From Pontibacter roseus DSM 17521 (GTDB lineage: Bacteria; Bacteroidota; Bacteroidia; Cytophagales; Hymenobacteraceae), in contig NZ_KB890767.1 in NCBI RefSeq assembly GCF_000373265.1, positions 248,001 to 312,000 of the forward strand: a stretch of DNA of 64,000 nucleotides, given 5' to 3'. The first letter of the stretch is position 1, and each line of letters starts with the position of its first letter. Of this stretch, positions 1 through 64,000 are shown in pieces. The notes under the pieces were generated by a model. The model was not told the origin of the DNA. It worked only from the letters and a program-made list of their open reading frames with translations, and did not search any database. Made by a program: the position numbers and the translations under genes.

Positions 1-2
1 AT

Positions 3-908
3 GAGGCTACACTGAACAGAACCTTGGATAACCTCCAGGAGACCGTGCGGCAAATCAGGGTTAAATCCCCTAATGTCATCATCCTGATGGCGCAACTGAT
101 TCCGATAGACTACGGCAATGGAAATGCGAACCGAAACGTCAGCAATCTCAATGCGCGCATCCCGGCTCTGGCGCAGGAACTGAACACAATCCAGTCCCCT
201 GTGGTGGTGGTAGACCAGAATACCGGTTTCGACGCGACTTCAGGACGTGACACCTACGATGGTCTGCATCCCAACGCCAGCGGCATGGAGAAAATAGCCC
301 AGCGCTGGTTTGAGGCCATCATGGACCAGATTATTGTACCGCTTCCTGTGGAACTGGTCAGCTTCAAAGGTATAGCCACTACCAGCGGGGTACAGCTTTC
401 CTGGTCCACTGCCTCCGAGCAGGACAACAGCCATTTTGAGGTACAGCGCGCTCTAGACGCATCTGATTTTGCTGCCATCGGCCAGGTAGAGGGTGCAGGC
501 ACTACTTCACTCACCCGCAGCTATGCCTTCGAGGACAAGGAGGCGTCCGCCGGCACCAGCTACTACCGCCTGAAGCAAGTGGATTTCAGCGGAGAGACCA
601 GCTACTCCAACGTGGTGGCGGTAACCACCAGTTCAGACGGACTGGCAGCTGACATGCGCCTATACCCTACCCACACGCGAGGGGACCTGGTGACACTCCA
701 ACTGATGGCGCTGCAGCCGCAGGAAAAATTCAACGTGGAAATCTATACCTTGGAGGGCAAACTGGTGAAGACATTCGCGGCCGAGGCGGACAGACGAGGC
801 AATTACGCTGAGCGCATCAACCCGGCCGAGCTTCAAAAGGCTAGCCTTTACCTGGTGCGGGCAACCTTCCCAGACCGGGTATACCTGCGGCACCTGATGG
901 TGGACTAG
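3..908 (+). CDS. Secreted SGNH/GDSL hydrolase, C-terminal part, with type IX secretion sorting domain
   Basis: The reading frame is open from the window edge, so the true start lies upstream; the TTG at 24 is probably internal. The visible N-terminal part ends with DGLHPNASGMEKIAQ, which fits block V of SGNH hydrolases (the DxxH catalytic Asp/His pair); the serine block must lie outside the window. It is followed by a linker domain starting PLPVELVSFKG and containing YYRLKQVDFSG, typical of Bacteroidota secreted proteins, and by an approximately 80-residue C-terminal domain (LYPTHTRGDLVTL to RHLMVD) resembling type A T9SS sorting domains. Inference: an esterase or carbohydrate esterase exported through the outer membrane by T9SS. 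The substrate cannot be told from this fragment. Confidence 0.8.
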   Translation, partial: EATLNRTLDNLQETVRQIRVKSPNVIILMAQLIPIDYGNGNANRNVSNLNARIPALAQELNTIQSPVVVVDQNTGFDATSGRDTYDGLHPNASGMEKIAQRWFEAIMDQIIVPLPVELVSFKGIATTSGVQLSWSTASEQDNSHFEVQRALDASDFAAIGQVEGAGTTSLTRSYAFEDKEASAGTSYYRLKQVDFSGETSYSNVVAVTTSSDGLAADMRLYPTHTRGDLVTLQLMALQPQEKFNVEIYTLEGKLVKTFAAEADRRGNYAERINPAELQKASLYLVRATFPDRVYLRHLMVD

Positions 909-940
909 CAGGAGAGGCATAGGGTAAATGTCGGCACAGG

Positions 941-1558
941 CTACTGCTGTTGCAACAACTCAATCACTTCTTCGTCGCTCACCTGCGAGAACTCCTGGTA
1001 GAACTGCCCCACTGCCTGAAAGAAAGGCGGCACGAGTAGGCATACCACCTCATCGACCAGGGCAGTGAACCGCTCAATGGCAGATGGGGGAGCCACCGGC
1101 ACAGCCACGATGATTTTGCGCGGGTGCTGCTTCCTGACCAGGTTCACAGTGGACAGCAGCGTTTTGCCGGTAGCAATGCCATCATCTACAATGATGACGA
1201 TGCGGTCCTGAAGGGCAACGGGTTGCCGGTTGCCCATGAAGAGGCGGTACTTCCTGTGCAGGCTTTCCCGTATACGCTTTACTTCGGCAGCTACGTATTC
1301 CTGCGGCACGTTGATATGTTCCTCCACCTCCACATCGTCCAGGCTCACGGCCCCAATGGCGTACTCCGGATTAGCAGGATGCCCGATTTTCTTGGACACC
1401 GTCACTTCCAGTGGCATACCTAACCGCTTGGCGATAGGAGCCGCAACGGGCACGCCGCCTCTGGGTATGGCGAGTACCACGCCCAATTGGCCCTGGTACT
1501 TCTCCAGCCTGTCCGCCAGCAGCAGCGCCGCCTCTTCCCTGTTCTTGATGTACTCCAT
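941..1558 (-). CDS. Phosphoribosyltransferase-domain protein
   Basis: 205 residues. The PRPP-binding loop of type I phosphoribosyltransferases is visible as VDDGIATGKT (residues 124-133), and the N-terminal IPRGGVPVA (31-39) is the second conserved strand-loop of this family. Family members are annotated as phosphoribosyltransferases of unknown acceptor. The gene lies 59 bp downstream of the alpha/beta hydrolase gene on the same strand, so the two are probably cotranscribed. In other bacteria a PRTase of this kind is fused or adjacent to a dienelactone-hydrolase-like protein, which supports a joint but unknown role. It is unlikely to be a nucleotide-salvage enzyme of known specificity because it lacks the context of one. 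Confidence 0.85.
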   Translation of the reverse strand: MEYIKNREEAALLLADRLEKYQGQLGVVLAIPRGGVPVAAPIAKRLGMPLEVTVSKKIGHPANPEYAIGAVSLDDVEVEEHINVPQEYVAAEVKRIRESLHRKYRLFMGNRQPVALQDRIVIIVDDGIATGKTLLSTVNLVRKQHPRKIIVAVPVAPPSAIERFTALVDEVVCLLVPPFFQAVGQFYQEFSQVSDEEVIELLQQQ

Positions 1559-1617
1559 ACTATATGGCTTGAGCTATTCTTAGGTCATGACATGTGCACC
1601 TCGGCACGCTGCTATAC

Positions 1618-2301
1618 CTAGGGCTGGTCCTGGCGCAGCGGGTGCTGCTTGCCGGGGCCCAGGTACTTCCGGAACCAGTCGGTGGCCAACTGCGCGGCCA
1701 TCTCCAGCGCCCCCGGCTCCTCAAACAGATGGGTGGCGTCCGGTACAAGCTCCAGGTCCTTGATGCATTGCAGCTGTTCTTGCGCCTGAATATTTAGGGC
1801 CAGCACCTGTTCATCCAGCCCGCCCACGATCAGCAGCGTGGGCGCCTGTACATCCGGCAATATGTCCCCTGCCAGGTCGGGTCGGCCTCCCCTGCTCACC
1901 ACGGCGTCTATGATATCGCCTCCCAGGGCTGCTGCTGCGCCCAGGGCGGAGGCGGCTCCTGTGCTGGCCCCAAAGAATCCGTACCGCAAATCCCCTGTCA
2001 GTTCGTTTTGCTGCAGCCAGTTCACAGCGGCTATCAGGCGGGTGGTCAGCAGCGGCACGTCAAATCGGTTTTCGCGCCGCTGGTCTTCCTGTTGCGTGAG
2101 CAGGTCTAGCAGTAACGTGGCGAAACCGGAGCGTTGCAGGTGCTCCGCCACAAAGCGGTTGCGTGGGCTCAGGCGGCTGCTGCCGCTGCCATGCGAAAAA
2201 ATCACCAGCCCTTTTGCCTCCTGCGGCACGGCCAAGTCGCCCATGATTTGCGCGTCCTGCACCTCTATGCTGACGCTGTCATTGAATCTATAATCTACCA
2301 T
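1618..2301 (-). CDS. Alpha/beta hydrolase, dienelactone-hydrolase-like
   Basis: 227 residues with an alpha/beta hydrolase fold. FSHGSGSS (35-42) forms the oxyanion-hole region. The nucleophile elbow is GASTGA (111-116) with Ser113, and candidate acid and base residues are Asp163 (GGLDEQV) and His191 (DATHLF). There is no signal peptide, so it should be cytoplasmic. It is the first gene of a two-gene minus-strand unit with the phosphoribosyltransferase. A possible TACGTTTG box on the minus strand at 2435-2428 lies about 125 bp upstream. The family includes dienelactone hydrolases and many unassigned esterases; the substrate is unknown. Confidence 0.85.
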   Translation of the reverse strand: MVDYRFNDSVSIEVQDAQIMGDLAVPQEAKGLVIFSHGSGSSRLSPRNRFVAEHLQRSGFATLLLDLLTQQEDQRRENRFDVPLLTTRLIAAVNWLQQNELTGDLRYGFFGASTGAASALGAAAALGGDIIDAVVSRGGRPDLAGDILPDVQAPTLLIVGGLDEQVLALNIQAQEQLQCIKDLELVPDATHLFEEPGALEMAAQLATDWFRKYLGPGKQHPLRQDQP

Positions 2302-2463
2302 TCCGATTGTTTTCGTTTGTGCCTGTCCTGCTTTGTCTTAGTCCTTTGATGTACGACCTGGGTGGGCAATGGTTGAATTCGATTCTTCTCTAGGTCAGGC
2401 AGTATCCGCTTCACCTTCTCCCTCTGCCAAACGTATAGGAGCTATACCCCTCATCCATTCTTT

Positions 2464-3153
2464 ATGTATAGCACACGGCATCTGTTGTTGGCCTTCGCTG
2501 GACTCAGTCTCTGCCTGGCTTCTTGTAGTTCGGGGGAGCAGGAACAGACCATGGCATCGGAGGAGGCGCAGGAGCCGGAGCGGCTGGAAGAGGTGCAGGA
2601 GGAGCACGAGCGGCGGAACAGCACCCCGGGGCTGGACACCATCGGGTTTGAATCGGCTTTCACTCTTTTCCTGCAGGCGCTGCAACTGGCTGACACCGCC
2701 GCCCTCAACCAATACATTCACCCCGACTATGGCTTGTGGGTGATTGAACAGCCCGGTGCCATGCCGAAAATGACATATGTGACCGACATACGGGATTTCA
2801 AGCGGGAATTCCAGGACCGCTCCTTCTTCACGGTGCGGGAGGAAGTCACCTCATGCGACCTGCAGGAAGAGGCGTGGCCCAGTTTTGATTGCGCCAACCT
2901 GAACTACGACAAAGGGCAGTCCGGGTATAGCAAGGACGGCTGCTTTGTAGGCCCACCCAACAAGTTCCGGACTAGCGGCTACTGGGACTACGCCAGTCTA
3001 TCCAATGACGAGGTGCAACGCGTGAAGGCAAGCTTGCCGCTCCTGCACAAATCGGTGCTGCACACCGCCACCTCCTTTGAGTTCCACTTCGGCCAGGTGG
3101 ACGGCCAGTGGCGGTTGCTCTTCACCAAACTCATCCACCCCTGCAGCGCGTAG
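2464..3153 (+). CDS. Hypothetical lipoprotein
   Basis: 229 residues. The N-terminus is a lipoprotein signal (hydrophobic LLLAFAGLSLCLA followed by lipobox LASC, Cys21), then an acidic, Glu-rich stretch (about residues 22-55) that probably acts as a flexible tether. The folded remainder has four further cysteines, in TSCDLQ, DCANLN, DGCFVG and the C-terminal HPCSA. I do not recognise the family. No acidic sorting sequence directly follows Cys21 (SSGEQE), so which membrane it ends up in is open. It stands alone between the oppositely oriented hydrolase pair and endonuclease V. Confidence 0.75.
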   Translation: MYSTRHLLLAFAGLSLCLASCSSGEQEQTMASEEAQEPERLEEVQEEHERRNSTPGLDTIGFESAFTLFLQALQLADTAALNQYIHPDYGLWVIEQPGAMPKMTYVTDIRDFKREFQDRSFFTVREEVTSCDLQEEAWPSFDCANLNYDKGQSGYSKDGCFVGPPNKFRTSGYWDYASLSNDEVQRVKASLPLLHKSVLHTATSFEFHFGQVDGQWRLLFTKLIHPCSA

Positions 3154-3343
3154 AGAGTTTAGGAGTTTAAGCTTCTAGGAGGGAAGAGGGAAACCTTAAT
3201 ACTTTCTATAGCCTCTGCATCTGTCGCCTTTATGGTCACGAAAAACGTATTCACGTATCCGATAGATTAAACTTCATCTACCGTAACTCATTTCAAGCAT
3301 TCTATTTCTTAAACCCCCTCAACTCCCAAACTTCTAAACTCTC
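3153..3343. repeat. Inverted repeat bounding the lipoprotein-endonuclease V gap
   Basis: The gap is bounded by GAGAGTTTAGGAGTTT (3153-3168) and, as its inverse with one mismatch, the segment at 3328-3343. The right arm is part of a longer AACTCCCAAACTTCTAAACTCTC-like leader that ends directly at the endonuclease V start. Between the arms I see no ORF. It could be a small non-coding repeat unit or two copies of a recurring leader in opposite orientation. Confidence 0.45.
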
Positions 3344-3345
3344 CC

Positions 3346-4032
3346 ATGGCCTACTTCCGACGCTTTGACTATCCTGCCCCTGACCCGGCTATACTGGCCC
3401 GCCTCACGGAGCAGCAACGCGAGATGCAGGAGCGCATCATCCTCCAGAAACCGGATTTTGACCTGAAGCTCATTGCCGGCTGTGACTCCTCTTTCATAGG
3501 CGAGGATACCATTCTGTCGGTCTTCGTGCTACTCACCTATCCTGGGCTGGAGGTGCTGGAGAAGGTATGGCACCACGGGCCGGTGGAGCTGCCTTACATC
3601 CCTGGTTTCCTGGCCTTCCGGGAGGCGCCCAACCTGCTCAAGGCCTACGAGAAGCTACAGCAGAAACCGGATTTGATTATGGTGGACGGACACGGTATTT
3701 CGCACCCGCGCCGCTTAGGTATAGCCACGCACCTAGGGCTGCACCTGAACAAACCGACCATGGGTGTCGCCAAGAAGGTGTTGGTAGGCAAATACAAGGA
3801 GCCGGACACTGCAAAAGGCTCCATGTCGCCGCTAGAGCACAAAGGTGAAATCATCGCCAACGTGCTTCGCACAAAGGACAATGTGAAGCCCGTCTTCATA
3901 TCAGCCGGCCATCTGATGGATTTGCAGTCAGCTACGGAAATAGCGATGGCCTGCGCCGTCAAGCACAAGTTGCCGGAGCCCACCCGTCTGGCCGACCATT
4001 ATGCAGCGGTTTTTAAAAGTGAGGTGAAATGA
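3346..4032 (+). CDS. nfi: Endonuclease V (deoxyinosine 3' endonuclease)
   Basis: 228 residues, normal for the family. Endonuclease V nicks DNA near deoxyinosine and other deaminated bases and starts their repair. The conserved blocks are present: AGCDSSF with Asp47, PYIPGFLAFRE (83-93) with Glu93, and VDGHGISHPRRLGIA (113-127) with Asp114, together giving the D-E-D metal site. The ATG at 3346 is the only sensible start, and it directly follows the repeat leader ending at 3343. Transcription probably ends at the hairpin at 4133-4187. It appears to be a single-gene unit. Confidence 0.95.
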   Translation: MAYFRRFDYPAPDPAILARLTEQQREMQERIILQKPDFDLKLIAGCDSSFIGEDTILSVFVLLTYPGLEVLEKVWHHGPVELPYIPGFLAFREAPNLLKAYEKLQQKPDLIMVDGHGISHPRRLGIATHLGLHLNKPTMGVAKKVLVGKYKEPDTAKGSMSPLEHKGEIIANVLRTKDNVKPVFISAGHLMDLQSATEIAMACAVKHKLPEPTRLADHYAAVFKSEVK

Positions 4033-4132
4033 TTTGGAGTCCTTACGACTGACTGTTTCCTAAAGCTAATCACCTGAGACACCTTCCTATTCTGCAATTT
4101 CAAACATATCCCCCTCTCCTATACCTTCTTGT

Positions 4133-4187
4133 ATAAAAGCCCTTCAATAAATAAGCCGCAATAGCTCATTTACTGAAGGGCTTTTAT
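4133..4187 (+). terminator. Hairpin terminator after endonuclease V
   Basis: A 20-bp stem (4133-4152 with 4168-4187, one mismatch) closes a 15-nt loop. The stem carries AAAAGCCCTTCA and its complement, so the 3' arm ends in a CTTTTATTTC tract. The symmetry would also allow termination on the other strand. Confidence 0.75.
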
Positions 4188-4430
4188 TTCTTCCCCTGCC
4201 TGCAGAGGCCGTTTCCACTCCTTCCAAGCATTCGCATTTTGAGTCTATAGGCCTGGCATAGCCTTTAAAATGCGCTATATGCAGGTATAAGTAAATATAT
4301 ATTCTCTATTAGAACACAACAAACATCATGTTCTGAACTGACCCTTATCATCCTTTAGGCTGCCACGGCCCGCTACCTTTGTCACATACAATAACAGCAG
4401 AACAACCAAAGGTACTATAAACTCAATGTC
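4188..4430. other. Intergenic region ahead of the YceI operon
   Basis: No ORF and no RNA gene recognised. It holds one AGGTATA copy (4284-4290), an AT-rich stretch (4285-4325) and the candidate -7 box at 4374-4381. Confidence 0.5.
4374..4381 (+). promoter_or_regulatory. Candidate Bacteroidota -7 box for the YceI operon
   Basis: TACCTTTG matches TAnnTTTG exactly, 50 bp before the first ATG. The -33 TTTG is not clear (TTTA at 4355-4358). Confidence 0.5.
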
Positions 4431-5021
4431 ATGAAAAATCCAAATTTAACAACACTGCTGATTTCCGCAGCCCTGTTCCTGGGATTAGGCGTCAGCAACC
4501 TCCTCCACGCCCAAGGCACCTACCGCCTCACCGGCAAACCTGTTCTGACAGTGATGGGAGGTTCCACCATACACGACTGGGAAATGTCTTCTGCACAGTC
4601 TCAGGGCAGGGCCGAGATTCTTGTCGATGGCACCTCGCTCAAGCATGTAAAGTCTGCGAACGTGACTATGAAAGCCGAGTCGCTGAAGAGTGGAAAGGAC
4701 AAGATGGATGGGATTGCTTATGACGCGCTCAAAACCAAAAAACACCCGGATATCCTGTTCACGCTGACCTCTTTCAAAAGCCTGGGCGGCAACAAGGGAC
4801 TGGCAACAGGTAACCTGACAATAGCAGGCACCACAAAACCGGTCGCGTTCAAAGTGGAGTCGAGCACCAAAGGAGACATGGTATACCTGTCAGGGGAGAC
4901 GGCCATCAAGTTCACCGATTTCAACATCACCCCTCCCACTGCCATGCTGGGCACCATCAAGACGAGCAACGACCTGAAGCTGCTTTTCAAAGTCAACTTC
5001 CAGCAGGCTGTCCTCCAATAA
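4431..5021 (+). CDS. YceI family periplasmic protein
   Basis: 196 residues with a signal peptide (cleavage probably after LLHA, near residue 27). The remainder matches the YceI lipocalin-like barrel: GGSTIHDWEM near the start, YDALKTKKHPDILFTL in the middle (the family H-P-x-I/A-x-F block) and TPPTAMLGTIKTSNDLKLLFKV at the end. Characterised YceI-like proteins bind long isoprenoid lipids in a central cavity; whether this one does is inference. It is first in a three-gene unit, 40 bp ahead of a beta-barrel protein and followed by a second YceI-type protein, suggesting envelope lipid or hydrophobic-ligand handling. Confidence 0.9.
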   Translation: MKNPNLTTLLISAALFLGLGVSNLLHAQGTYRLTGKPVLTVMGGSTIHDWEMSSAQSQGRAEILVDGTSLKHVKSANVTMKAESLKSGKDKMDGIAYDALKTKKHPDILFTLTSFKSLGGNKGLATGNLTIAGTTKPVAFKVESSTKGDMVYLSGETAIKFTDFNITPPTAMLGTIKTSNDLKLLFKVNFQQAVLQ

Positions 5022-5061
5022 TCAACTTAAAATTCTTCCAAGAAAAATAACTCTTACAGTC

Positions 5062-6417
5062 ATGAAAAAATCGATACTCTCTTTAGGCTTGATGCTAGGC
5101 TTGAGCTTAAGTTCCTTTGCCCAAATCACCCTCTCCGATATGAAGTACTGGAGACCGTATGACAAGCGGGGCATCAACGTTTTCGAAACAGGCAAAACAG
5201 ACACCGCTACGTTCGAAGGCATCAAAGTGAGGCTAGGCGGCAGCTTCGCACAGCAGTTCCAGGGCCTGCAGCACAAAAACACCGCTACCGCAATCATGCA
5301 GACGCAGAGCGGTGCCGAAGTGAACATGAACCAGCTGATGCCCATCGAGAATGGCTTCAACCTGGCCTCTGCCAACCTGAACCTGGACGTGGCGCTCGCG
5401 GATGGTATCCGGCTGAACCTGGTGACGTACCTGTCTTCCCGACACCACTCTGAGGCTTGGGTGAAAGGTGGATACATCCAGGTAGACAAAGCGGAGTTCC
5501 TGAACAGCGAACTGGTGAACAGGCTGTTTGAGAACCTGACGCTACGTGTCGGTCACATGGAAATCAACTACGGCGATGCGCACTTCAGAAGAACAGACAA
5601 CGCGCACGCCCTGCAGAACCCCTTCGTGGGCAACTACATCATGGACGCCTTTACAACTGAAATCGGCGCTGAGGCCATCTACCAGTACAAAGGATTCCTG
5701 GCAGTAGGCTCTGTGACCGGCGGCGAAGTGCAAGGCGGTATCCAAAACCCTGGCCAGCGCAAGCCTTCTTTCATCGGCAAGCTCGGTTACGACAGCCAAG
5801 TGTCTGAAGACCTAAGAGTGAGACTGACCAGTTCCGTTTATACCACGGCTGGTTCTGTTAGAAACACATTGTATGGCGGCGACCGTGCTGGCTCACGCTA
5901 CTTCCTGGTGATGGACCCAGCCAGAGTGGCCAGTGGAGCGGCGGTAACACCAGCCACACACTTTACTTCAGGTCACATCAACCCAGGTATTACCAACAGC
6001 CTGACAGCCCTGGTAGTCAACCCATTCGTCAAGTTCAAGGGACTGGAGTTCTTCGGTAACTTCGAGCAGGCCAAAGGCAAAGGCAGACTGGGCGCCAATG
6101 ACGAACCATCTGACCGCACCTGGAGACAGCTTGGAACAGACCTGGTATACCGCTTCGGTGGCAACGAGAACTTCTACGTGGCAGGCCGCTACAACGTGGT
6201 GAAAGGTCGCCTTGCTCCCCTGGCCTCTGCCCCTACCGTGCAAAACAACATGGTGACCCTGGAAAGGGTACAGGCAGGTGCCGGCTGGTTTGTGACCAAG
6301 AACATCGTAGCCAAAGCGGAGTACGTGAAGCAGCAATACAAAGGCTTCGCTCCCAGCGACATCCGCCATGGTGGCCAGTTTGATGGCTTCATGATAGAAG
6401 GCGCTATCTCATTCTAA
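5062..6417 (+). CDS. Outer-membrane beta-barrel (porin-like) protein
   Basis: 451 residues with a clear signal peptide (MKKSILSLGLMLGLSLSSFAQ, cut near Ala20). The mature part has alternating amphipathic strands, frequent Gly and aromatic residues, and a last strand GGQFDGFMIEGAISF ending in Phe, the usual outer-membrane insertion signal. It lacks a TonB box and plug domain, so it is not a TonB-dependent receptor. It sits between two YceI-family genes (40 bp and 11 bp spacings), so it is almost certainly cotranscribed with them. A porin or ligand-export channel is likely, but the substrate is unknown. Confidence 0.75.
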   Translation: MKKSILSLGLMLGLSLSSFAQITLSDMKYWRPYDKRGINVFETGKTDTATFEGIKVRLGGSFAQQFQGLQHKNTATAIMQTQSGAEVNMNQLMPIENGFNLASANLNLDVALADGIRLNLVTYLSSRHHSEAWVKGGYIQVDKAEFLNSELVNRLFENLTLRVGHMEINYGDAHFRRTDNAHALQNPFVGNYIMDAFTTEIGAEAIYQYKGFLAVGSVTGGEVQGGIQNPGQRKPSFIGKLGYDSQVSEDLRVRLTSSVYTTAGSVRNTLYGGDRAGSRYFLVMDPARVASGAAVTPATHFTSGHINPGITNSLTALVVNPFVKFKGLEFFGNFEQAKGKGRLGANDEPSDRTWRQLGTDLVYRFGGNENFYVAGRYNVVKGRLAPLASAPTVQNNMVTLERVQAGAGWFVTKNIVAKAEYVKQQYKGFAPSDIRHGGQFDGFMIEGAISF

Positions 6418-6428
6418 CACCAAAACCC

Positions 6429-7034
6429 ATGTTCCATAGCCCTATCTTTGTGGTTGCTGCCTTTCTAATGAGTGCGGCGCTGCTCCCGAAAGAAGAGTTT
6501 GTCGTTGTCAAAGGCAACAAAATAACCGTACAGGCACATACTTCGCTCGGAACCATCAACTGCGCTTACACAGGCGGCAGCCAGAAAGATACCCTCTACC
6601 TGAACAGGCAGCATCTGCAGAAAGACAGGCTGAGACTGACGATTCCGGTCGAGAAGTTCAATTGCGGCAACCTGCTCCTGAACCGGGACTTTGCCAACAC
6701 CCTGAATGTGAAGCAGCATCCGGAGATAGAGATTGAGCTGATTAGCCTGAAAAGACAGGGCAAGGACTACCAAGGAGAACTGAAACTGGAGTTGGCTGGC
6801 AAAACCATACTTCTGAACGATGTCCAGTTCTATACCTGCTCCGGTAACAACGCAGATTTGCTGAAGAGCAACATCTGCCTGGACTTCTCTGAAATTGGAC
6901 TTACGACTCCCAAAAAGCTGGGTGGCTTGTTTAAGGTGGAGGATGAGCTTCGGATAACAGTGGAGCTATACCTGAACCCCAAACAGCACAGCGGCTTGCT
7001 TCCTAAGTCAGCAGTTACCTTAAAAGCAAGTTGA
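6429..7034 (+). CDS. YceI-like periplasmic protein, second copy
   Basis: 201 residues. The N-terminal hydrophobic segment (IFVVAAFLMSAALL) is a probable signal sequence, although no clear AxA cut site is visible. The core resembles YceI: LTIPVEKFNCGNLLLNRDF, LNVKQHPEIEIELISL (the H-P block) and a C-terminal KLGGLFKVEDELRITVELYL. It is more diverged than the first copy and has three Cys residues that are absent there (CAYTGG, FNCGN, TCSG), plus one in NICLD. Last gene of the three-gene operon and followed by a strong terminator. The two copies may bind different ligands or act on either side of the barrel protein. Confidence 0.75.
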   Translation: MFHSPIFVVAAFLMSAALLPKEEFVVVKGNKITVQAHTSLGTINCAYTGGSQKDTLYLNRQHLQKDRLRLTIPVEKFNCGNLLLNRDFANTLNVKQHPEIEIELISLKRQGKDYQGELKLELAGKTILLNDVQFYTCSGNNADLLKSNICLDFSEIGLTTPKKLGGLFKVEDELRITVELYLNPKQHSGLLPKSAVTLKAS

Positions 7035-7090
7035 CCATGGGATGATGGAAAGCAATCGATGAGATGCAATAGATGCAACAGCTACATAGA

Positions 7091-7125
7091 CAGAAGGCCC
7101 CGAAGCTATGATTCGGGGCCTTCTG
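7091..7125 (+). terminator. Rho-independent terminator of the YceI operon
   Basis: A perfect 14-bp stem (7091-7104 with 7112-7125, CAGAAGGCCCCGAA and complement) with loop GCTATGA, followed by TATTTCC. It ends the three-gene unit. Confidence 0.85.
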
Positions 7126-7277
7126 TATTTCCACTATACTGCCACTATGTCCTGATATTGCAAAAGGCCAAGGTATAACTATGTCAAAATTTCAGGAAAA
7201 TCATATCAAAATACCATTGGTGTATCCTTTGCTACTTGCCTCGTAGAACTAAGACTAGGGGAAAACAGTAAAGCGAT

Positions 7278-9896
7278 ATGAACTTTAACAACTATACCAT
7301 CAAAGCCCAGGAGGCCATCCAAAAGGCCACTGAGATAGCAGGCGGATTTCAGCAGCAGGCTATTGAGACCGGGCACATTTTAAAAGCGATACTGGAGACG
7401 GACGAGAACGTCACCAGCTTTTTGCTTAAAAAACTCAACATCAACGGCAACATCCTGCACACCAAGTTGGACGAGACGGTAGCGGCATATCCAAAGGTGA
7501 GCGGCGGCAGCCCATACCTAGCCAACGACGCTGCGGCGGCGCTGCAGAAGGCCACTTCCTACCTAAAGGAGTTCGGAGATGAGTACGTGGCCATTGAGCA
7601 CATGCTGCTGGGCATCATGGCGGGTCGCGATAAAGTGGCCGGCCTCATGAAGGATGTTGGGTTTAATGAAAAAGACCTCAAAAAAGCGATAAAAGAACTG
7701 CGCGGCGGTGCCAAGGTAACCGACCAGAATGCAGAGGCCAAGTATAACTCGCTCAAACGCTATGCCCGCGACCTGAACGAAATGGCCCGCAACGGCAAGA
7801 TAGACCCGGTAATCGGCCGTGACGAGGAAATCAGGCGTGTGCTGCAAATCCTGAGCCGCCGCACCAAGAACAACCCAGTTCTGTTGGGTGAGCCGGGTGT
7901 GGGTAAGACCGCCATCGTGGAAGGTCTGGCCCAGCGCATCGTGAGTGGTGACGTGCCCGAAAACCTTAAAAACAAGACGCTCATGAGCCTCGATATGGGC
8001 CTGCTGGTGGCAGGCGCCAAGTACAAAGGTGAGTTTGAGGAGCGCCTGAAGGCAGTTATCAAAGAAGTGGTGGATGCAGAAGGCGACATCGTCCTCTTCA
8101 TTGACGAAATCCATACCTTGATAGGCGCCGGTGCCGGCGGCGAAAGCGCCATGGACGCAGCCAACCTGCTCAAGCCAGCCTTGGCCCGTGGAGAGTTGCA
8201 TGCCATCGGCGCGACTACACTGAAAGAGTATCAGAAGTATATCGAAAAGGACAAAGCTTTGGAGCGCCGCTTCCAGGCGGTGATGGTGGACGAGCCGAGC
8301 GTGCCGGATGCCATCTCTATCCTGCGTGGCATCAAAGACAAGTACGAGGTGCACCACGGCGTGCGCATCAAAGACGACGCGATTATCGCGGCCGTGGAGC
8401 TATCACACCGCTACATCACCGATCGCTTCCTGCCAGACAAAGCCATTGACCTGATGGACGAGGCGGCCGCCAAGCTGCGCATCGAGATTGACTCGCTTCC
8501 GGTGGAACTGGACGAGATTCAGCGCCGCATCATGCAGCTGGAGATTGAGCGCGAGGCCATCCGCCGTGAGAACGACAAGGACAAGGAGACGGTGCTCTCC
8601 AAAGAGATTGCCGACCTCTCCACCAAGCGCGATGACCTGAAGGCCAAGTGGCAGAACGAAAAGCAGATTATCGAAGGCATCCAGAAAGCGAAGGAGAGCA
8701 TCGAGAACTATAAGCTGGAAGCTGAGCAGGCCGAACGCGCCGGTGATTACGGTCGTGTGGCGGAGCTGCGCTATGGCAAGATTCAGGAAGCCGAGGCACA
8801 CCTGAAAGAGTTGCAGGAGCAGGTACGCCAGATGCAGGGCGAAAACCCAATGCTGCAGGAGGAAGTCACCGCCGAAGACATTGGCGAGGTAGTAGCCAAG
8901 TGGACAGGTATACCGGTGAGCAAAATGCTGCAGAGTGACCGCGAAAAGCTGCTACACCTGGAAGCCGAATTGGGCAGGCGTGTAGCCGGTCAGGAAGAAG
9001 CTATTCAGGCCATTTCGGATGCGGTGCGCCGCAGCCGGGCAGGACTGCAGGACCCGAAACGACCGATTGGTTCGTTCATCTTCCTGGGTACGACCGGTGT
9101 GGGTAAAACTGAGCTGGCCAAGGCCCTGGCCGACTACCTGTTCAACGACGAGAACGCCATGGTGCGCATCGACATGAGTGAGTACCAGGAGCGCCACGCC
9201 GTGAGCCGTATGATTGGAGCACCTCCGGGCTACGTGGGCTACGACGAGGGTGGTCAGTTGACCGAGGCCGTGCGCCGCAAGCCGTACTCCGTGGTACTGC
9301 TCGACGAGATTGAGAAGGCACACCCGGATGTGTTCAACATCCTGCTGCAGGTGCTCGACGATGGCCGCCTGACCGATAGCAAAGGCCGTGTGGTGAACTT
9401 CAAAAACACCATCATCATCATGACCTCGAACATCGGTTCACAGATTATTCAGGCGAATTTCGAGAAGATGACGCCGTTCAACCACGACGAGATACTGGAG
9501 CAGACCAAAGACGAGGTGTTCGAGCTGCTGAAGAAGTCGGTGCGGCCGGAGTTCCTGAACCGTATCGACGAGTTGGTGATGTTCCGTCCGCTGAGCAGAG
9601 GCGACATCCGCAAGATTGTCACCATCCAGTTCGCGCACATCCAGGACCGCCTGGAAGAAGCCGGTATACAACTAGTAGCTACCGACGAGGTGCTGGACTA
9701 CCTGGGTGAGCAGGGCTACGACCCGCAATTTGGTGCCCGCCCACTGAAGCGTGTGCTGCAGCGCCAGGTGCTTAACGAGCTGTCCAAAGAGATATTGGCC
9801 GGCCACATAAACAAAGATTCTGTGGTGGAGGCCGTACTAGACAACGGGCAGATTCGTTTCAATAACGTGGACGTCGAAATCCCTACCGGGGAATAA
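7278..9896 (+). CDS. clpB: ATP-dependent disaggregase ClpB
   Basis: 872 residues, full length for ClpB. This AAA+ disaggregase acts with DnaK to pull polypeptides out of aggregates. Order: Clp N-domain repeats (1-145), NBD1 with Walker A GEPGVGKT at 204-211 and Walker [11 protein letters not shown], a coiled-coil M-domain rich in E/K/R (about 410-525) which distinguishes ClpB from ClpA/ClpC, then NBD2 with Walker A GTTGVGKT at 604-611, YVGYDEGG pore loop and [13 protein letters not shown]. Monocistronic, with a 243-bp upstream gap and its own terminator. I see no CIRCE-like inverted repeat upstream, and a heat-shock promoter cannot be recognised by eye. Confidence 0.98.
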
Positions 9897-9925
9897 GATA
9901 CGTTTAAAGTTTAGACTGTAAATGG

Positions 9926-9960
9926 ACCCCGCTATTCCTTTGGAGTAGCGGGGTTTTATT
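9926..9960 (+). terminator. Terminator of clpB
   Basis: Stem ACCCCGCTATTCC (9926-9938) with GGAGTAGCGGGGT (9942-9954), one G-T pair, loop of three T, followed by TTTATT. Confidence 0.8.
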
Positions 9961-10212
9961 TTGATAAGCTGCACAACCTTGCCATACCTCCAACCTGTCA
10001 TCTTACAAATGTTATATAGGCAGCCTTGCCTATACTTGCCTCCCAGACCATAACCAGCCGACTAAAAAGGCAACAACAATTGCACTGAACCACCTTAAAC
10101 CGTAGCAATAAAACCCTATATCAGCATTCTACTTAATCTAAATTTGCACCGGAATTCAACCCCTGTTGCTGCCCGACGTATAATGAAGCTGGAATAAAAA
10201 ACTTTGAAAGCT
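9961..10212. other. Intergenic region clpB to DUF4142 gene
   Basis: No ORF or RNA gene recognised. Apart from the -7 box at 10139-10146 I see nothing specific. Confidence 0.4.
10139..10146 (+). promoter_or_regulatory. Candidate -7 box for the DUF4142 lipoprotein gene
   Basis: TAAATTTG fits TAnnTTTG, 67 bp before the ATG at 10213. No TTTG is visible at the -33 distance. Confidence 0.45.
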
Positions 10213-10983
10213 ATGAAAAAACCAATTCTTTATTTAATCGCTGGTACTTTGATGTCAGCCACAGCTTGTAGCAGCACAGATTCGGCTGCCACCGCTGACT
10301 CTACCAACATGGAGACTTCTGAGACAGTTACCGCTGCTGGTAGCACAGACGAGGATATGTCCACTACCAACACTAATAACGCCAACACCAATACTACTAA
10401 CACTGGCAGCAACGGTACTGAAAGCACTGCCGGCTCAACTAACTCCACAGGCACTACCGAATCGGCTGGCAGTATAGGCGCAACTGGAACTGCCGCCGCT
10501 ACCGGCACTGACGCAGGAATGGGCACAGATATGGACGTAACCACACTGATGAACCTGGACGATGCCACTTTTATGATGACTGCAGCCAGCAGCAACATGC
10601 TGGAGATAGAGCTAGGTAAAATGGCGGCCCAGAAGGCTACTGACCCACAAGTGAAGGAATTTGCGAAGATGATGGTAGAACACCATACCAAAGCCAGCCA
10701 GGAGATGAAGTCTATGGCTTCGCAGATGGGACTGACTTTGCCTACGGCGCTCATGCCGATGCACCAGCAGATGGTGGACAAACTCTCGCAGAAGTCAAGC
10801 GACAACTTTGATGAGTCTTACATGGACACTATGGAGACCGCGCATAAAATGGACATCGCCATGTTTGAGGCAAAAACCAATAACGCCGAATCAGACGATG
10901 TGAAGAGCTTCGCTTCGAAGACATTGCCACAGTTGAAGAAGCATCAGGAAAAGGCATCCACTATTGAAGACACAGTGGACTAA
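10213..10983 (+). CDS. DUF4142 domain lipoprotein with low-complexity linker
   Basis: 256 residues from the ATG at 10213; an in-frame TTG at 10204 is possible, but the ATG directly precedes a clean lipoprotein signal (KKPILYLIAGTLMSATAC, Cys19). Residues 20-107 are a Thr/Ser/Asn/Gly/Ala-rich low-complexity linker. The C-terminal part from about residue 115 (DDATFMMTAASSNMLEIELG, then KEFAKMMVEHHTKASQEM) is a helical DUF4142 domain, ferritin-like in its pattern of spaced His/Glu. Function of the family is not established; members are often envelope or stress-related proteins in Bacteroidota and Proteobacteria. Ends at a terminator shared with the next, convergent gene. Confidence 0.85.
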   Translation: MKKPILYLIAGTLMSATACSSTDSAATADSTNMETSETVTAAGSTDEDMSTTNTNNANTNTTNTGSNGTESTAGSTNSTGTTESAGSIGATGTAAATGTDAGMGTDMDVTTLMNLDDATFMMTAASSNMLEIELGKMAAQKATDPQVKEFAKMMVEHHTKASQEMKSMASQMGLTLPTALMPMHQQMVDKLSQKSSDNFDESYMDTMETAHKMDIAMFEAKTNNAESDDVKSFASKTLPQLKKHQEKASTIEDTVD

Positions 10984-11004
10984 GCCATTGCCAAACCAGT
11001 AAGC

Positions 11005-11040
11005 AAAAGGGCCGGCAGATAATCATCTGCAGGCCCTTTT
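11005..11040 (+). terminator. Bidirectional terminator between convergent genes
   Basis: Stem AAAAGGGCCGGCAGAT (11005-11020) with ATCTGCAGGCCCTTTT (11025-11040; one bulge), loop AATC. T tracts follow on the + strand and A tracts precede it, so it can serve the DUF4142 gene and the minus-strand gene ending at 11051. Confidence 0.8.
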
Positions 11041-11050
11041 CTTTTTCCCG

Positions 11051-11413
11051 CTACTCCCCCTGCTGTACCCAGGCCATTGCCTGTTCCTTTTCAGCCAGAT
11101 TGTAGTAGCGCACGCCTTTCTTTTTTACCGGGCTGATGAGTTTAGCGGCCCATTCCTGCCACTTCTTCTCTCCCACCATGGCCACCCGGCCATAGTCAAG
11201 CCCGTGAATAATATCAAACAGGCCATTCTCTATAGCCGCCACGGGTTGTACCCAGTCCACCTGGTCCATTTCATAATACAGGTGTGTCTCGGTGTGGCGT
11301 TGCATCAGGTCGCGGAGCAGGTTGCGGTAGGTATCAAAATCGTTAACGGTCAGTTCTTCGATTACCCGCACGGCAAGCAGGTTCCCCTGGGTCTGTGGCA
11401 GTATTTCCAGCAT
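11051..11413 (-). CDS. SpoIIAA-like (STAS-fold) protein
   Basis: 120 residues, no signal peptide. The pattern MLEILPQTQGNLLAVRVIEELTVNDF followed by HLYYEMDQVDW and VAMVGEKKWQEWA matches the SpoIIAA-like family (Pfam PF11964, formerly DUF3478), small proteins with a STAS-type fold proposed to bind lipids or other hydrophobic ligands. No anti-sigma factor or kinase partner is next to it, so a sigma-regulatory role has no support here. Probably monocistronic. Its upstream side faces the secreted esterase gene divergently. Confidence 0.75.
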   Translation of the reverse strand: MLEILPQTQGNLLAVRVIEELTVNDFDTYRNLLRDLMQRHTETHLYYEMDQVDWVQPVAAIENGLFDIIHGLDYGRVAMVGEKKWQEWAAKLISPVKKKGVRYYNLAEKEQAMAWVQQGE

Positions 11414-11559
11414 AGGCTTCGTGTGTTGAGGTATAGACTTGGCTTCTGAGGCGCCTCCTTTATACGCATTGACAATTTCCGTAGGGCGTTTAAAGGGCAG
11501 CTGGCAAGAAATTAAACAAATGCTTCAGTCATTGCGCCTGAATGTATATTTTGCAGCGG

Positions 11560-11587
11560 CTATACCTATACCTATACCTATACCTAT
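11560..11587 (+). repeat. Tandem CTATAC hexamer array at the esterase start codon
   Basis: Four exact CTATAC units (11560-11583) plus CTAT run directly into the ATG at 11586. Each junction recreates the CTATACCT octamer that is iterated through the window. The array is in the 5' untranslated region if the ATG at 11586 is used, and in frame with the gene if an upstream start is used. Confidence 0.9.
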
Positions 11588-12434
11588 GCGCCTGAAGTAC
11601 CTGCTCCTGCTGTTTTGCTGCTTTGCCCTGTTCACTGCCCAGGCAAAAGTCGACACGCTCCTCATCCAGAGCCCTTCCATGCAAAAGACGCTGAAGGCGG
11701 GCGTGGTGACGCCAGACAGCTATAAGAAGAAAAAGAACGGTCCCTACCCGGTGCTATACCTGCTACACGGCTACAGCGGCAATTTCAGCAACTGGCTCCG
11801 GGTGCCGCCGCAAAAAGACCTGCTCCAGACGATGGCCGACAAGTACCAGCTCATCATCGTGACGCCGGACGGCGGCTTCGGCAGTTGGTACTACGACAGT
11901 CCAGTGGACAAGAGCAGCCAATACGAAACCTTCATCACGCAGGAGCTGCGACAGGAAATCGAAGGCAAGTACCGAACAGTGCAGGAACGGAAGGGCCGTT
12001 TCATCTCTGGCCTGAGCATGGGCGGGCATGGGGCGCTATACCTGGCCACGCGTCACCCCGAGCTATACCTGGCGGCCGGCAGCATGAGCGGCTCGCTCAA
12101 TGTGTCGGGCATAGACCGCAAAAACCTGTTGCCGAGCATTGAGGCAGTGCTAGGCCCAAAAGACAAAAATCAACAGCTGTATGAAGCAAATTCGGTTGTG
12201 CACATGGTTCCCCAAATCAAGCAGAGTGGCCTGCACCTGATTATCGACTGTGGTGTGGATGATTTCCTGCTGGAGGACAACCGGGAACTGCACCGCCGCC
12301 TGGTTTACGAGAAGGTGCCCCATGAGTACATTGAGCGGCCCGGCGGCCACTCCTGGGATTATTGGGGAAATGCATTGGAATACCACCTGCTGTTCTTCCA
12401 GAAAGTCGCCGCCGGGCAACTACAGACGCCCTGA
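11586..12434 (+). CDS. Secreted esterase, esterase D / acyltransferase-like alpha/beta hydrolase
   Basis: 282 residues from the ATG at 11586, chosen because it begins a signal peptide (LKYLLLLFCCFALFTAQA, cut near Ala20); the frame is open upstream to 11439 but would put a Pro-Ile repeat before the signal. PYPVLYLLHGYSG (53-65) is the oxyanion-hole strand, GLSMGG (142-147) holds nucleophile Ser144, and GGHSWDYW near the end supplies the His. This is the pattern of the esterase family PF00756 (feruloyl esterases, S-formylglutathione hydrolase, mycolyltransferases). Exported to the periplasm or outside; substrate unknown, possibly an acylated polysaccharide. Confidence 0.85.
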   Translation: MRLKYLLLLFCCFALFTAQAKVDTLLIQSPSMQKTLKAGVVTPDSYKKKKNGPYPVLYLLHGYSGNFSNWLRVPPQKDLLQTMADKYQLIIVTPDGGFGSWYYDSPVDKSSQYETFITQELRQEIEGKYRTVQERKGRFISGLSMGGHGALYLATRHPELYLAAGSMSGSLNVSGIDRKNLLPSIEAVLGPKDKNQQLYEANSVVHMVPQIKQSGLHLIIDCGVDDFLLEDNRELHRRLVYEKVPHEYIERPGGHSWDYWGNALEYHLLFFQKVAAGQLQTP

Positions 12435-12444
12435 TTGCCTGCAA

Positions 12445-13179
12445 CTAAGAGGCGAAACGGTACCTCAGCTGCCGAATGACGCGCTTGATGCGCACCCGTG
12501 AAATGTCATAGAACATGGCGATGGCCAATATGGCGGCGGGCACCAGAAAGGTATGGTACCGGAGCATCGGGTAGAGGTACCCTCCCGCCACAGCCCCGGC
12601 CAGGAAAAATAAGATGATGACCAGCCTCAGCGTGATGCGCTGCCCAAGGCCGGCCTTTTGTGCCGCTCCAGGGAGAGTGGCGGTTGCCAAATCAATGCCC
12701 AAGTCTGTGAAGATGCCTGTGAGGTGCGTAGTCCGGACAACAGACCCAGAAATCATGGACACCATGCTGTTCTGCAGCCCCATGGCAAACAGTAGGCTAC
12801 CAGCGAAAACCTCCTTCATCACGGTGCTGCCATCGTAGTTTTCGCCGTACACGGCATTCAGCAGCAAGATGGTGATTTCTGCCAGGATGGGGATGGAATA
12901 GGCGAAGACCTGGTTCCGGCCCACCCGACTGATAAAGAGGCTCGTCGCAAAAGACCCCAGCAGGTATAGGAACATCCAGAGCCCGATGATGCGGACCAGC
13001 CGGAAATCGCCTTGCGCCAGGCTCTCGGCAAAGTAGGCGGCGTGCCCTGTCACGTTGGTGGTGAGCACGGAAAAGGCCAGCAGTCCGGCTATGTTCACAA
13101 AGCCAGCCGTGAGGCAAAGCAGTGCCGCCAGTTTTATGTTGTGCCTGAAATTGCGCCGTTGCCCGATGTGCCGAAACAT
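12445..13179 (-). CDS. YoaK/DUF1275 family membrane protein
   Basis: 244 residues with about six hydrophobic segments. The family block LTAGFVNIAGLLAFSVLTTNVTGHAAYFAE near the start and SMISGSVVRTTHLTGIFTDLGI in the middle are characteristic of DUF1275 (YoaK) inner-membrane proteins, whose function is unknown. A basic C-terminal tail (RVRIKRVIRQLRYR) should be cytoplasmic. It converges with the esterase gene with only 10 bp between stop codons. Its upstream gap to the HupE-like gene is 286 bp and contains four GGTATA/TATACC copies. Confidence 0.85.
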   Translation of the reverse strand: MFRHIGQRRNFRHNIKLAALLCLTAGFVNIAGLLAFSVLTTNVTGHAAYFAESLAQGDFRLVRIIGLWMFLYLLGSFATSLFISRVGRNQVFAYSIPILAEITILLLNAVYGENYDGSTVMKEVFAGSLLFAMGLQNSMVSMISGSVVRTTHLTGIFTDLGIDLATATLPGAAQKAGLGQRITLRLVIILFFLAGAVAGGYLYPMLRYHTFLVPAAILAIAMFYDISRVRIKRVIRQLRYRFAS

Positions 13180-13465
13180 GTGGGGAATTTACAGAATTTC
13201 CGGAAGCTTTCCCTTGAATTATCGTGGCTGCCGAAATCCGCTTGGCTGTGGCGGCGTCCCACCTATCAGGTATAGGTGCCGCCTAGAAAGCTGTCGCCGC
13301 AGGTATACGTAACCATATTCTGTCCCCGGCTGGAACAGCGTACAAACGGCTAATCCAACACAGCTGCATTTATCTGGCTATACCTGCCGCTGCCCTGTTG
13401 CAAACTTGCAGGCGAAACATTAATTTGCACCTTAGCCGTTATTCACCCATTTCATCACCTTAACT
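13180..13465. other. Divergent gap with three iterated-motif copies
   Basis: No ORF recognised. It holds CAGGTATAGG (13267-13276), CAGGTATACG (13300-13309) and the exact decamer GCTATACCTG (13377-13386). A TAATTTG stretch near 13420, one base short of TAnnTTTG, may be the promoter of the HupE-like gene. Confidence 0.45.
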
Positions 13466-14059
13466 GTGTCTTCTGTTTTCTCGACTTACATAGAACTAGG
13501 CTTCCATCATATTTTTGATTTCAAGGCCTACGACCACATGCTGTTCCTGCTGGCCCTTTGCGCCATCTATACCATGCGCGACTGGCGGCAGGTGTTGGCC
13601 CTGGTGACCAGCTTCACCATCGGCCATTCCATCACGCTGGCGCTGTCCACGTTCAACGTCATCAAGTTCGACACCGCCCTGATTGAGTTCCTGATTCCCG
13701 TCACCATCCTGTTCACCTGTGTCATCAACTTCTTCAAGCTCAACAGCGCCGCCTCCAAACAGCACCCCATCTGGTCGTTCCACAACCTGCTGGCCGTCAC
13801 GTTTGGTTTGATTCACGGCATGGGCTTCTCCAATTTCCTGAAGTCGATGCTGGGCCGCAACGGCGATACCTGGCAGCAGCTGCTGGCTTTCAACATTGGC
13901 ATTGAGCTGGGGCAGCTGCTCATTGTGAGCATCCTGCTGGTGCTGGGCTTCCTGATGATGAACCTGTTCCGGGCCAAGAAGCGTGACTGGATTATGGTGC
14001 TCTCCAGCGCCGCCGCTGGCATTTCGCTCATCCTGATGATGGAGACCAACATTTTCTAA
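13466..14059 (+). CDS. HupE/UreJ-like membrane protein
   Basis: 197 residues, GTG start. Six hydrophobic segments with the family motifs GFHHIFDFKAYDHMLFLLAL near the start (His-His and Asp-His), TIGHSITL (His in TM3 region), FGLIHGMGFSNFL and FNIGIELGQL. The HupE/UreJ-2 family has been linked to nickel or cobalt uptake for hydrogenase and urease, but neither enzyme is encoded here, and Bacteroidota copies are mostly unassigned. It lies 53 bp ahead of the M1 metallopeptidase in the same direction and is probably cotranscribed; this pairing with a periplasmic metallopeptidase is the only hint at a metal-related role. Confidence 0.85.
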   Translation: MSSVFSTYIELGFHHIFDFKAYDHMLFLLALCAIYTMRDWRQVLALVTSFTIGHSITLALSTFNVIKFDTALIEFLIPVTILFTCVINFFKLNSAASKQHPIWSFHNLLAVTFGLIHGMGFSNFLKSMLGRNGDTWQQLLAFNIGIELGQLLIVSILLVLGFLMMNLFRAKKRDWIMVLSSAAAGISLILMMETNIF

Positions 14060-14112
14060 AAAGCTATACCTTAACACAACCTAATCTATACCCTGATTCA
14101 CCTTACAACCAA

Positions 14113-16443
14113 ATGAAAAACCTAATCAAAGGGTTGGCGCTATTCGGACTGCTGGCGGGACCACTGGCTGCCATGGCGCAGGACACCAAGTTCGGGCAGC
14201 TCGGGCAAGAGCTGCCAACGCCCAACACCTACCGCACCGCCTCCGGCGCACCCGGCCACCAATACTGGCAGCAGCGCGCCGACTATACCATCAAAGTAGA
14301 GCTCAACGATGAGAACCAGTCCATCACCGGCTCCGAGACCATCACCTATACCAACAACTCGCCCGATGTGCTGGCGTACCTGTGGGTGCAGATGGACCAG
14401 AACATCTACGAGCCGAAGTCGATGAGCAACATGACGCAGACGGGCACGCTGCAGGACCGCATGTCTACCGCGGCCGTGGAGCACATGACCCGCGAGGCGT
14501 TTGACGGCGGTTTCAAGGTGCGCTCGGTGAAAGACCGCAACGGCAAGGACCTGAAGTATACCGTCAACAACACCATGATGCGCATCGATTTGCCGCAGCC
14601 GCTCAAGCCGAAGCAGTCCTATACCTTCAGCATTGACTGGAACCACAACATCAACGACCAGAAGGCCTTGGGTGGCCGTTCGGGCTACGAGTTCTTCCCC
14701 GGCGACGGCAACTACCTCTACGAGATGGCGCAGTTCTTCCCGCGCATGGCTGTGTACGACGATGTGAACGGTTGGCAGCACAAGCAGTTCCTGGGAGCCG
14801 GTGAGTTCGCCCTGCCCTTCGGCGACTACAAAGTGAGCATCACCGTTCCGGCCGACCACGTGGTGGCAGCCACGGGCGAGTTGCAGAACGCAGGCCAGGT
14901 GCTGACGGCCACGCAGCAGAAGCGCTTCGCTGAGGCCGCCAAAGCCAACAAGCCTACCGTGATTGTAACACAGGAAGAAGCCACACAGGCCGAGAAAGCA
15001 AAAGCCAAAGGCAAGAAAACCTGGGTATACAACGCCAAAAATGTGCGCGACTTCGCCTGGGCCAGTTCCCGCAAGTTCATCTGGGATGCCATGAACGTGA
15101 ATGTGGGCGGTCAGAACGTCCTGGCCATGTCCTACTACCCGAAGGAGGCGAATCCGCTTTGGGGGCAGTACTCCACAGAGGCCGTGGCGCATACCTTAAA
15201 AGTATACTCCAAGCACACCATCGACTACCCTTACCCGGTGGCCATTTCGGTGCATGGCCCGGTGGGCGGCATGGAGTACCCCATGCTGTCGTTCAACGGG
15301 TATCGCCCAGAGCCAGACGGCACCTACCCTGCCAATATCAAGTACGGCCTTATCTCCGTGATTATCCACGAAGTAGGACACAACTTCTTCCCGATGATTA
15401 TCAACTCTGACGAGCGCCAGTGGACCTGGATGGATGAAGGCCTGAACACCTTCATGCAGTACATTGCGGAGCAGGAGTGGGAGCGCAATTACCCTTCGCG
15501 CCGCGGTGAGCCGGCCAACATTGTGGAGTACATGAAAAGCGCCAAGAACACCCAAGTGCCGATTATGACGAACTCGGAGTCGGTGCTGCAGTTCGGTAAC
15601 AACGCCTACGGCAAGCCCGCTACCGCGCTGAACATCCTCCGCGAGACGGTGATGGGCCGCCAACTGTTCGACTACGCCTTTAAGGAGTACTCTAACCGCT
15701 GGGCCTTCAAGCACCCGATGCCGGCCGACTTCTTCCGTACCATGGAAGACGCCTCGGGCGTGGATTTGGATTGGTTCTGGAGAGGCTGGTTCTATACCAC
15801 CGACCACACCGATATCTCCATTGAGGGCGTAAAATGGTTTACCATTGACTCGCAGAACCCAGATTTTGTGAGTGCCCAGATGCGCGAGCAGCAGAACAAG
15901 GCACCCCAGACCATCTCACAGCAGCGCAACCTGCAGGATATCAAAAAGACAAGGTTGGACGAGCGTCCGGAGCTGAAGGATTTCTACAACACCTATGACC
16001 CGCTGGCGACCACAGCCACGGACAAGGAGCGTTACCAGAAGTTCTACACCACCCTTTCGGAGCAGGAGAAAAAGGCGCTGGACTCTGGCCTGAACTTTTA
16101 CGAGGTGGGCTTCAAGAACCTAGGCGGGCTGGTGATGCCGCTGGTGGTGCGTATGGAGTTTGAAGATGGCACCGATGAGGTGGTGAACATACCGGCCGAA
16201 ATCTGGCGCTACAACAACGAGGAGATTACGAAGGTGTTCGTAACGGAAAAGCCGGTGGTGAGTTTCTCACTGGACCCATACCTGCAAACAGCCGACACAG
16301 ACCTGTCGAACAACAGCTACCCCCGCCGCATGGCCCCATCCCGCTTCGATGTTTTCAAGCAGAGCCGCCAGCAGCAGCCCAACCCGATGCAACAACAACG
16401 AGAGGAGACGAGCCGCAGCGGAAACGGAAGCTCCAACAAGTAA
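14113..16443 (+). CDS. Secreted M1 family metallopeptidase
   Basis: 776 residues with a signal peptide (LIKGLALFGLLAGPLAAMAQ). It has the gluzincin zinc site HEVGHN at 419-424 with the third ligand Glu442 (WMDEGLN), giving HEXXH-X18-E, and a GGMEY motif at 385-389 in place of the GAMEN exopeptidase motif. The N-terminal part matches the M1 beta-domain. The C-terminal region ends in a Gln/Arg/Asn-rich tail. Probable periplasmic or outer-membrane-associated aminopeptidase. A strong terminator follows. The departure from GAMEN suggests altered N-terminus recognition. Confidence 0.9.
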   Translation: MKNLIKGLALFGLLAGPLAAMAQDTKFGQLGQELPTPNTYRTASGAPGHQYWQQRADYTIKVELNDENQSITGSETITYTNNSPDVLAYLWVQMDQNIYEPKSMSNMTQTGTLQDRMSTAAVEHMTREAFDGGFKVRSVKDRNGKDLKYTVNNTMMRIDLPQPLKPKQSYTFSIDWNHNINDQKALGGRSGYEFFPGDGNYLYEMAQFFPRMAVYDDVNGWQHKQFLGAGEFALPFGDYKVSITVPADHVVAATGELQNAGQVLTATQQKRFAEAAKANKPTVIVTQEEATQAEKAKAKGKKTWVYNAKNVRDFAWASSRKFIWDAMNVNVGGQNVLAMSYYPKEANPLWGQYSTEAVAHTLKVYSKHTIDYPYPVAISVHGPVGGMEYPMLSFNGYRPEPDGTYPANIKYGLISVIIHEVGHNFFPMIINSDERQWTWMDEGLNTFMQYIAEQEWERNYPSRRGEPANIVEYMKSAKNTQVPIMTNSESVLQFGNNAYGKPATALNILRETVMGRQLFDYAFKEYSNRWAFKHPMPADFFRTMEDASGVDLDWFWRGWFYTTDHTDISIEGVKWFTIDSQNPDFVSAQMREQQNKAPQTISQQRNLQDIKKTRLDERPELKDFYNTYDPLATTATDKERYQKFYTTLSEQEKKALDSGLNFYEVGFKNLGGLVMPLVVRMEFEDGTDEVVNIPAEIWRYNNEEITKVFVTEKPVVSFSLDPYLQTADTDLSNNSYPRRMAPSRFDVFKQSRQQQPNPMQQQREETSRSGNGSSNK

Positions 16444-16454
16444 AATACATTTCT

Positions 16455-16500
16455 AGCAAAAGGCCCTTGAATCACGCGGTTCAAGGGCCTTTTGCTTTTA
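16455..16500 (+). terminator. Terminator of the HupE-M1 unit
   Basis: A perfect 17-bp stem (16455-16471 with 16480-16496; AGCAAAAGGCCCTTGAA and complement), loop TCACGCGG, then TTTTA. Confidence 0.88.
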
Positions 16501-16616
16501 AAACAATTTACTTCGTAGCAGCTGTCTATGCTTAAGCATTCTGCTTTTCTTTGCACTGCCATACCTGTATGCCCCGGTATACCTGAGCTGCTTCTGCTAT
16601 ACCTGCATACCTACGG

Positions 16617-17963
16617 CTACTCCATATTATACTTGTTGATGAACTGACGCTTCGTCCGGTCACCTTTCCGTACAAACGGACGGATGATGAGGCGCGTGCT
16701 GTTCTCGTAGGTGAAGAACCTGTAGGCCCAGTTGCTCAGCACCACCAGCTTGTTCCGGAAGCCCACCAGCGCCATTACGTGCACGAACAGCCAGACGGCG
16801 AAAGCCATAAAGCCCCCGAAATGCAGGTTACCCGGCAAATCCGCCACCGCCCTGTTGCGCCCGATGATGGCCAGTGAACCCTTGTCCACGTATTCGAACG
16901 GCTCCATCTTTTCTCCTTTCACCAGTTTCTTCAGGTTCTTGGAGAGCAGTTTGCCTTGCTGAATGGCTGGCTGCGCCACCCCCGGATGCCCCTTAGGCCA
17001 CTTTTCCGTCTTCATCAGGGCGATATCCCCGATGGCGAAGATGTTGTCATAGCCCATCACCTGGTTGAAAGGGTTCACCAGGATGCGTCCGCGCTCCACG
17101 GCTTCGGCTGGCAGACCCTCAATAAGGGCACCCTGCACACCTGCGGCCCACACCAACGTCTGCGTCTGTATCTGCTCCCCCCCTTTTATGGTGGCCACGT
17201 AACCATCGTAAGACTCCACCAGCGCGTTCAGGCGCACGTTCACGTTCAGCTCCTCCAGGTATTTCTGTGTTTTCGCGCTTGACTCTGGCGACATGGGAGG
17301 CAGCACTCTGTCCATACCTTCCACCAGGTAGATGTTCATCTTGTTGAAGTCCACACCCGGGTAGTCTGTGGGCAGGATGTGCTTGCGCATTTCGGCGAGG
17401 GCACCGGCCGTCTCCACGCCGGTAGGGCCACCGCCCACTATCACGAAGTTGAGGAGGCTCTGCTGCAATTCCGGGTCAGCGGTCATGCTGGCCTGCTCAA
17501 AGCACTGCAGCAAATGGCTACGCAGGTTCAGGGCATGCGGAATCTGCTTCAGCGGGAAAGCGTTCTTCTTCACCTCTTCGTTGCCAAAGTAATTCGTTTT
17601 GGTGCCCGTGGCGATAATAAGGTAATCATATGTCAGCTCCCCCACCAAAGTATGCACCGTCTTGGCGATGGGGTTTATGCCATCCACCTTGACCAGGCGG
17701 AAGTGGAAGTCTTCGAACTCATCGCTGCCGAACATCTTGCGCAGCGGCTCCGCAATGGAGTCCGGCTCCAGGCCGGCGGTGGCCACCTGGTAGAGCAGCG
17801 GCCAGAAACCGTGGTAGTTCTGCCGGTCGAGCATCACCACCTGGAAGTCTTTGCACTTGAGTTTCTGCGCCACGTTTATTCCCCCGAATCCGCCGCCAAT
17901 GATGACCACGCGCGGTTTGGTGGTGTCTGGTATGTTAAGAGATAATTTATCTACATCGAGCAT
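16617..17963 (-). CDS. ndh: Type II NADH:quinone oxidoreductase (NDH-2)
   Basis: 448 residues. Single-subunit flavoenzyme that oxidises NADH and reduces quinone without pumping protons. FAD-binding GGGFGG lies at 23-28 and the NAD(P)H-binding Rossmann motif is VGGGPTGVETAGALAEM in the middle. The AIGDIALM segment is the second FAD contact. A hydrophobic stretch near the C-terminus (FMAFAVWLFVHVMALVGF) probably anchors the protein to the membrane, as in other NDH-2 proteins. It is a single-gene unit, with complex I encoded about 4 kb away, so the cell has pumping and non-pumping NADH entry points. A quinone-reactive Ndi1 type is more likely than a ferredoxin reductase. Confidence 0.93.
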   Translation of the reverse strand: MLDVDKLSLNIPDTTKPRVVIIGGGFGGINVAQKLKCKDFQVVMLDRQNYHGFWPLLYQVATAGLEPDSIAEPLRKMFGSDEFEDFHFRLVKVDGINPIAKTVHTLVGELTYDYLIIATGTKTNYFGNEEVKKNAFPLKQIPHALNLRSHLLQCFEQASMTADPELQQSLLNFVIVGGGPTGVETAGALAEMRKHILPTDYPGVDFNKMNIYLVEGMDRVLPPMSPESSAKTQKYLEELNVNVRLNALVESYDGYVATIKGGEQIQTQTLVWAAGVQGALIEGLPAEAVERGRILVNPFNQVMGYDNIFAIGDIALMKTEKWPKGHPGVAQPAIQQGKLLSKNLKKLVKGEKMEPFEYVDKGSLAIIGRNRAVADLPGNLHFGGFMAFAVWLFVHVMALVGFRNKLVVLSNWAYRFFTYENSTRLIIRPFVRKGDRTKRQFINKYNME

Positions 17964-18123
17964 AAGGTGATTTTTTATATTGGATTAAATGCCGCTGGCC
18001 CACAAAGAGCCATTCCAGTATACGTTTCTATCTATATTGTGGGATAACGCAGCCCCCGGATGTTGGTTACTTTCTGTACAATTTCGGCTACGGCTGTGTG
18101 CTCTTGCCGGTATACCGCAAAAA

Positions 18124-18163
18124 AGCCCGGCCCCCAGGTATAGCTATACCTGGGGGCCGGGCT
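18124..18163 (-). terminator. Perfect 40-bp palindromic terminator with the iterated motif at its apex
   Basis: Two 20-nt arms (18124-18143 and 18144-18163) are exact reverse complements with no spacer. The apex is CAGGTATAGCTATACCTG (18135-18152), two copies of the window-wide decamer head to head; the base is a GC-rich AGCCCGGCCCC arm. On the minus strand the hairpin is followed by TTTTGCGG, so it fits termination of the gene ending at 18183. Confidence 0.85.
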
Positions 18164-18182
18164 GAAAACGCGGATAAAATAT

Positions 18183-18854
18183 CTATTTCTTGTTGAACTC
18201 GCCGTTCTTGAGCATGTTTATGAGCTGTAGGATAGCGAACGGGCTGACCGTGGGGAACATGTTCCGTTGCTCCTGCTTCTGCACGTTCTGCATGTTCCAG
18301 GTCCTGAAGTTGGCGTTGCCGTCCATCGGAGTCGTCCCGAAGAGTTCCTCCAGCCGCTTAGGGTCCAGGTTGCGCAAGGCCACGGCCATGCCGTCATCGG
18401 GTAGCTTCACGGCCAGCACGGCATCCTTGAAGTCGCGCTCAGTCGCCCAGGGGAACACGTTTACCGTGGGCAGCTCGGTGGGGTCTTCCTGCATCTGCAT
18501 GATGATGGAGTAGCCCTGGCTCTGGTAGTTCTGGGGGATGATGAGGTACTGCTTTTTGTAACCGATGGCGCTGAACACCACACTGTCGCCGGTGAGCACC
18601 GGCAGCGAGAAGAAACCGTACTGGTTGGTCTGGGTGCCCCGGCTTGTCTTGGGGATGAACACGTTCACACCGGCCACGCCGTACAGGCTATCGCCGATGG
18701 TCACAAAACCGGTGAGTTGCACCACCCGCTTCTGCCCCTGCGCCGCCACCTCGCCGGGTGCTCCCATCAGCAAGGCGAAGAGCACCAGCAACGGCAGCAC
18801 CATACCGATACCGCGCTTGTTCTGGAGCATGAGTTGTTTCAAAATGGACTTCAT
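18183..18854 (-). CDS. Carboxypeptidase-regulatory-like domain protein, exported
   Basis: 223 residues from the second Met at 18854 (MKSILKQLMLQ), preferred over the Met three codons upstream because it fits a signal peptide (IGMVLPLLVLFALLMGAPGEVAAQ). The mature start (VQLTGFVTIGDSLYGVAGVNVFIPKTSRGTQTNQYGFFSL) is a CarboxypepD_reg-like beta-sandwich, the same domain found at the N-terminus of SusC proteins, but here it is followed by only about 110 residues without a barrel. The role is unknown. It is transcribed away from the ArsR-type regulator gene, sharing a 74-bp intergenic region with it. Confidence 0.75.
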   Translation of the reverse strand: MKSILKQLMLQNKRGIGMVLPLLVLFALLMGAPGEVAAQGQKRVVQLTGFVTIGDSLYGVAGVNVFIPKTSRGTQTNQYGFFSLPVLTGDSVVFSAIGYKKQYLIIPQNYQSQGYSIIMQMQEDPTELPTVNVFPWATERDFKDAVLAVKLPDDGMAVALRNLDPKRLEELFGTTPMDGNANFRTWNMQNVQKQEQRNMFPTVSPFAILQLINMLKNGEFNKK

Positions 18855-18900
18855 GTAGTACAATAATACTTCATAATATTTTATTATAGCAGCTTTTGGC

Positions 18901-18908
18901 TAATTTTG
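18901..18908 (+). promoter_or_regulatory. Candidate -7 box for the ArsR-type gene
   Basis: TAATTTTG fits TAnnTTTG and lies 20 bp before the ATG at 18929. If real it argues against the upstream TTG start at 18896. The -33 element is unclear. Confidence 0.4.
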
Positions 18909-18928
18909 TTCTGACAGGCAGTTCAAAT

Positions 18929-19315
18929 ATGCGGCTCAAACACTTCAGTCTTTCTTTCGGGGAACAGGTTCTAAAGGCGCTGGCCGACGACTCGCGCCTG
19001 CGCATCCTGAGCCTCATCCTCCGCAACAAAGAGATGTGCACCTCTGACCTGGAGCAGGTGCTGGACTTCACCCAGACCAAGACCTCCCGCCACCTGGCCT
19101 ACCTTCGCAACGCCGGTTTGGTGGTGCCGCGCAAGTTCGACCAGTGGGTGTACTACTCCTTAAAGGATGAGGCGGGTGATTTCGTTCAACAAATCTTCAC
19201 TTACCTGGAGCGCGATGCCCTGCTGCAGAAGGACCAGGAGACCTACCGGATACTCTACTCCAACCGCGAGCTGGCCATCAACCGCATGCAGACCCGCCGC
19301 TGGACGGACGCCTGA
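18929..19315 (+). CDS. ArsR family winged-helix regulator
   Basis: 128 residues from the ATG at 18929; a TTG at 18896 would add 11 residues but overlaps the candidate promoter. The winged helix is clear: VLKALADDSRLRILSLIL (helices 1-2), MCTSDLEQVLDFTQTKTSRHLAYLRNAGLV (helix-turn-helix with recognition helix TKTSRHLAYL), then the wing RKFDQWVYYSLK. The metal-box cysteines of classical ArsR (ELCVCDL) are not present (KEMCTSDL has one Cys), so arsenic sensing is not supported. It is divergent from the carboxypeptidase-regulatory-domain gene and may control it through the shared gap. Confidence 0.88.
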   Translation: MRLKHFSLSFGEQVLKALADDSRLRILSLILRNKEMCTSDLEQVLDFTQTKTSRHLAYLRNAGLVVPRKFDQWVYYSLKDEAGDFVQQIFTYLERDALLQKDQETYRILYSNRELAINRMQTRRWTDA

Positions 19316-19450
19316 GGTTAGACACAGGTATAGCCCAATGGTTTAAACAGCGGTATAGGCCTTTTAGTATAGAATGCCGCTCCGCTTAACATAAAATAAT
19401 TTAAAACATCCGCCCCTCCAACCCGTTTCTCTTTAGCTGAAGACCTACTT

Positions 19451-20152
19451 ATGAAGCCATACACACACCTCTTCTTTGACCTCGACCACACCCTTTGGGA
19501 TTTTGAGAAAAACTCAGAAGAGACCCTCTATACCTTGTTCCAGGAGTTCAACCTGGCTGCCTTCGGAAAGTTCGACTGCGATTCTTTCTACAAGAAGTAC
19601 AGGTTCGTGAACACACGCCTCTGGGACCTCTACAACAAAGGCAAAATAGACCAGAAGGAGTTGCGGGAGAGTCGCTTCGTGAAGACGCTGACCGGGCTGG
19701 GACTGGAGGCGCACGAGGTGCCGGCCGGCCTGTCAGAGGCCTATACAGACCTGTGCCCTACCAAAACCGCCGTGTTTCCCTATACCTTCGAGGTACTCGA
19801 CTACCTCCGGTCCAAATATGAGCTCCACATCATCACGAACGGTTTCCGGGACGTGCAGCACATCAAGATGAGCGGCTCTAACCTGACGAATTACTTCAAA
19901 GAGGTCATCACATCGGAGTGCTGCGGGTACAAGAAGCCCGACAAGCGCATATTCGAGCACGCCTTGGAGCGCACCAAGGTACGGCCAAATGATTGTCTGA
20001 TGATTGGCGACAACCTGGAGTGCGACATAGAGGGCGCCCGCGAGGCAGGTATAGACCAGGTGTTCTTCAACCCCGAGAAGACGAAGAGCCGGCTCAACCC
20101 CAAGCCCACCTACCACATCCACTGCCTGAGCGAGCTGCAGGCCATCCTGTAG
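19451..20152 (+). CDS. YjjG family HAD phosphatase (noncanonical pyrimidine nucleotidase)
   Basis: 233 residues. HAD motif I is DLDHT (10-14; nucleophile Asp10, acid Asp12), motif II ITNGF, motif III Lys in GYKKPDKRIF, and motif IV GDNLECDIEGAREAG. The WDFEKNSEETL cap start and overall length match the YjjG family, which removes phosphate from abnormal pyrimidine nucleotides and protects against their incorporation. That function is transferred from the family and is not shown by the residues alone. It stands 136 bp after the ArsR-type gene and 125 bp before pruA. Confidence 0.88.
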   Translation: MKPYTHLFFDLDHTLWDFEKNSEETLYTLFQEFNLAAFGKFDCDSFYKKYRFVNTRLWDLYNKGKIDQKELRESRFVKTLTGLGLEAHEVPAGLSEAYTDLCPTKTAVFPYTFEVLDYLRSKYELHIITNGFRDVQHIKMSGSNLTNYFKEVITSECCGYKKPDKRIFEHALERTKVRPNDCLMIGDNLECDIEGAREAGIDQVFFNPEKTKSRLNPKPTYHIHCLSELQAIL

Positions 20153-20206
20153 CCCTCCTTCGCAAAGCTATACCTGCCACAGGCCGGAAAATAAAATAAT
20201 TCGCCT

Positions 20207-20214
20207 TACCTTTG
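20207..20214 (+). promoter_or_regulatory. Candidate -7 box for pruA
   Basis: TACCTTTG fits TAnnTTTG, 62 bp before the pruA ATG. It is the same octamer as ahead of the YceI operon. Confidence 0.5.
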
Positions 20215-20276
20215 TACAGGTGGCCGCCCAGGCAGCCACGCAATGTCTTAATTCTGAATCTGTAAACTAGAAAAAG

Positions 20277-21911
20277 ATGGCAACCGGATTTTTTAAAGTA
20301 CCCACTCCCATAAACGAGCCTGTGAAATCCTACGCGCCGGGCTCACCGGAGCGCGAAGAACTGCAGCGCACCTACAAAGAACTCAAGTCGCAGGAGATTG
20401 ATGTGCCTATGTACATCGGCGGCGACAAGGTATACACTGACAGTAAGAAGCCGATGCTGCAGCCGCACGACCACCAGCACATCCTGGGGCACTTCAGCGA
20501 AGGTGATTCGTCCCACGTGGAACAGGCCATCAACGCGGCCCTGGCGGCTCGTGAAGACTGGGCGAACATGGGCTGGGAGCACCGCCTCAGCATTTTCTTG
20601 AAGGCTGCTGAACTGCTGGCCGGACCGTGGAGAGCGCGTATGAACGCGGCCACCATGCTGGGCCAGTCCAAGAACGCCTACCAGGCTGAGATTGACTCTG
20701 CTTGCGAGCTTATTGACTTCCTGCGCTTCAACGCACAGTATGCCACTGAAATCTACCAGATGCAGCCGGAGTCCTCTCCGGGTGTATGGAACCGCATGGA
20801 GCACCGTCCGCTGGAGGGCTTCGTGTTCGCGCTGACGCCGTTCAACTTCACCGCCATCGCCGGTAACCTGCCTGCTTCTGTGGCCATGATGGGCAACGTA
20901 GTGGTGTGGAAGCCAGCCAACACCCAGATTTATGCCGCCCAGATGATTATGGAGCTGTTCCGCGAAGCCGGTCTTCCGGACGGTGTCATCAACCTGGTGT
21001 ATGTGGACGGTCCTACGGCTGGCGACGTCATCTTCAAGCACGCTGATTTCGCCGGTATCCATTTCACAGGCAGCACGGGCGTATTCCAACACATTTGGAG
21101 AACCATTGGCGAGAACATCCACAAGTACAAGACGTACCCACGCATCGTAGGTGAGACAGGTGGCAAGGACTTTATCATGGTGCACCGCTCCGCTGACGCG
21201 AAGCAGGTGGCAACTGGTATCGTGCGTGGTGCCTTTGAGTACCAGGGCCAGAAATGCTCCGCCGCTTCACGCGCCTACGTGCCAAGCAACCTGTGGGAGG
21301 ACGTGAAGCAGTACGTGATAGAAGACCTGAAATCCTTCAAGATGGGTCCTCCGGAGGATTTCTCCAACTTCATCAACGCCGTGATTGACGAGAAGTCCTT
21401 TGACAAGATTGCCCGCTACATCGACAACGCCAAGGAAAGCAACCAGGTGGAAATCATTGCAGGCGGCAACTACGACAAGTCGAAGGGCTTCTTCGTGGAG
21501 CCGACGGTGCTGCTGTCGCACAACCCGCAGTACATCACCATGTGCGAGGAAATCTTCGGGCCGGTTATCTCCATCTACGTGTATGACGAGAACAACTACG
21601 AGGAGACGCTCGAGCTAGTGAACTCTACTTCGCCATACGCCCTGACAGGCGCCATCTTCGGACGCGACCGCTATGCCGTGGAGCAGGCTACGAAGAAGCT
21701 GAGCGACGCAGCCGGCAACTTCTACATCAACGACAAGCCGACGGGCGCCGTGGTAGGCCAGCAGCCATTCGGTGGCTCACGCGCCTCCGGCACCAACGAC
21801 AAGGCCGGGTCTATGCTCAACCTGCTGCGTTGGGTGTCAGCCCGTTCTATCAAGGAAACGTTCGTGTCGCCGGTCGATTACCGCTACCCGTTCCTGGGCG
21901 AGAATAAATAA
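20277..21911 (+). CDS. pruA: L-glutamate gamma-semialdehyde dehydrogenase
   Basis: 544 residues. Oxidises glutamate-5-semialdehyde (from proline via P5C) to glutamate with NAD+. The catalytic Cys327 lies in EYQGQKCSAAS and the general-base Glu293 in VGETGGKD; FTGSTGVF is the NAD-binding turn. Length and the N-terminal NEPVKSYAPGSPER match the stand-alone PruA of Bacteroidota and eukaryotes (ALDH4), not the bifunctional PutA. No proline dehydrogenase gene is adjacent, so that step must be encoded elsewhere. Monocistronic, with candidate promoter and terminator. Confidence 0.95.
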   Translation: MATGFFKVPTPINEPVKSYAPGSPEREELQRTYKELKSQEIDVPMYIGGDKVYTDSKKPMLQPHDHQHILGHFSEGDSSHVEQAINAALAAREDWANMGWEHRLSIFLKAAELLAGPWRARMNAATMLGQSKNAYQAEIDSACELIDFLRFNAQYATEIYQMQPESSPGVWNRMEHRPLEGFVFALTPFNFTAIAGNLPASVAMMGNVVVWKPANTQIYAAQMIMELFREAGLPDGVINLVYVDGPTAGDVIFKHADFAGIHFTGSTGVFQHIWRTIGENIHKYKTYPRIVGETGGKDFIMVHRSADAKQVATGIVRGAFEYQGQKCSAASRAYVPSNLWEDVKQYVIEDLKSFKMGPPEDFSNFINAVIDEKSFDKIARYIDNAKESNQVEIIAGGNYDKSKGFFVEPTVLLSHNPQYITMCEEIFGPVISIYVYDENNYEETLELVNSTSPYALTGAIFGRDRYAVEQATKKLSDAAGNFYINDKPTGAVVGQQPFGGSRASGTNDKAGSMLNLLRWVSARSIKETFVSPVDYRYPFLGENK

Positions 21912-21934
21912 GGTATAGTCCTACCTTTACTACC

Positions 21935-21970
21935 AAGCCGCCATGTTCAAAAGAGCATGGCGGCTTTGCG
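21935..21970 (+). terminator. Terminator of pruA
   Basis: Stem AAGCCGCCATG (21935-21945) with CATGGCGGCTT (21956-21966), loop about 10 nt. The downstream T tract is short (TTTGCGTT), so termination may be partial. Confidence 0.6.
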
Positions 21971-22139
21971 TTATACGGGCAACAGGTGTTTAAACACACA
22001 TTCTGCTATACCTGGTCCCGCTGCTCCTGTCAGCGGTCGCCGTTGCGGTCCTGAGTGCAAAACAGTATGGGTTTATAAAAAGCCACTCTGCCTCTATTTC
22101 AGCGCAATTTTAGCCCCTGTTTTACATTGGAAATAGTCT

Positions 22140-22170
22140 TTTGATTGTTGGTCGTTTATACCTAATTTTG
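22140..22170 (+). promoter_or_regulatory. Promoter of the complex I operon
   Basis: TTTG at 22140-22143 and TAATTTTG at 22163-22170 are 19 bp apart, which matches the Bacteroidota sigma-A consensus TTTG-N19-TAnnTTTG. The predicted transcript starts about 25 bp before the nuoA ATG at 22202. Confidence 0.7.
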
Positions 22171-22201
22171 CTCCCAAATTTCAAGAAAGCATTACAGCAA
22201 T

Positions 22202-22576
22202 ATGGAAACTACTGGGAATCAGTATCTACCGTCGGATTACCTGCCTATACTCATACAATTTGCGGCTGCGATTGGCTTTGTCATATTCGCCTTGGTGGTG
22301 ACGCACTTGCTGGGCCCCAAGAGAAAAAGCGAGGTAAAGGACAACGCCTGGGAAAGTGGGGTGGAGTCAGTGGGAGACGCTCGTACGCCTATCTCCTACA
22401 GATACTTCTTGACAGCTATCCTTTTTGTCCTATTCGACATCGAGATTATCTTCCTATACCCTTGGGCGGTGAACTTCCGTGAGTTTGGTCTGGAGGGCTT
22501 CCTGCCGATGCTCTTGTTCCTGGGAGTACTGCTGACCGGTTTCTTCTACGAGATAAAGAAAGGCATCCTGAAGTAG
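22202..22576 (+). CDS. nuoA: NADH-quinone oxidoreductase subunit A
   Basis: 124 residues, three transmembrane helices. Part of the membrane arm near the quinone site of complex I. The family block KSEVKDNAWESGVES (the loop facing the quinone channel; Bacteroidota have Asn-Ala-Trp-Glu-Ser-Gly) and FVLFDIEIIFLYPWA are present. First gene of the operon, 31 bp downstream of the predicted -7 box. The overlapping frame from 22141 is a shadow. Confidence 0.95.
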   Translation: METTGNQYLPSDYLPILIQFAAAIGFVIFALVVTHLLGPKRKSEVKDNAWESGVESVGDARTPISYRYFLTAILFVLFDIEIIFLYPWAVNFREFGLEGFLPMLLFLGVLLTGFFYEIKKGILK

Positions 22577-22656
22577 GCACGGTGCATTAAACTTTTAGTG
22601 CAAATCCGGTGTTCCTGCTAGGAACATGACCGACAAAAAATTACAATTCTTGAGAC

Positions 22657-23211
22657 ATGAGTGATACAAATAAAGATATAACAATGGGTGAGGCGCCGGA
22701 AGGCTACTCAGGTGCTGGTTTCTTCGCTACTTCATTTGAGAAAGTGATTGGCCTGGCCCGCGCGAATTCGCTGTGGCCTTTGCCTTTTGCTACTTCCTGC
22801 TGTGGTATCGAGTTCATGGCCACCATGGGTTCCACTTACGACATCTCCCGCTTTGGCTCGGAGCGCCCCAGCTTCTCGCCACGCCAGGCAGACATCCTGC
22901 TGGTGATGGGCACCATCGCCAAGAAAATGGGCCCGGTGGTGAAGCAGGTATACGAGCAGATGGCAGAGCCGAAATGGGTGGTGGCCGTGGGTGCCTGCGC
23001 TACGTCAGGCGGCATCTTTGACACCTACTCTGTGCTACAGGGCATAGATCGCGTGGTGCCGGTAGACGTGTACGTGCCGGGCTGCCCGCCTCGTCCGGAG
23101 CAGATTCTGGATGGGCTGATGCGCGTGCAGGACCTGGCTAAGAACGAATCGCTTCGCCGCCGCCACTCACCAGAATACCAGGCGCTTTTGGCCTCTTACA
23201 ACATTAAATAA
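22657..23211 (+). CDS. nuoB: NADH-quinone oxidoreductase subunit B
   Basis: 184 residues. Carries cluster N2, the last Fe-S centre before quinone. The cysteines are in [20 protein letters not shown] and [10 protein letters not shown]. Start at the ATG at 22657; there is an 80-bp gap from nuoA without a terminator. Peripheral-arm subunit bound to C and D. Confidence 0.96.
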
Positions 23212-23216
23212 GCATC

Positions 23217-23723
23217 ATGGAGCTTACGAACGAAAACGTACTTGGTAAACTGATAGCGCAGTTTGGGGAAGAGAACATCTTTGATGCCTATGACCCGGAT
23301 GGCATCATGACCTTCACGACTACCCGTGAGAACATCATTGCGCTGATCCAATACCTGTATGACGACAAAGACCTGCAGGTACAGTTCCTGACCACCATGG
23401 CAGGCGTCCACTTCCCTGACCATAAAGACAAAGAACTGTGTATGATGTACCAGTTGCACAGTCTGCGTCACAATTACCGGCTGCGCATTAAAGTGTTCAT
23501 CCCAAGCAAGGACCCGGTACTGCCGACCCTGACCAACATCTATGCGGCTGCCAACTGGATGGAGCGGGAGGCTTATGACTTTTACGGTTTTATCTTCACC
23601 GGCCACCCGAACCTGACGCGAATCCTCAACATCGAGGAGATGGAATACCACCCGATGCTCAAGCAGTATCCGCTGGAAGATTTGACGAGGGAAGACAAGA
23701 TAGACACGTTTTTCGGACGTTAA
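23217..23723 (+). CDS. nuoC: NADH-quinone oxidoreductase subunit C
   Basis: 168 residues, a separate NuoC and not fused to NuoD. The 30-kDa subunit signature appears as ANWMEREAYDFYGFIFTGHPNLTRIL. Follows nuoB after 5 bp, so translation is probably coupled. It has no cofactor of its own and links subunits B and D in the peripheral arm. Confidence 0.94.
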   Translation: MELTNENVLGKLIAQFGEENIFDAYDPDGIMTFTTTRENIIALIQYLYDDKDLQVQFLTTMAGVHFPDHKDKELCMMYQLHSLRHNYRLRIKVFIPSKDPVLPTLTNIYAAANWMEREAYDFYGFIFTGHPNLTRILNIEEMEYHPMLKQYPLEDLTREDKIDTFFGR

Positions 23724-23773
23724 GCCAGTTTTTGCCCCGGCTATACCTGGGGCGCCTTTAAGAAAAGCATACT

Positions 23774-25024
23774 ATGGCTACTGATAAAAAAACAGCTGAG
23801 GTCGACCAGTTACAGGAGTTCCGGGATAACCTCGACCTGAAACTGCAGGACCCCAAGAACCAGAACCTGACGACCCTGAACCTGGGTCCGACGCACCCGG
23901 CGACGCATGGTATCTTCCAGAACATCCTGCAGATGGACGGAGAGATTATCATGGACGCCGTGCCGACGATTGGGTACATACACCGCGCCTTCGAGAAGAT
24001 TGCGGAGCGCAGGCCGTTCTACCAAATCACACCGCTCACGGACCGCATGAACTACTGTTCGTCCCCCATCAACAACATGGGGTACCACATGACGGTAGAG
24101 AAGCTCCTGGGCATTGACATACCCAAGCGCGCGCAGTACATCCGAGTCATCATGATGGAGCTGGCCCGTATTTCCGACCACCTGATTTGTAACTCCATCC
24201 TGGGTGTGGACTCCGGCGCTTTCACCGGCTTCCTGTACGTGATGCAGGAGCGCGAGCACATCTACGACATCTATGAGGAGGTATGCGGTGCTCGTCTGAC
24301 CACTAATATGGGCCGCATCGGGGGCATGGAACGCGACCTTTCTCCGAAAGCCTTGCACCTGATTGGCGAGTTCCTCAAGCGCTTCCCGAAAGTATGGGCG
24401 GAGTTCGAGAAGATGCTGACACGCAACCGTATCTTCATCGACCGTACGGTGGGTGTGGGTGCCATTTCGGCCGAACGTGCGTTGAGCTACGGCTTCACAG
24501 GCCCTAACCTGCGTGCCACCGGTGTGGACTACGACGTGCGCGTGATGAACCCTTACTCTTCTTACGACGATTTCGAGTTCGAAATTCCGGTGGGTGCCAA
24601 AGGTGATACCTACGACCGTTACCTGGTGCGCAACGAAGAGGTATGGCAGAGCTTGAAAATCATTGAGCAGGCTTACAAAAACCTGCCGGAGGGCTCCTAC
24701 CACGCCGATGCGCCGCATTACTACCTACCGCCAAAGCAGGAGGTATACCGCAGCATGGAAGCCCTTATCTATCACTTCAAGATTGTGATGGGTGAGATTA
24801 ACGCTCCGAAAGGTGAGGTATACCACAGCGTGGAAGGCGGCAACGGCGAGCTTGGTTTCTACCTGATAAGCGACGGCGGCAGAACGCCATACCGCCTGCA
24901 CTTCAGGAGGCCATGCTTCATCTACTATCAGGCGTACACGGAGATGATTAAAGGTGGACAGTTGGCCGACGCCATCCTGACCCTGAGTAGCCTCAACGTG
25001 ATTGCCGGCGAACTGGACGCATAA
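23774..25024 (+). CDS. nuoD: NADH-quinone oxidoreductase subunit D
   Basis: 416 residues. 49-kDa subunit forming the quinone-binding site with NuoB. The N-terminal [15 protein letters not shown] holds the conserved His pair at the quinone head-group site; [25 protein letters not shown] and the C-terminal [16 protein letters not shown] are family blocks. 50 bp after nuoC. Confidence 0.97.
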
Positions 25025-25079
25025 TACATTATTCTATATATCATCTAACACCGGCCCTTGGCTGGTGCTATTCAAAGAG

Positions 25080-25613
25080 ATGGCAGAGATTAAAAACGAA
25101 GTGAAGTTTTCTGATAAGGCACTTGCTGAGATTCAGCGCTACATCAGCCATTACCCGGAAGGACGCCAGAAATCGGCCCTGCTCCCAGCCCTGCACATAG
25201 CGCAGGCGGAGAACGGAGGCTGGGTAAGCCCGGAGGTGATGGACAAGGTTGCCGAAATCCTGAACATACAGCCTATCGAGGTATATGAAGTGGCTACTTT
25301 CTATACCATGTTCAACCTGAAGCCAGTGGGCAAGCACGTGCTGGAGGTATGCCGTACAGGCCCTTGCTGCCTGCGTGGCGCTGACCAGATGATTGAGACG
25401 CTCAAGCAGAAGCTCAACATCCAGGAAGGCGAAACTACTGCCGACGGCATGTTCACCCTGAAGCCGGTGGAATGCCTTGCCTCGTGCGGAACAGGCCCGA
25501 TGCTGCAGGTGCGCGAAACCTACTACGAGAACATCGACAGCGAGGAGGCTGTGGACCGGTTCCTGGAGATGATGCGCAACAAAGAGCCCGAGACGCCGGA
25601 GTGGGCGAAATAG
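25080..25613 (+). CDS. nuoE: NADH-quinone oxidoreductase subunit E
   Basis: 177 residues from the ATG at 25080. The open frame extends back to 25002 inside nuoD, but homologous sequence starts at about KFSDKALAEI, so the later start is preferred. Thioredoxin-like [2Fe-2S] subunit (cluster N1a) with Cys in CRTGPCCLRGA and ECLASCGTGP. It works with NuoF in NADH oxidation. A 151-bp gap to nuoF follows, the longest inside this half of the operon; it holds a weak GGCAGC/GCTGCC repeat but no convincing terminator. Confidence 0.95.
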   Translation: MAEIKNEVKFSDKALAEIQRYISHYPEGRQKSALLPALHIAQAENGGWVSPEVMDKVAEILNIQPIEVYEVATFYTMFNLKPVGKHVLEVCRTGPCCLRGADQMIETLKQKLNIQEGETTADGMFTLKPVECLASCGTGPMLQVRETYYENIDSEEAVDRFLEMMRNKEPETPEWAK

Positions 25614-25764
25614 TTATCAGGACTCTGTGACAAAAGACTGTTGCACACAAGACCAATCAAACGCTAGGTATATAAGTCTCTATCTTCTGTCAAAAATCCT
25701 TCGTCAAACCTAAAACCAGGCAGCGTGCCCTGAAAGCGGCTGCCCAGCTATACATCCTACTATC

Positions 25765-27111
25765 ATGGGACTCAAGATATTAACCGAACATATAAACGTA
25801 CCAGGCATCGAAACCCTGGAGGTATATCGTAAGCACGGTGGCTACCGCTCTGTGGAGAAAGCGCTGAAGACGATGACTCCGGAAGAGGTGGTGGAAGAAG
25901 TGAAGACATCTGGCCTGCGTGGTCGTGGTGGTGCCGGCTTCCCTGCTGGTATGAAGTGGAGCTTCCTGGCCAAGCCGGAAGGCGTTCCGCGTTATCTGGT
26001 GTGCAACGCCGATGAATCGGAGCCGGGCACTTTCAAGGACCGCGTGTTCATGGAAAAGAACCCGCACGCCTTGATTGAAGGTATGATTACCTCCAGCTAT
26101 GCCCTGGGTGCGCATACCTCCTATATCTACATCCGCGGCGAGTTGTTGTTCATCCTCCGCATCCTAGAAAAAGCGATAGCGGAAGCATACGCGGCTGGTT
26201 TGCTAGGCAAAAACATACTAGGCTCAGGCTACGACCTGGACCTGCATGTGGCTCCGGGTGGAGGTGCCTACATCTGTGGTGAGGAAACTGCCCTGCTGGA
26301 GTCACTGGAGGGCAAGCGTGGTAACCCACGCAACAAGCCGCCGTTCCCGGCTGTGAAAGGCCTTTTCGCCTCTCCTACCGTGGTGAATAACGTGGAGACC
26401 ATCGCTTCTGTGCCGTGGATTGTGAACAATACCGGCGCGGAATATGCCAAAATAGGTATAGGCCGAAGCACAGGCACCAAACTGATTTCTGCCAGCGGTA
26501 ACATCAACCGTCCGGGCGTGTACGAAATCGAACTGGGTGTACCGGTAGAGGAATTCATCTACTCAGACGAGTATTGTGGCGGCATCTGGAAAGGCAAAGA
26601 GCTGAAGGCCGTGGTGCCGGGAGGTTCTTCTGTTCCGATTCTCCCAAAAGACCTGATTTTGAAAACGGCTGCCGGCGAGCAGCGCCTGATGACGTACGAA
26701 TCGCTGTCGGACGGTGGTTTTGTGAGCGGCTCCATGCTGGGCTCCGGTGCCTTCATTGTGTTTGATGAGGACCAGTGCATCGTGCGAAACACGTGGAACT
26801 ATGCACGCTTCTACCACCATGAGTCGTGCGGCCAGTGCAGCCCATGCCGTGAAGGCACAGGCTGGATGGAAAAGGTGCTGCACCGCATTGAGTACGGCCA
26901 TGGCCATCAGCAGGACATCGACCTGCTGGTAAGCGTTGCCAAGCAGATTGAAGGAAACACCATATGCCCGCTTGGTGATGCAGCGGCCTGGCCAGTAGCC
27001 AGTGCCATCCGTCACTTCCGTGAGGAGTTCGAGTGGCACATCAAGCACCCACAGGAGGCAACCGCCCCAGGTGCTGTGTACAGAGGCCAGTTAGCAGCTG
27101 CGCTGGCATAA
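25765..27111 (+). CDS. nuoF: NADH-quinone oxidoreductase subunit F
   Basis: 448 residues. Binds NADH, FMN and cluster N3. The FMN/NADH block GLRGRGGAGFPAGMKWSF, the CNADESEPGTFKDR segment, and the 4Fe-4S cysteines in SCGQCSPCREGTGW plus a downstream ICPLGD are visible. Full length for the family. Followed after 60 bp by nuoG. Confidence 0.97.
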   Translation: MGLKILTEHINVPGIETLEVYRKHGGYRSVEKALKTMTPEEVVEEVKTSGLRGRGGAGFPAGMKWSFLAKPEGVPRYLVCNADESEPGTFKDRVFMEKNPHALIEGMITSSYALGAHTSYIYIRGELLFILRILEKAIAEAYAAGLLGKNILGSGYDLDLHVAPGGGAYICGEETALLESLEGKRGNPRNKPPFPAVKGLFASPTVVNNVETIASVPWIVNNTGAEYAKIGIGRSTGTKLISASGNINRPGVYEIELGVPVEEFIYSDEYCGGIWKGKELKAVVPGGSSVPILPKDLILKTAAGEQRLMTYESLSDGGFVSGSMLGSGAFIVFDEDQCIVRNTWNYARFYHHESCGQCSPCREGTGWMEKVLHRIEYGHGHQQDIDLLVSVAKQIEGNTICPLGDAAAWPVASAIRHFREEFEWHIKHPQEATAPGAVYRGQLAAALA

Positions 27112-27171
27112 ATCAATAGTTCAATAACTGCCTGCTATACCTTGGGCAGCAGGCTTTGCATAAAAAACGAG

Positions 27172-28152
27172 ATGGCTAAAATAACATTTGACGGCATCGA
27201 GGTAGAGGTTGAAGATGGAACCACCATCCTGCAGGCCGCCCGTAAAATCGGCGGTGATGTAGTGCCTCCTGCCATGTGCTTTTATACCCCGCTGAAAGGC
27301 AGTGGCGGAAAGTGCCGTGTGTGCCTGGTGAAGGTGACGCAAGGCTCTGCCCGCGACCCACGCCCTATGCCGAAACTGGTGGCCTCGTGCATCACACCAG
27401 TACAGGATGGCATGGTGGTGGAGAACACGACCAACGAAGAAGTGCTAAACGCCCGCAAGGGTATCGTGGAGATGCTGCTCATCAACCACCCGCTCGATTG
27501 CCCTATCTGCGATCAGGCCGGTGAGTGTGACCTGCAAAACCTCTCCTATGAGCACGGCGTGAGCGCCATCCGCTACGAAGAGGAACGGCGCACGTTCAAC
27601 AAAGTGGATTTAGGTCCCTACATCCAGCTGCACATGACGCGCTGCATCCTGTGCTACCGCTGTGTGTATACCGCCGACCAGATTACGGAGAAGCGTGTGC
27701 ATGGTGTGTTGGGTCGTGGCGACGCTGCCGAAATCGGGACTTACATCGAGAACGTGATTGACAACGACTTCTCGGGCAACGTGATTGACGTGTGCCCCGT
27801 GGGAGCCTTGACAGACAAGACCTGGCGCTTCAAGAACCGGGTATGGTTCACCAAGCCGATGGACGCTCATCGAGACTGCCCTACCTGCAGCGGTAAAGTA
27901 ACGCTGTGGACACGGGGTGACCAGGTGCTGCGCGTGACGGCCCGCAAGGACGAGTACGCCGAGGTGGAGGAGTTCATCTGCAACACCTGCCGCTTCGACA
28001 AGAAAGAGGTGAGTGACTGGACCATTGAAGGCCCACGCCACATCGACAGGGGGTCCGTGATATCGGCCAACCACTACGAACTGCCGGTGGTGAATGTGCC
28101 GATTGTGCCGAACCTGCCAAAATCTACCGTTAAAAAAATGCCACAGGAATAA
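27172..28152 (+). CDS. nuoG: NADH-quinone oxidoreductase subunit G, short form
   Basis: 326 residues from the ATG at 27172 (an in-frame ATG at 27142 would add 10 residues with no family match). It has the N-terminal [2Fe-2S] ferredoxin domain (MCFYTPL, GGKCRVCLV), the His-Cys cluster segment (HPLDCPICDQAGECDLQ), CILCYRCV and one more CPTC...CNTC 4Fe-4S motif. Canonical NuoG is about 700-900 residues; the molybdopterin-oxidoreductase-like C-terminal domain is missing here. The stop is followed after 3 bp by nuoH, so this is the natural end and not a frameshift. Such short NuoG proteins are known in Cytophagales-type Bacteroidota. Confidence 0.92.
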   Translation: MAKITFDGIEVEVEDGTTILQAARKIGGDVVPPAMCFYTPLKGSGGKCRVCLVKVTQGSARDPRPMPKLVASCITPVQDGMVVENTTNEEVLNARKGIVEMLLINHPLDCPICDQAGECDLQNLSYEHGVSAIRYEEERRTFNKVDLGPYIQLHMTRCILCYRCVYTADQITEKRVHGVLGRGDAAEIGTYIENVIDNDFSGNVIDVCPVGALTDKTWRFKNRVWFTKPMDAHRDCPTCSGKVTLWTRGDQVLRVTARKDEYAEVEEFICNTCRFDKKEVSDWTIEGPRHIDRGSVISANHYELPVVNVPIVPNLPKSTVKKMPQE

Positions 28153-28155
28153 CCC

Positions 28156-29211
28156 ATGGATTCTGTAGACCTCATTTATAAAGCCATTTACATCCTGGTC
28201 ATTTTCGGCATCACCCTGCTGATTGCGACCTATTCCACGTACTTTGAGCGTAAAATCGCGGCTTTCATACAGGACCGTGTAGGCCCGAATAGAGCCGGCC
28301 CGATGGGTCTGCTGCAGCCGCTGGCCGACGCCGGCAAGCTTTTCTTCAAGGAGGAGTTCATTCCGGGCAAAGCGAACAAAGTACTCTTCATCCTAGGTCC
28401 AGGTATAGCCATGCTGGTGGCGTCCATGTCGAGCGCCGTTATCCCGTTTGGTGATATGCTCATCGTGGGTGGCCGTGAGGTATACCTGCAGGCAATAGAA
28501 GTGAACATCGGAGTGCTCTACATCTTCGGGGTGGTATCGCTGGGGGTTTATGGCCTGATGATTGGTGGCTGGGCTTCGAACAACAAGTTTTCCCTGCTGG
28601 GCGCTATCCGTGCGGCTTCTCAGAACATCTCCTATGAACTGGCCATGGGCCTTTCGCTGATTGCGGTGCTGATGCTGAGCGGCTCACTGTCGCTACGCGT
28701 GATTGCGGAGCAGCAGGCGGGCTTCAACTGGAACATCTGGTACCAGCCACTCGGCTTCCTGATTTTCCTGGTATGTGCCTTTGCTGAGACCAACAGAACG
28801 CCATTCGACTTACCAGAAAGTGAGGCCGAACTGATTGGCGGCTACCACACCGAGTATAGCTCCATGAAACTGGGTATGTACCTGTTTGCCGAATACATCA
28901 ACATCTTTGTTGTGTCTGCCGTGATGTCTACGCTCTACTTTGGCGCTTATAACTTCCCATTCATGGAGAACCTGCGCAATGCGTTCAGTGACCCGGTGCT
29001 GGGCAACAACGTGGTGACGCTGGTGGGAGTGGCTGTGATGTTTGCGAAGATTTTCGCCTTTATCTTCTTCTTCATGTGGGTGCGCTGGACGTTGCCGCGC
29101 TTCCGCTACGACCAATTGATGAAGCTGGGCTGGAACATCCTGATTCCGTTGGCCATCCTGAACATCCTGCTGACAGGCGGCGGTATCCTGCTGAAAGACT
29201 ATTTATTTTAA
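28156..29211 (+). CDS. nuoH: NADH-quinone oxidoreductase subunit H
   Basis: 351 residues, about eight transmembrane helices. Links the quinone chamber to the proton-pumping arm. Family blocks FERKIAAFIQDRVGPNRAGP at the start and AETNRTPFDLPESEAELIGGYHTEY in the middle are intact. Starts 3 bp after nuoG. Confidence 0.97.
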   Translation: MDSVDLIYKAIYILVIFGITLLIATYSTYFERKIAAFIQDRVGPNRAGPMGLLQPLADAGKLFFKEEFIPGKANKVLFILGPGIAMLVASMSSAVIPFGDMLIVGGREVYLQAIEVNIGVLYIFGVVSLGVYGLMIGGWASNNKFSLLGAIRAASQNISYELAMGLSLIAVLMLSGSLSLRVIAEQQAGFNWNIWYQPLGFLIFLVCAFAETNRTPFDLPESEAELIGGYHTEYSSMKLGMYLFAEYINIFVVSAVMSTLYFGAYNFPFMENLRNAFSDPVLGNNVVTLVGVAVMFAKIFAFIFFFMWVRWTLPRFRYDQLMKLGWNILIPLAILNILLTGGGILLKDYLF

Positions 29212-29293
29212 ACTATAGTACCGAAATTTGAATGTTGGCCCGCCAGCGTCTGTTCATATAGACGGCTAAGCCAACAATCATAATCGACACGAA

Positions 29294-29803
29294 ATGGAAC
29301 CACTATCAAATAGAAGAAAGAGTGTAGCACAAAAGGAAATGACGTTCTCCGAGAGAATGTACCTTCCTGCTATTGCTCAGGGTTTGGGGATTACATTGAA
29401 ACACTTCTTCAAGAAGAAGGCTACCATAAATTACCCGGAAGAGACACGTCAGCGCAGCGACATTTGGCGCGGCCTGCACGTGCTCAAGCGCGACGAGAAT
29501 GGCGCCGAGCGTTGCACGGCCTGCGGTCTGTGCGCCGTGGCCTGCCCTGCTGAGGCCATCACCATGACTGCCGGAGAGCGCAAGACGGGCGAAGAACACC
29601 TGTACCGCGAGGAGAAGTATGCTGTGACCTATGAGGTGAACATGCTGCGCTGTATCTTCTGCGGCCTGTGCGAAGAAGCCTGCCCGAAAGCGGCTATCTT
29701 CCTGCAGGACGACAAGATTGCCCCGGCCCGCTACGAGCGCGACGAATTCATTTATGGGAAAGACCGCCTGGTAGAGCCCCTCAAAACCACTGAAACCAAA
29801 TAG
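29294..29803 (+). CDS. nuoI: NADH-quinone oxidoreductase subunit I
   Basis: 169 residues. Two ferredoxin-type 4Fe-4S motifs (clusters N6a and N6b): CTACGLCAVACP and CIFCGLCEEACP. It passes electrons towards NuoB. There is an 82-bp gap after nuoH, and nuoJ follows after 5 bp. Confidence 0.96.
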   Translation: MEPLSNRRKSVAQKEMTFSERMYLPAIAQGLGITLKHFFKKKATINYPEETRQRSDIWRGLHVLKRDENGAERCTACGLCAVACPAEAITMTAGERKTGEEHLYREEKYAVTYEVNMLRCIFCGLCEEACPKAAIFLQDDKIAPARYERDEFIYGKDRLVEPLKTTETK

Positions 29804-29808
29804 AACCG

Positions 29809-30324
29809 ATGACTGACAGTCTGTTTTTCTTCCTTGCTTCGCTGACGCTTCTTTGCGCGCTAATGGTCGTTATCTCCAAGAACCCAGTATATAGCGTTAT
29901 CTTTCTGATACTCACGTTCTTTACCATATCAGCCCATTACATCCTGCTGAACGCACAGTTCCTGGCTGCCGTGAACATCATTGTGTACGCTGGCGCCATC
30001 ATGGTACTCTTCCTGTTCGTACTGATGTTTATCAACTCAGGCAAGAACGCTCAGGGAAAAACGAAGGGGGTGCTGTCGAAAGTAGCAGGAGCCATTGCCG
30101 GGGGCCTGTTGTTCCTGGTGCTCATAGCCGCCTTGAAGGATGTGCAGTTGGAAGCCGTGAACCCGGACACCTACGACTCACAGGTAGGTATGGTGAAGAA
30201 CCTGGGACAGGTGCTGTTCACCAAGTATATGCTGCCTTTCCAGTTGGTAGCCGTCCTGTTTCTAGTGGCTATGGTGGGCGCCGTGATGATAGGCAAACGC
30301 GAAGCCGGAGAGCAGAACTTTTAG
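29809..30324 (+). CDS. nuoJ: NADH-quinone oxidoreductase subunit J
   Basis: 171 residues with five hydrophobic segments. The family block AAVNIIVYAGAIMVLFLFVLMF is the flexible TM3 region tied to proton pumping. It is the last plus-strand gene before the interruption: a bidirectional terminator and a minus-strand lipoprotein gene follow where nuoK is expected. Confidence 0.95.
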   Translation: MTDSLFFFLASLTLLCALMVVISKNPVYSVIFLILTFFTISAHYILLNAQFLAAVNIIVYAGAIMVLFLFVLMFINSGKNAQGKTKGVLSKVAGAIAGGLLFLVLIAALKDVQLEAVNPDTYDSQVGMVKNLGQVLFTKYMLPFQLVAVLFLVAMVGAVMIGKREAGEQNF

Positions 30325-30346
30325 TATCTAATCTATATCGATTCAG

Positions 30347-30378
30347 AAAAGCCGAGGCCTACATGCCTCGGTTTTTTT
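30347..30378 (+). terminator. Bidirectional terminator after nuoJ
   Basis: Stem AAAAGCCGAGGC (30347-30358) with GCCTCGGTTTTT (30365-30376), loop CTACAT, followed by more T. The A tract on the left makes it usable also by the convergent lipoprotein gene. Confidence 0.82.
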
Positions 30379-31421
30379 TATTGACCGGCTGTGAGGGATA
30401 TCTCCAGCAGCTCTGAGCCTCCCTTGTCATCGTCTGATACCACTACCAACCTATACCTTCCCTTTCCTTCGCGCTTCTTCACCACCAGCGATTCTGCCTT
30501 TCCAGCATAGGGTTTGCCGTCAGCCTGAACAATGAGGGTAGCTGGCACCTCCAATGAATCCTGTTTGCCTATCTCCCTGAAAGGTATGAAGCCTACGTAG
30601 CTTCCCAGCACTTCGCCATCGCCAATGGCATCCTGGGTATCTTCGAGGGAGGCAGTGAAGAACAGCTTATCGTCATACACAAAAGCGCCAGAGAAGCCAG
30701 CCTGCAGGTTCTTGAGCTCGGGCAAACGGAAATAAGCCAGTTCATGTTTGGGTATGCGGCCGCCTGATTCTCCGAGCAAGTACGGGATGAACTCGCCCAG
30801 GCTGAAGGTAATCAAAACGTTCTGCCCGGAGCCGATGGCTCGTTGGAGCAGGTATAGCTTGCCGTGTCCTGCGGCCACCCCTTCAATGTTCAAAGTGGAC
30901 TCCCCCAGCACCTCTTGTGTTTCCAGCTGTTTGTAGAGTGCATCCAAATCGACTTCCTTTGTCGTCGAACCTTCACGGCACAGGCTGTCCCCGCAGATAT
31001 TGGACAGGAAGGCTTTGCGCCTTTCGGGGGAGGAGCCGGAGCCCAGCATGAGCAAGTAGGGTTTGCCTTGGTACTGGAAGAGGGTCATGCTCTCCAGGTC
31101 CGGCTTCTCGGATTTAGCGATTCGGCCCGTAGCTCCAAACCCGGTGGTGTCGAACAGCGCCACCTGTGACAGGAGCTTGTAGTCCTCATCCAGCCGATAC
31201 AGGTATGGCGAGTCATCCCCTATCACATAATACTGGTCGCCCAGCAGCTCCAGGCCGGAGGCAGAGGGCAGGCTGTCGTACAGCAGTACTTTCTCTATCG
31301 TGGCTTTCATCTCCAGTTCAGTATTATGTGCAGTAGCACCGGTAAGCGGTGGTGCCTGCCGACAGGAGACCTGTGACAGCAGCACCCAAAAACATAAAAA
31401 AAACAAGCAATCGGTTTTCAT
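30378..31421 (-). CDS. Lipoprotein of the DUF6929 / beta-propeller type inserted in the nuo cluster
   Basis: 347 residues from the Met at 31421, which begins a lipoprotein signal (MKTDCLFFLCFWVLLSQVSC, lipobox QVSC); an upstream Met would prepend 21 polar residues. The mature part has repeated blade-like segments (LLGDQYYVIGDDSPYLYRL, TLFQYQGKPYLLMLGSG, IEGVAAGHGKLYLLQRA, AGFSGAFVYDDKLFFTAS, VVKKREGKGRYRLVVVSDDD), typical of a six-bladed propeller; I believe it belongs to the DUF6929 group, without certainty. It is not a known complex I subunit or assembly factor. Its position and opposite orientation split nuoA-J from nuoK-N. Confidence 0.7.
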   Translation of the reverse strand: MKTDCLFFLCFWVLLSQVSCRQAPPLTGATAHNTELEMKATIEKVLLYDSLPSASGLELLGDQYYVIGDDSPYLYRLDEDYKLLSQVALFDTTGFGATGRIAKSEKPDLESMTLFQYQGKPYLLMLGSGSSPERRKAFLSNICGDSLCREGSTTKEVDLDALYKQLETQEVLGESTLNIEGVAAGHGKLYLLQRAIGSGQNVLITFSLGEFIPYLLGESGGRIPKHELAYFRLPELKNLQAGFSGAFVYDDKLFFTASLEDTQDAIGDGEVLGSYVGFIPFREIGKQDSLEVPATLIVQADGKPYAGKAESLVVKKREGKGRYRLVVVSDDDKGGSELLEISLTAGQ

Positions 31422-31806
31422 CTTGCTCCCGTTAGGATTCGTCTGTTTCCTCCATCTGATTTCCCTGCCATACCTCCTACTCAACTCTATGTGCGGGTGC
31501 GCGAGGCAAGGGGCATTGCCGCCTATACCTGCACGTGGTCAGTCCAGGGAAGAGTGGCAGCCAGAGTCCTTGACTTTACGCACAAACAACAAAAGCGGTG
31601 CCGCCCAATCCTATTTCGACCACTCATTCGCCCTCTAAAGACCGGAAAATCAGGACTAAAGTACAAATCATTAAGAAGAAACCGCAGCCCATGGAGTGGC
31701 GGGAAGAAGATTGGAAATATGTTATGGATTTTACAAAAATGGGGATAACTTTGCGACTCGAATTTTGGATTATAATTTACCAGAAATACGTTCAGCCCCA
31801 TAGAAG
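31422..31806. other. Divergent intergenic region lipoprotein gene / nuoK
   Basis: 385 bp without a supported gene; the small ORFs here show no family features. It must hold the promoter of nuoK-N if those genes are not read through from nuoA. A TAACTTTG box lies at 31746-31753. Confidence 0.5.
31746..31753 (+). promoter_or_regulatory. Candidate -7 box for nuoKLMN
   Basis: TAACTTTG fits TAnnTTTG, 53 bp before the nuoK ATG. No clear TTTG at -33. It would give the second half of complex I its own promoter. Confidence 0.5.
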
Positions 31807-32136
31807 ATGAACCAAATGCCAGAGGTTATCCGAACCATCCCGCTAGAATTTTACCTCTATTTCAGCTCCGCCCTCTTTGTTATCGGCGTGATAGGTGTCC
31901 TGACCAGACGAAATGCCATTGTTATTTTCATGTGTGTCGAGCTGATGCTCAACGCTGTAAACGTGCTGATGGTCGCCCTGTCGTCATACCGCTCTGACCC
32001 GAACGGACAGATTTTCGTGTTCTTCATCATGGCTGTGGCGGCTGCGGAAGTGACCGTGGGACTGGCCATCATCGTGATGATATACCGCAACATCCGCTCC
32101 ACGGATGTGCAACTGCTGAACTACCTCAAGTGGTAA
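31807..32136 (+). CDS. nuoK: NADH-quinone oxidoreductase subunit K
   Basis: 109 residues, three transmembrane helices. The conserved Glu residues in TM2 and TM3 are seen in FMCVELMLNAVNV and AAAEVTVGLAI. Small antiporter-like subunit of the membrane arm. It heads the second nuo segment (K-L-M-N). Confidence 0.95.
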   Translation: MNQMPEVIRTIPLEFYLYFSSALFVIGVIGVLTRRNAIVIFMCVELMLNAVNVLMVALSSYRSDPNGQIFVFFIMAVAAAEVTVGLAIIVMIYRNIRSTDVQLLNYLKW

Positions 32137-32183
32137 GCCACCTCATTTTCAACCTGAATAGCTCAATTAAACCCATACGCTAA

Positions 32184-34145
32184 ATGCAAGAAGTAGTAAT
32201 GCCCATCAACAATCAGGAAATGGCGCTGCTGTGTTTGCTTGTGCCGCTCCTGCCGTTCATAGGCTTTCTGATTAACGGTCTTGGCAACCGCAAATTGCCT
32301 AAGGCCCTGGTAGGCCTGCTGGGCAGTGGCACGGTGCTGGCCTCGTTCCTGATATCGGTATACCTGTTCATAGACTTCACTTCCAATGGCAGCCGCCCTT
32401 ACATCGTGGACCTCTACAACTGGTTCACGGTAGGCAGCCTCGAGATTGGTTTCTCGTTCATGATTGACCAGCTCACCCTGCTGATGTTGCTGATGGTGAC
32501 TGGTATAGGTTTCCTGATTCACGTGTACTCGGCCGGCTATATGAGCCATGATGAAGGCTACGGCAAGTTCTTCGCCTACCTCAACCTGTTCATGTTCTCG
32601 ATGTTGCTGCTCGTGATGGGCTCTAACTACGTGATGATGTTCGTAGGCTGGGAAGGCGTAGGCCTCTGCTCCTACCTGCTAATTGGCTTCTGGAACAAGA
32701 ACCACAACTATAACAACGCCGCCAAGAAAGCCTTCATCATGAACCGCATCGGTGACTTGGGCTTCCTGCTGGGCATTTTCTTGATTTTCATCACCTTCGG
32801 CAGCGTGAGCTACCCGGAGGTGTTCCTGTCTGCCTCGCAGATGACGGGTATGACCGATAGCGGTGTGATGATTGCCATTACGATGCTGCTGTTTGTGGGG
32901 GCGATGGGTAAAAGTGCGCAGATTCCACTGTTCACGTGGCTTCCTGACGCGATGGCGGGTCCTACGCCTGTTTCGGCCCTGATTCACGCCGCTACCATGG
33001 TGACGGCGGGTATTTACATGGTGCTTCGCTCGAACGTGCTGTATGCACTGGCCCCGACTACGATGGAGTTTATTGCCATCATCGGTCTAATAACTGCCTT
33101 GGTGGCCGCTACCATCGGTCTGGCGCAGAATGACATCAAAAAGGTACTGGCTTACTCTACTGTTTCGCAGTTAGGCTTTATGTTCCTGGCGCTGGGTGTG
33201 ATGGCCTTCTCCTCTTCTATCTTCCACGTGCTTACACACGCATTCTTCAAGGCCCTCCTTTTCCTGGGTGCTGGTTCTGTGATTCACGCCGTGAGCAACG
33301 AGCAGGATATCCGCAACATGGGCGGCTTGCGCAAGTGGTTGCCAATTACGTTTATCACCTTCCTGATTGGTACACTCGCTATTTCAGGTATACCGCCGTT
33401 TGCTGGTTTCTTCTCTAAGGACGAATTGCTGGCGCATGTGTTTGAGCACAACAAGCTGATGTGGGCACTTGGCCTGCTGGCTTCGTTCATGACGGCTTTC
33501 TACATGTTCCGCCTGCTGTTCCTGACCTTCTTCGGCAAGTTCCGTGGCACGGAAGCACAGCGTTCGCACCTGCACGAGTCGCCTTCTTCCATGACCATTC
33601 CGCTGATTGTGCTGGCTATACTCTCTACAGTAGGTGGTTTCATTGGTCTGCCAGCCGTGTTCAGCGACACGCATACCTTGGGCAACTTCCTGTCGCCTAT
33701 CTACGACTTCGCCCGCCAAGCCAATGCTACGGCGCTGGAGCCGGCGCACATCGACCATGCCACCGAATACATCCTGATGGGGGTTTCGGTCGTGGTGTCG
33801 CTTATCGCCATTGCCATTGCTTATGTGCTGTATGTGAAAAAAGAAACGGTACCCGCTCCGGAAGGCGCCCGTCTGTCTCCGATTCACAACCTCATCTACA
33901 ACAAGTATTACGTTGACGAGATTTACAATGCGGTTATCGTGCGTCCGCTGATGGCCCTGTCTTCCGCCTTCCACCGCTTCGTGGATGTGATTGTAGTAGA
34001 TGGCATCGTGAATGGCTTCGGTAAGCTTGTGATGCTGACCGGCCGCACCCTGCGCTATGCACAGAGCGGCGTGATTGGCTTTTACGTGCTCTTGATGGTG
34101 GCCAGCATTGTTCTGATTCTATTTTTAAACTTCTTTATCGGATAA
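32184..34145 (+). CDS. nuoL: NADH-quinone oxidoreductase subunit L
   Basis: 653 residues, the distal antiporter-like subunit with the long lateral helix. MGSNYVMMFVGWEGVGLCSYLLIGFW and the GPTPVSALIHAATMVTAGIYMV block carry the conserved Glu, Lys and His of the proton path. The start may be the ATG at 32184 or 32202 (MPINNQE). Confidence 0.96.
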   Translation: MQEVVMPINNQEMALLCLLVPLLPFIGFLINGLGNRKLPKALVGLLGSGTVLASFLISVYLFIDFTSNGSRPYIVDLYNWFTVGSLEIGFSFMIDQLTLLMLLMVTGIGFLIHVYSAGYMSHDEGYGKFFAYLNLFMFSMLLLVMGSNYVMMFVGWEGVGLCSYLLIGFWNKNHNYNNAAKKAFIMNRIGDLGFLLGIFLIFITFGSVSYPEVFLSASQMTGMTDSGVMIAITMLLFVGAMGKSAQIPLFTWLPDAMAGPTPVSALIHAATMVTAGIYMVLRSNVLYALAPTTMEFIAIIGLITALVAATIGLAQNDIKKVLAYSTVSQLGFMFLALGVMAFSSSIFHVLTHAFFKALLFLGAGSVIHAVSNEQDIRNMGGLRKWLPITFITFLIGTLAISGIPPFAGFFSKDELLAHVFEHNKLMWALGLLASFMTAFYMFRLLFLTFFGKFRGTEAQRSHLHESPSSMTIPLIVLAILSTVGGFIGLPAVFSDTHTLGNFLSPIYDFARQANATALEPAHIDHATEYILMGVSVVVSLIAIAIAYVLYVKKETVPAPEGARLSPIHNLIYNKYYVDEIYNAVIVRPLMALSSAFHRFVDVIVVDGIVNGFGKLVMLTGRTLRYAQSGVIGFYVLLMVASIVLILFLNFFIG

Positions 34146-34157
34146 GGTTCTAAGAAG

Positions 34158-35618
34158 ATGATTACAGCTCTATTACTTTTCTGGCCTGCCCTAGCTGCAC
34201 TGCTGGTGTTGCTGATTAAGGGACAAGGTGCCAAGAAAGTGGCTTTCATAGCAACGCTTGTTGAGTTCGCCATTGCCCTTTTCGCGACCGTGAACTTTGT
34301 ACCTGACGCTACCACACAGTTTGCCCTGGACATGCCGTGGGTGGAACGTGCCGGCATCGGCTTCAGCATCGGCATGGATGGCATCAGCCTCCTGATGGTG
34401 CTCCTGACCACGTTCCTGATGCCGCTCATCGTGCTTTCTTCCTTTAAGCACGACTACAAAGACCCGCACGTGTTTTACGCGCTGGTTCTGTTCATGCAGA
34501 CCGGCCTGATTGGTGTGTTTGTGGCCATGGATGCGTTTCTGTTCTACTTCTTCTGGGAAGTGGCGCTGATTCCGATTTACTTTATTGCGGCCATCTGGGG
34601 CGGCGCGCGCAGGATACCGGTTACGTTCAAGTTCTTCGTGTACACGATTTTCGGCTCGCTCTTCATGCTGGCGGCCTTCGTATACCTGTACTTCCAGACG
34701 GCTGGCACAGGTATAGCAGCGCACTCCTCTAACGTGAATGCCTTCTACCAACTGACGTTGGATAGCGCCACGCAGAGCTGGATTTTCTGGTTCCTGTTCC
34801 TAGCCTTCGCCATCAAGATGCCGGTGTTCCCGTTCCATACCTGGCAACCGGATACCTATACAGAATCTCCTACACAAGCAACCATGCTGCTGGCTGGCAT
34901 CATGCTGAAAATGGGTATATACGGTGTGCTGCGCTGGTTGCTCCCGGTGGTGCCGATGGGCGTGAGCCAGTGGGCTGACACCGTACTGGTGCTGTCTATC
35001 ATCGGTATAGTTTACGCCTCCATCATCGCCATACGCCAGCAGGACCTGAAACGCCTGATTGCCTACTCGTCCATCGCGCACGTGGGTTTGATTGCCGCCG
35101 GCATCTTTGCCCTGAACGAGCAGGGTCTGCAGGGTGGTGTGTTGCAGATGCTGAGCCACGGCATCAACGTGGTGGGCTTGTTCTTCATCATCGACATCAT
35201 TTTCCGCCGCACCAATACCCGTGAGATTGCCAGCCTCGGCGGCATCACGCAGACGACGCCGGTGCTCTCCATCATCTTCCTGATTCTGCTCATGGGCTCG
35301 ATAGCACTTCCGCTGACAAACGGCTTTATCGGGGAGTTCCTGCTGCTGTCAGGCGTGTTCCAGCACAACTTCTACTTTGGCGCCTTTGCCGGCACGACTA
35401 TTATCCTGGGTTCGGTATACATGCTGCGCATGTTCCAGGGCGTGATGTTCGGCACCAAGTCAGAAGCGACGGAAGGCTTTGCTGACCTGAACTTCAACGA
35501 GAAGGCGGTGCTGATTCCGTTGGTCATCATGGTGTTCTGGATTGGCCTGTTCCCGAACACGTTCCTGAGCATCTCTGAGCCTGCTGTCGGACAACTGCTG
35601 AGCATTATCAACCGATAG
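34158..35618 (+). CDS. nuoM: NADH-quinone oxidoreductase subunit M
   Basis: 486 residues, antiporter-like subunit. FYFFWEVALIPIYFIAAIWGG has the conserved Glu, and FHTWQPDTYTESPTQATMLLAGIMLKMGIYG is the family core. Starts 12 bp after nuoL. Confidence 0.96.
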   Translation: MITALLLFWPALAALLVLLIKGQGAKKVAFIATLVEFAIALFATVNFVPDATTQFALDMPWVERAGIGFSIGMDGISLLMVLLTTFLMPLIVLSSFKHDYKDPHVFYALVLFMQTGLIGVFVAMDAFLFYFFWEVALIPIYFIAAIWGGARRIPVTFKFFVYTIFGSLFMLAAFVYLYFQTAGTGIAAHSSNVNAFYQLTLDSATQSWIFWFLFLAFAIKMPVFPFHTWQPDTYTESPTQATMLLAGIMLKMGIYGVLRWLLPVVPMGVSQWADTVLVLSIIGIVYASIIAIRQQDLKRLIAYSSIAHVGLIAAGIFALNEQGLQGGVLQMLSHGINVVGLFFIIDIIFRRTNTREIASLGGITQTTPVLSIIFLILLMGSIALPLTNGFIGEFLLLSGVFQHNFYFGAFAGTTIILGSVYMLRMFQGVMFGTKSEATEGFADLNFNEKAVLIPLVIMVFWIGLFPNTFLSISEPAVGQLLSIINR

Positions 35619-35653
35619 TCCGCACACGAAACAAGAAACGATATTACAACGAC

Positions 35654-37039
35654 ATGATTTCGATAATACTGCTTTCCGGGTTTGGGATAATCAACCTCTT
35701 CGTAGGTTTCCTGAAATCTAAGAGAATCCTGTTGCCACTGTCGCTGCTGTTCCTGGCGATTGTGTTCGGCGTCAACCTGCTTGACTGGAACGATACCCAG
35801 AGCTACTTCAACAACATGCTCACCATCGACAATTACGCGGTGGCTTTTACGGGCATCATGGTCCTTTCCACGCTGCTGATATTGCCGTTCACGCAGCACT
35901 TCATCACCCGCAACGACGAGAACCTGGGCGAATACTACGCCCTGCTGCTGTTCTCGCTGGTGGGCGCCGTGATGATGGTGAGCTACGAGAACCTGCTGAT
36001 GCTGTTTGTGGGGCTGGAGATTCTCTCTATAGCCATGTACGTGATGGCAGGTAGCGACAAGAGCAGCCTGCGCTCCGCTGAGGCGGGTCTGAAATATTTC
36101 CTGATGGGCTCTTTCTTCACTGGTGTGCTGCTGTTTGGCATGGTGATGATTTACGGAGCGACCGGCACCTTCAACATTACCGAAATCAGCGCCACGCAGG
36201 CCATAGGCGCAGACGGCGTGACCAACACCATGTTCGTGCTGGGGCTGCTGCTGATTGTGATTGGCATCTCCTTCAAGATATCAGCCGCGCCGTTCCACTT
36301 CTGGACGCCGGACGTGTACGAAGGCACTCCTACTGTATGGACGGCCTACATGTCTACGGTGGTGAAAACGGCTGGTGTGGCGGCCTTCTTCAAACTGATG
36401 TACGCAGCCTTCGCTGCGTCTTACGCCTCATGGATGCCAACGCTGGTGGCCATCACAGTGCTCACGCTCGTGATAGGAAACATTGGCGCGGTGGTGCAGC
36501 AGAACATGAAGCGTATGCTGGCCTACTCCAGTATATCCCATGCTGGCTACATGCTCATGGCTTTGATTGCCTTTAACGAATACTCAGAGTCTTCCATCCT
36601 GTTCTACTCCTTCGCCTACTCCACTGCCTCCATCGCCGCCTTTGGTGTGCTGCAACTGGTGGTGAAACAGCGCGGCAGCGAGACGTTTGAGGCCTTCAAC
36701 GGATTGGGCAAAACAAATCCACTCCTGGCGTTGGCCGTGACGGTATCCATGCTGTCGTTGGGAGGTATACCGCTGACAGCCGGCTTCTTCGGCAAGTTCT
36801 TCGTATTTGCCTCCCTTATTGAGAACCCTGATATGATGTGGCTGATAGTGGTTGCCGTGGTGCTGGCCGCTGTGGGCATCTACTATTACTTCAAAGTGGT
36901 GATTGCCATGTACATGCACCCTGCCGGGGACCATGCACCGATTCAGGTGTCAGGCTTCATCAACGCCATGTTGATTATCATCACGGCACTCACCATACTA
37001 CTAGGTATAGCCCCTGCCTTGCTCAGCGACATTCTCTAA
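35654..37039 (+). CDS. nuoN: NADH-quinone oxidoreductase subunit N
   Basis: 461 residues, third antiporter-like subunit. ENLLMLFVGLEILSIAMYVMAG and APFHFWTPDVYEGTPTVWTAYMSTVVKTAGVAA are diagnostic. 35 bp after nuoM; ends the operon before a strong terminator. Confidence 0.95.
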   Translation: MISIILLSGFGIINLFVGFLKSKRILLPLSLLFLAIVFGVNLLDWNDTQSYFNNMLTIDNYAVAFTGIMVLSTLLILPFTQHFITRNDENLGEYYALLLFSLVGAVMMVSYENLLMLFVGLEILSIAMYVMAGSDKSSLRSAEAGLKYFLMGSFFTGVLLFGMVMIYGATGTFNITEISATQAIGADGVTNTMFVLGLLLIVIGISFKISAAPFHFWTPDVYEGTPTVWTAYMSTVVKTAGVAAFFKLMYAAFAASYASWMPTLVAITVLTLVIGNIGAVVQQNMKRMLAYSSISHAGYMLMALIAFNEYSESSILFYSFAYSTASIAAFGVLQLVVKQRGSETFEAFNGLGKTNPLLALAVTVSMLSLGGIPLTAGFFGKFFVFASLIENPDMMWLIVVAVVLAAVGIYYYFKVVIAMYMHPAGDHAPIQVSGFINAMLIIITALTILLGIAPALLSDIL

Positions 37040-37057
37040 GACATATTGAACCAGAAG

Positions 37058-37098
37058 CAAAAGCGGCTGCCTCTTTCGAGGCGGCCGCTTTTGTTTTT
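37058..37098 (+). terminator. Terminator of the nuo operon
   Basis: Stem CAAAAGCGGCTGCCTC (37058-37073) with GAGGCGGCCGCTTTTG (37078-37093), one G-T pair, loop TTTC, then TTTTTAG. Confidence 0.88.
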
Positions 37099-37633
37099 AG
37101 CCAGCAAAACTGCTGCATTACTCATGCGTAGTACATGCAGCAACAGGTTGTGCAGGTATAGCATCTGGTTGAGATAAAGGTATAGCAGCACCTACAAAAC
37201 AGTAGCTCGCCTCGGCTGTTATACCTATCGGGAACCTATGCCAGCCGAGGGCAGCGGGTGCAAGCCCTTGACTTGTTCACCGGCTATAACACCACGCGCA
37301 AGCATGAAAAAGGCAATTAGAAAACCATATTGTTACAGAAATACAGCTATTGCATGACAAATTATGTGGAATGGACGTAAAAGCAGATGTACTGTACCCG
37401 TACCTCCTTTGGTTCAGGTATGGGAGGCCGTTTTCATTAGGCACGACAATGGAGGAACCACATAATTCATCACGAACTTTAAGAACCGAGAATGACATCT
37501 GCTACAAGTGAAGCTCACGCTATAGTGAGAAAGCAGCTGTTAATTATAACCTCCCCTACAGCGGAAAGGAGGGCTCGCGTGAAGCGTACAACCACAGTTT
37601 TATTTTAAATCTATCACTTTAAACACAACACCT
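37099..37633. other. Long leader region ahead of the SusC/SusD pair
   Basis: About 535 bp without a supported gene. It holds three iterated-motif copies (37153, 37179 and 37219 regions) and an imperfect inverted repeat, CATGACAAATTATGTGG (37352-37368) against CCACATAATTCATCACG (37458-37474), 14 of 17 pairs, about 90 bp apart. I recognise no regulator gene or riboswitch. Confidence 0.45.
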
Positions 37634-40585
37634 ATGAGAAAAATTGTACTGCTGATTTTCGCCATCGTGCTCTGCCTGTCGCAACAGGCTATGGCACAAG
37701 GCGGAACAGTTTCGGGTAGAGTAACCGAGCAGGCGACCGGGGACGGGCTGCCCGGTGTATCCGTCGTAGTGAAAGGCACTACCACCGGAGCAAACACAGA
37801 CGCAGACGGCAACTTCACCATTGCCCTGCCAGCCAGCATATCCCCAGGCAATGCCGTGCTGGTCATCAGGTTTGTAGGTATGGCTACCCAAGAGGTGCCT
37901 ATCAGCGGCCGAAGCACCGTTAACGTAGCCCTCAGCCCTGACACCAGACAACTGTCTGAAGTAGTGGTGACAGGCTATACCACGCAAAACCAACGGGAAG
38001 TGACAGGCTCTGTGACAACCGTAAGAGCGGAGGAAATTGCGCAGGTGCCGATTGCGTCTTTCGACCAGGCCTTGCAAGGCAGAGCCCCAGGTATATTGGT
38101 ACAGGCGCAGTCAGGCCAGCCGGGTGCCGCCGCGAATGTGGTTATTCGTGGTAGGGGCTCCATCATTGGCAACACCTCCCCGCTCTACATCATGGATGGC
38201 GTGGAGATTACCTCTTCAGACTTCGCTACCCTGAACCCCAACGACTTTGAGAGCCTGACTGTGCTGAAAGACGCCTCAGCTACCTCTATCTATGGATCCA
38301 GAGGGGCTAACGGCGTGGTGGTCATCACTACCAAGAAAGGCCGTGTGGGTGCTACCAGAATTAATTATGATTTCCAGTACGGTTTCTCTAGAGCACCTGA
38401 AAACAAGCTGAAGGTGATGAACTCAGAGGAGAAGCTGCGGTATGAGCTGGACAGGGGCAACCTGTACGGCTGGACCGAAGGAGAACTTGAGGAGCTGCGG
38501 CAAGTGGACACCAACTGGGAAGACGTGTTCTTTAGAACGGGCCGCACCCAGAACCATACCCTGAGCGCCTCAGGTGGCTCGGAAAAGACAAGGTACTTCG
38601 TATCAGGCTCTATCTTTGACCAGAGCGGAACCGTGCGAAACACGGGTCTAGAGCGCTACACAGGCCGTGCTAACGTGGAGAGTACCGCCGGTAACTTCAG
38701 CTTTGGCCTTAACTCTACTTTCGGTTACTCTGAGTTCAGCAACACGACGGAGAACGACTCCTACATCGGAAGCCCGCTGAACGCCATCCGCTGGGCTAAC
38801 CCCTACGAGACTCCATACAATGATGAGGGAGACTATACTGAGATTACCTCAGGTCAGCCAAACCCTTTGCAGGAGTTGCTGGAAAACACCCGCGAGCGGC
38901 AGCAAATCAAAGGTATAGGAAGTGTGTTTGTGAATTATGAGGCTCCGTTCCTGGAGGGATTGACGCTCAGGACAAACTGGGGTGGTGACTATACTTCCAA
39001 TGAGTCATTCGTTTTCCTGGACCCACAGACCTATAGCGGACAGATAACCACCGGACAGGCCGGTAGCTTGAACCGGGCCTACCAACGGATTTTCCGCTAT
39101 ACCGGCACGACATCCGCCTCTTACAACAAAAGGTTTGGTGACCATGACGTGACGGTGGCTCTCTTCAACGAGATAGTGCAAAGAAAAGGAAGGTCTTTCG
39201 GCTTCACAGGGTATGGTCTGCGAGGCCCGTTTGAGAACGAATCAGGTATAACACCCGGCTCGGCAGACAATGGATTCATTCCCACAGTGTCAGGCATTGG
39301 CAGCGAGAACTCTTTGCTGTCTTACTTCACAGACATCCGATACGGCTACAGAGACAGGTACTTTATCAACATCGGCGCCCGCCGCGACGGATCCTCCCGT
39401 TTTGGTGCTGACAGACGGTATGCCAATTTCGGCTCTGTGGGTTTCAGCTGGATACTGACAGACGAGCCCTTCCTGGAAGGCTTGACAGGTGACTTCTTTA
39501 ACGAGGCCAAGTTCAAGATAAGCTATGGCTCTGCCGGCAACCAGGCCATCGAAGACGACTTTGCTTCAAGAGAACTCTACAGCCGTTCTGTTTACAGCGG
39601 TGGCAGTGGATTGGTGCTTACCAACCTGCCCAACCCGCAGCTCCAGTGGGAAAGAAGAAGAACGTTTAACACCGGTCTGGAAGCCACCATGTTCGGCGGG
39701 CGCTTGGGCGCAACCGTGGAGTTCTACAATGCCCTGACCACTGACTTGTTCTTAGACCGCCAGCTTTCCAGAACTTCCGGGTTCCAGTTCCTCACGTCCA
39801 ACGTAGGGGAACTTCAAAACAGAGGCGTGGAATTCGGAATTGAAGGAGACATCATCAAAACAGATAATTTCACCTGGAGCGCCAACGTGAGCTTGACGTA
39901 CAACAAAAACGAAATCAAGGAACTCTATGGCGATACCGATGAAATAGAAGACGGCCTCTACATCAACAAAGTCGGAGAGCCAATGAACTCCTACTTCCTT
40001 GTGAGATATGCAGGTGTAGACCCTGATAACGGCGATGCCTTGTATTACACCAGAGACGGCGAAACAACCAATGTGTACAACCCCGATGACCGTGTGATAA
40101 TAGGTTCTATAGAGGCACCTTTCTTCGGTGGTTTTGGCAGTGCCGTCAACCTGGCAGGCGTTGAGGTAAGCGCGTTCTTCAGCTTTGTGCGTGGAAACAA
40201 AATCTACAACAACGACCGGGCGAACGTGGAGAACCCGGACTACCTGTTCGACAACCTATCCAGAGACTTGCTCAATGAGTGGAGGCAACCCGGAGATGAA
40301 ACAGACATCCCCAATCCAGATGTCACGTTCTTCGCTGAGACCACACGTTTCGTAGAGGATGGGGACTTCCTGCGCCTACGCAACCTGAACATCTCTTACG
40401 CACTGCCTGCAAGCCTTATCTCCCCTTTGAAAATGAGTACTGTGCGGGTGTTTGCTCAAGGACAGAACTTGGTGACCTGGACGGACTTCAGAGGCTTTGA
40501 CCCTGAGGTGTCAACAGGTGTGCTGGTTGGTTCACAGTACCCTGCCCTGCGCACTGTAACATTTGGTATAAATGTAGGATTCTAA
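37634..40585 (+). CDS. SusC-like TonB-dependent outer-membrane receptor
   Basis: 983 residues. Signal peptide (IVLLIFAIVLCLSQQAMAQ), then the carboxypeptidase-regulatory-like domain (GTVSGRVTEQATGDGLPGVSVVVKGT), the plug domain (GSVTTVRAEEIAQVPI, GRAPGILVQAQSG, SPLYIMDGVEI, SIYGSRGANGVVVITTKKG) and a 22-strand barrel. Together with the SusD protein 8 bp downstream it forms a pedal-bin importer for oligosaccharides or peptides, powered by TonB. There are no glycoside hydrolase, anti-sigma or HTCS regulator genes next to it, so the substrate cannot be assigned. Confidence 0.96.
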   Translation: MRKIVLLIFAIVLCLSQQAMAQGGTVSGRVTEQATGDGLPGVSVVVKGTTTGANTDADGNFTIALPASISPGNAVLVIRFVGMATQEVPISGRSTVNVALSPDTRQLSEVVVTGYTTQNQREVTGSVTTVRAEEIAQVPIASFDQALQGRAPGILVQAQSGQPGAAANVVIRGRGSIIGNTSPLYIMDGVEITSSDFATLNPNDFESLTVLKDASATSIYGSRGANGVVVITTKKGRVGATRINYDFQYGFSRAPENKLKVMNSEEKLRYELDRGNLYGWTEGELEELRQVDTNWEDVFFRTGRTQNHTLSASGGSEKTRYFVSGSIFDQSGTVRNTGLERYTGRANVESTAGNFSFGLNSTFGYSEFSNTTENDSYIGSPLNAIRWANPYETPYNDEGDYTEITSGQPNPLQELLENTRERQQIKGIGSVFVNYEAPFLEGLTLRTNWGGDYTSNESFVFLDPQTYSGQITTGQAGSLNRAYQRIFRYTGTTSASYNKRFGDHDVTVALFNEIVQRKGRSFGFTGYGLRGPFENESGITPGSADNGFIPTVSGIGSENSLLSYFTDIRYGYRDRYFINIGARRDGSSRFGADRRYANFGSVGFSWILTDEPFLEGLTGDFFNEAKFKISYGSAGNQAIEDDFASRELYSRSVYSGGSGLVLTNLPNPQLQWERRRTFNTGLEATMFGGRLGATVEFYNALTTDLFLDRQLSRTSGFQFLTSNVGELQNRGVEFGIEGDIIKTDNFTWSANVSLTYNKNEIKELYGDTDEIEDGLYINKVGEPMNSYFLVRYAGVDPDNGDALYYTRDGETTNVYNPDDRVIIGSIEAPFFGGFGSAVNLAGVEVSAFFSFVRGNKIYNNDRANVENPDYLFDNLSRDLLNEWRQPGDETDIPNPDVTFFAETTRFVEDGDFLRLRNLNISYALPASLISPLKMSTVRVFAQGQNLVTWTDFRGFDPEVSTGVLVGSQYPALRTVTFGINVGF

Positions 40586-40593
40586 AAACGAAG

Positions 40594-42039
40594 ATGATGA
40601 AATTCAAACATATATTTATCGGACTGAGCCTGGGGTGCGCGTTTGTGCTGCCTTCCTGCGACGATATATTGGACGTAGAACCGGAATTCCAGCGGGACGT
40701 TTCCGACACCTTCCAGACACTGGAGGATTATGAGTTTGCCTTGACAGGCGCTTATGCCAGATTCCGCCAGAGTGGATACTATAGTACTGGTGGCAATGGC
40801 ACGGGCTCCTACTCTCAATTGCCGGATATGCTGACTGATAACGTAGCCGAGACAAACGAATCGTTGGCTAACTTCATCTCTCTCACGGACTGGGTATACA
40901 CGGCAGATAACTCGCTGGTGGAGGAAACCTGGCAAGATGCCTACTCCGTCATCAACCAGGCCAACATCGTATTGCGTGATATTGACCGTTTTGCAGAGGA
41001 AGACCCTACCGGCGTAAATAGAATCAAAGGACAGGCGCTGGCCATTAGAGGCTTCGTGCATTTTGATATCCTGAGGTACTGGGGTGTGGAGTTCGAGCGT
41101 AACTCATCAGAGCTCGGTATACCTTACAAGACAACTCCAGACTTTGAGGAACGCCCAGCCAGACTGACGGTAAAGGAATCGTATGACAGAATCTATGCTG
41201 ACCTGGAGGAGGCAGAGGCCCTGTTAGCGGACGTAGACAGGCCAATTAATTCGGCTACAAATAGGTCTCGCATTGACGATGTTGCCGTGAAGGGGATGCT
41301 GGCGAGAATCAACCTGTATGCAGAGCAGTATCAGGCAGCTGAGGCCTATGCAACCCAGGTAATCGACTTAGTGCCTTTGGCGACCAGAGCTGAGTTTCCT
41401 GGCATCTGGTCAGATGCAAACCAGGCTGAGGTATTATGGGCGGTTGCGTTCAATGCGGGTGAGGGAAGCCCTTCCCAGAACACGTACTTCGCGAGCGGTA
41501 ACCGCAACACCTATCGCCCTTCGCTGGACCTGCTGCAGGAGTATAACCAGACGGCAGACATACGCTACAGCGCTTATTTCGCTACCAGAAACAGCCGGGG
41601 AGGTACTCCTCGAGTGGTTTTGAGTAAATTTATAGGACGAGGCACGGCGCTTGACAACGTAGTCAATTTCAAAGTGCTCCGGGTTGCAGAAATGTATCTG
41701 ATTCGTGCGGAGGCCCGAGCGATGCAAGGAAACACGGCTGGTGCATTAGCGGATTTAAATGCCTTGCGGGCCGCCAGAATTCAAGGTTACACTCCTGTTG
41801 CCTTGACGGGCCAAGCCTTGTTGGATGCCATAGCATTGGAGCGCCAAAAAGAGCTGATTGGCGAAGGCCACAGATGGTTTGATTTGAAGCGCACCACACG
41901 CACCATTGTTCGTGAGGATTGTACAGTAGCATCTTTCTGCGAACTGGAGCCTACTGCCCGCGAATGGGTATGGCCTATCCCTCAGAGCGAGCTGATTGCT
42001 AACCCTAACATGCAGGGTCAGCAATCGCCTGGTTACTAA
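40594..42039 (+). CDS. SusD/RagB family nutrient-binding lipoprotein
   Basis: 481 residues. Lipoprotein signal ending in LPSC (Cys22), followed by DDILDVEPE, the usual SusD start. The TPR-like helical core includes GQALAIRGFVHFDILRYWG, AVKGMLARINLYAEQYQAAEAYA and the C-terminal ERQKELIGEGHRWFDLKRT, all diagnostic. It caps the SusC barrel on the cell surface and captures ligand. Cotranscribed with susC (8 bp gap). Confidence 0.96.
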   Translation: MMKFKHIFIGLSLGCAFVLPSCDDILDVEPEFQRDVSDTFQTLEDYEFALTGAYARFRQSGYYSTGGNGTGSYSQLPDMLTDNVAETNESLANFISLTDWVYTADNSLVEETWQDAYSVINQANIVLRDIDRFAEEDPTGVNRIKGQALAIRGFVHFDILRYWGVEFERNSSELGIPYKTTPDFEERPARLTVKESYDRIYADLEEAEALLADVDRPINSATNRSRIDDVAVKGMLARINLYAEQYQAAEAYATQVIDLVPLATRAEFPGIWSDANQAEVLWAVAFNAGEGSPSQNTYFASGNRNTYRPSLDLLQEYNQTADIRYSAYFATRNSRGGTPRVVLSKFIGRGTALDNVVNFKVLRVAEMYLIRAEARAMQGNTAGALADLNALRAARIQGYTPVALTGQALLDAIALERQKELIGEGHRWFDLKRTTRTIVREDCTVASFCELEPTAREWVWPIPQSELIANPNMQGQQSPGY

Positions 42040-42057
42040 TCAAGACGCACCGTAAAA

Positions 42058-42095
42058 CAGAAGGGGCTGCCGGTATCGGCAGCCCCTTCTGTTTA
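42058..42095 (+). terminator. Terminator of the SusC/SusD unit
   Basis: Perfect 15-bp stem CAGAAGGGGCTGCCG (42058-42072) with 42077-42091, loop GTAT, followed by TTTAT. Confidence 0.88.
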
Positions 42096-42126
42096 TACCT
42101 GTCCTTACCCGCTTTTCAACAGTTCA

Positions 42127-42145
42127 AGGTATAGTCGCTATACCT
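42127..42145. repeat. Inverted pair of the iterated octamer at the aspS stop codon
   Basis: AGGTATAG (42127-42134) and CTATACCT (42138-42145) face each other across TCG. The right copy overlaps the aspS stop codon (complement of 42144-42146). Read as RNA from the minus strand it would form an 8-bp hairpin at the end of the aspS message. Confidence 0.85.
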
Positions 42146-43904
42146 ATTTGGCTGGCAGGTCCTTCATCCGGATATGCAGTTCATCCAGTTGGGCATGAGC
42201 GATAGGAGCGGGCGCGTCTATCATCACGTCGCGGCCAGAGTTGTTCTTCGGGAAGGCGATGAAGTCACGGATGGAGTCTGCGCCGCCGAAGAGGGAACAA
42301 AGCCTGTCGAAACCGAAGGCGATGCCGCCATGCGGAGGAGCGCCGTACTCAAAAGCGTCCATCAGGAAGCCAAACTGTGACTTCGCCTCATCGTTGGAGA
42401 AGCCCAACAGGCGGAACATCTGCTCCTGCAAGCGGCGGTCGTGTATACGGATAGAACCTCCGCCCACTTCCACACCGTTGATGACCATGTCGTAGGCATT
42501 GGCTCTGATGTCACCTGGTCGGTCATCTATCAACTCCAGGTCCTCTGGCTTAGGCGACGTGAACGGGTGGTGCATGGCGTGGAAGCGGTTGCTGTCCTCG
42601 TCCCACTCCAGCAGCGGGAAGTCCACTACCCACAGCGGCGAGAACACGTTTTTGTCGCGCAAGCCCAGTCGCTCTCCCATTTCCAGGCGAAGCTCGTTCA
42701 GTGCCTTACGCGTTTTGTCTCGGCCACCGGCTAGCACCAACAGTAAATCGCCGGGCTGCGCGTTGAAGGCAGCGGCCCAAGCCTGCAGGTCTTCGGAGGT
42801 ATAGAACTTGTCAACAGATGACTTCACGGAGCCGTCTTCCTGCACGCGCGCGTATACCAGACCGGTAGCACCAATCTGCGGACGCTTCACGAAATCGGTC
42901 AGTTCATCGAGCTGCTTACGGGTATAGCTGGCGGCTCCTTTGGCATTTATACCTACTACCAGTTCGGCATCGTCGAATACCTTGAAGCCTTTGTTCTTCA
43001 CCAGCGGGTTCAGTTCCACAAAGTGCATATCGAAGCGCGTATCGGGCTTATCGGAACCGTATAGCCGCATGGCATCGGCGTACGTCATGCGCGGCAGGTG
43101 CGGGATGTGTATGCCTTTCACCTTCAGGAACAGGTGGCGAATCAGACCCTCAAAGGTGTTCAGGATGTCTTCCTGCGTCACGAAGGAAAGTTCGCAGTCA
43201 ATCTGGGTGAACTCCGGCTGGCGGTCGGCGCGCAGGTCCTCGTCGCGGAAGCATTTCACAATCTGATAATACTTATCAAAACCGGACACCATCAGCAGCT
43301 GCTTGAATGTCTGCGGCGACTGCGGCAGGGCGTAGAACTCACCTGGGTTCATACGGCTCGGCACCACAAAATCGCGGGCGCCCTCCGGCGTGGACTTTAT
43401 CAGCACTGGCGTCTCCACCTCAATGAAGTAATGTTCGTCGAGGTAGGCGCGTACGGCGCGCATCATCTGGTGGCGCAGCTCCAGGTTGCGGCGCACGGGT
43501 GTGCGGCGCAGGTCCAGGTAGCGGTACTTCATGCGCAGGTCATCGCCACCGTCTGTCTCGTCCTCTATCATAAATGGCGGCAGCTTGGCGGGGTTCAGCA
43601 CCTCCAATTTCGTCACCTTTATTTCAATCTCCCCTGTCGGAATTTTGTCGTTTTTGGAGTAGCGCTCAATCACACGGCCTATCGCCTTCAGCACATACTC
43701 GCGGCCCAGGCCACGGGCCTGCTCAAACAGGTGAGCGGGCGTGACGCCATCCTCGAAGGTGAGCTGCGTGATGCCGTAACGGTCGCGGAGGTCAATCCAG
43801 AGCATGCCGCCCTTGTCGCGCAGGCGCTGTACCCAACCTGTCAGTACAACCTCCTCGCCTACGTTATCTATTCTTAGTTCGCCACAAGTGTGTGTCCGGA
43901 GCAT
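42144..43904 (-). CDS. aspS: Aspartyl-tRNA synthetase
   Basis: 586 residues, normal bacterial length. Charges tRNA-Asp. The N-terminal OB fold ([26 protein letters not shown]) binds the anticodon; class II motif 2 is seen in [23 protein letters not shown] and motif 3 in [16 protein letters not shown]. The bacterial-type insertion domain lies between motifs 2 and 3. Single gene; candidate minus-strand -7 box at 43937-43930. Confidence 0.97.
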
Positions 43905-43929
43905 AGCTTTATATGAGTATGATAGGATG

Positions 43930-43937
43930 CAAAAGTA
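43930..43937 (-). promoter_or_regulatory. Candidate -7 box for aspS
   Basis: Read on the minus strand TACTTTTG fits TAnnTTTG, 26 bp before the aspS ATG. No TTTG at the usual -33 distance. Confidence 0.5.
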
Positions 43938-44066
43938 ATAATTGTTTTACTGTCGTGCGCTAAAAAACAAAGCCTTCCCACAATGGGTTTAGGTATAAGA
44001 AACCTAAATTACCTTCTAAAATGTTTTCAAGGCTGCGCCCGCCGCTATTTCTAAATCCAAGAACCC

Positions 44067-44990
44067 ATGAAAACAAGAATCAGAAACTTATCCTTCGCTA
44101 TGCTGCTGCTGGCGCTGTTGGCCATGCTCGCTGTGCGGGCCACTCCGCCTGCTGCTACTCCACCGGCTACGCCGACTGTGGCCGCTGTCCTGGTGCAGGT
44201 GCCCTTTGAGCTAAAGGGCGGATTGGTGTTTGTGAAGGTGAAGGTGAATGGCAAGCCCGCCGACTTTATACTCGACTCTGGTGCCCCTTCCCTGGTGCTC
44301 AACTCCCGGCTGGGCGATGTGGCAGGTGACACGATTCGCGGTAAAGGTATAGGTGGCACGTTCGCGATGCAGGAGGTAGTGGTGCCGGAGCTGGAGATTG
44401 GCAACCTGAAGCAGCGTCAGGTACCTGCCATCGCCATGGAGCTGTCGCACGTCGAGAAGATGACCAGACGCCCCATCGGTGGCCTGATTGGGTATAGCAC
44501 ATTGAGTCAGTATGAGATGCTGTTGGACTACAAGACCAAGACCTTAATGTTATTTGAGCCGGACGCCACGGATTATCATCGTTCCATCAAGCCCAGCTCT
44601 GAGATGCCTTTTGAGTTGCAGGCGCACCTGCCTGTGCTGCGCGTGCAGATAGGGGACCAGACACTACAGTTGGGGCTCGACACTGGCGCTGAGGCCAACC
44701 TCCTGGACCTCACCAGCCAGGCCAGGCTCCGCGCCACAGATTACCAGAATGGAAAAAAGATACCTGTTTTAGGGGCTAGCCAAGGTATGACAAGTGCCAG
44801 CACGGCCAAGGTGAAAAACACCAAAGTCAACGGCCACAGCTACACCGACATGGCCTATGTGTTTTCGGACATATCGCACTTGAAGAATGGCTATGGGCTG
44901 CGCATCGACGGGCTGCTGGGTTACCCTTTCCTGAGCGCCCGCAAAATATCGGTGAACTACCCGCAGCGCAAGGTATACTTCTGGGACTAA
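44067..44990 (+). CDS. Retropepsin-like aspartyl protease, two-lobed, exported
   Basis: 307 residues with an N-terminal hydrophobic signal (LSFAMLLLALLAMLAVRA) and a Pro/Ala/Thr-rich linker. It carries two aspartic protease-type motifs: FILDSGAPSLVLN (Asp70-Ser-Gly) and LGLDTGAEANLLD (Asp205-Thr-Gly), each followed by a strand pattern typical of the retropepsin-like fold (gag-asp_protease/PF13650 group). Two motifs in one chain suggest an internal dimer, unlike single-lobe retropepsins. DGLLGYPFLSARKISVNY is the usual C-terminal block. Periplasmic or surface; substrate unknown. Confidence 0.85.
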   Translation: MKTRIRNLSFAMLLLALLAMLAVRATPPAATPPATPTVAAVLVQVPFELKGGLVFVKVKVNGKPADFILDSGAPSLVLNSRLGDVAGDTIRGKGIGGTFAMQEVVVPELEIGNLKQRQVPAIAMELSHVEKMTRRPIGGLIGYSTLSQYEMLLDYKTKTLMLFEPDATDYHRSIKPSSEMPFELQAHLPVLRVQIGDQTLQLGLDTGAEANLLDLTSQARLRATDYQNGKKIPVLGASQGMTSASTAKVKNTKVNGHSYTDMAYVFSDISHLKNGYGLRIDGLLGYPFLSARKISVNYPQRKVYFWD

Positions 44991-45010
44991 GCAGGTATAG
45001 CTGTTATAGT

Positions 45011-45916
45011 CTACTCCCCCACCAGCGCCCGCATGCGCTTCATGTTGTTCACCTGGATGCCGTTTGGCTCCATCTCCAGCATTTTCCGGATACTGGAACC
45101 TGACTTGCCCCCGAACAGCATGATTTGAAGCCCCTGCTGCCGGGCACGCTGCACCTGCTCCTTGTTTACTTTTTTGCCGTTGGCCGTCACACCATCTAGT
45201 TTCTGGTTGAGCGCCTCCTGAACGGTCACCTCAAAATCATCGCCAGCATCCAAAAACAGAATCGCCTGGGGCTCTTGTTCGCGTATGGCATGGAGTATGT
45301 CTGCATTGGGATAGATGAAAGCGATTTTCTCCTGTGGGTACTTGTACTGGCGCAGCAGCTGCAGCACCGATTGGGCGTAGAAGGTATTGCGGGTGGCATC
45401 GTGGTTGCGCACATCGATGTGCAGGTATGGGAGCTCCGGGTAGGTCTGGAACCGCTGCAGCACAGCCTCCAGCGTGACGAGCCGCTCATCATGAAACAGG
45501 TCGTAGAGGATGCCGCCTTTGTACTTCAGCCCCACCACTTCGGCCGCCGGCAGCTGCTCAATCATGCCGGTGCCTTCGCTCATGGTCTCCAGACTGGTAT
45601 CGTGGTAGAGGATGGGCACCCCGTCCTGGCTCACGTGCACGTCCACCTCCACGCCATCGGCTCCGTCCTCTTCCATCGCCTGCACAATGGAAGCCATGCT
45701 GTTGGCGGGCAAGGGGTTGTAGGGGTTGATTGGGGAGAAAAAGCCCGAGCCAGCGTGGCCTATCACCAATATACCTTTTGCATATTTTCCATCGCCTTCC
45801 TGTAGTAAGTTATACAAGCTGACTGCCAGTGTGAGTATTCCGAGCACCAGTAGCAGCAAGGTGGCTTTCTTGCTTTTCAGAAAAGAAGGCCTAGAGGTTT
45901 GTTTCGTGAAATTCAT
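45011..45916 (-). CDS. Glycerophosphodiester phosphodiesterase family protein
   Basis: 301 residues from the Met at 45916 (MNFTKQ); a Met six codons upstream is possible. One N-terminal transmembrane segment (ATLLLLVLGILTLAVSLYNLL) anchors it, with the catalytic domain outside the cytoplasm. GDPD motifs: GHAGSG (His), GADGVEVDVHVSQDGVPILYHD (the E-x-D metal site and second His), and a TIM-barrel pattern. Standard GDPDs have HRG where this has HAG, so the Arg next to the catalytic His is replaced by Ala. Likely degrades glycerophosphodiesters from lipids. Confidence 0.85.
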   Translation of the reverse strand: MNFTKQTSRPSFLKSKKATLLLLVLGILTLAVSLYNLLQEGDGKYAKGILVIGHAGSGFFSPINPYNPLPANSMASIVQAMEEDGADGVEVDVHVSQDGVPILYHDTSLETMSEGTGMIEQLPAAEVVGLKYKGGILYDLFHDERLVTLEAVLQRFQTYPELPYLHIDVRNHDATRNTFYAQSVLQLLRQYKYPQEKIAFIYPNADILHAIREQEPQAILFLDAGDDFEVTVQEALNQKLDGVTANGKKVNKEQVQRARQQGLQIMLFGGKSGSSIRKMLEMEPNGIQVNNMKRMRALVGE

Positions 45917-45940
45917 ACACAAACTTAGCCCCATATAGCT

Positions 45941-45948
45941 TAAATTTG
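45941..45948 (+). promoter_or_regulatory. Candidate -7 box for the mannosyltransferase-like gene
   Basis: TAAATTTG fits TAnnTTTG, 56 bp before the ATG at 46005 in the divergent gap. Confidence 0.45.
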
Positions 45949-46004
45949 CAGCAGATTCCCAAAAAAATTACAGGCTACAGGCCGATAGTCAATCATTTAT
46001 AAAG

Positions 46005-47630
46005 ATGCGAGCAGCCACAGGTACCACTCCAGACACAGACACCTCCGCGATAACGGCAGACAAGGCAGGCATCCACAACCGCGTGATGATTCCGCTGTCC
46101 ATGATTCTGTTGGTTGCGTTCGTGATTCGGATGCTGGCGGCTTTCTTCTCCAAGGGCTTCGCATTTCATGATGACCACTTTGATGTGATAACGATTGCGC
46201 AGAACTGGGTATACGGCCTGCCCTCCTGGCTGAATGAGCCGATGCCGCCGCGCCATAGCATGTTCTACGCCGGCATACACTACGTGCTCTTCTACCTGCT
46301 GGAAGGTATAGGCATCACCAATCCTGACACGAAGATGACGGTGGTGCGGGTGCTGCACGGACTGTACTCCCTCCTGATTGTGTACTATGGCTATAAGATT
46401 ACCGAGCGGCTGTCGAACCAGGCCAATGCCCGCATTGTGGGGCTGATGCTGGCGCTGATGTGGTTCATGCCCTTCATGAGCGTGCGCAACCTGGTGGAGA
46501 TGGTCTGCATTCCTCCTTTCCTGGCGGCGTTCTACCTGATGCTGAAAGCGGAGGACGGCAAGCGCGCCTGGCGCTATTTCGCAGCGGGGGCCTTGTTTGC
46601 CGTGGCCTTTGTATTCCGCTACCACACGGCGCTCTTTCCGGCAGGAGCCGGCCTGGTGCTGCTCTACCGCCGCCAATGGAAAGAGATTCTCTGGCTCAGC
46701 CTGGGTTTCCTGGCCATGGCCACGCTCATCCAGGGCACTATCGACTACGTGTTCTTCGACTACCCGTTCCACTCGGTGGTGACCTATTTCCTCTACAACA
46801 CCGAGAACGCCTACGAGTATAGCACGGGCCCGGTGTATCGCTTCGCCCTGACCATACTCGGGTTCATGGTGCCGCCGCTGAGCGTATACCTGGTGCTGGG
46901 GTATAGCCGGACCGCGAAAATAGCGCCTATGCTGTTTTGGGCTGGTGTGGTGTTCTTTGTGGCGCACTCGCTGTTCCCTAACAAGCAGGAGCGCTTCATC
47001 CTGCCGCTTTTTCCGCTCATCATGATATTGGGTGTCATCGGTTGGCAGGACTTCGTGCGGCAGTCGCGCTTTTGGCAGGGTCGCAAAAAACTGCTGGCGG
47101 CCAGTTGGACCTTTTTCTGGATTCTCAACATCGCGGTAGCTATAGGTATGGCAATCACCTATACCAAGAAAAGCCGCGTGGCCCCGCTGGTATACCTGTC
47201 GGAGAAGCAGGAGATGGACGCGATTCTGCTCGAGTTCGGCAATCACAGCCTGAAGCAGCCGCCCCTCTTCTACCTCAACCGCATGGCCGCCGAGTACGAG
47301 GACTTCCACCTGAACCGCAAACGCAACTGGGATGCCTATAAAGCCGGCAAGCCGCTCCCACAGGACTTCGTGATGACCTACAGCCTCAACGGTGACAAGT
47401 CAATCGACAGTCTGAAATCCGAAATCAGCGGGTATAGCTACAAACCGGACTACGTGGTTGTGGTGGGGCAGAAGGACATGGAGGAGCGTATGGCGAAACT
47501 CCACGGACTGTACCCGAACCTGGAGCTGGAGACGACGCTGAAGCCCTCGCTGTACGACGATGTGCTGCACTTCCTCAACCCGCGCGTGCACAAGGACGAG
47601 CGCGTGAGCATCTACCGAATCAAAGATTAG
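46005..47630 (+). CDS. Polytopic GT-C glycosyltransferase, ALG9/PIG-B mannosyltransferase-like
   Basis: 541 residues with about nine to eleven transmembrane helices. The first outer loop has HDDHFDV (in KGFAFHDDHFDV), matching the HPDE/HEDE-type catalytic motif of GT22 and related GT-C enzymes that use polyprenyl-phosphate sugars. LFPNKQERFILPLFPLIM is a second family-like block (H/N-K-E-x-R-F). The roughly 140-residue soluble C-terminal part is less conserved. Probable role: transfer of a sugar to a glycan or lipid on the outer face of the inner membrane. It converges with a GtrA gene 8 bp away, another polyprenyl-linked function. Confidence 0.8.
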   Translation: MRAATGTTPDTDTSAITADKAGIHNRVMIPLSMILLVAFVIRMLAAFFSKGFAFHDDHFDVITIAQNWVYGLPSWLNEPMPPRHSMFYAGIHYVLFYLLEGIGITNPDTKMTVVRVLHGLYSLLIVYYGYKITERLSNQANARIVGLMLALMWFMPFMSVRNLVEMVCIPPFLAAFYLMLKAEDGKRAWRYFAAGALFAVAFVFRYHTALFPAGAGLVLLYRRQWKEILWLSLGFLAMATLIQGTIDYVFFDYPFHSVVTYFLYNTENAYEYSTGPVYRFALTILGFMVPPLSVYLVLGYSRTAKIAPMLFWAGVVFFVAHSLFPNKQERFILPLFPLIMILGVIGWQDFVRQSRFWQGRKKLLAASWTFFWILNIAVAIGMAITYTKKSRVAPLVYLSEKQEMDAILLEFGNHSLKQPPLFYLNRMAAEYEDFHLNRKRNWDAYKAGKPLPQDFVMTYSLNGDKSIDSLKSEISGYSYKPDYVVVVGQKDMEERMAKLHGLYPNLELETTLKPSLYDDVLHFLNPRVHKDERVSIYRIKD

Positions 47631-47638
47631 TTTGAGTC

Positions 47639-48034
47639 CTACCTGGTGAAGGTATAGAGGTAGTTGAGCAGGAAGTTCCAGACGAACACCACCACGATGG
47701 CGATGAATTTGGCGAGGTAGAAGTTGAGTTTCGCCTTTTCGGTGAGCAGGTATACAATCAGGTTGTTGAGCAGCAGCCCGGCCAGGGCCACCCCCAGGAA
47801 CTTGGAGAATTGCCAGCCTATATCCGGGTCGGCGCTGTGGAATGTCCAGAGGCGGTTGAGGATGTAGTTGTTGACGCTGGCCACAATAAAGCCCAGGCTG
47901 TTGGCGATGTACTTGTTCCAGCGCAGCCGCTCCTTTGCAACAAACGTCACCCCGAAGTCCAGCACCAGGCCAGAGAAACCCACCAGGCCAAACTTCAGGA
48001 ATTTCAACAGGAAAGCTTCTATACTTTCGGACAT
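47639..48034 (-). CDS. GtrA family membrane protein
   Basis: 131 residues, four transmembrane helices. Family blocks FLKFGLVGFSGLVLDFGVTF, SVNNYILNRLWTF and FIAIVVVFVWNFLLNYLYTF. GtrA proteins are proposed to flip undecaprenyl-phosphate-glucose; the specificity here is unknown. Convergent with the mannosyltransferase-like gene (stops 8 bp apart), which may use the lipid-linked sugar. Confidence 0.88.
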   Translation of the reverse strand: MSESIEAFLLKFLKFGLVGFSGLVLDFGVTFVAKERLRWNKYIANSLGFIVASVNNYILNRLWTFHSADPDIGWQFSKFLGVALAGLLLNNLIVYLLTEKAKLNFYLAKFIAIVVVFVWNFLLNYLYTFTR

Positions 48035-48269
48035 GCCGGATGGGGGTCTGTGCTCCTATTCTAGTGTTGTGCGAAGGCGTAAAATTAAGCACTTTCCGGC
48101 TCCTACCAAAGCACCAAAGACAACTGCCGTACTATACTTCCAAACACTGTAGCGCCCAAACCCGCCTTTGTCGAGAAAAGCCTGAGGTTAGTATAGTTTA
48201 TTTTGATGCCACTTGTTGATTAATTTACTTCATAGGCTCAACATCTACTCACGCTAAATCCTTAGTCAC

Positions 48270-49181
48270 ATGGAGCTTATCATACAGAACCTTTCCAAGA
48301 CCTACCCCAACGGCACCAAAGCCCTCCAGAACATCAACCTGACCATCCCGACAGGTATGTTTGGCCTGCTTGGCCCGAACGGTGCCGGCAAATCGTCGCT
48401 GATGCGCACCATCGCCACCCTGCAGGAGGCTGACAGCGGCAGCATCATGCTGGGCAATATGGACGTGCTGCGCCAGAAAGAAGATATGCGTAAAGTGCTG
48501 GGCTACCTGCCACAGGAGTTCGGGGTATACCCGAAGGTGTCTGCTGAGGAGATGCTGGACCACTTCGCCGTGCTCAAAGGCATTAGTAACTCCAAGGAGC
48601 GCAAGGAGGTAGTAGCGTCCCTGCTGCAGCAGACCAACCTGTACGATGTGCGCAAGAAGAACCTGGGTGGCTACTCGGGTGGTATGAAGCAGCGCTTCGG
48701 CATCGCGCAGGCCCTGTTAGGCAATCCCAAACTGATTATCGTGGATGAGCCGACCGCGGGTCTGGACCCGGCCGAGCGCAACCGTTTCCACAACCTGTTG
48801 AGTGAGATTGGCGAGAACATGATTGTGATACTTTCCACGCACATTGTGGAGGACGTGACGGACCTGTGCCGCAACTTCGCCATCATCAACAAAGGCCAGG
48901 TGCTGCTAACAGGCGACCCGCTGCAGGTGATTGACGAACTGAAGGGACGCATCTGGCGCAAGTTCATCCACAAGGACGAACTGGTGGAGTACCAACTGCA
49001 GCACGAAGTGATTTCCTCGCGTCTCTTTGCTGGCAAAACCATCATCCATGTGCTGAGCGACGTGCAACCGGGCGCTGAATTCGAACCAGTAGCCCCAGAC
49101 CTGGAGGATGTGTACTTCAGCAAGATACATGAAGCAGCACGCAGTGAGAAAGACGAGCAGCGCGAACTGGTTGCAAACTAG
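48270..49181 (+). CDS. ABC transporter ATP-binding protein
   Basis: 303 residues. Walker A GPNGAGKSS, Q-loop YLPQEFGVYP, signature YSGGMKQR, Walker B LIIVDEPTAGLDP and the His switch LSTHIVED are all intact. The C-terminal extension of about 90 residues is typical of ABC-2 exporters. It lies 57 bp upstream of the permease-peptidase fusion in the same direction and surely powers it. Confidence 0.95.
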   Translation: MELIIQNLSKTYPNGTKALQNINLTIPTGMFGLLGPNGAGKSSLMRTIATLQEADSGSIMLGNMDVLRQKEDMRKVLGYLPQEFGVYPKVSAEEMLDHFAVLKGISNSKERKEVVASLLQQTNLYDVRKKNLGGYSGGMKQRFGIAQALLGNPKLIIVDEPTAGLDPAERNRFHNLLSEIGENMIVILSTHIVEDVTDLCRNFAIINKGQVLLTGDPLQVIDELKGRIWRKFIHKDELVEYQLQHEVISSRLFAGKTIIHVLSDVQPGAEFEPVAPDLEDVYFSKIHEAARSEKDEQRELVAN

Positions 49182-49238
49182 AAGCACTAACTCCAAGGTC
49201 TTTCGGATTCATTCCCCATCATTCCTAATTCTTTAGAG

Positions 49239-52200
49239 ATGTTCAAAGAGATATTCCTGTTCGAGTTGCGGTACCGCATGAAGCGGCCTGCTACTTACAT
49301 ATACTTCGCCCTGCTGTTCCTGATGGCCTTTTTCACCATGCTGGCCCTGGGCAGCGCCTTCGGCGGCGGTGTGATTATCGGCGATGCCAGCGGCGGCAAG
49401 GTATACGCCAACTCCCCTTACCAAATCAATTGGATTGTCACGCTTATGAGCTGGTTCGGGGTGCTCATCACCTGTTCCATGATGGGCACGCCTATCTTCC
49501 GCGATTTCGAACATAAGACACATTCCCTCTACTACACCACCCCGATTACCAAGGCAGGCTACCTGTTTGGCCGCTTCACGGGCTCGTTTTTGGTCACGCT
49601 GTTCGTGTTCCTGGGCGTGGGGCTGGGCGCTATGTTTGCCACCGTCATGCCCTGGATGGAACCTGATAAGCTCGGTCCGTTCAACCTGATGTGGTACATC
49701 CAACCTTACCTGACCATTGTTATACCCAACTTGATTCTGACAGGCGCAATCTTCTTCACACTGGCTACCCTCACCCGAAGTGGGCTTTCTATCTACGTGG
49801 GTGGCGTTATCTTCCTGGTGCTTTATGGCGTGTCCAGCAGCCTGACCGGCGACCTGGACAACGAGACGCTGGCCAACCTGCTGGACCCGATGGGTGCCTC
49901 GGCGGTTTACTACACGCAACGCTACTGGACGACCGCGGAGCGCAACACGCTTATGCTGCCTTTCAGTGAGCACATTCTGATGAACCGCCTGCTCTGGATG
50001 GCGATTGGCGGGGCCATTCTGGCCTTCTGCTACTACCGTTTCAGCTTCTCGTTCGCCAACCAGGGTTTCAAACTCTTCCGCAGGAGAAACAGCGCTGAGG
50101 CTGCTGGAGCCTTTGTTCCTACCGAGCGCCTGCAGCTGCCTAAGGTGAGCCAGAACTTCTCGTTCAACCTGAGCCTGAGCCAATACTTCAAGCTGACCAA
50201 GCTAGAGTTCAAGGGCATTGTGAAGAGCGTCTACTTCCTGGCCATTACGCTGGCCGGTATCATTTTCCTGTTCGTGACCGGCACCCAGATTGGTAAAATG
50301 TATGGCACCAACACCTTCCCGGTCACCTCGCAGGTGGTCATGATACTGAGCGGCACCTTCGCCTTGTTCTTCCTGATTATCATCACGTTCTACTCTGGCG
50401 AACTGGTATGGCGTGAGCGTGACAGCCGCCTGAACCAGATTTACGATGCTCTGCCTATACCTAACTGGGTGCCTTTCGCCTCCAAACTGTCTGCGCTGAT
50501 GCTGGTACAGGTCGTGCTGCTGTTCGTCATCCTTTTCTGCGGCATCATCATCCAGACCTTCAAGGGCTACTATACCTATGAATTGGATGTGTACATCAAA
50601 GGCCTGTTTGGCATACAGCTCGTCGATTACCTGATGCTTTGCGTGCTGGCCATGCTCATTCACGTCATCGTGAACAACAAGTACATTGGCCACTTTGTGA
50701 TGGTGGTGTACTACCTGCTCAACATCTTTAAAGGACAGCTGGGCTGGGAGCACAACCTTTACTCCTTCAACTCCGACCCTGGTATCACCTATTCTGCCAT
50801 GAACGGCTACGGGCATTTCGTGTGGCCTTTCACTATTTTCAAGGTATACTGGGCGGCTTTTGCCATCCTGCTGGCCATTGTAGCGAACATGCTGTGGGCG
50901 CGCGGCTCTGAAACCATGCTGAAGTGGCGCTTCAAGCTGGCCAGCCTGCAACTGACCAAGTCCACGCTCTTCGTAACGGCGGCTGCCTTGGCGGTTTTCC
51001 TAGTGACGGGTGGCTTCATCTTCTACAACACCAACATCCTGAACACCTACCGCACCTCTGATGAGCAGGAGCAGGAGTCGGCTGATTTTGAGAAGAAGTA
51101 CAAGCAGTACGAAGGTATAGCGCAGCCTCGCATCACAGACGTGAACCTGAACGTGGACATTTACCCGGAGGAACGGGATTTTAGCTTCAAGGGCTATTTC
51201 TGGGTGAAAAACAAGCATACTGCCCCGATTGACTCGATACACCTCATGGTGTCAGATGAGGCGGAAATCCGGCAGATGGAGTTCACGAAGCCAAACAAAC
51301 TGGTGCTCCACGACAAGGACTTCGGCTACTACATCTACCAGCTGGCCGAGCCGCTGCAGCCCGGCGATTCCATGCGCCTGAACCTTGACTTGTACTATGC
51401 CACCAAAGGTTTTCGCAACAGCGGCTCCAACTCAGGTATAGTTTATAACGGCACCTTCATCAATAGCCAGTATCTCCCTCAGATTGGTTACCAGGCCGCT
51501 GTGGAACTGAGCGAGGACGACGTGCGTAAGGAGCATGGTTTGGCGCCCAAGCCACGTATGGCGGATGTGAATGATTCTCTGGCCCGCATGAACACCTACA
51601 TCAGCAACAACGCGGACTGGGTGAATTTCGAGACGACTGTCAGCACTGTGCCGAGCCAGATTGCCATTGCACCGGGCTACCTGCAGCGGGAGTGGACCGA
51701 GAACGGCCGCCGTTACTTCCACTACAAGATGGACGCCCCAATCCTCAACTTCTACTCCTTCCTGTCGGCTGACTACCAGGTGAAGAAAGACAAGTGGACT
51801 GGTAAGGACGGCAAAGACGTGGCCATAGAGATTTACTACCACAAAGGCCATGAGTACAACCTGGACCGCATGATAAAGAGCGTGAAAAAGTCGCTGGATT
51901 ACTTCACGGAGAACTTCAGCCCGTACCAGCACCGCCAGGTACGCATACTGGAGTTCCCAGGCTACCAGACCTTCGCACAGTCCTTCCCAAACACCATCCC
52001 CTACTCAGAGGCCATCGGTTTCATCGCCGATGTGGACGACAAGAACCCCGAGGATGTGGACTATCCGTTCTACATCACCGCCCACGAGATAGCGCACCAA
52101 TGGTGGGCGCACCAGGTGATAGGCGGCAACGTGCAGGGTTCCGTGCTGATGTCGGAGACCATGAGCCAGTACAGCGCCCTGATGGTGATGAAGCAGGAGT

Positions 52201-52871
52201 ACGGCGCCGAGCGCATGAAGAAGTTCCTGAACTACGAACTCAACACCTACCTGACAGGCCGCACGGCCGAGAGCAAAAAGGAGATGCCGCTGTACCGCGT
52301 TGAGAACCAAGGCTACATCCACTACCGCAAAGGCAGTATGGTAATGTATGCGCTGGCCGATTACATTGGGGAGGAAAAACTGAATGGCTATTTGCAACAA
52401 TATGTCAAAAAAGTTGCCTTCCAGGAGGCCCCTTATACCAATTCAATCGAATTTATGCAGTATATTCGTGCCGCCACTCCAGATTCGTTGCAGTACCTCG
52501 TCACGGACATGTTCGAGAACATCACCCTGTATGAGAACAAAACAACGGACGCCACTTACAAGAAACTGCCGGACGGGAAATATAAAGTCACATTCACTGT
52601 GGATGCGAAGAAACTTTATGCCGACTCTCTTGGTTCTGAGAGTGTCGCCGCCATGCATGACTGGGTAGATGTAGGTGTGTTGTCCCGCAAAAAGGTGGAT
52701 GGCCACTGGCAGGACAAGCCGCTATACCTGCAGAAACATAAGCTCAAGGCGGGCGAAAACAAATTCGAGTTTGTTGTGGATGAGGAGCCGGCCAAAGCTG
52801 GCGTAGACCCTTACAACATCCTGATAGACCGAAACCCGAACGATAACACGAAGACATTGTCGGCAAGCTGA
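49239..52871 (+). CDS. ABC-2 permease fused to an M1 family aminopeptidase
   Basis: 1210 residues. The N-terminal half (1 to about 595) has about twelve hydrophobic segments in two ABC-2 permease-like sets (for example LLFLMAFFTMLALGSAFGGG and VYFLAITLAGIIFLFVTG). After a last TM near LFVTAAALAVFLVTGGFIFY follows a periplasmic M1 peptidase with HEIAHQWW (949-956) and a candidate third zinc ligand Glu973 in MSETMSQYSALMVMK (X19 spacing). No GAMEN motif is obvious. Such fusions are known in Bacteroidota, but their substrate is not. The architecture suggests that a peptide exported or extracted from the membrane is processed on the outer face. Confidence 0.92.
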   Translation: MFKEIFLFELRYRMKRPATYIYFALLFLMAFFTMLALGSAFGGGVIIGDASGGKVYANSPYQINWIVTLMSWFGVLITCSMMGTPIFRDFEHKTHSLYYTTPITKAGYLFGRFTGSFLVTLFVFLGVGLGAMFATVMPWMEPDKLGPFNLMWYIQPYLTIVIPNLILTGAIFFTLATLTRSGLSIYVGGVIFLVLYGVSSSLTGDLDNETLANLLDPMGASAVYYTQRYWTTAERNTLMLPFSEHILMNRLLWMAIGGAILAFCYYRFSFSFANQGFKLFRRRNSAEAAGAFVPTERLQLPKVSQNFSFNLSLSQYFKLTKLEFKGIVKSVYFLAITLAGIIFLFVTGTQIGKMYGTNTFPVTSQVVMILSGTFALFFLIIITFYSGELVWRERDSRLNQIYDALPIPNWVPFASKLSALMLVQVVLLFVILFCGIIIQTFKGYYTYELDVYIKGLFGIQLVDYLMLCVLAMLIHVIVNNKYIGHFVMVVYYLLNIFKGQLGWEHNLYSFNSDPGITYSAMNGYGHFVWPFTIFKVYWAAFAILLAIVANMLWARGSETMLKWRFKLASLQLTKSTLFVTAAALAVFLVTGGFIFYNTNILNTYRTSDEQEQESADFEKKYKQYEGIAQPRITDVNLNVDIYPEERDFSFKGYFWVKNKHTAPIDSIHLMVSDEAEIRQMEFTKPNKLVLHDKDFGYYIYQLAEPLQPGDSMRLNLDLYYATKGFRNSGSNSGIVYNGTFINSQYLPQIGYQAAVELSEDDVRKEHGLAPKPRMADVNDSLARMNTYISNNADWVNFETTVSTVPSQIAIAPGYLQREWTENGRRYFHYKMDAPILNFYSFLSADYQVKKDKWTGKDGKDVAIEIYYHKGHEYNLDRMIKSVKKSLDYFTENFSPYQHRQVRILEFPGYQTFAQSFPNTIPYSEAIGFIADVDDKNPEDVDYPFYITAHEIAHQWWAHQVIGGNVQGSVLMSETMSQYSALMVMKQEYGAERMKKFLNYELNTYLTGRTAESKKEMPLYRVENQGYIHYRKGSMVMYALADYIGEEKLNGYLQQYVKKVAFQEAPYTNSIEFMQYIRAATPDSLQYLVTDMFENITLYENKTTDATYKKLPDGKYKVTFTVDAKKLYADSLGSESVAAMHDWVDVGVLSRKKVDGHWQDKPLYLQKHKLKAGENKFEFVVDEEPAKAGVDPYNILIDRNPNDNTKTLSAS

Positions 52872-52924
52872 GGCCCCGGCAATTTAGGCACACTTGTTTA
52901 AGGTGAGATGTAAGTAAGTTGCCA

Positions 52925-52958
52925 AAGCCCTCCCCTCCCCGGGGAGGGCTTCTTTTTT
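52925..52958 (+). terminator. Terminator between the ABC/M1 unit and the DUF937-like gene
   Basis: Stem AAGCCCTCCCC (52925-52935) with GGGGAGGGCTT (52941-52951), loop TCCCC, then CTTTTTT. It may also act for the convergent gene ending at 52973. Confidence 0.85.
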
Positions 52959-52972
52959 ATGGCTATACCTGT

Positions 52973-53416
52973 TTACTTGAACAGACCACCCAACTTATCA
53001 CCCAAGCCGCCTGGCAGCTTGTCCTTCAGGCCACCGCCCAGCATACCCAGGATGTCGCCCTGGCCCATACCGTCCGCGTTCACTTTTCCGGACACCTTGC
53101 TCATCAGGAACGACATCACGAAAGGCCCCACCTGGTTGGCCACCTGCTGCGGTATACCTACCTTGGCCGACAGGTCGTTCACAAAGCCTTGTATCATGCT
53201 GTTGCCAGCCGGGCTGTCCTGCGGCGCCTTGTTTCCCTTGAGCATGTCCATGATGCCGCTCATGTCGCCACCGCTGGCCTCCTTTTTCAGCCCATTGGTC
53301 ATGTGCTCCTTGGCCAGGTCCACGGATTGGTTTGCCTGACCCGCGTCCAGCTGGAATTTGTTCTGCAACTCGCCGGTGAGTTGTCCTTTCACGCTGTTGA
53401 TGATGTCGTCTAACAT
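52973..53416 (-). CDS. DUF937/DUF2780-like small protein
   Basis: 147 residues from the ATG at 53416 (MLDDIINSVKGQL), preferred over a Met 11 codons upstream that adds an unrelated segment. Helical, with a Gly/Leu/Lys-rich C-terminal tail (LGMLGGGLKDKLPGGLGDKLGGLFK as overlapping GGL repeats). ANQVGPFVMSFLMSKVSG resembles DUF937 or the YidB-like family, for which no function is known. No signal peptide. Confidence 0.7.
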   Translation of the reverse strand: MLDDIINSVKGQLTGELQNKFQLDAGQANQSVDLAKEHMTNGLKKEASGGDMSGIMDMLKGNKAPQDSPAGNSMIQGFVNDLSAKVGIPQQVANQVGPFVMSFLMSKVSGKVNADGMGQGDILGMLGGGLKDKLPGGLGDKLGGLFK

Positions 53417-53599
53417 AGCTTTCTGGTTTAAATATGGTTTCAAATGCAAGCGGCAGGCACTAAAATGGTAGCGCGCCTGTTAAAATATAACGGCATTCCA
53501 CGGCAGAAGATGTGAAACGACACAATACCATTCTCTTATCGGGCGTTTCTGCATTTGGCAAAGTAATTGCATCATACTGCCTCAGACCCATAATTTTTT

Positions 53600-53607
53600 T
53601 AGCTTTG
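53600..53607 (+). promoter_or_regulatory. Candidate -7 box for the secreted protein gene
   Basis: TAGCTTTG fits TAnnTTTG, 15 bp before the start at 53622, which implies a short leader. No -33 TTTG at normal distance. Confidence 0.4.
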
Positions 53608-53621
53608 CTCTACCGAAACCT

Positions 53622-54176
53622 ATGAACATGCGTTATCTAGCCTTCCTAGCTATTATCCTGATTGCCGGCGTAGCCCTTGCCGACACCAAACTGAAGAAAA
53701 CACAGATTACCAAGGAAATCACCGTAATGCTGCCGCGCGATTTTACGCCGCTGCCTGACGACGGCATCGCCCGTAAATACCCCGCTGCCAACAAGCCCGT
53801 GGCCGTGTACAGCAGCCCCAATGGGCAGGTAGACTTCAGCATGACGCAGAAAAGGTCCCAGTTTGGACCTCAAGATTTGAACATGCTGCGCGACGTTTAC
53901 AAGGCCAACCTGCTGGAGCGTTTCACTAAAGTCGATTTCATACGCGACGAGGTGACAGAAATCAAAGGCAAGAACTACATCGTGTTTGAGTTCGTCTCCG
54001 TGATGGCAGATGAGCGCAAGAGCAGCAACCTGGCGCCCGTGCAGAAGTACAGCATCATGCAATACACCATACAGGGCAACCAACTCATGGTGTTCTCGAT
54101 GCACCTTCCTTTTGCCATGAAGAACGACTGGCAAAAGACAGCCCGCGAAGTTATGGGCTCTGTCAACATCAAATAA
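53622..54176 (+). CDS. Exported protein of unknown function
   Basis: 184 residues with a signal peptide (YLAFLAIILIAGVALA, cut near Ala20). The mature part is a single alpha/beta domain with a long amphipathic pattern; YSSPNGQVDFSMTQKRSQF and KNYIVFEFVSVM recall the PsbP/DcrB-type fold, but this is a weak resemblance. No catalytic residues or cofactors can be named. Followed by a terminator; probably monocistronic. Confidence 0.7.
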   Translation: MNMRYLAFLAIILIAGVALADTKLKKTQITKEITVMLPRDFTPLPDDGIARKYPAANKPVAVYSSPNGQVDFSMTQKRSQFGPQDLNMLRDVYKANLLERFTKVDFIRDEVTEIKGKNYIVFEFVSVMADERKSSNLAPVQKYSIMQYTIQGNQLMVFSMHLPFAMKNDWQKTAREVMGSVNIK

Positions 54177-54196
54177 GTGATTGCACCTCTCCAGTT

Positions 54197-54226
54197 AAGC
54201 CTCTCCTTTTGCGGAGGGGCTTTTTT
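54197..54226 (+). terminator. Terminator after the exported protein gene
   Basis: Stem AAGCCTCTCC (54197-54206) with GGAGGGGCTT (54213-54222), one G-T pair, followed by a T tract. Confidence 0.75.
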
Positions 54227-54295
54227 ATGTAACTTGAGTAAAGGTTCGCAAGTGCAGCCTTTTTTGAATTTCATTTACCATACCTGAACAGCAAC

Positions 54296-54745
54296 GTGGA
54301 CTTTCTATCAATACACAGCGACGAGCATTTTATGCAGGAGGCTTTCCGACAGGCGAAGTATGCGTTTGAGGAAGGCGAGATACCGATTGGCGCCGTCATC
54401 GTGAGCAACAACCGCATCATAGCCAAAGCCTATAACCAAACCGAGAAACTCAACGATGTGACGGCCCATGCCGAGATGCTGGCCCTCACGGCTGCAGCCG
54501 AGTACCTGGGCAACAAATACCTCAACGACTGCACCATGTATGTGACGGTGGAGCCTTGCGTGATGTGCGCCGGCGCCAGCTACTGGGCGCAGCTCAAGCG
54601 GGTGGTATACGGAGCCCCTGAGCCCAAGCGTGGCTACCGCCGGGTGGGCAACCTGCTGCACCCTAAGACAGAAATGGTCAGTGGCATCATGGCACAGGAG
54701 TGCGCCGAACTGATGGCTTCCTTCTTTGCGGGTAAAAGAAATTGA
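54296..54745 (+). CDS. tadA: tRNA-specific adenosine deaminase TadA (nucleoside deaminase)
   Basis: 149 residues, GTG start at 54296. Deaminates A34 to inosine in tRNA-Arg. Zinc site HAE (58-60) and PCVMC (Cys88, Cys91) with catalytic Glu60; RRVGNLLHP near the C-terminus is as in TadA of Bacteroidota. Guanine or cytosine deaminase paralogues are a lesser possibility because the zinc motif is shared. Its 3' end holds the -33 element of the sod promoter. Confidence 0.88.
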   Translation: MDFLSIHSDEHFMQEAFRQAKYAFEEGEIPIGAVIVSNNRIIAKAYNQTEKLNDVTAHAEMLALTAAAEYLGNKYLNDCTMYVTVEPCVMCAGASYWAQLKRVVYGAPEPKRGYRRVGNLLHPKTEMVSGIMAQECAELMASFFAGKRN

Positions 54746-54754
54746 GTAACTTTG
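54725..54754 (+). promoter_or_regulatory. Promoter of the superoxide dismutase gene
   Basis: TTTG (54725-54728) and TAACTTTG (54747-54754) are 18 bp apart, fitting the Bacteroidota consensus. The -33 box is inside tadA and the -7 box straddles just past its stop, 79 bp before the sod ATG. Confidence 0.65.
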
Positions 54755-54832
54755 AAACTAACACTTTGGTCGCATAGTACACCCTAGCAACTGTCGCTAT
54801 GCAATTTTGTAACATATAAACTACATAAAACT

Positions 54833-55441
54833 ATGGCTTTCGAACTACCGAAACTACCTTATTCTTACGACGCGCTCGAGCCGCACATCGATGCCCGCAC
54901 CATGGAAATCCACCATACGAAGCACCACCAGGCCTATACCGACAACCTGAACAAGGCGATTGCAGGCACCGAACTGGAAGGAAAATCCATTGAGGAGATT
55001 TTCACCAGCTTCAGCGGCGACAACAAAGCGGTTCGCAACAACGGCGGCGGCTATTACAACCACAACCTGTTCTGGGAAATCCTTTCTCCGAACGGCGGTG
55101 GCCAGCCAAGCGGTGAGTTAGCCGATGCCATCAATGAGACGTTTGGCTCATTTGACCAGATGAAAGAGAAGTTCAACGCCGCCGCCGCGACTCGCTTTGG
55201 CTCTGGCTGGGCCTGGCTGTGTGTAGCCGGTGGCAAGCTGGAAATCTGCTCTACACCAAATCAGGACAACCCACTGATGCCTTTCGCGGAAGGCTGCGCT
55301 GGCATGCCAATTCTGGGTCTGGACGTATGGGAGCACGCCTACTACCTCAACTACCAGAACCGTCGCCCAGACTACATCAATGCGTTCTGGAACGTGGTGA
55401 ACTGGGAGGAAGTGACCCGTCGCTACAACGAAGCGAAGTAA
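54833..55441 (+). CDS. sodA: Superoxide dismutase, Fe/Mn family
   Basis: 202 residues, cytoplasmic. Metal ligands: His27 ([12 protein letters not shown]), a His in NHNLFWEIL, and Asp/His in [28 protein letters not shown] is the family block near the metal. The residue pattern does not let me decide Fe from Mn by eye. No leader peptide. Followed by a terminator. Confidence 0.96.
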
Positions 55442-55461
55442 GGTATAGCCTGAAACATTAA

Positions 55462-55499
55462 AAAATGCCCTTCCGGAGACGGCGGGGCATTTTGTTTTA
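55462..55499 (+). terminator. Terminator of sodA
   Basis: Stem AAAATGCCC (55462-55470) with GGGCATTTT (55485-55493), inner CCG/CGG pairs possible, followed by GTTTTAT. Confidence 0.75.
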
Positions 55500-55613
55500 T
55501 GGTGGCTTTTGTGGCGGTTGCTATACCTACGAAAGCAATTCTTTCAGAAACATGTATGCGCTACAGCTTTAAAGACACTCGCGGGAGCTGCACACGACAC
55601 GAGGTATGCGGCG

Positions 55614-57839
55614 TTACTTCTGAGCCACCTGTTGCTTTGCTTTGTAGGCCTCCACGCCCGCATCCAAGAACTTGACGAAGTTCTCCACGCTTAGGTCGTA
55701 AGCGATGGGCTGCACCAGCATGTTCTCGTTCTCGTCCATCAGCACATAATACGGCTGGGCGTTCACATTGAACTTGGTTATCTGGTAGTCAGCGTACTTC
55801 TTGCCGATGGTTTTCTTCTCTTTGCCATCGTAGGAACTGGTATACCACTCACTTTGCGGCAGCTCTGTCCGGTCATCCACGTATAGGGCAGCAATCACGT
55901 AATCTTCCTGCAGGCGCTTGAGCACTTCCGGGTGCGACCACACGTTGGCCTCCATCTCGCGGCAGTTCACGCAGCCGTGCCCCGTGAAGTCAATGAAAAT
56001 CGGCTTGCCTTGCTCAGCAGCGCAACGCTTTGCCTGCTCCAAATCAAAGTAGCCTTGCAGGCCATGCGGCAGGTGCAGGAAATCGGCGTATTTAGGCGTC
56101 TCGCACAGCTGATTGGAGGCTACTGTAGTGGCGGCGCTTCCTCCACTGTTCCCCTGCCGCACGATGGAATTCAGGTCAAAATCGTGGGTAGACTGCGGCG
56201 GCAGGTACCCAGACAGGGCCTTGAGCGGAGCACCAAACAAACCCGGTATCATGTACACCACAAAACCAAAGGTAGCGATGGCCAGCATCAGACGCGGCAC
56301 GCTGATGTGCTTCACATCCGAGTCATGCGAGAACTTGAGCTTGCCCAGCAGGTAGAAGCCCATCAGCGTGAAGATGACAATCCAGAGGGCCAGGTATACC
56401 TCACGGTCCAGTATGCCCCAGTGGTAAACCTGGTCGGCAATGCTCAGGAACTTGAGCGCCAGCGCCAGTTCAATGAAGCCCAACACCACCTTCACGGAGT
56501 TTAGCCAGCCGCCGGACTTGGGCAGGCTGTTGAGCCAGGATGGGAAAATAGCAAATAAGGTAAAGGGGAGCGCAAAGGCCAGGGAGAAGCCAAACATCCC
56601 CACCACCGGACGCACCGTCTCACCGCCGGCAGAGGCCACCAATATACTGCCTACAATGGGGCCGGTACAGGAGAAAGACACCAGCACCAGCGTGAAGGCC
56701 ATGAAGAAAACACCAATAATGCCTCCTTTATCCGCCTGAGCATCCACTTTGGTGAGAAAGGAACTGGGCAGCGTGATTTCGAACATACCGAAGAAGGACA
56801 TGGCGAAGATGATGAACACCGCGAAGAAAATCAGGTTGGGCAGCCAGTGCGTGCTGATGAAGTTGGCTCCGTCGGCCCCGAACAGCTTCGCCACGATGGT
56901 ACCCACCAAGGTATAGATGGCAATGATGGAAAACCCATAGAGCAGCGCTTTGAAGATAGCCTGCCCGCGGGTGGCGCTGCCGCTCGTGAAGAAGCTCACC
57001 GTCATCGGAATCATAGGAAAGACGCAGGGCGTGAGCAGGGCGCCCAAGCCAAACACAAAAGCCACCAGCATGAAGGTCCACAGGCTTTCGGCCTCTCCGG
57101 TAGCACCGCTATCGCCCGTGATAGCCGGTGTTACCACATCGTTTGTCGCCGCGGCCGTATCGCTGAAGGGAGCCGCATCCAGTGAGTCTTCAGCTAGAAG
57201 CGATGTGTCCTCGCGTACGTCTTGCGGCAGCGAGGTATCCAAGCCATCGGGTGCGGAGGCCTGTGTGGTGGCTTGCTTAGGCGCCTTCTCTATGGCGGAG
57301 GAAGAAGCATCGACGGGGGCATTGGCTGGTGAGGTGACCGCGCCTGTGGCAGCCGTTACCTTGATTTGGGAGTTGGTGAAGCTGAATTCATCATCAAACG
57401 GAATGCACTTGCCGTCGATGTCGGTGCATACCTGGTACTCGTAGGTTCCTTTCACCTCCAGGTTGGGCTGCAGCACCTTTACCTTCTGCCGGAACTGGGC
57501 TGTACCCACAAAGTAGGTATACTCTCCTTCCCAGAGCTCATCGTACTTCTTCTTCGGGTTGACTGGCTTTGTCTTGCCCACTAGTTGGTAGGACGGGTGC
57601 TTGGCGAACTTGAACTCGGTGACCATGGGTCCCAGGTCCGGGTCGAAGTCGGTAGAGTACAAGTACCAGTCCTTGTCAATCTTCACGTTGAAAATCAATT
57701 CGACCTCCTCGCCTACTGCCACCTCTTTCTTGGAGACGTCGTAGCTCCAGGAGGCTGGTTTCAGCACCTGGGCCTGCGCAGCAGCGGCCATCAGCACCAG
57801 GAACAGGACGGAGAGCAATTGCCTCAGGTTATTTCTCAT
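55614..57839 (-). CDS. DsbD-like thiol:disulfide interchange protein
   Basis: 741 residues. Signal peptide (LLSVLFLVLMAAAAQAQ), an N-terminal immunoglobulin-like DsbD alpha domain (to about 150), a low-complexity Ser/Ala/Asp linker (about 160-230), eight-TM CcdA-type core (GLGALLTPCVFPMIPMTVSFF and VSFSCTGPIVGS) and a C-terminal thioredoxin domain with Cys623-Val-Asn-Cys626 (HGCVNCREME). It carries electrons from cytoplasmic thioredoxin to periplasmic disulfide isomerases or cytochrome c maturation. The N-terminal domain is fused in the same chain, as in E. coli DsbD. Monocistronic. Confidence 0.93.
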   Translation of the reverse strand: MRNNLRQLLSVLFLVLMAAAAQAQVLKPASWSYDVSKKEVAVGEEVELIFNVKIDKDWYLYSTDFDPDLGPMVTEFKFAKHPSYQLVGKTKPVNPKKKYDELWEGEYTYFVGTAQFRQKVKVLQPNLEVKGTYEYQVCTDIDGKCIPFDDEFSFTNSQIKVTAATGAVTSPANAPVDASSSAIEKAPKQATTQASAPDGLDTSLPQDVREDTSLLAEDSLDAAPFSDTAAATNDVVTPAITGDSGATGEAESLWTFMLVAFVFGLGALLTPCVFPMIPMTVSFFTSGSATRGQAIFKALLYGFSIIAIYTLVGTIVAKLFGADGANFISTHWLPNLIFFAVFIIFAMSFFGMFEITLPSSFLTKVDAQADKGGIIGVFFMAFTLVLVSFSCTGPIVGSILVASAGGETVRPVVGMFGFSLAFALPFTLFAIFPSWLNSLPKSGGWLNSVKVVLGFIELALALKFLSIADQVYHWGILDREVYLALWIVIFTLMGFYLLGKLKFSHDSDVKHISVPRLMLAIATFGFVVYMIPGLFGAPLKALSGYLPPQSTHDFDLNSIVRQGNSGGSAATTVASNQLCETPKYADFLHLPHGLQGYFDLEQAKRCAAEQGKPIFIDFTGHGCVNCREMEANVWSHPEVLKRLQEDYVIAALYVDDRTELPQSEWYTSSYDGKEKKTIGKKYADYQITKFNVNAQPYYVLMDENENMLVQPIAYDLSVENFVKFLDAGVEAYKAKQQVAQK

Positions 57840-57939
57840 AGGGTGTTCATCATTTAGGTATGGGTGAGCCTGTTAACGGCTGCACCGGCTCGCGGACAGA
57901 CTGTTGCGCTCCAACAACTTGTCCTTGTTTTGCGCGTCA

Positions 57940-57947
57940 CAAAAGTA
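57940..57947 (-). promoter_or_regulatory. Candidate -7 box for the DsbD-like gene
   Basis: On the minus strand TACTTTTG fits TAnnTTTG, about 100 bp before the ATG at 57839. It is the same octamer as ahead of aspS. Confidence 0.4.
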
Positions 57948-58300
57948 GGCAATTTTAATCGAAAGCGACAGTCGTCTGCCTATACCTTCCCTTTTCTGAA
58001 GACATAAAACAGGCTGCCGCCTTCCAATGTTCATCCTGCCGCTATAGATAACACACCGCCCCGCGCTCTGGTTTCTTCGTGTTTCAACTGCATCACCTCT
58101 CATCCTCTATACCTCCTGCTCCTCCTTACGGCCTGTACACACCGTATGCTTGCCTACTAAGCCATTGAAAATCAGCATCAGTCCGTTCACCCTCTGTTTG
58201 GAGCTGTTCACGAACTAGGAGAAAGATATCCTTTGCTATCGGAATTAATAAGCCTTTCTTTGTGTATATTTTCTACAGGATTAATTATACAACCTAAACT
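57948..58300. other. Intergenic region DsbD-like gene / small orphan gene
   Basis: 353 bp without a supported ORF. It holds CTATACCT copies near 57979 and 58109. I see no other structure. Confidence 0.4.
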
Positions 58301-58612
58301 ATGAACCCAAACTTTCAGCCACAAGAAACAACGACCCTTAAAACAGAATGCGGGAAGGAGTTTGGCCACTCGTTCAAGGCCATCAAGCTGGTGCGCGACG
58401 AGCAGCACAACTTCCATATCGTATATAAGACATTCTCTAACGAGTACATCTACTCTTTTTGCAATCCCTTCCAGGACACTTCCTCAGCGCATCCATACAA
58501 GTTGATATCGGAAGAGCAGGCCAAGGCTATTTTCCTAAACCGCCTGTCCCCTGCCAATGCCCGCGAGTTGTTTAGCACCGCCCAGGCACCTACTATGCGT
58601 GTTCTTTCCTGA
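58301..58612 (+). CDS. Small cytoplasmic protein of unknown function
   Basis: 103 residues, no signal or TM. Moderately hydrophilic with aromatic-rich KTFSNEYIYSFCNPFQ in the middle. Not recognised. It is taken as real because the frame has normal codon composition, is preceded by a long gene-free region and is followed 18 bp downstream by a perfect terminator hairpin. Confidence 0.6.
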   Translation: MNPNFQPQETTTLKTECGKEFGHSFKAIKLVRDEQHNFHIVYKTFSNEYIYSFCNPFQDTSSAHPYKLISEEQAKAIFLNRLSPANARELFSTAQAPTMRVLS

Positions 58613-58630
58613 AACCTGAGAAGTGTTTGA

Positions 58631-58668
58631 CAAGAAAAGGTGCCTTGCGGCACCTTTTCTTGTTTACG
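58631..58668 (+). terminator. Terminator of the small orphan gene
   Basis: Perfect 14-bp stem CAAGAAAAGGTGCC (58631-58644) with 58649-58662, loop TTGC, then TTTAC. Confidence 0.82.
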
Positions 58669-58819
58669 GGCAGGTATAGGCCACAGCTTTCTATGGTAGG
58701 TAAAAGGTGCTATTGTGGCTTCCGGGAGGTATTCTGCCGCGCAGGCTATACATATATAGCAAAAGCACGTATTTTAAGTTAATTTTACGCCGCAGGTAGC
58801 AAAACTGCTGAGATACTCT

Positions 58820-60151
58820 ATGATTCTGAACATCTTACTCACTATCTTCCTGGTATTACTCAACGGTTTCTTTGTCGCCGCGGAATTTGCCATCGTCAAG
58901 GTCCGGTCCTCCCAGATTGAACTGCGCGCGCAGGCAGGCAGTTCTATGGCCCGCATGGCCCAGCACATGCTCACCCACCTCGACGCCTACCTCTCGGCCA
59001 CGCAGCTGGGTATAACGCTGGCCTCACTGGGCTTGGGTTGGATAGGCGAGAGCGTGGTATCACAGATTGTCATCAACATAATGGAGCTCTTTGGCTTCAG
59101 GGGAGGCGAGGAACTGGCGCATCGCATCGCGCTGCCTATCTCCTTTGCCATCATCACGGTGCTGCACATCGTGTTTGGTGAGCTGGCGCCTAAATCGCTG
59201 GCCATTCAGCGCTCCGAGGCCACTACCTTGGCTATTACCCTGCCACTTCGTTTCTTCTACTATCTCTTCCGCCCGTTTATCTGGCTGCTGAACGGCTTTG
59301 CCAACCTGGTGCTACGCACCATGGGCATACGGCCCGTGCACGGCTCTGAGGTACACTCTGCGGAGGAGCTGCGCCTCCTGTTTGAGCAGAGCGCCGAAGG
59401 TGGGGTGTTGGTGGACTCGCAGCATGAGCTGCTGGAGAACGTGTTTGAGTTCAACGAGCGCATGGTGAAGCAGATTATGGTGCCCCGCACGCGTATGGTG
59501 GCCATTGATGTGAACATCGCCGAGGATGAGCTGATGGAGATTATTTTTGAGGAGGGCTATTCGCGCCTGCCCGTGTACAATGGCTCTATCGATAACATTG
59601 TGGGGGTGCTGTATGTAAAGGATATCCTGAGTATGATGCGCCTGAATGAGCCGATTATCATTGAGAAACTGATGCGTGCGGCCTACTTTGTGCCAGAGAC
59701 GAAGAAAATAAACCGCCTGTTGCAGCAGTTCCAGCGCCGCCACATGCACATGGCTATCGTGACGGATGAGTTTGGAGGGGTGTCAGGTATAGCGACCATC
59801 GAAGACATCATTGAAGAACTGGTGGGCGAGATACAGGACGAATACGACGAGGAGGCCCCTATTGTGGAGCGCCTCAGCGACTTTGAGTACAGGGTGAACG
59901 GTGGCGCCAACGTATCGGATGCGAATGACTACCTGCCTTTCCCGCTGCCGGAAGGCGAAGACTACGAGACTGTGGGCGGATTCGTGACGATGGTGTACGG
60001 CCACATACCCGAGGATTTGAACGAGCTGTCTGACTTCAATGAGTACGAGATACGCGTGCTGGAGAAATCGGACAGACGAGTGGAATGGGTGCTTTTCAAG
60101 GTGAAGGAGGAGTTCCACGCCAGTATTTCACCACAGACCACAGACCTATGA
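58820..60151 (+). CDS. CorC/hemolysin family membrane protein (CNNM + CBS + CorC_HlyC)
   Basis: 443 residues. N-terminal CNNM transmembrane domain (DUF21; LLNGFFVAAEFAIVKVRSSQI, about four helices), two CBS domains (about 205-330, KQIMVPRTRMVAID and EEGYSRLPVYNGSIDNIVGVLYVKD), the VTDEFGGVSGIATIEDIIEELVGEI block, and a C-terminal CorC_HlyC domain. Related proteins mediate Mg2+ or Co2+ efflux or its control. The stop codon overlaps the ATG of a hemerythrin gene (ATGA), so translation is coupled. Confidence 0.93.
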   Translation: MILNILLTIFLVLLNGFFVAAEFAIVKVRSSQIELRAQAGSSMARMAQHMLTHLDAYLSATQLGITLASLGLGWIGESVVSQIVINIMELFGFRGGEELAHRIALPISFAIITVLHIVFGELAPKSLAIQRSEATTLAITLPLRFFYYLFRPFIWLLNGFANLVLRTMGIRPVHGSEVHSAEELRLLFEQSAEGGVLVDSQHELLENVFEFNERMVKQIMVPRTRMVAIDVNIAEDELMEIIFEEGYSRLPVYNGSIDNIVGVLYVKDILSMMRLNEPIIIEKLMRAAYFVPETKKINRLLQQFQRRHMHMAIVTDEFGGVSGIATIEDIIEELVGEIQDEYDEEAPIVERLSDFEYRVNGGANVSDANDYLPFPLPEGEDYETVGGFVTMVYGHIPEDLNELSDFNEYEIRVLEKSDRRVEWVLFKVKEEFHASISPQTTDL

Positions 60152-60603
60152 AGCGGCACGACAGCCTGATTCCCCTCTCCCGGCAGCACCACGGCGGACT
60201 CCTGACGGCCAGGCTGCTGCAGCACGGTGCCCCGCCTTACAAAGGCATGCCCGAGTCGGTAGACGGCAAGTTGGCTTACCTGCTTCAGTTCTGGGAAGAG
60301 CACCTGCAACCGCATTTCACGTTGGAAGAGGCCACGGTTTTCAAAACAGCCAAGGTCGCAGCGCCCCATTTAGCGCGACAGGCCGAAGGTTTGGAAGCGG
60401 AGCACCGGCAGCTGAAACAGCTTATCCTGTCCTTACCCACAGCCCTTACTCCAGAACTGCCGACCCGTCTAGACGAAATTGGACGCCTGCTGGAGCAGCA
60501 CATCCGCACCGAGGAGCGGATTTTCTTCCAGATGCTGCAGGAAGAGCTCCCCGAGGAGACGCTGCAGCTCCTGAAGGAGCAGATTGAGCAGCACCTGCTC
60601 TAG
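60148..60603 (+). CDS. Hemerythrin domain-containing protein
   Basis: 151 residues from the ATG at 60148, preferred over an upstream in-frame start within the preceding gene. The four-helix pattern with iron-ligand candidates is visible: LSRQHHGGLL, EEHLQPHFTLEEATVF, EHRQLKQLI and LEQHIRTEERIFFQML (His and Glu in each). Such proteins bind O2 or protect against oxidants and nitric oxide; related DNA-repair RIC proteins have a different N-terminus. Overlaps the CorC-like gene by 4 bp. Confidence 0.88.
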   Translation: MKRHDSLIPLSRQHHGGLLTARLLQHGAPPYKGMPESVDGKLAYLLQFWEEHLQPHFTLEEATVFKTAKVAAPHLARQAEGLEAEHRQLKQLILSLPTALTPELPTRLDEIGRLLEQHIRTEERIFFQMLQEELPEETLQLLKEQIEQHLL

Positions 60604-60604
60604 G

Positions 60605-61126
60605 CTATACCTCCTGCCCCGTAAACCAGCCGCTGTACATCACATAGTTGTTGGCTACTTTGTCCAAACCATATATCTGCTCCTGGCTCAGCTGCTTCAC
60701 CTTTTTGGCAGGTATACCCGCGTAGATGTAGCCTGACTCACATACGGTTTTCTCCAGTACAATGGCCCCTGCCGCCACAATGCAGTTCTTCTGCACCAGC
60801 GCGTTGTCCATCACGATGGCCCCCATACCTATGAGCACATTATCCTCCACAGTGCAGCCATGCACAATAGCGTTGTGCCCGATGGACACGTTACTGCCAA
60901 TAGTGGTAGCGGCTTTCTGGTACGTGCAGTGGATGACGGCGCCATCCTGAATGTTGGTCTTGTTGCCAATACGTATGGCGTTCACATCACCGCGGATAAC
61001 GGCATTGAACCACACAGAGCAGGCGTTTCCGAGTACCACATCCCCTACAATGGTGGCGTTCTCCGCCACAAAACAGTCATCGCCCATCTTCGGGGCTATA
61101 CCTTTCACAGGAAGTATTACAGGCAT
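60605..61126 (-). CDS. Gamma carbonic anhydrase family protein (left-handed beta-helix)
   Basis: 173 residues. Hexapeptide-repeat beta-helix (FVAENATIVGDVVLGNACSVWFNAVIRGDV then VSIGHNAIVHGCTVEDNVLIGMGAIVMDNALV). Zinc-ligand His residues appear in VIHCTYQ and IGHNAIVHG. The family includes gamma-carbonic anhydrases and related PaaY/YrdA proteins, and activity cannot be decided from the sequence. Convergent to the hemerythrin gene with stops 1 bp apart. Its leader contains the AACTTCTAAACTCTC repeat. Confidence 0.9.
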   Translation of the reverse strand: MPVILPVKGIAPKMGDDCFVAENATIVGDVVLGNACSVWFNAVIRGDVNAIRIGNKTNIQDGAVIHCTYQKAATTIGSNVSIGHNAIVHGCTVEDNVLIGMGAIVMDNALVQKNCIVAAGAIVLEKTVCESGYIYAGIPAKKVKQLSQEQIYGLDKVANNYVMYSGWFTGQEV

Positions 61127-61236
61127 ATTCTGGATTTGAGAGTTTAGAAGTTAGAGAGTTCTAGCATGGCTGCATCTCACAGGCACCTAAAGGGTATGCG
61201 TAAAATTAAATTACAACAATTCAGCAATTCAAACAA

Positions 61237-62214
61237 TTAAATCATCCTTTTCCAGGTGCCTTTGTGCAGGTTGTATTTGAGGGTGCTGGGCAAGGCCTTC
61301 CAGAAGTATTTGTTCACTTCTACGGCAAAGCTGGGCTGCATGTAGCAGTTGATGGTGCAGCCTTCGCACTCCGGCAGCCTCCCCTCCTGCTGCTTGAGCG
61401 CCTCCACCTCCGGGCTCAAGTATAGCTCGCGCAGTTTGCCTTGTATGGAAAAGCTTTTTGCACCCAAGTGGTAACAGGGCAGCACCAGTTCGTTTTCCGG
61501 GGAGATGACCAGTGTGGTGCTAGCCGCTTTGCAGACCGGGTCATTCACATGGTTACCGCCGTCGCGGCGCAGCTGTACGAAGCCCTCATTCAGGTATACG
61601 CCTTTGCGTTTTCCGAAGTCGCTCAGGTATTTGAGTTCTTCCTCCGTCAGCTGCTCGCCCACAGCCACGGCATTGTATTCAAAGGCCGGGTTGATGATGA
61701 GCATGAGCTTGTTGGGCTGCGTGATGGTGCGGTATACCTCCTCCAGCTGGTCCAGGTTGTGCCGGAATACGGTAAACAGGATATCAGGGCGCTCTCCCAG
61801 CCGCCTGGCCACTTGTATCGACTCCATCACGAAATCATAGCAGGCCACACCCCGGCCGGCGTCGTGCTCCTCCTTATGGGCGGAGTCCAGCGAGAAGTGC
61901 AGCATGTCCACCTTGCCTTTCAGCCGTTCCGCCAGTTTGGGGTAGAGCATGCCGTTGGTGGTGAGGGTGGTGATGAAGCCCATGTCGTGCGCCATACCCA
62001 GGAACTGGTCTATCTGGCGGTGCAGCAGCGGCTCGCCGCCCGTGAAGTCAATGACCTGCACGCCCAGCCGCTTCAGGTCGCGCAGGTTCTGAGCCACGTC
62101 CTCTAGCGTGATGTAGGGCGAAGGCTTCTCCCAGATGTCGCAGAACGAGCACTTTGCGTTACAGCGGTAGGTAACGTAGTAGTTGCAAAGCACAGGTTTA
62201 CTGGTCAGGCGCAT
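61237..62214 (-). CDS. Radical SAM protein with SPASM-like C-terminus
   Basis: 325 residues. Radical SAM cluster motif CNAKCSFC (Cys18, Cys22, Cys25), then the GGEPLL SAM-binding motif. The C-terminal part has Cys in DPVCKAAST, LPCYHLG, and PECEGCTINCYMQ, as in SPASM-type auxiliary cluster domains. This resembles radical SAM proteins that modify peptides, or HpnH-like enzymes. No substrate peptide gene or partner is seen in the neighbourhood. The leader at 62239-62252 has the CATAATTCCTAATT repeat. Confidence 0.88.
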   Translation of the reverse strand: MRLTSKPVLCNYYVTYRCNAKCSFCDIWEKPSPYITLEDVAQNLRDLKRLGVQVIDFTGGEPLLHRQIDQFLGMAHDMGFITTLTTNGMLYPKLAERLKGKVDMLHFSLDSAHKEEHDAGRGVACYDFVMESIQVARRLGERPDILFTVFRHNLDQLEEVYRTITQPNKLMLIINPAFEYNAVAVGEQLTEEELKYLSDFGKRKGVYLNEGFVQLRRDGGNHVNDPVCKAASTTLVISPENELVLPCYHLGAKSFSIQGKLRELYLSPEVEALKQQEGRLPECEGCTINCYMQPSFAVEVNKYFWKALPSTLKYNLHKGTWKRMI

Positions 62215-62392
62215 CTTCTGGGGAAGTTAGGAATGCTAAATTAGGAATTATGGGTGAGTATATTTATCCTTAGTTGCTGATTGCTGCTCGTCTATTCTCA
62301 ATTGTTGTTTGATATTCGTTGGGTCACTACCTGCAGCATACCTGAAGATGAACGTAATACCTAACTTTCTAACTCCCAAACTCTGAACTTCC

Positions 62393-62788
62393 ATGGAAAG
62401 ACAGAACGTATCCTCCGGCGCCGTCTGGGAAGACATCATCGGGTATAGCCGTGCCGTGCGCATCGGCAACGTGGTGGAAGTGGCCGGCACTACCGCAACG
62501 CATGGAGACGAGATAATAGGGATAGGCAGCCCTTACGAACAGACCAAATACATCCTGCAGAAGATAGAAAGGGCGCTGCAGGAGGCGGGAGCTACGCTGC
62601 AAGACGTCATCCGCACCCGCATCTATGTGACTGATATCAGCCAATGGGAGGAAATAGGCCGCGCCCACGGGGAGTTCTTCCGCGAAATAAAACCGGCATC
62701 CACCATGGTGGAGGTAAAGGCGCTCATCCACCCGGAGCAGTTGGTGGAGATAGAGGCGACGGCGATAGTAGGAACGAAAGCTGGCTAA
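62393..62788 (+). CDS. RidA family protein
   Basis: 131 residues. YjgF/YER057c/UK114 fold: GNVVEVAGTT, QKIERALQEAGATLQDVIRTRIYVTDI and the C-terminal VEIEATAIVG. The conserved Arg in DVIRTRIYVTD is the substrate-binding Arg of reactive-enamine deaminases. Its ATG directly follows the AACTCCCAAACT leader repeat. Confidence 0.92.
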   Translation: MERQNVSSGAVWEDIIGYSRAVRIGNVVEVAGTTATHGDEIIGIGSPYEQTKYILQKIERALQEAGATLQDVIRTRIYVTDISQWEEIGRAHGEFFREIKPASTMVEVKALIHPEQLVEIEATAIVGTKAG

Positions 62789-62795
62789 ATGAAAA

Positions 62796-62831
62796 GGCCT
62801 ATGTTTCTGAGGTGAACCAGGGACATAGGCC
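62796..62831 (-). terminator. Candidate terminator between convergent genes
   Basis: GGCCTATGT (62796-62804) pairs with ACATAGGCC (62823-62831), loop 18 nt. Read on the minus strand, after the lipoprotein gene, it is followed by TTTTC, so it better suits that gene. Confidence 0.5.
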
Positions 62832-62854
62832 AAGAGGAGGCTTGTTGAACTTCT

Positions 62855-63322
62855 TTATTTGTTTCCTGCCTTCACGCGTTTGTATATACTATGCGGGGCA
62901 TCGCAGGCTAAGCCATTCTCAGATAATACGTCTGTAGACTTCAGAGACAGATAACTATGGTTAGGCTTACAGCTGAGGTCTAATGGGAATCTGTCTGCGC
63001 TTTCCTTTATTTCTTCATAGGTAAGTACGGCATACGTCTCTCCATCAATCTGCTGTAAAGTATAGGTTCCTGTGCCCTCCGCTCCTGTCGAGCGTGACTT
63101 ACGAAAGGTGCCATCAGCGGACAGAGTATAATACTCCTGATAGGTCAAATCCTCTTCACGCACAATTACTCCTGAAAGCCCAGCATCGTACTCCACTAAC
63201 TGCCAAGTTCCGGTAAAGTCGAGGGGTGTTACTTCATCGTCCTTCTCAGAGTCGCAAGCTGCTGCAAAGGCAATGGCAAAGAGTAGAGTGAATGAGCGTA
63301 GTAGTAGCTTCATATGATGCAT
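62855..63322 (-). CDS. Lipocalin-like lipoprotein
   Basis: 155 residues from the Met at 63322; a Met three codons further in (63313) would also give the lipoprotein signal KLLLRSFTLLFAIAFAAAC. Following the Cys come DSEKDDEVTPLDFTGTWQLVEYD, the GTW start of lipocalin-like (DUF4923/lipocalin_4) proteins of Bacteroidota, and YTLSADGTFRKSRS. Ligand unknown. Confidence 0.75.
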   Translation of the reverse strand: MHHMKLLLRSFTLLFAIAFAAACDSEKDDEVTPLDFTGTWQLVEYDAGLSGVIVREEDLTYQEYYTLSADGTFRKSRSTGAEGTGTYTLQQIDGETYAVLTYEEIKESADRFPLDLSCKPNHSYLSLKSTDVLSENGLACDAPHSIYKRVKAGNK

Positions 63323-63676
63323 CTTAAAGGTTGGTTTTATTACATGACCCGCCAATAAACCTGAAGGTTGCAACGACTTAAAAATATTAAAGAAGATACT
63401 ACCATACTATTGCTAGTCCTTGCCAATTCTATTTGAAGCTTGTCAAAAGTGTGAAACATCATCATTTAAACAATTCCAGCAAGTACAAATAGGACACTTT
63501 TTCCTGAGTTCGTCCTGGAATACCTCTACAAGAACACAGCTAATTATTAGCATAATACCACGAAACCACGCATTATACCCTATATTTACAGGGTTACGTA
63601 CTAAATAGCTATCACCGAAACGTTATACCCTTGCCTGCAGAGGCTGGATAACAATGTTTTACTTAAAAAGATAGCT
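63323..63676. other. Intergenic region lipoprotein gene / beta-barrel gene
   Basis: 354 bp; a + strand ORF at 63420-63608 has no family features and I do not count it as a gene. TATACC copies lie near 63573 and 63624. Nothing else seen. Confidence 0.4.
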
Positions 63677-64000
63677 ATGAAGCGTTTCATCATAACCATA
63701 ATTACCATTTTCGCCTTGGGCACGGCGGCACAGGCGCAGTTTCTGACAGGTGGCGTCAAAGCAGGTGTCGGCTCCTCAAGCGTGGGCGTGCGCGATGTGG
63801 CCAATAACCCACTGCAGTATGCTAAAAAAGAGTCTGTGACCAGCTTCCACGCCGGTGCCTTTGCTCGCGTCAACATTTTAGGCCTTTTCCTACAACCAGA
63901 GGCCATCTTCACACAGACGGGCGGTAAGCTGGAGTCGAGGCCAGACGCGACCATCGTTAGCCAGGTGTCTGAAATTACCTTCAACCGATTGGATGTGCCT
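63677..64000 (+). CDS. Outer-membrane beta-barrel protein, 5' part
   Basis: First 108 codons, running off the window. Signal peptide MKRFIITIITIFALGTAAQAQ, then FLTGGVKAGVGSSSVGV and SFHAGAFARVNILGLFLQPEAIFTQTGGKL, the alternating-strand pattern of the PorT/OMP_b-brl_2 type small barrels of Bacteroidota. Confidence 0.75.
   Translation, partial: MKRFIITIITIFALGTAAQAQFLTGGVKAGVGSSSVGVRDVANNPLQYAKKESVTSFHAGAFARVNILGLFLQPEAIFTQTGGKLESRPDATIVSQVSEITFNRLDVP

Follow-up and report, generated by a model that had tools for sequence, protein, structure and literature searches.

The repeated octamer in the window

The window, the whole 64-kb stretch of Pontibacter DNA analysed here, contains nuoL-nuoM-nuoN and aspS and, dispersed on both strands, 64 exact copies of the octamer CTATACCT (Table 1), compared with a mean of 0.80 and a maximum of 5 in 100 dinucleotide shuffles. 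The decamer GCTATACCTG occurs 20 times in an exact search (shuffle mean 0.04). No other 8-mer exceeds its expectation as strongly as CTATACCT (64 observed, 6.2 expected, z 22) when an order-3 Markov model is fitted to the window alone. tRNA and Rfam scans of the 64-kb window gave no matches.

Table 1. Positions of the octamer, its paired and overlapping arrangements, and reference genes in the window
Feature	Position	Strand	Basis or remark
CTATACCT, 35 copies	starts 743,1612,4119,6830,6966,11560,11566,11572,11578,11754,12036,12063,13378,14064,14619,16597,18144,19528,19780,20168,22006,23741,27135,30451,31523,42138,50455,50570,52722,52963,55521,57980,58107,60605,61096	+	exact search
CTATACCT, 29 copies	starts 368,3717,11429,12962,13268,18136,19326,20047,21911,26454,28401,30850,34709,37003,37154,37178,38911,42127,42797,44345,44993,46304,47650,51113,51434,55441,56909,58672,59785	-	exact search
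Four overlapping CTATACCT, 6-bp period	11560..11585	+	exact search
Two GCTATACCTG on opposite strands, 2-base overlap (18-bp perfect palindrome)	18135..18152		exact search
nuoL-nuoM-nuoN, syntenic markers	32184..37039	+	used for tree and homologous-region sampling
Inverted pair AGGTATAG-3 nt-CTATACCT between converging SusD-like ORF and aspS	42127..42145		exact search
aspS (aspartyl-tRNA synthetase)	42144..43904	-	Pfam domains; identifies the genus, being 94-95% identical to the enzyme of four named species of Pontibacter

Several copies are paired or overlapping. The inverted pair with a 3-nt spacer follows the end of the SusD-like ORF at 42039 and overlaps the last two bases of aspS, so that its placement appears terminator-like. 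Overlapping CTATACCT pairs number 11 in a 464-kb sample of the genome, including the 3 formed by the four copies with a 6-bp period. Pairs without a loop, like the 18-bp palindrome, also occur elsewhere in the same genome.

The strong iteration of the word is confirmed as real and genome-wide. Across all 4,581,480 bases (4.58 Mb) of the genome, CTATACCT occurs 4,500 times and its reversed word 108 times; for GCTATACCTG the corresponding counts are 1,257 and 7. In 464 kb, 482 copies of CTATACCT compare with 27.5 (order 3) or 45.7 (order 4) expected when the motif is masked in training, and in 400 kb it is still the top 8-mer under an unmasked order-5 model (418 versus 249, z 10.7), the expectation of which is raised by the motif itself. 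Density is thus about 1 per kb, far above Markov expectation, with roughly Poisson spacing (coefficients of variation, CV, 1.13 and 1.02), strand totals that are near equal over all contigs (2,196/2,304) and copies in every reading frame. The preliminary description had estimated about 62 octamers and 20 decamers by eye, had reported both orientations and differing frames, and had named a failure to exceed third- or fifth-order models, or confinement to the window, as grounds for abandoning the claim. The exact counts agree closely with these estimates, both orientations and the different frames are borne out (offset 2 accounts for 268 of the 441 coding sites), and the excess holds at both orders and beyond the window.

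Genomic placement and depletion on a probable plasmid

Sites are concentrated between genes. Intergenic density exceeds genic density by 3.6, 4.9, 6.0 and 6.4 times in four samples, whereas 220 shuffled control words are only 1.37 times denser between genes, and gaps between convergent genes have the highest density in all four samples. Inverted pairs are few overall, with 8 in the rev..fwd and 1 in the fwd..rev arrangement among 646 sites of the genome that holds the window, and 5 and 3, respectively, in G237.

The word is depleted about 20-fold on one contig of the same genome: C10 (76,284 bases) carries 4 copies, compared with 418 in 400,000 bases of contig C1. C10 encodes relaxase, tra and coupling genes, and its TraG shares 98% identity with proteins from two named plasmids of Pontibacter, making it a probable conjugative plasmid. 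Depletion is weaker in a P. actiniarum plasmid sample, with 12 copies of TTATACTT in 50 kb. A further contig poor in the motif, C12, with one copy in 14.9 kb, is not recognisable as a plasmid.

Two further checks proposed in the preliminary description concern strand symmetry about the origin and conservation at orthologous positions. Across the GC-skew turn in 400 kb of C1, site orientation shows no bias (164/131 versus 67/56, Fisher p 0.91), and polarity of the Chi or KOPS kind is accordingly not seen there. Between genomes of the CTATACCT clade, retention is moderately above background, at 52.5% (261/497) versus 31.2% for other 8-mers in intergenic DNA and 55.0% (496/902) versus 35.8% in coding DNA. 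Because this excess is only moderate and two fixed control words were retained equally well or better (394/660 and 788/964, versus 757/1,399 for the motif), we do not lean on conservation.

Dialects across the genus

Among 50 Pontibacter genomes, the word exists in three clade-specific dialects, CTATACCT (n=12), TTATACTT (n=20) and CTATAGTT (n=4), all of which have TATA[C/G] and a terminal T in common. Three further genomes (G302, G330 and G202) are mixed, with TTATACTT and CTATAGTT together, so that at least one dialect word is present in 39 of the 50 genomes and none in 11. Single-dialect genomes hold 2,246-8,208 sites each. A tree built from NuoLMN of 41 genomes groups the 12 CTATACCT genomes in a single clade and places the CTATAGTT genomes with the mixed ones in a second (SH-aLRT 100 for each). 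On this tree, near-complete loss of the word in several lineages, comprising the 11 motif-free genomes, takes at least 3-4 changes. In an 80-locus sample, we also detected TTATACTT in Pontibacter sp. 172403-2, with loci of up to 7.8 kb that are too short for other words to be found reliably.

The top words, CTATACCT and TTATACTT, are asymmetric, and no HIP1-like palindrome with a GATC core is among them; CTATAGTT contains no GATC either but frequently lies within a palindrome, and the CTATAGTT genome G316 is rich in the perfect palindrome AACTATAGTT. Enrichment of one-mismatch forms of CTATACCT falls mainly on its outer positions. Under the order-3 model, enrichment reaches 4.9x (G) and 3.0x (T) at position 0, 6.2x (C) at position 1 and 4.7x (C) at position 7, compared with at most 2.1x at core positions. 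An order-4 model shrinks the contrast and so weakens it somewhat, with the direction unchanged (position 0 G 2.2, position 1 C 2.9, position 7 C 3.3; no core position above 1.8). The stretch least tolerant of change is ATACC/GGTAT. For TTATACTT, near-miss forms are in excess at positions 0 and 1, and CTATAGTT tolerates change at positions 6 and 7 too, so the strict core differs between dialects.

Search for uptake machinery

Neisseriaceae and Pasteurellaceae have well-established iterated uptake words, and in both the type IV pilus takes part in uptake; to our knowledge, this is the only route known for DUS or USS. In 50 Pontibacter genomes, with up to 31 first-look candidates scored per genome, a search for the type IV pilus and type II secretion ATPase (PF00437; PilB/PilT/GspE family) returned only short P-loop matches, spanning 38-66 of 370 profile positions, of which 3 barely pass the cut-off (25.0-25.9 versus 24.9 bits). 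The match in the genome that holds the window was rejected as a pilus ATPase, being an IGHMBP2-family helicase. With no such ATPase recognised, the only known route seems absent, and we therefore do not assign the word as a DUS in the Neisseriaceae sense.

ComEC is encoded in all 50 genomes, the 11 motif-free ones included, and does not track the motif. The comEC genes of G325 and G309 contain an in-frame stop, which may be an assembly error. DUF5689, which forms part of a transformation protein in Riemerella, was considered as a motif-linked candidate and rejected: it occurs in 22 of 50 genomes (17/39 motif-bearing and 5/11 motif-free), is absent from the genome that holds the window and is unrelated to the motif. 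Searches of limited extent for a reader of the word found no such protein. In the literature excerpts retrieved, Pontibacter and natural transformation co-occur only in work on LexA, once each.

A proposed uptake-type word and its alternatives

We see about an even chance that the word is an uptake-type self-recognition word of Pontibacter, kept by biased uptake and recombination and seemingly without type IV pili. The observations behind this reading are genome-wide amplification, dialects that follow phylogeny, near-miss forms enriched mainly at outer positions, intergenic bias and depletion on a probable conjugative plasmid. The preliminary description had offered an uptake, methylation or maintenance signal, an interpretation that finds partial support; of these, the uptake type is now favoured by the dialects, the intergenic bias, some inverted pairs in convergent gaps and the depletion on the plasmid contig, with the qualification that a pilus motor was not found, and the one methyltransferase family examined (below) does not track the motif. 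CTATACCT would then be the local dialect of a genome-wide word that, most likely, an outer-membrane or periplasmic uptake system reads on incoming double-stranded DNA, so that word-bearing fragments would be preferentially imported. ComEC-mediated import followed by homologous recombination would spread and preserve the word as molecular drive, and the reader would belong to a transformation apparatus working without type IV pili.

A precedent for such an apparatus may exist in the same phylum. A transposon screen in Riemerella anatipestifer, also of the Bacteroidota, identified eight genes essential for transformation, encoding ComEC, DprA, ComF, RecA and four proteins with no resemblance to known machinery, and none of the eight is a pilus gene (excerpts of PMC8459023); by this example, it is suggested that Bacteroidota can transform using other proteins. 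The parallel is incomplete, as neither 'uptake sequence' nor 'uptake signal' turns up in a term search of that paper and the DUF5689 domain does not track the motif in Pontibacter.

Like the DUS of Neisseriaceae, the word is present in thousands of copies in a genome, its dialects keep a common core and match the phylogeny, two dialects can occur together in a genome, intergenic regions are permissive, inverted pairs occur (although few in Pontibacter) and some family members lack the word (excerpts of PMC3630211); it differs in having 8-10 bases centred on TA, in its occurrence in Bacteroidota and in the lack of a recognised type IV pilus ATPase. The USS of Pasteurellaceae is likewise over-represented, and its graded mismatch spectrum has been explained by molecular drive (excerpts of PMC1939737), but sequence, phylum and machinery differ, and preferential uptake has been demonstrated for the USS. 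HIP1 of cyanobacteria, a dispersed octamer of similar density that other words replace in single lineages, has a palindromic sequence linked to methyltransferases for GATC and CGATCG (excerpts of PMC4390886), unlike the asymmetric Pontibacter word.

A compositional origin, through codon choice, amino-acid bias or context-dependent mutation, is hardly credible. Codon preference would favour a common frame such as offset 2, but the 323 coding copies observed far exceed those in 50 synonymous-codon shuffles (13.3 +/- 4.1, largest 21), ruling out codon or amino-acid bias as the cause and upholding the earlier judgement that codon bias alone is insufficient; moreover, density is higher outside genes, the word is nearly absent from the plasmid contig of the same genome, and near-miss forms are enriched by position rather than uniformly. 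We also consider it unlikely that the word holds the site of a solitary methyltransferase, with methylated sites serving chromosome maintenance or repair and dialect switches marking methyltransferase replacement. The short, asymmetric stretch ATACC/GGTAT does resemble many methylation sites, and G316 has its palindromes, but a non-palindromic word of 8-10 bases with tolerant flanks is an unusual methyltransferase target, and a methylated maintenance site alone does not explain depletion on the plasmid contig. Cyanobacterial HIP-like words switch with their cognate methyltransferases and vary least at methylated positions (excerpts of PMC4390886), whereas the one methyltransferase family examined here, N6_N4_Mtase (PF01555), does not track the motif and was rejected as a candidate: it is present in 31 of 50 genomes (26/39 motif-bearing and 5/11 motif-free) and absent from 19, the one that holds the window among them.

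Binding by a nucleoid or chromosome-organising protein, with direct selection at many sites, would agree with the roughly Poisson spacing at about 1 per kb on the chromosome and with the TA-centred quasi-palindromes. We nevertheless judge it rather improbable, as loss from 11 of 50 genomes and the re-spelling of thousands of sites are hard to accommodate if each site is individually needed, and only a moderate share of the sites (52-55%) is retained from one member of the clade to another. Very unlikely, too, is a Chi-like hotspot for a nuclease-helicase of the RecBCD/AddAB type that has diverged between clades. Chi sites are also over-represented octamers and differ between species, and depletion on a plasmid would fit, but the Pontibacter word shows no orientation bias at the GC-skew turn within 400 kb of a single contig, its strand totals over all contigs are near equal, and a strong bias to gaps, above all between converging genes, is not expected of Chi. 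Excerpts of PMC4390886 list Chi sites among the classes of over-represented oligomers.

DUS-like density and dialects with no pilus motor found would mean either that self-selective uptake arose on the basis of other machinery or that the same signature can come from some other process, and either answer bears on why iterated uptake words exist. Pontibacter offers a natural experiment, because its 50 species include three dialects, several losses and three genomes of mixed dialect, so that associating gene content with the word should make it possible to find the reader gene.

Iterated words in other Hymenobacteraceae

Other iterated words recur in Hymenobacteraceae, a family for which excerpts of PMC3497702 and PMC5217627 name no such word. 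A TA core common to the Pontibacter words and CCTAGG-type words of other genera is tentative, because other word kinds reach similar z values (G402 7.1, G342 7.1, G449 7.3, G403 contig C1 7.9, G353 9.9) and the samples compared are short, seven of them picked for high counts already observed. It is less likely than not, though far from improbable, that Hymenobacteraceae have a sequence-specific DNA uptake free of type IV pili, the reader of which recognises TA-centred half-sites that have repeatedly been re-spelled or lost, with mixed-dialect genomes in transition; if so, re-spelled words would create barriers to genetic exchange between clades. The half-sites concerned are TACCT, TACTT and TAGTT in Pontibacter, and TAGGT, TAGGG or TACCC-like words in other genera.

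Genome-wide enrichment of the word

The window holds 64 copies of the octamer CTATACCT, counting both strands (shuffles give a mean of 0.80 and a maximum of 5), and 20 of its decamer form, GCTATACCTG (shuffle mean 0.04); these exact counts agree with the approximately 62 and 20 copies of the preliminary description. CTATACCT is the most over-represented 8-mer within the 64-kb window, and its enrichment extends over the entire genome (4,581,480 bases, 12 contigs), which holds 4,500 copies (2,196 and 2,304 by strand) against 108 of the reversed word, and 1,257 copies of GCTATACCTG against 7. The excess persists over Markov expectations: 482 copies in 464 kb compare with 27.5 (order 3) and 45.7 (order 4) expected when the motif is masked during training, and under an order-5 model with the motif unmasked CTATACCT was still the top 8-mer (418 versus 249 in 400 kb). 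The window contains nuo, SusC/SusD-like and aspS genes, and its AspS is 94–95% identical to those of Pontibacter ramchanderi, P. virosus, P. aquaedesilientis and P. indicus, which places the genome in Pontibacter (Bacteroidota, Cytophagales). The protein encoded at positions 49239–52871 (1,210 aa) has an M1 peptidase domain; its matches to ABC-2 membrane models are weak and fall short of the respective cut-offs.

Placement and tolerance to mismatch

Sites are 3.6 times denser between genes than within them in this genome (646 sites, 612 kb), and the ratio reaches 4.9 in the TTATACTT genome G237, 6.0 in the CTATAGTT genome G316 and 6.4 in a pool of six TTATACTT genomes, while shuffled control words, 220 in all, give 1.37; density was highest in convergent gaps in all four samples. 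Spacing is near Poisson (CV 1.13 and 1.02). No orientation switch was found at the cumulative GC-skew turn in 400 kb of contig C1 (164/131 versus 67/56, p 0.91). Close inverted pairs, with starts at most 24 bases apart, favoured AGGTATAG..CTATACCT over the opposite arrangement in this genome (8 versus 1), were split 5 versus 3 in G237, and numbered 48 in G316, mostly the palindrome AACTATAGTT.

Inverted pairs of the word located in the window
Feature	Window positions
Inverted pair of word	18135-18152
Inverted pair of word	42127-42145

One-mismatch forms of CTATACCT are enriched mainly at its outer positions, 4.9-fold for G at 0, 3.0 for T at 0, 6.2 for C at 1 and 4.7 for C at 7, against at most 2.1-fold at core positions 2–6 (order 3), a contrast that shrinks under an order-4 model in a larger sample of the same genome (2.2, 1.6, 2.9 and 3.3, with a core maximum of 1.8). 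CTATACCT prefers G on its 5′ flank and G or T on its 3′ flank. Changes are tolerated at positions 0 and 1 of TTATACTT in G237, and at 0, 1, 6 and 7 of CTATAGTT in G316. Such a position-graded pattern would be expected from a word-recognising protein with a stricter core, not from uniform mutational decay.

Dialects across Pontibacter

Regions surrounding nuoM, at most 20 kb long, were sampled from 40 of the other 49 Pontibacter genomes. CTATACCT ranked first among 8-mers in each of the 11 that belong to the window's clade; among the remaining 29, TTATACTT ranked first in 12 and second in G309, CTATAGTT ranked first in 5, and 11 lacked a clear word. Whole-genome counts, with minimum thresholds of 1,500 copies and a tenfold ratio to the reversed word, place 12 of the 50 genomes in the CTATACCT class (2,823–5,222 copies each), 20 in the TTATACTT class (2,246–7,030) and 4 in the CTATAGTT class (6,292–8,208); three carry TTATACTT and CTATAGTT together (G302, G330 and G202), and 11 carry none of the three. 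G309 holds 2,537 copies of TTATACTT, below G300, G304 and G314 of the same clade and above G291. Separation is incomplete: TTATACTT is also present at 276–453 copies in CTATACCT genomes (about 2–3 times as frequent as the reversed word) and at 788–921 in the four CTATAGTT genomes, and G334 carries 907 of CTATAGTT. The 204–1,201 copies of TTATACTT in the motif-free genomes, 1.3 to 4.8 times as many as of the reversed word, may be relics. Within the sampled regions of these genomes (up to 20 kb) all 8-mers had z of at most 6.2; in one of them, G326, a relaxed form was elevated, at 41 copies in 20 kb.

On a NuoLMN tree of 41 genomes, built by a quick method, the 12 CTATACCT genomes form a single clade (SH-aLRT 100), and the CTATAGTT and mixed genomes form another (SH-aLRT 100; G202 was labelled CTATAGTT here and is mixed under the later whole-genome rule). 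The motif-free state requires four changes. If G160 and G310, whose NuoM sequences rank among the most divergent, are assumed as outgroup, TTATACTT lineages branch first; TTATACTT therefore looks ancestral, a direction that hangs on the assumed root.

Candidate explanations

Codon use is rejected as the source of the word, in line with the earlier view that codon bias alone could not explain it: 406 called ORFs (411 kb; all ORFs called by a simple longest-ORF method, no gene finder) contain 323 copies, against 13.3 ± 4.1, at most 21, in 50 synonymous-codon shuffles. Conservation at orthologous sites, suggested earlier as a check, exceeds background only moderately. In pairwise, non-independent comparisons among CTATACCT-clade genomes, the word was kept in 52.5% (261/497) of intergenic and 55.0% (496/902) of coding comparisons, above other 8-mers (31.2% and 35.8%), but two fixed control words did equally well or better (394/660 and 788/964, against 757/1,399 for the motif). 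For coding copies that had disappeared with no indel, the encoded residues were the same in 194 comparisons and different in 183.

The combination of features fits uptake words better than Chi sites, methylation-linked palindromes or compositional bias, and we give roughly even chances that the word works like a DNA uptake sequence. The uptake signal, one of the possibilities raised in the preliminary description, is partly supported: the genomic behaviour resembles that of known uptake words, but their defining machinery was not found. PF00437 (PilB/PilT/GspE) matches in the 50 Pontibacter genomes span just 38–66 of 370 profile positions, three of them slightly above the family cut-off, whereas the search was positive in 14 of 14 control genomes. 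Because that machinery was not found, we liken the word to an uptake sequence and do not class it as one. The PF00437 match in the window's genome was rejected as a pilus ATPase, being an IGHMBP2-family helicase. ComEC is present in all 50 genomes. Work on Riemerella anatipestifer suggests that Bacteroidota can transform through ComEC, DprA, ComF, RecA and proteins unlike known machinery (PMC8459023). In our reading, such a route would need no pilus. DUF5689 occurs in 22 of the 50 genomes (17/39 motif-bearing, 5/11 motif-free) and PF01555 in 31 (26/39 and 5/11), the latter absent from the window's genome. Among the matches listed from the open-licence literature, none describes such a word for Pontibacter, Hymenobacter or Bacteroidetes, an absence that is no proof. 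Two comEC frames contain an in-frame stop (G325:C76:160505-161305 and G309:C1:2771217-2771876).

Motif-poor contigs

Contig C10 (76,284 bp) is probably a conjugative plasmid, judged from its relaxase, TraG, TraM, DUF4138 (TraN-type) and coupling-protein genes; TraG shares 98% identity with proteins encoded on plasmids of P. kalidii and P. actiniarum. The octamer is present 4 times on C10, a density of 0.05 per kb that compares with 1.04 for C1 and 1.03 for C11. Plasmid samples of 50 kb hold 4 TTATACTT copies in P. kalidii, 3 in P. akesuensis and 12 in P. actiniarum, counts whose reading is limited by dialects not fixed by species name; should G291, with 2,246 copies in 5.0 Mb, be the P. actiniarum genome, depletion on that plasmid would be just mild. 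C10 also carries a cGAS-like CD-NTase gene (below the model cut-off) adjoining a SAVED-domain gene (L191:9696-12406), possibly a CBASS defence pair, and RND efflux, P-type ATPase and copper-oxidase-like genes (L192:788-17840). C12 (L180), a motif-poor 14.9-kb contig encoding large Big-domain proteins, is not clearly a plasmid.

Iterated words beyond Pontibacter

In order-level draws of 291 genomes, 6 of them Pontibacter, GCTATACCTG outside the genus peaked at 54 copies, in a genome of 9.5 Mb that has 7 of the reversed word, and the highest ratio of TTATACTT to its reversed word among clear cases was about 2.4. A different word, CCCTAGGT, is iterated in 9 of the 204 Hymenobacteraceae genomes searched, including 3 of 8 in genus g5 (2,808–3,106 copies); in the large genus g2, six genomes hold it at two levels, two near 2,700 and four at 337–988. 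Family samples yielded further words, among them ACCTAGGT, CCCTAGGG, AGCTAGGT and GGGGTAGG. CCTAGG-type words (CCCTAGGT, ACCTAGGT and CCCTAGGG) were seen in other Hymenobacteraceae at loci L183, L214, L216, L218, L228, L230 and L235. Stretches of contigs C1 (L215) and C3 (L236) of genome G403 hold 2 and 0 copies of CCCTAGGT in 20 kb, with 2,746 in the genome; they are possibly plasmids or islands. Two further family genomes, sampled over 20 kb each, show 12 copies of GGGTAGGG (L219) and 19 of GGGGTAGG (L223), and locus L221 holds 15 of GGGGCCCC in 18.7 kb against 1.4 expected. In Spirosoma terrae (L013), CCCCTAAA occurs 7 times in 7.8 kb against 0.15 expected.
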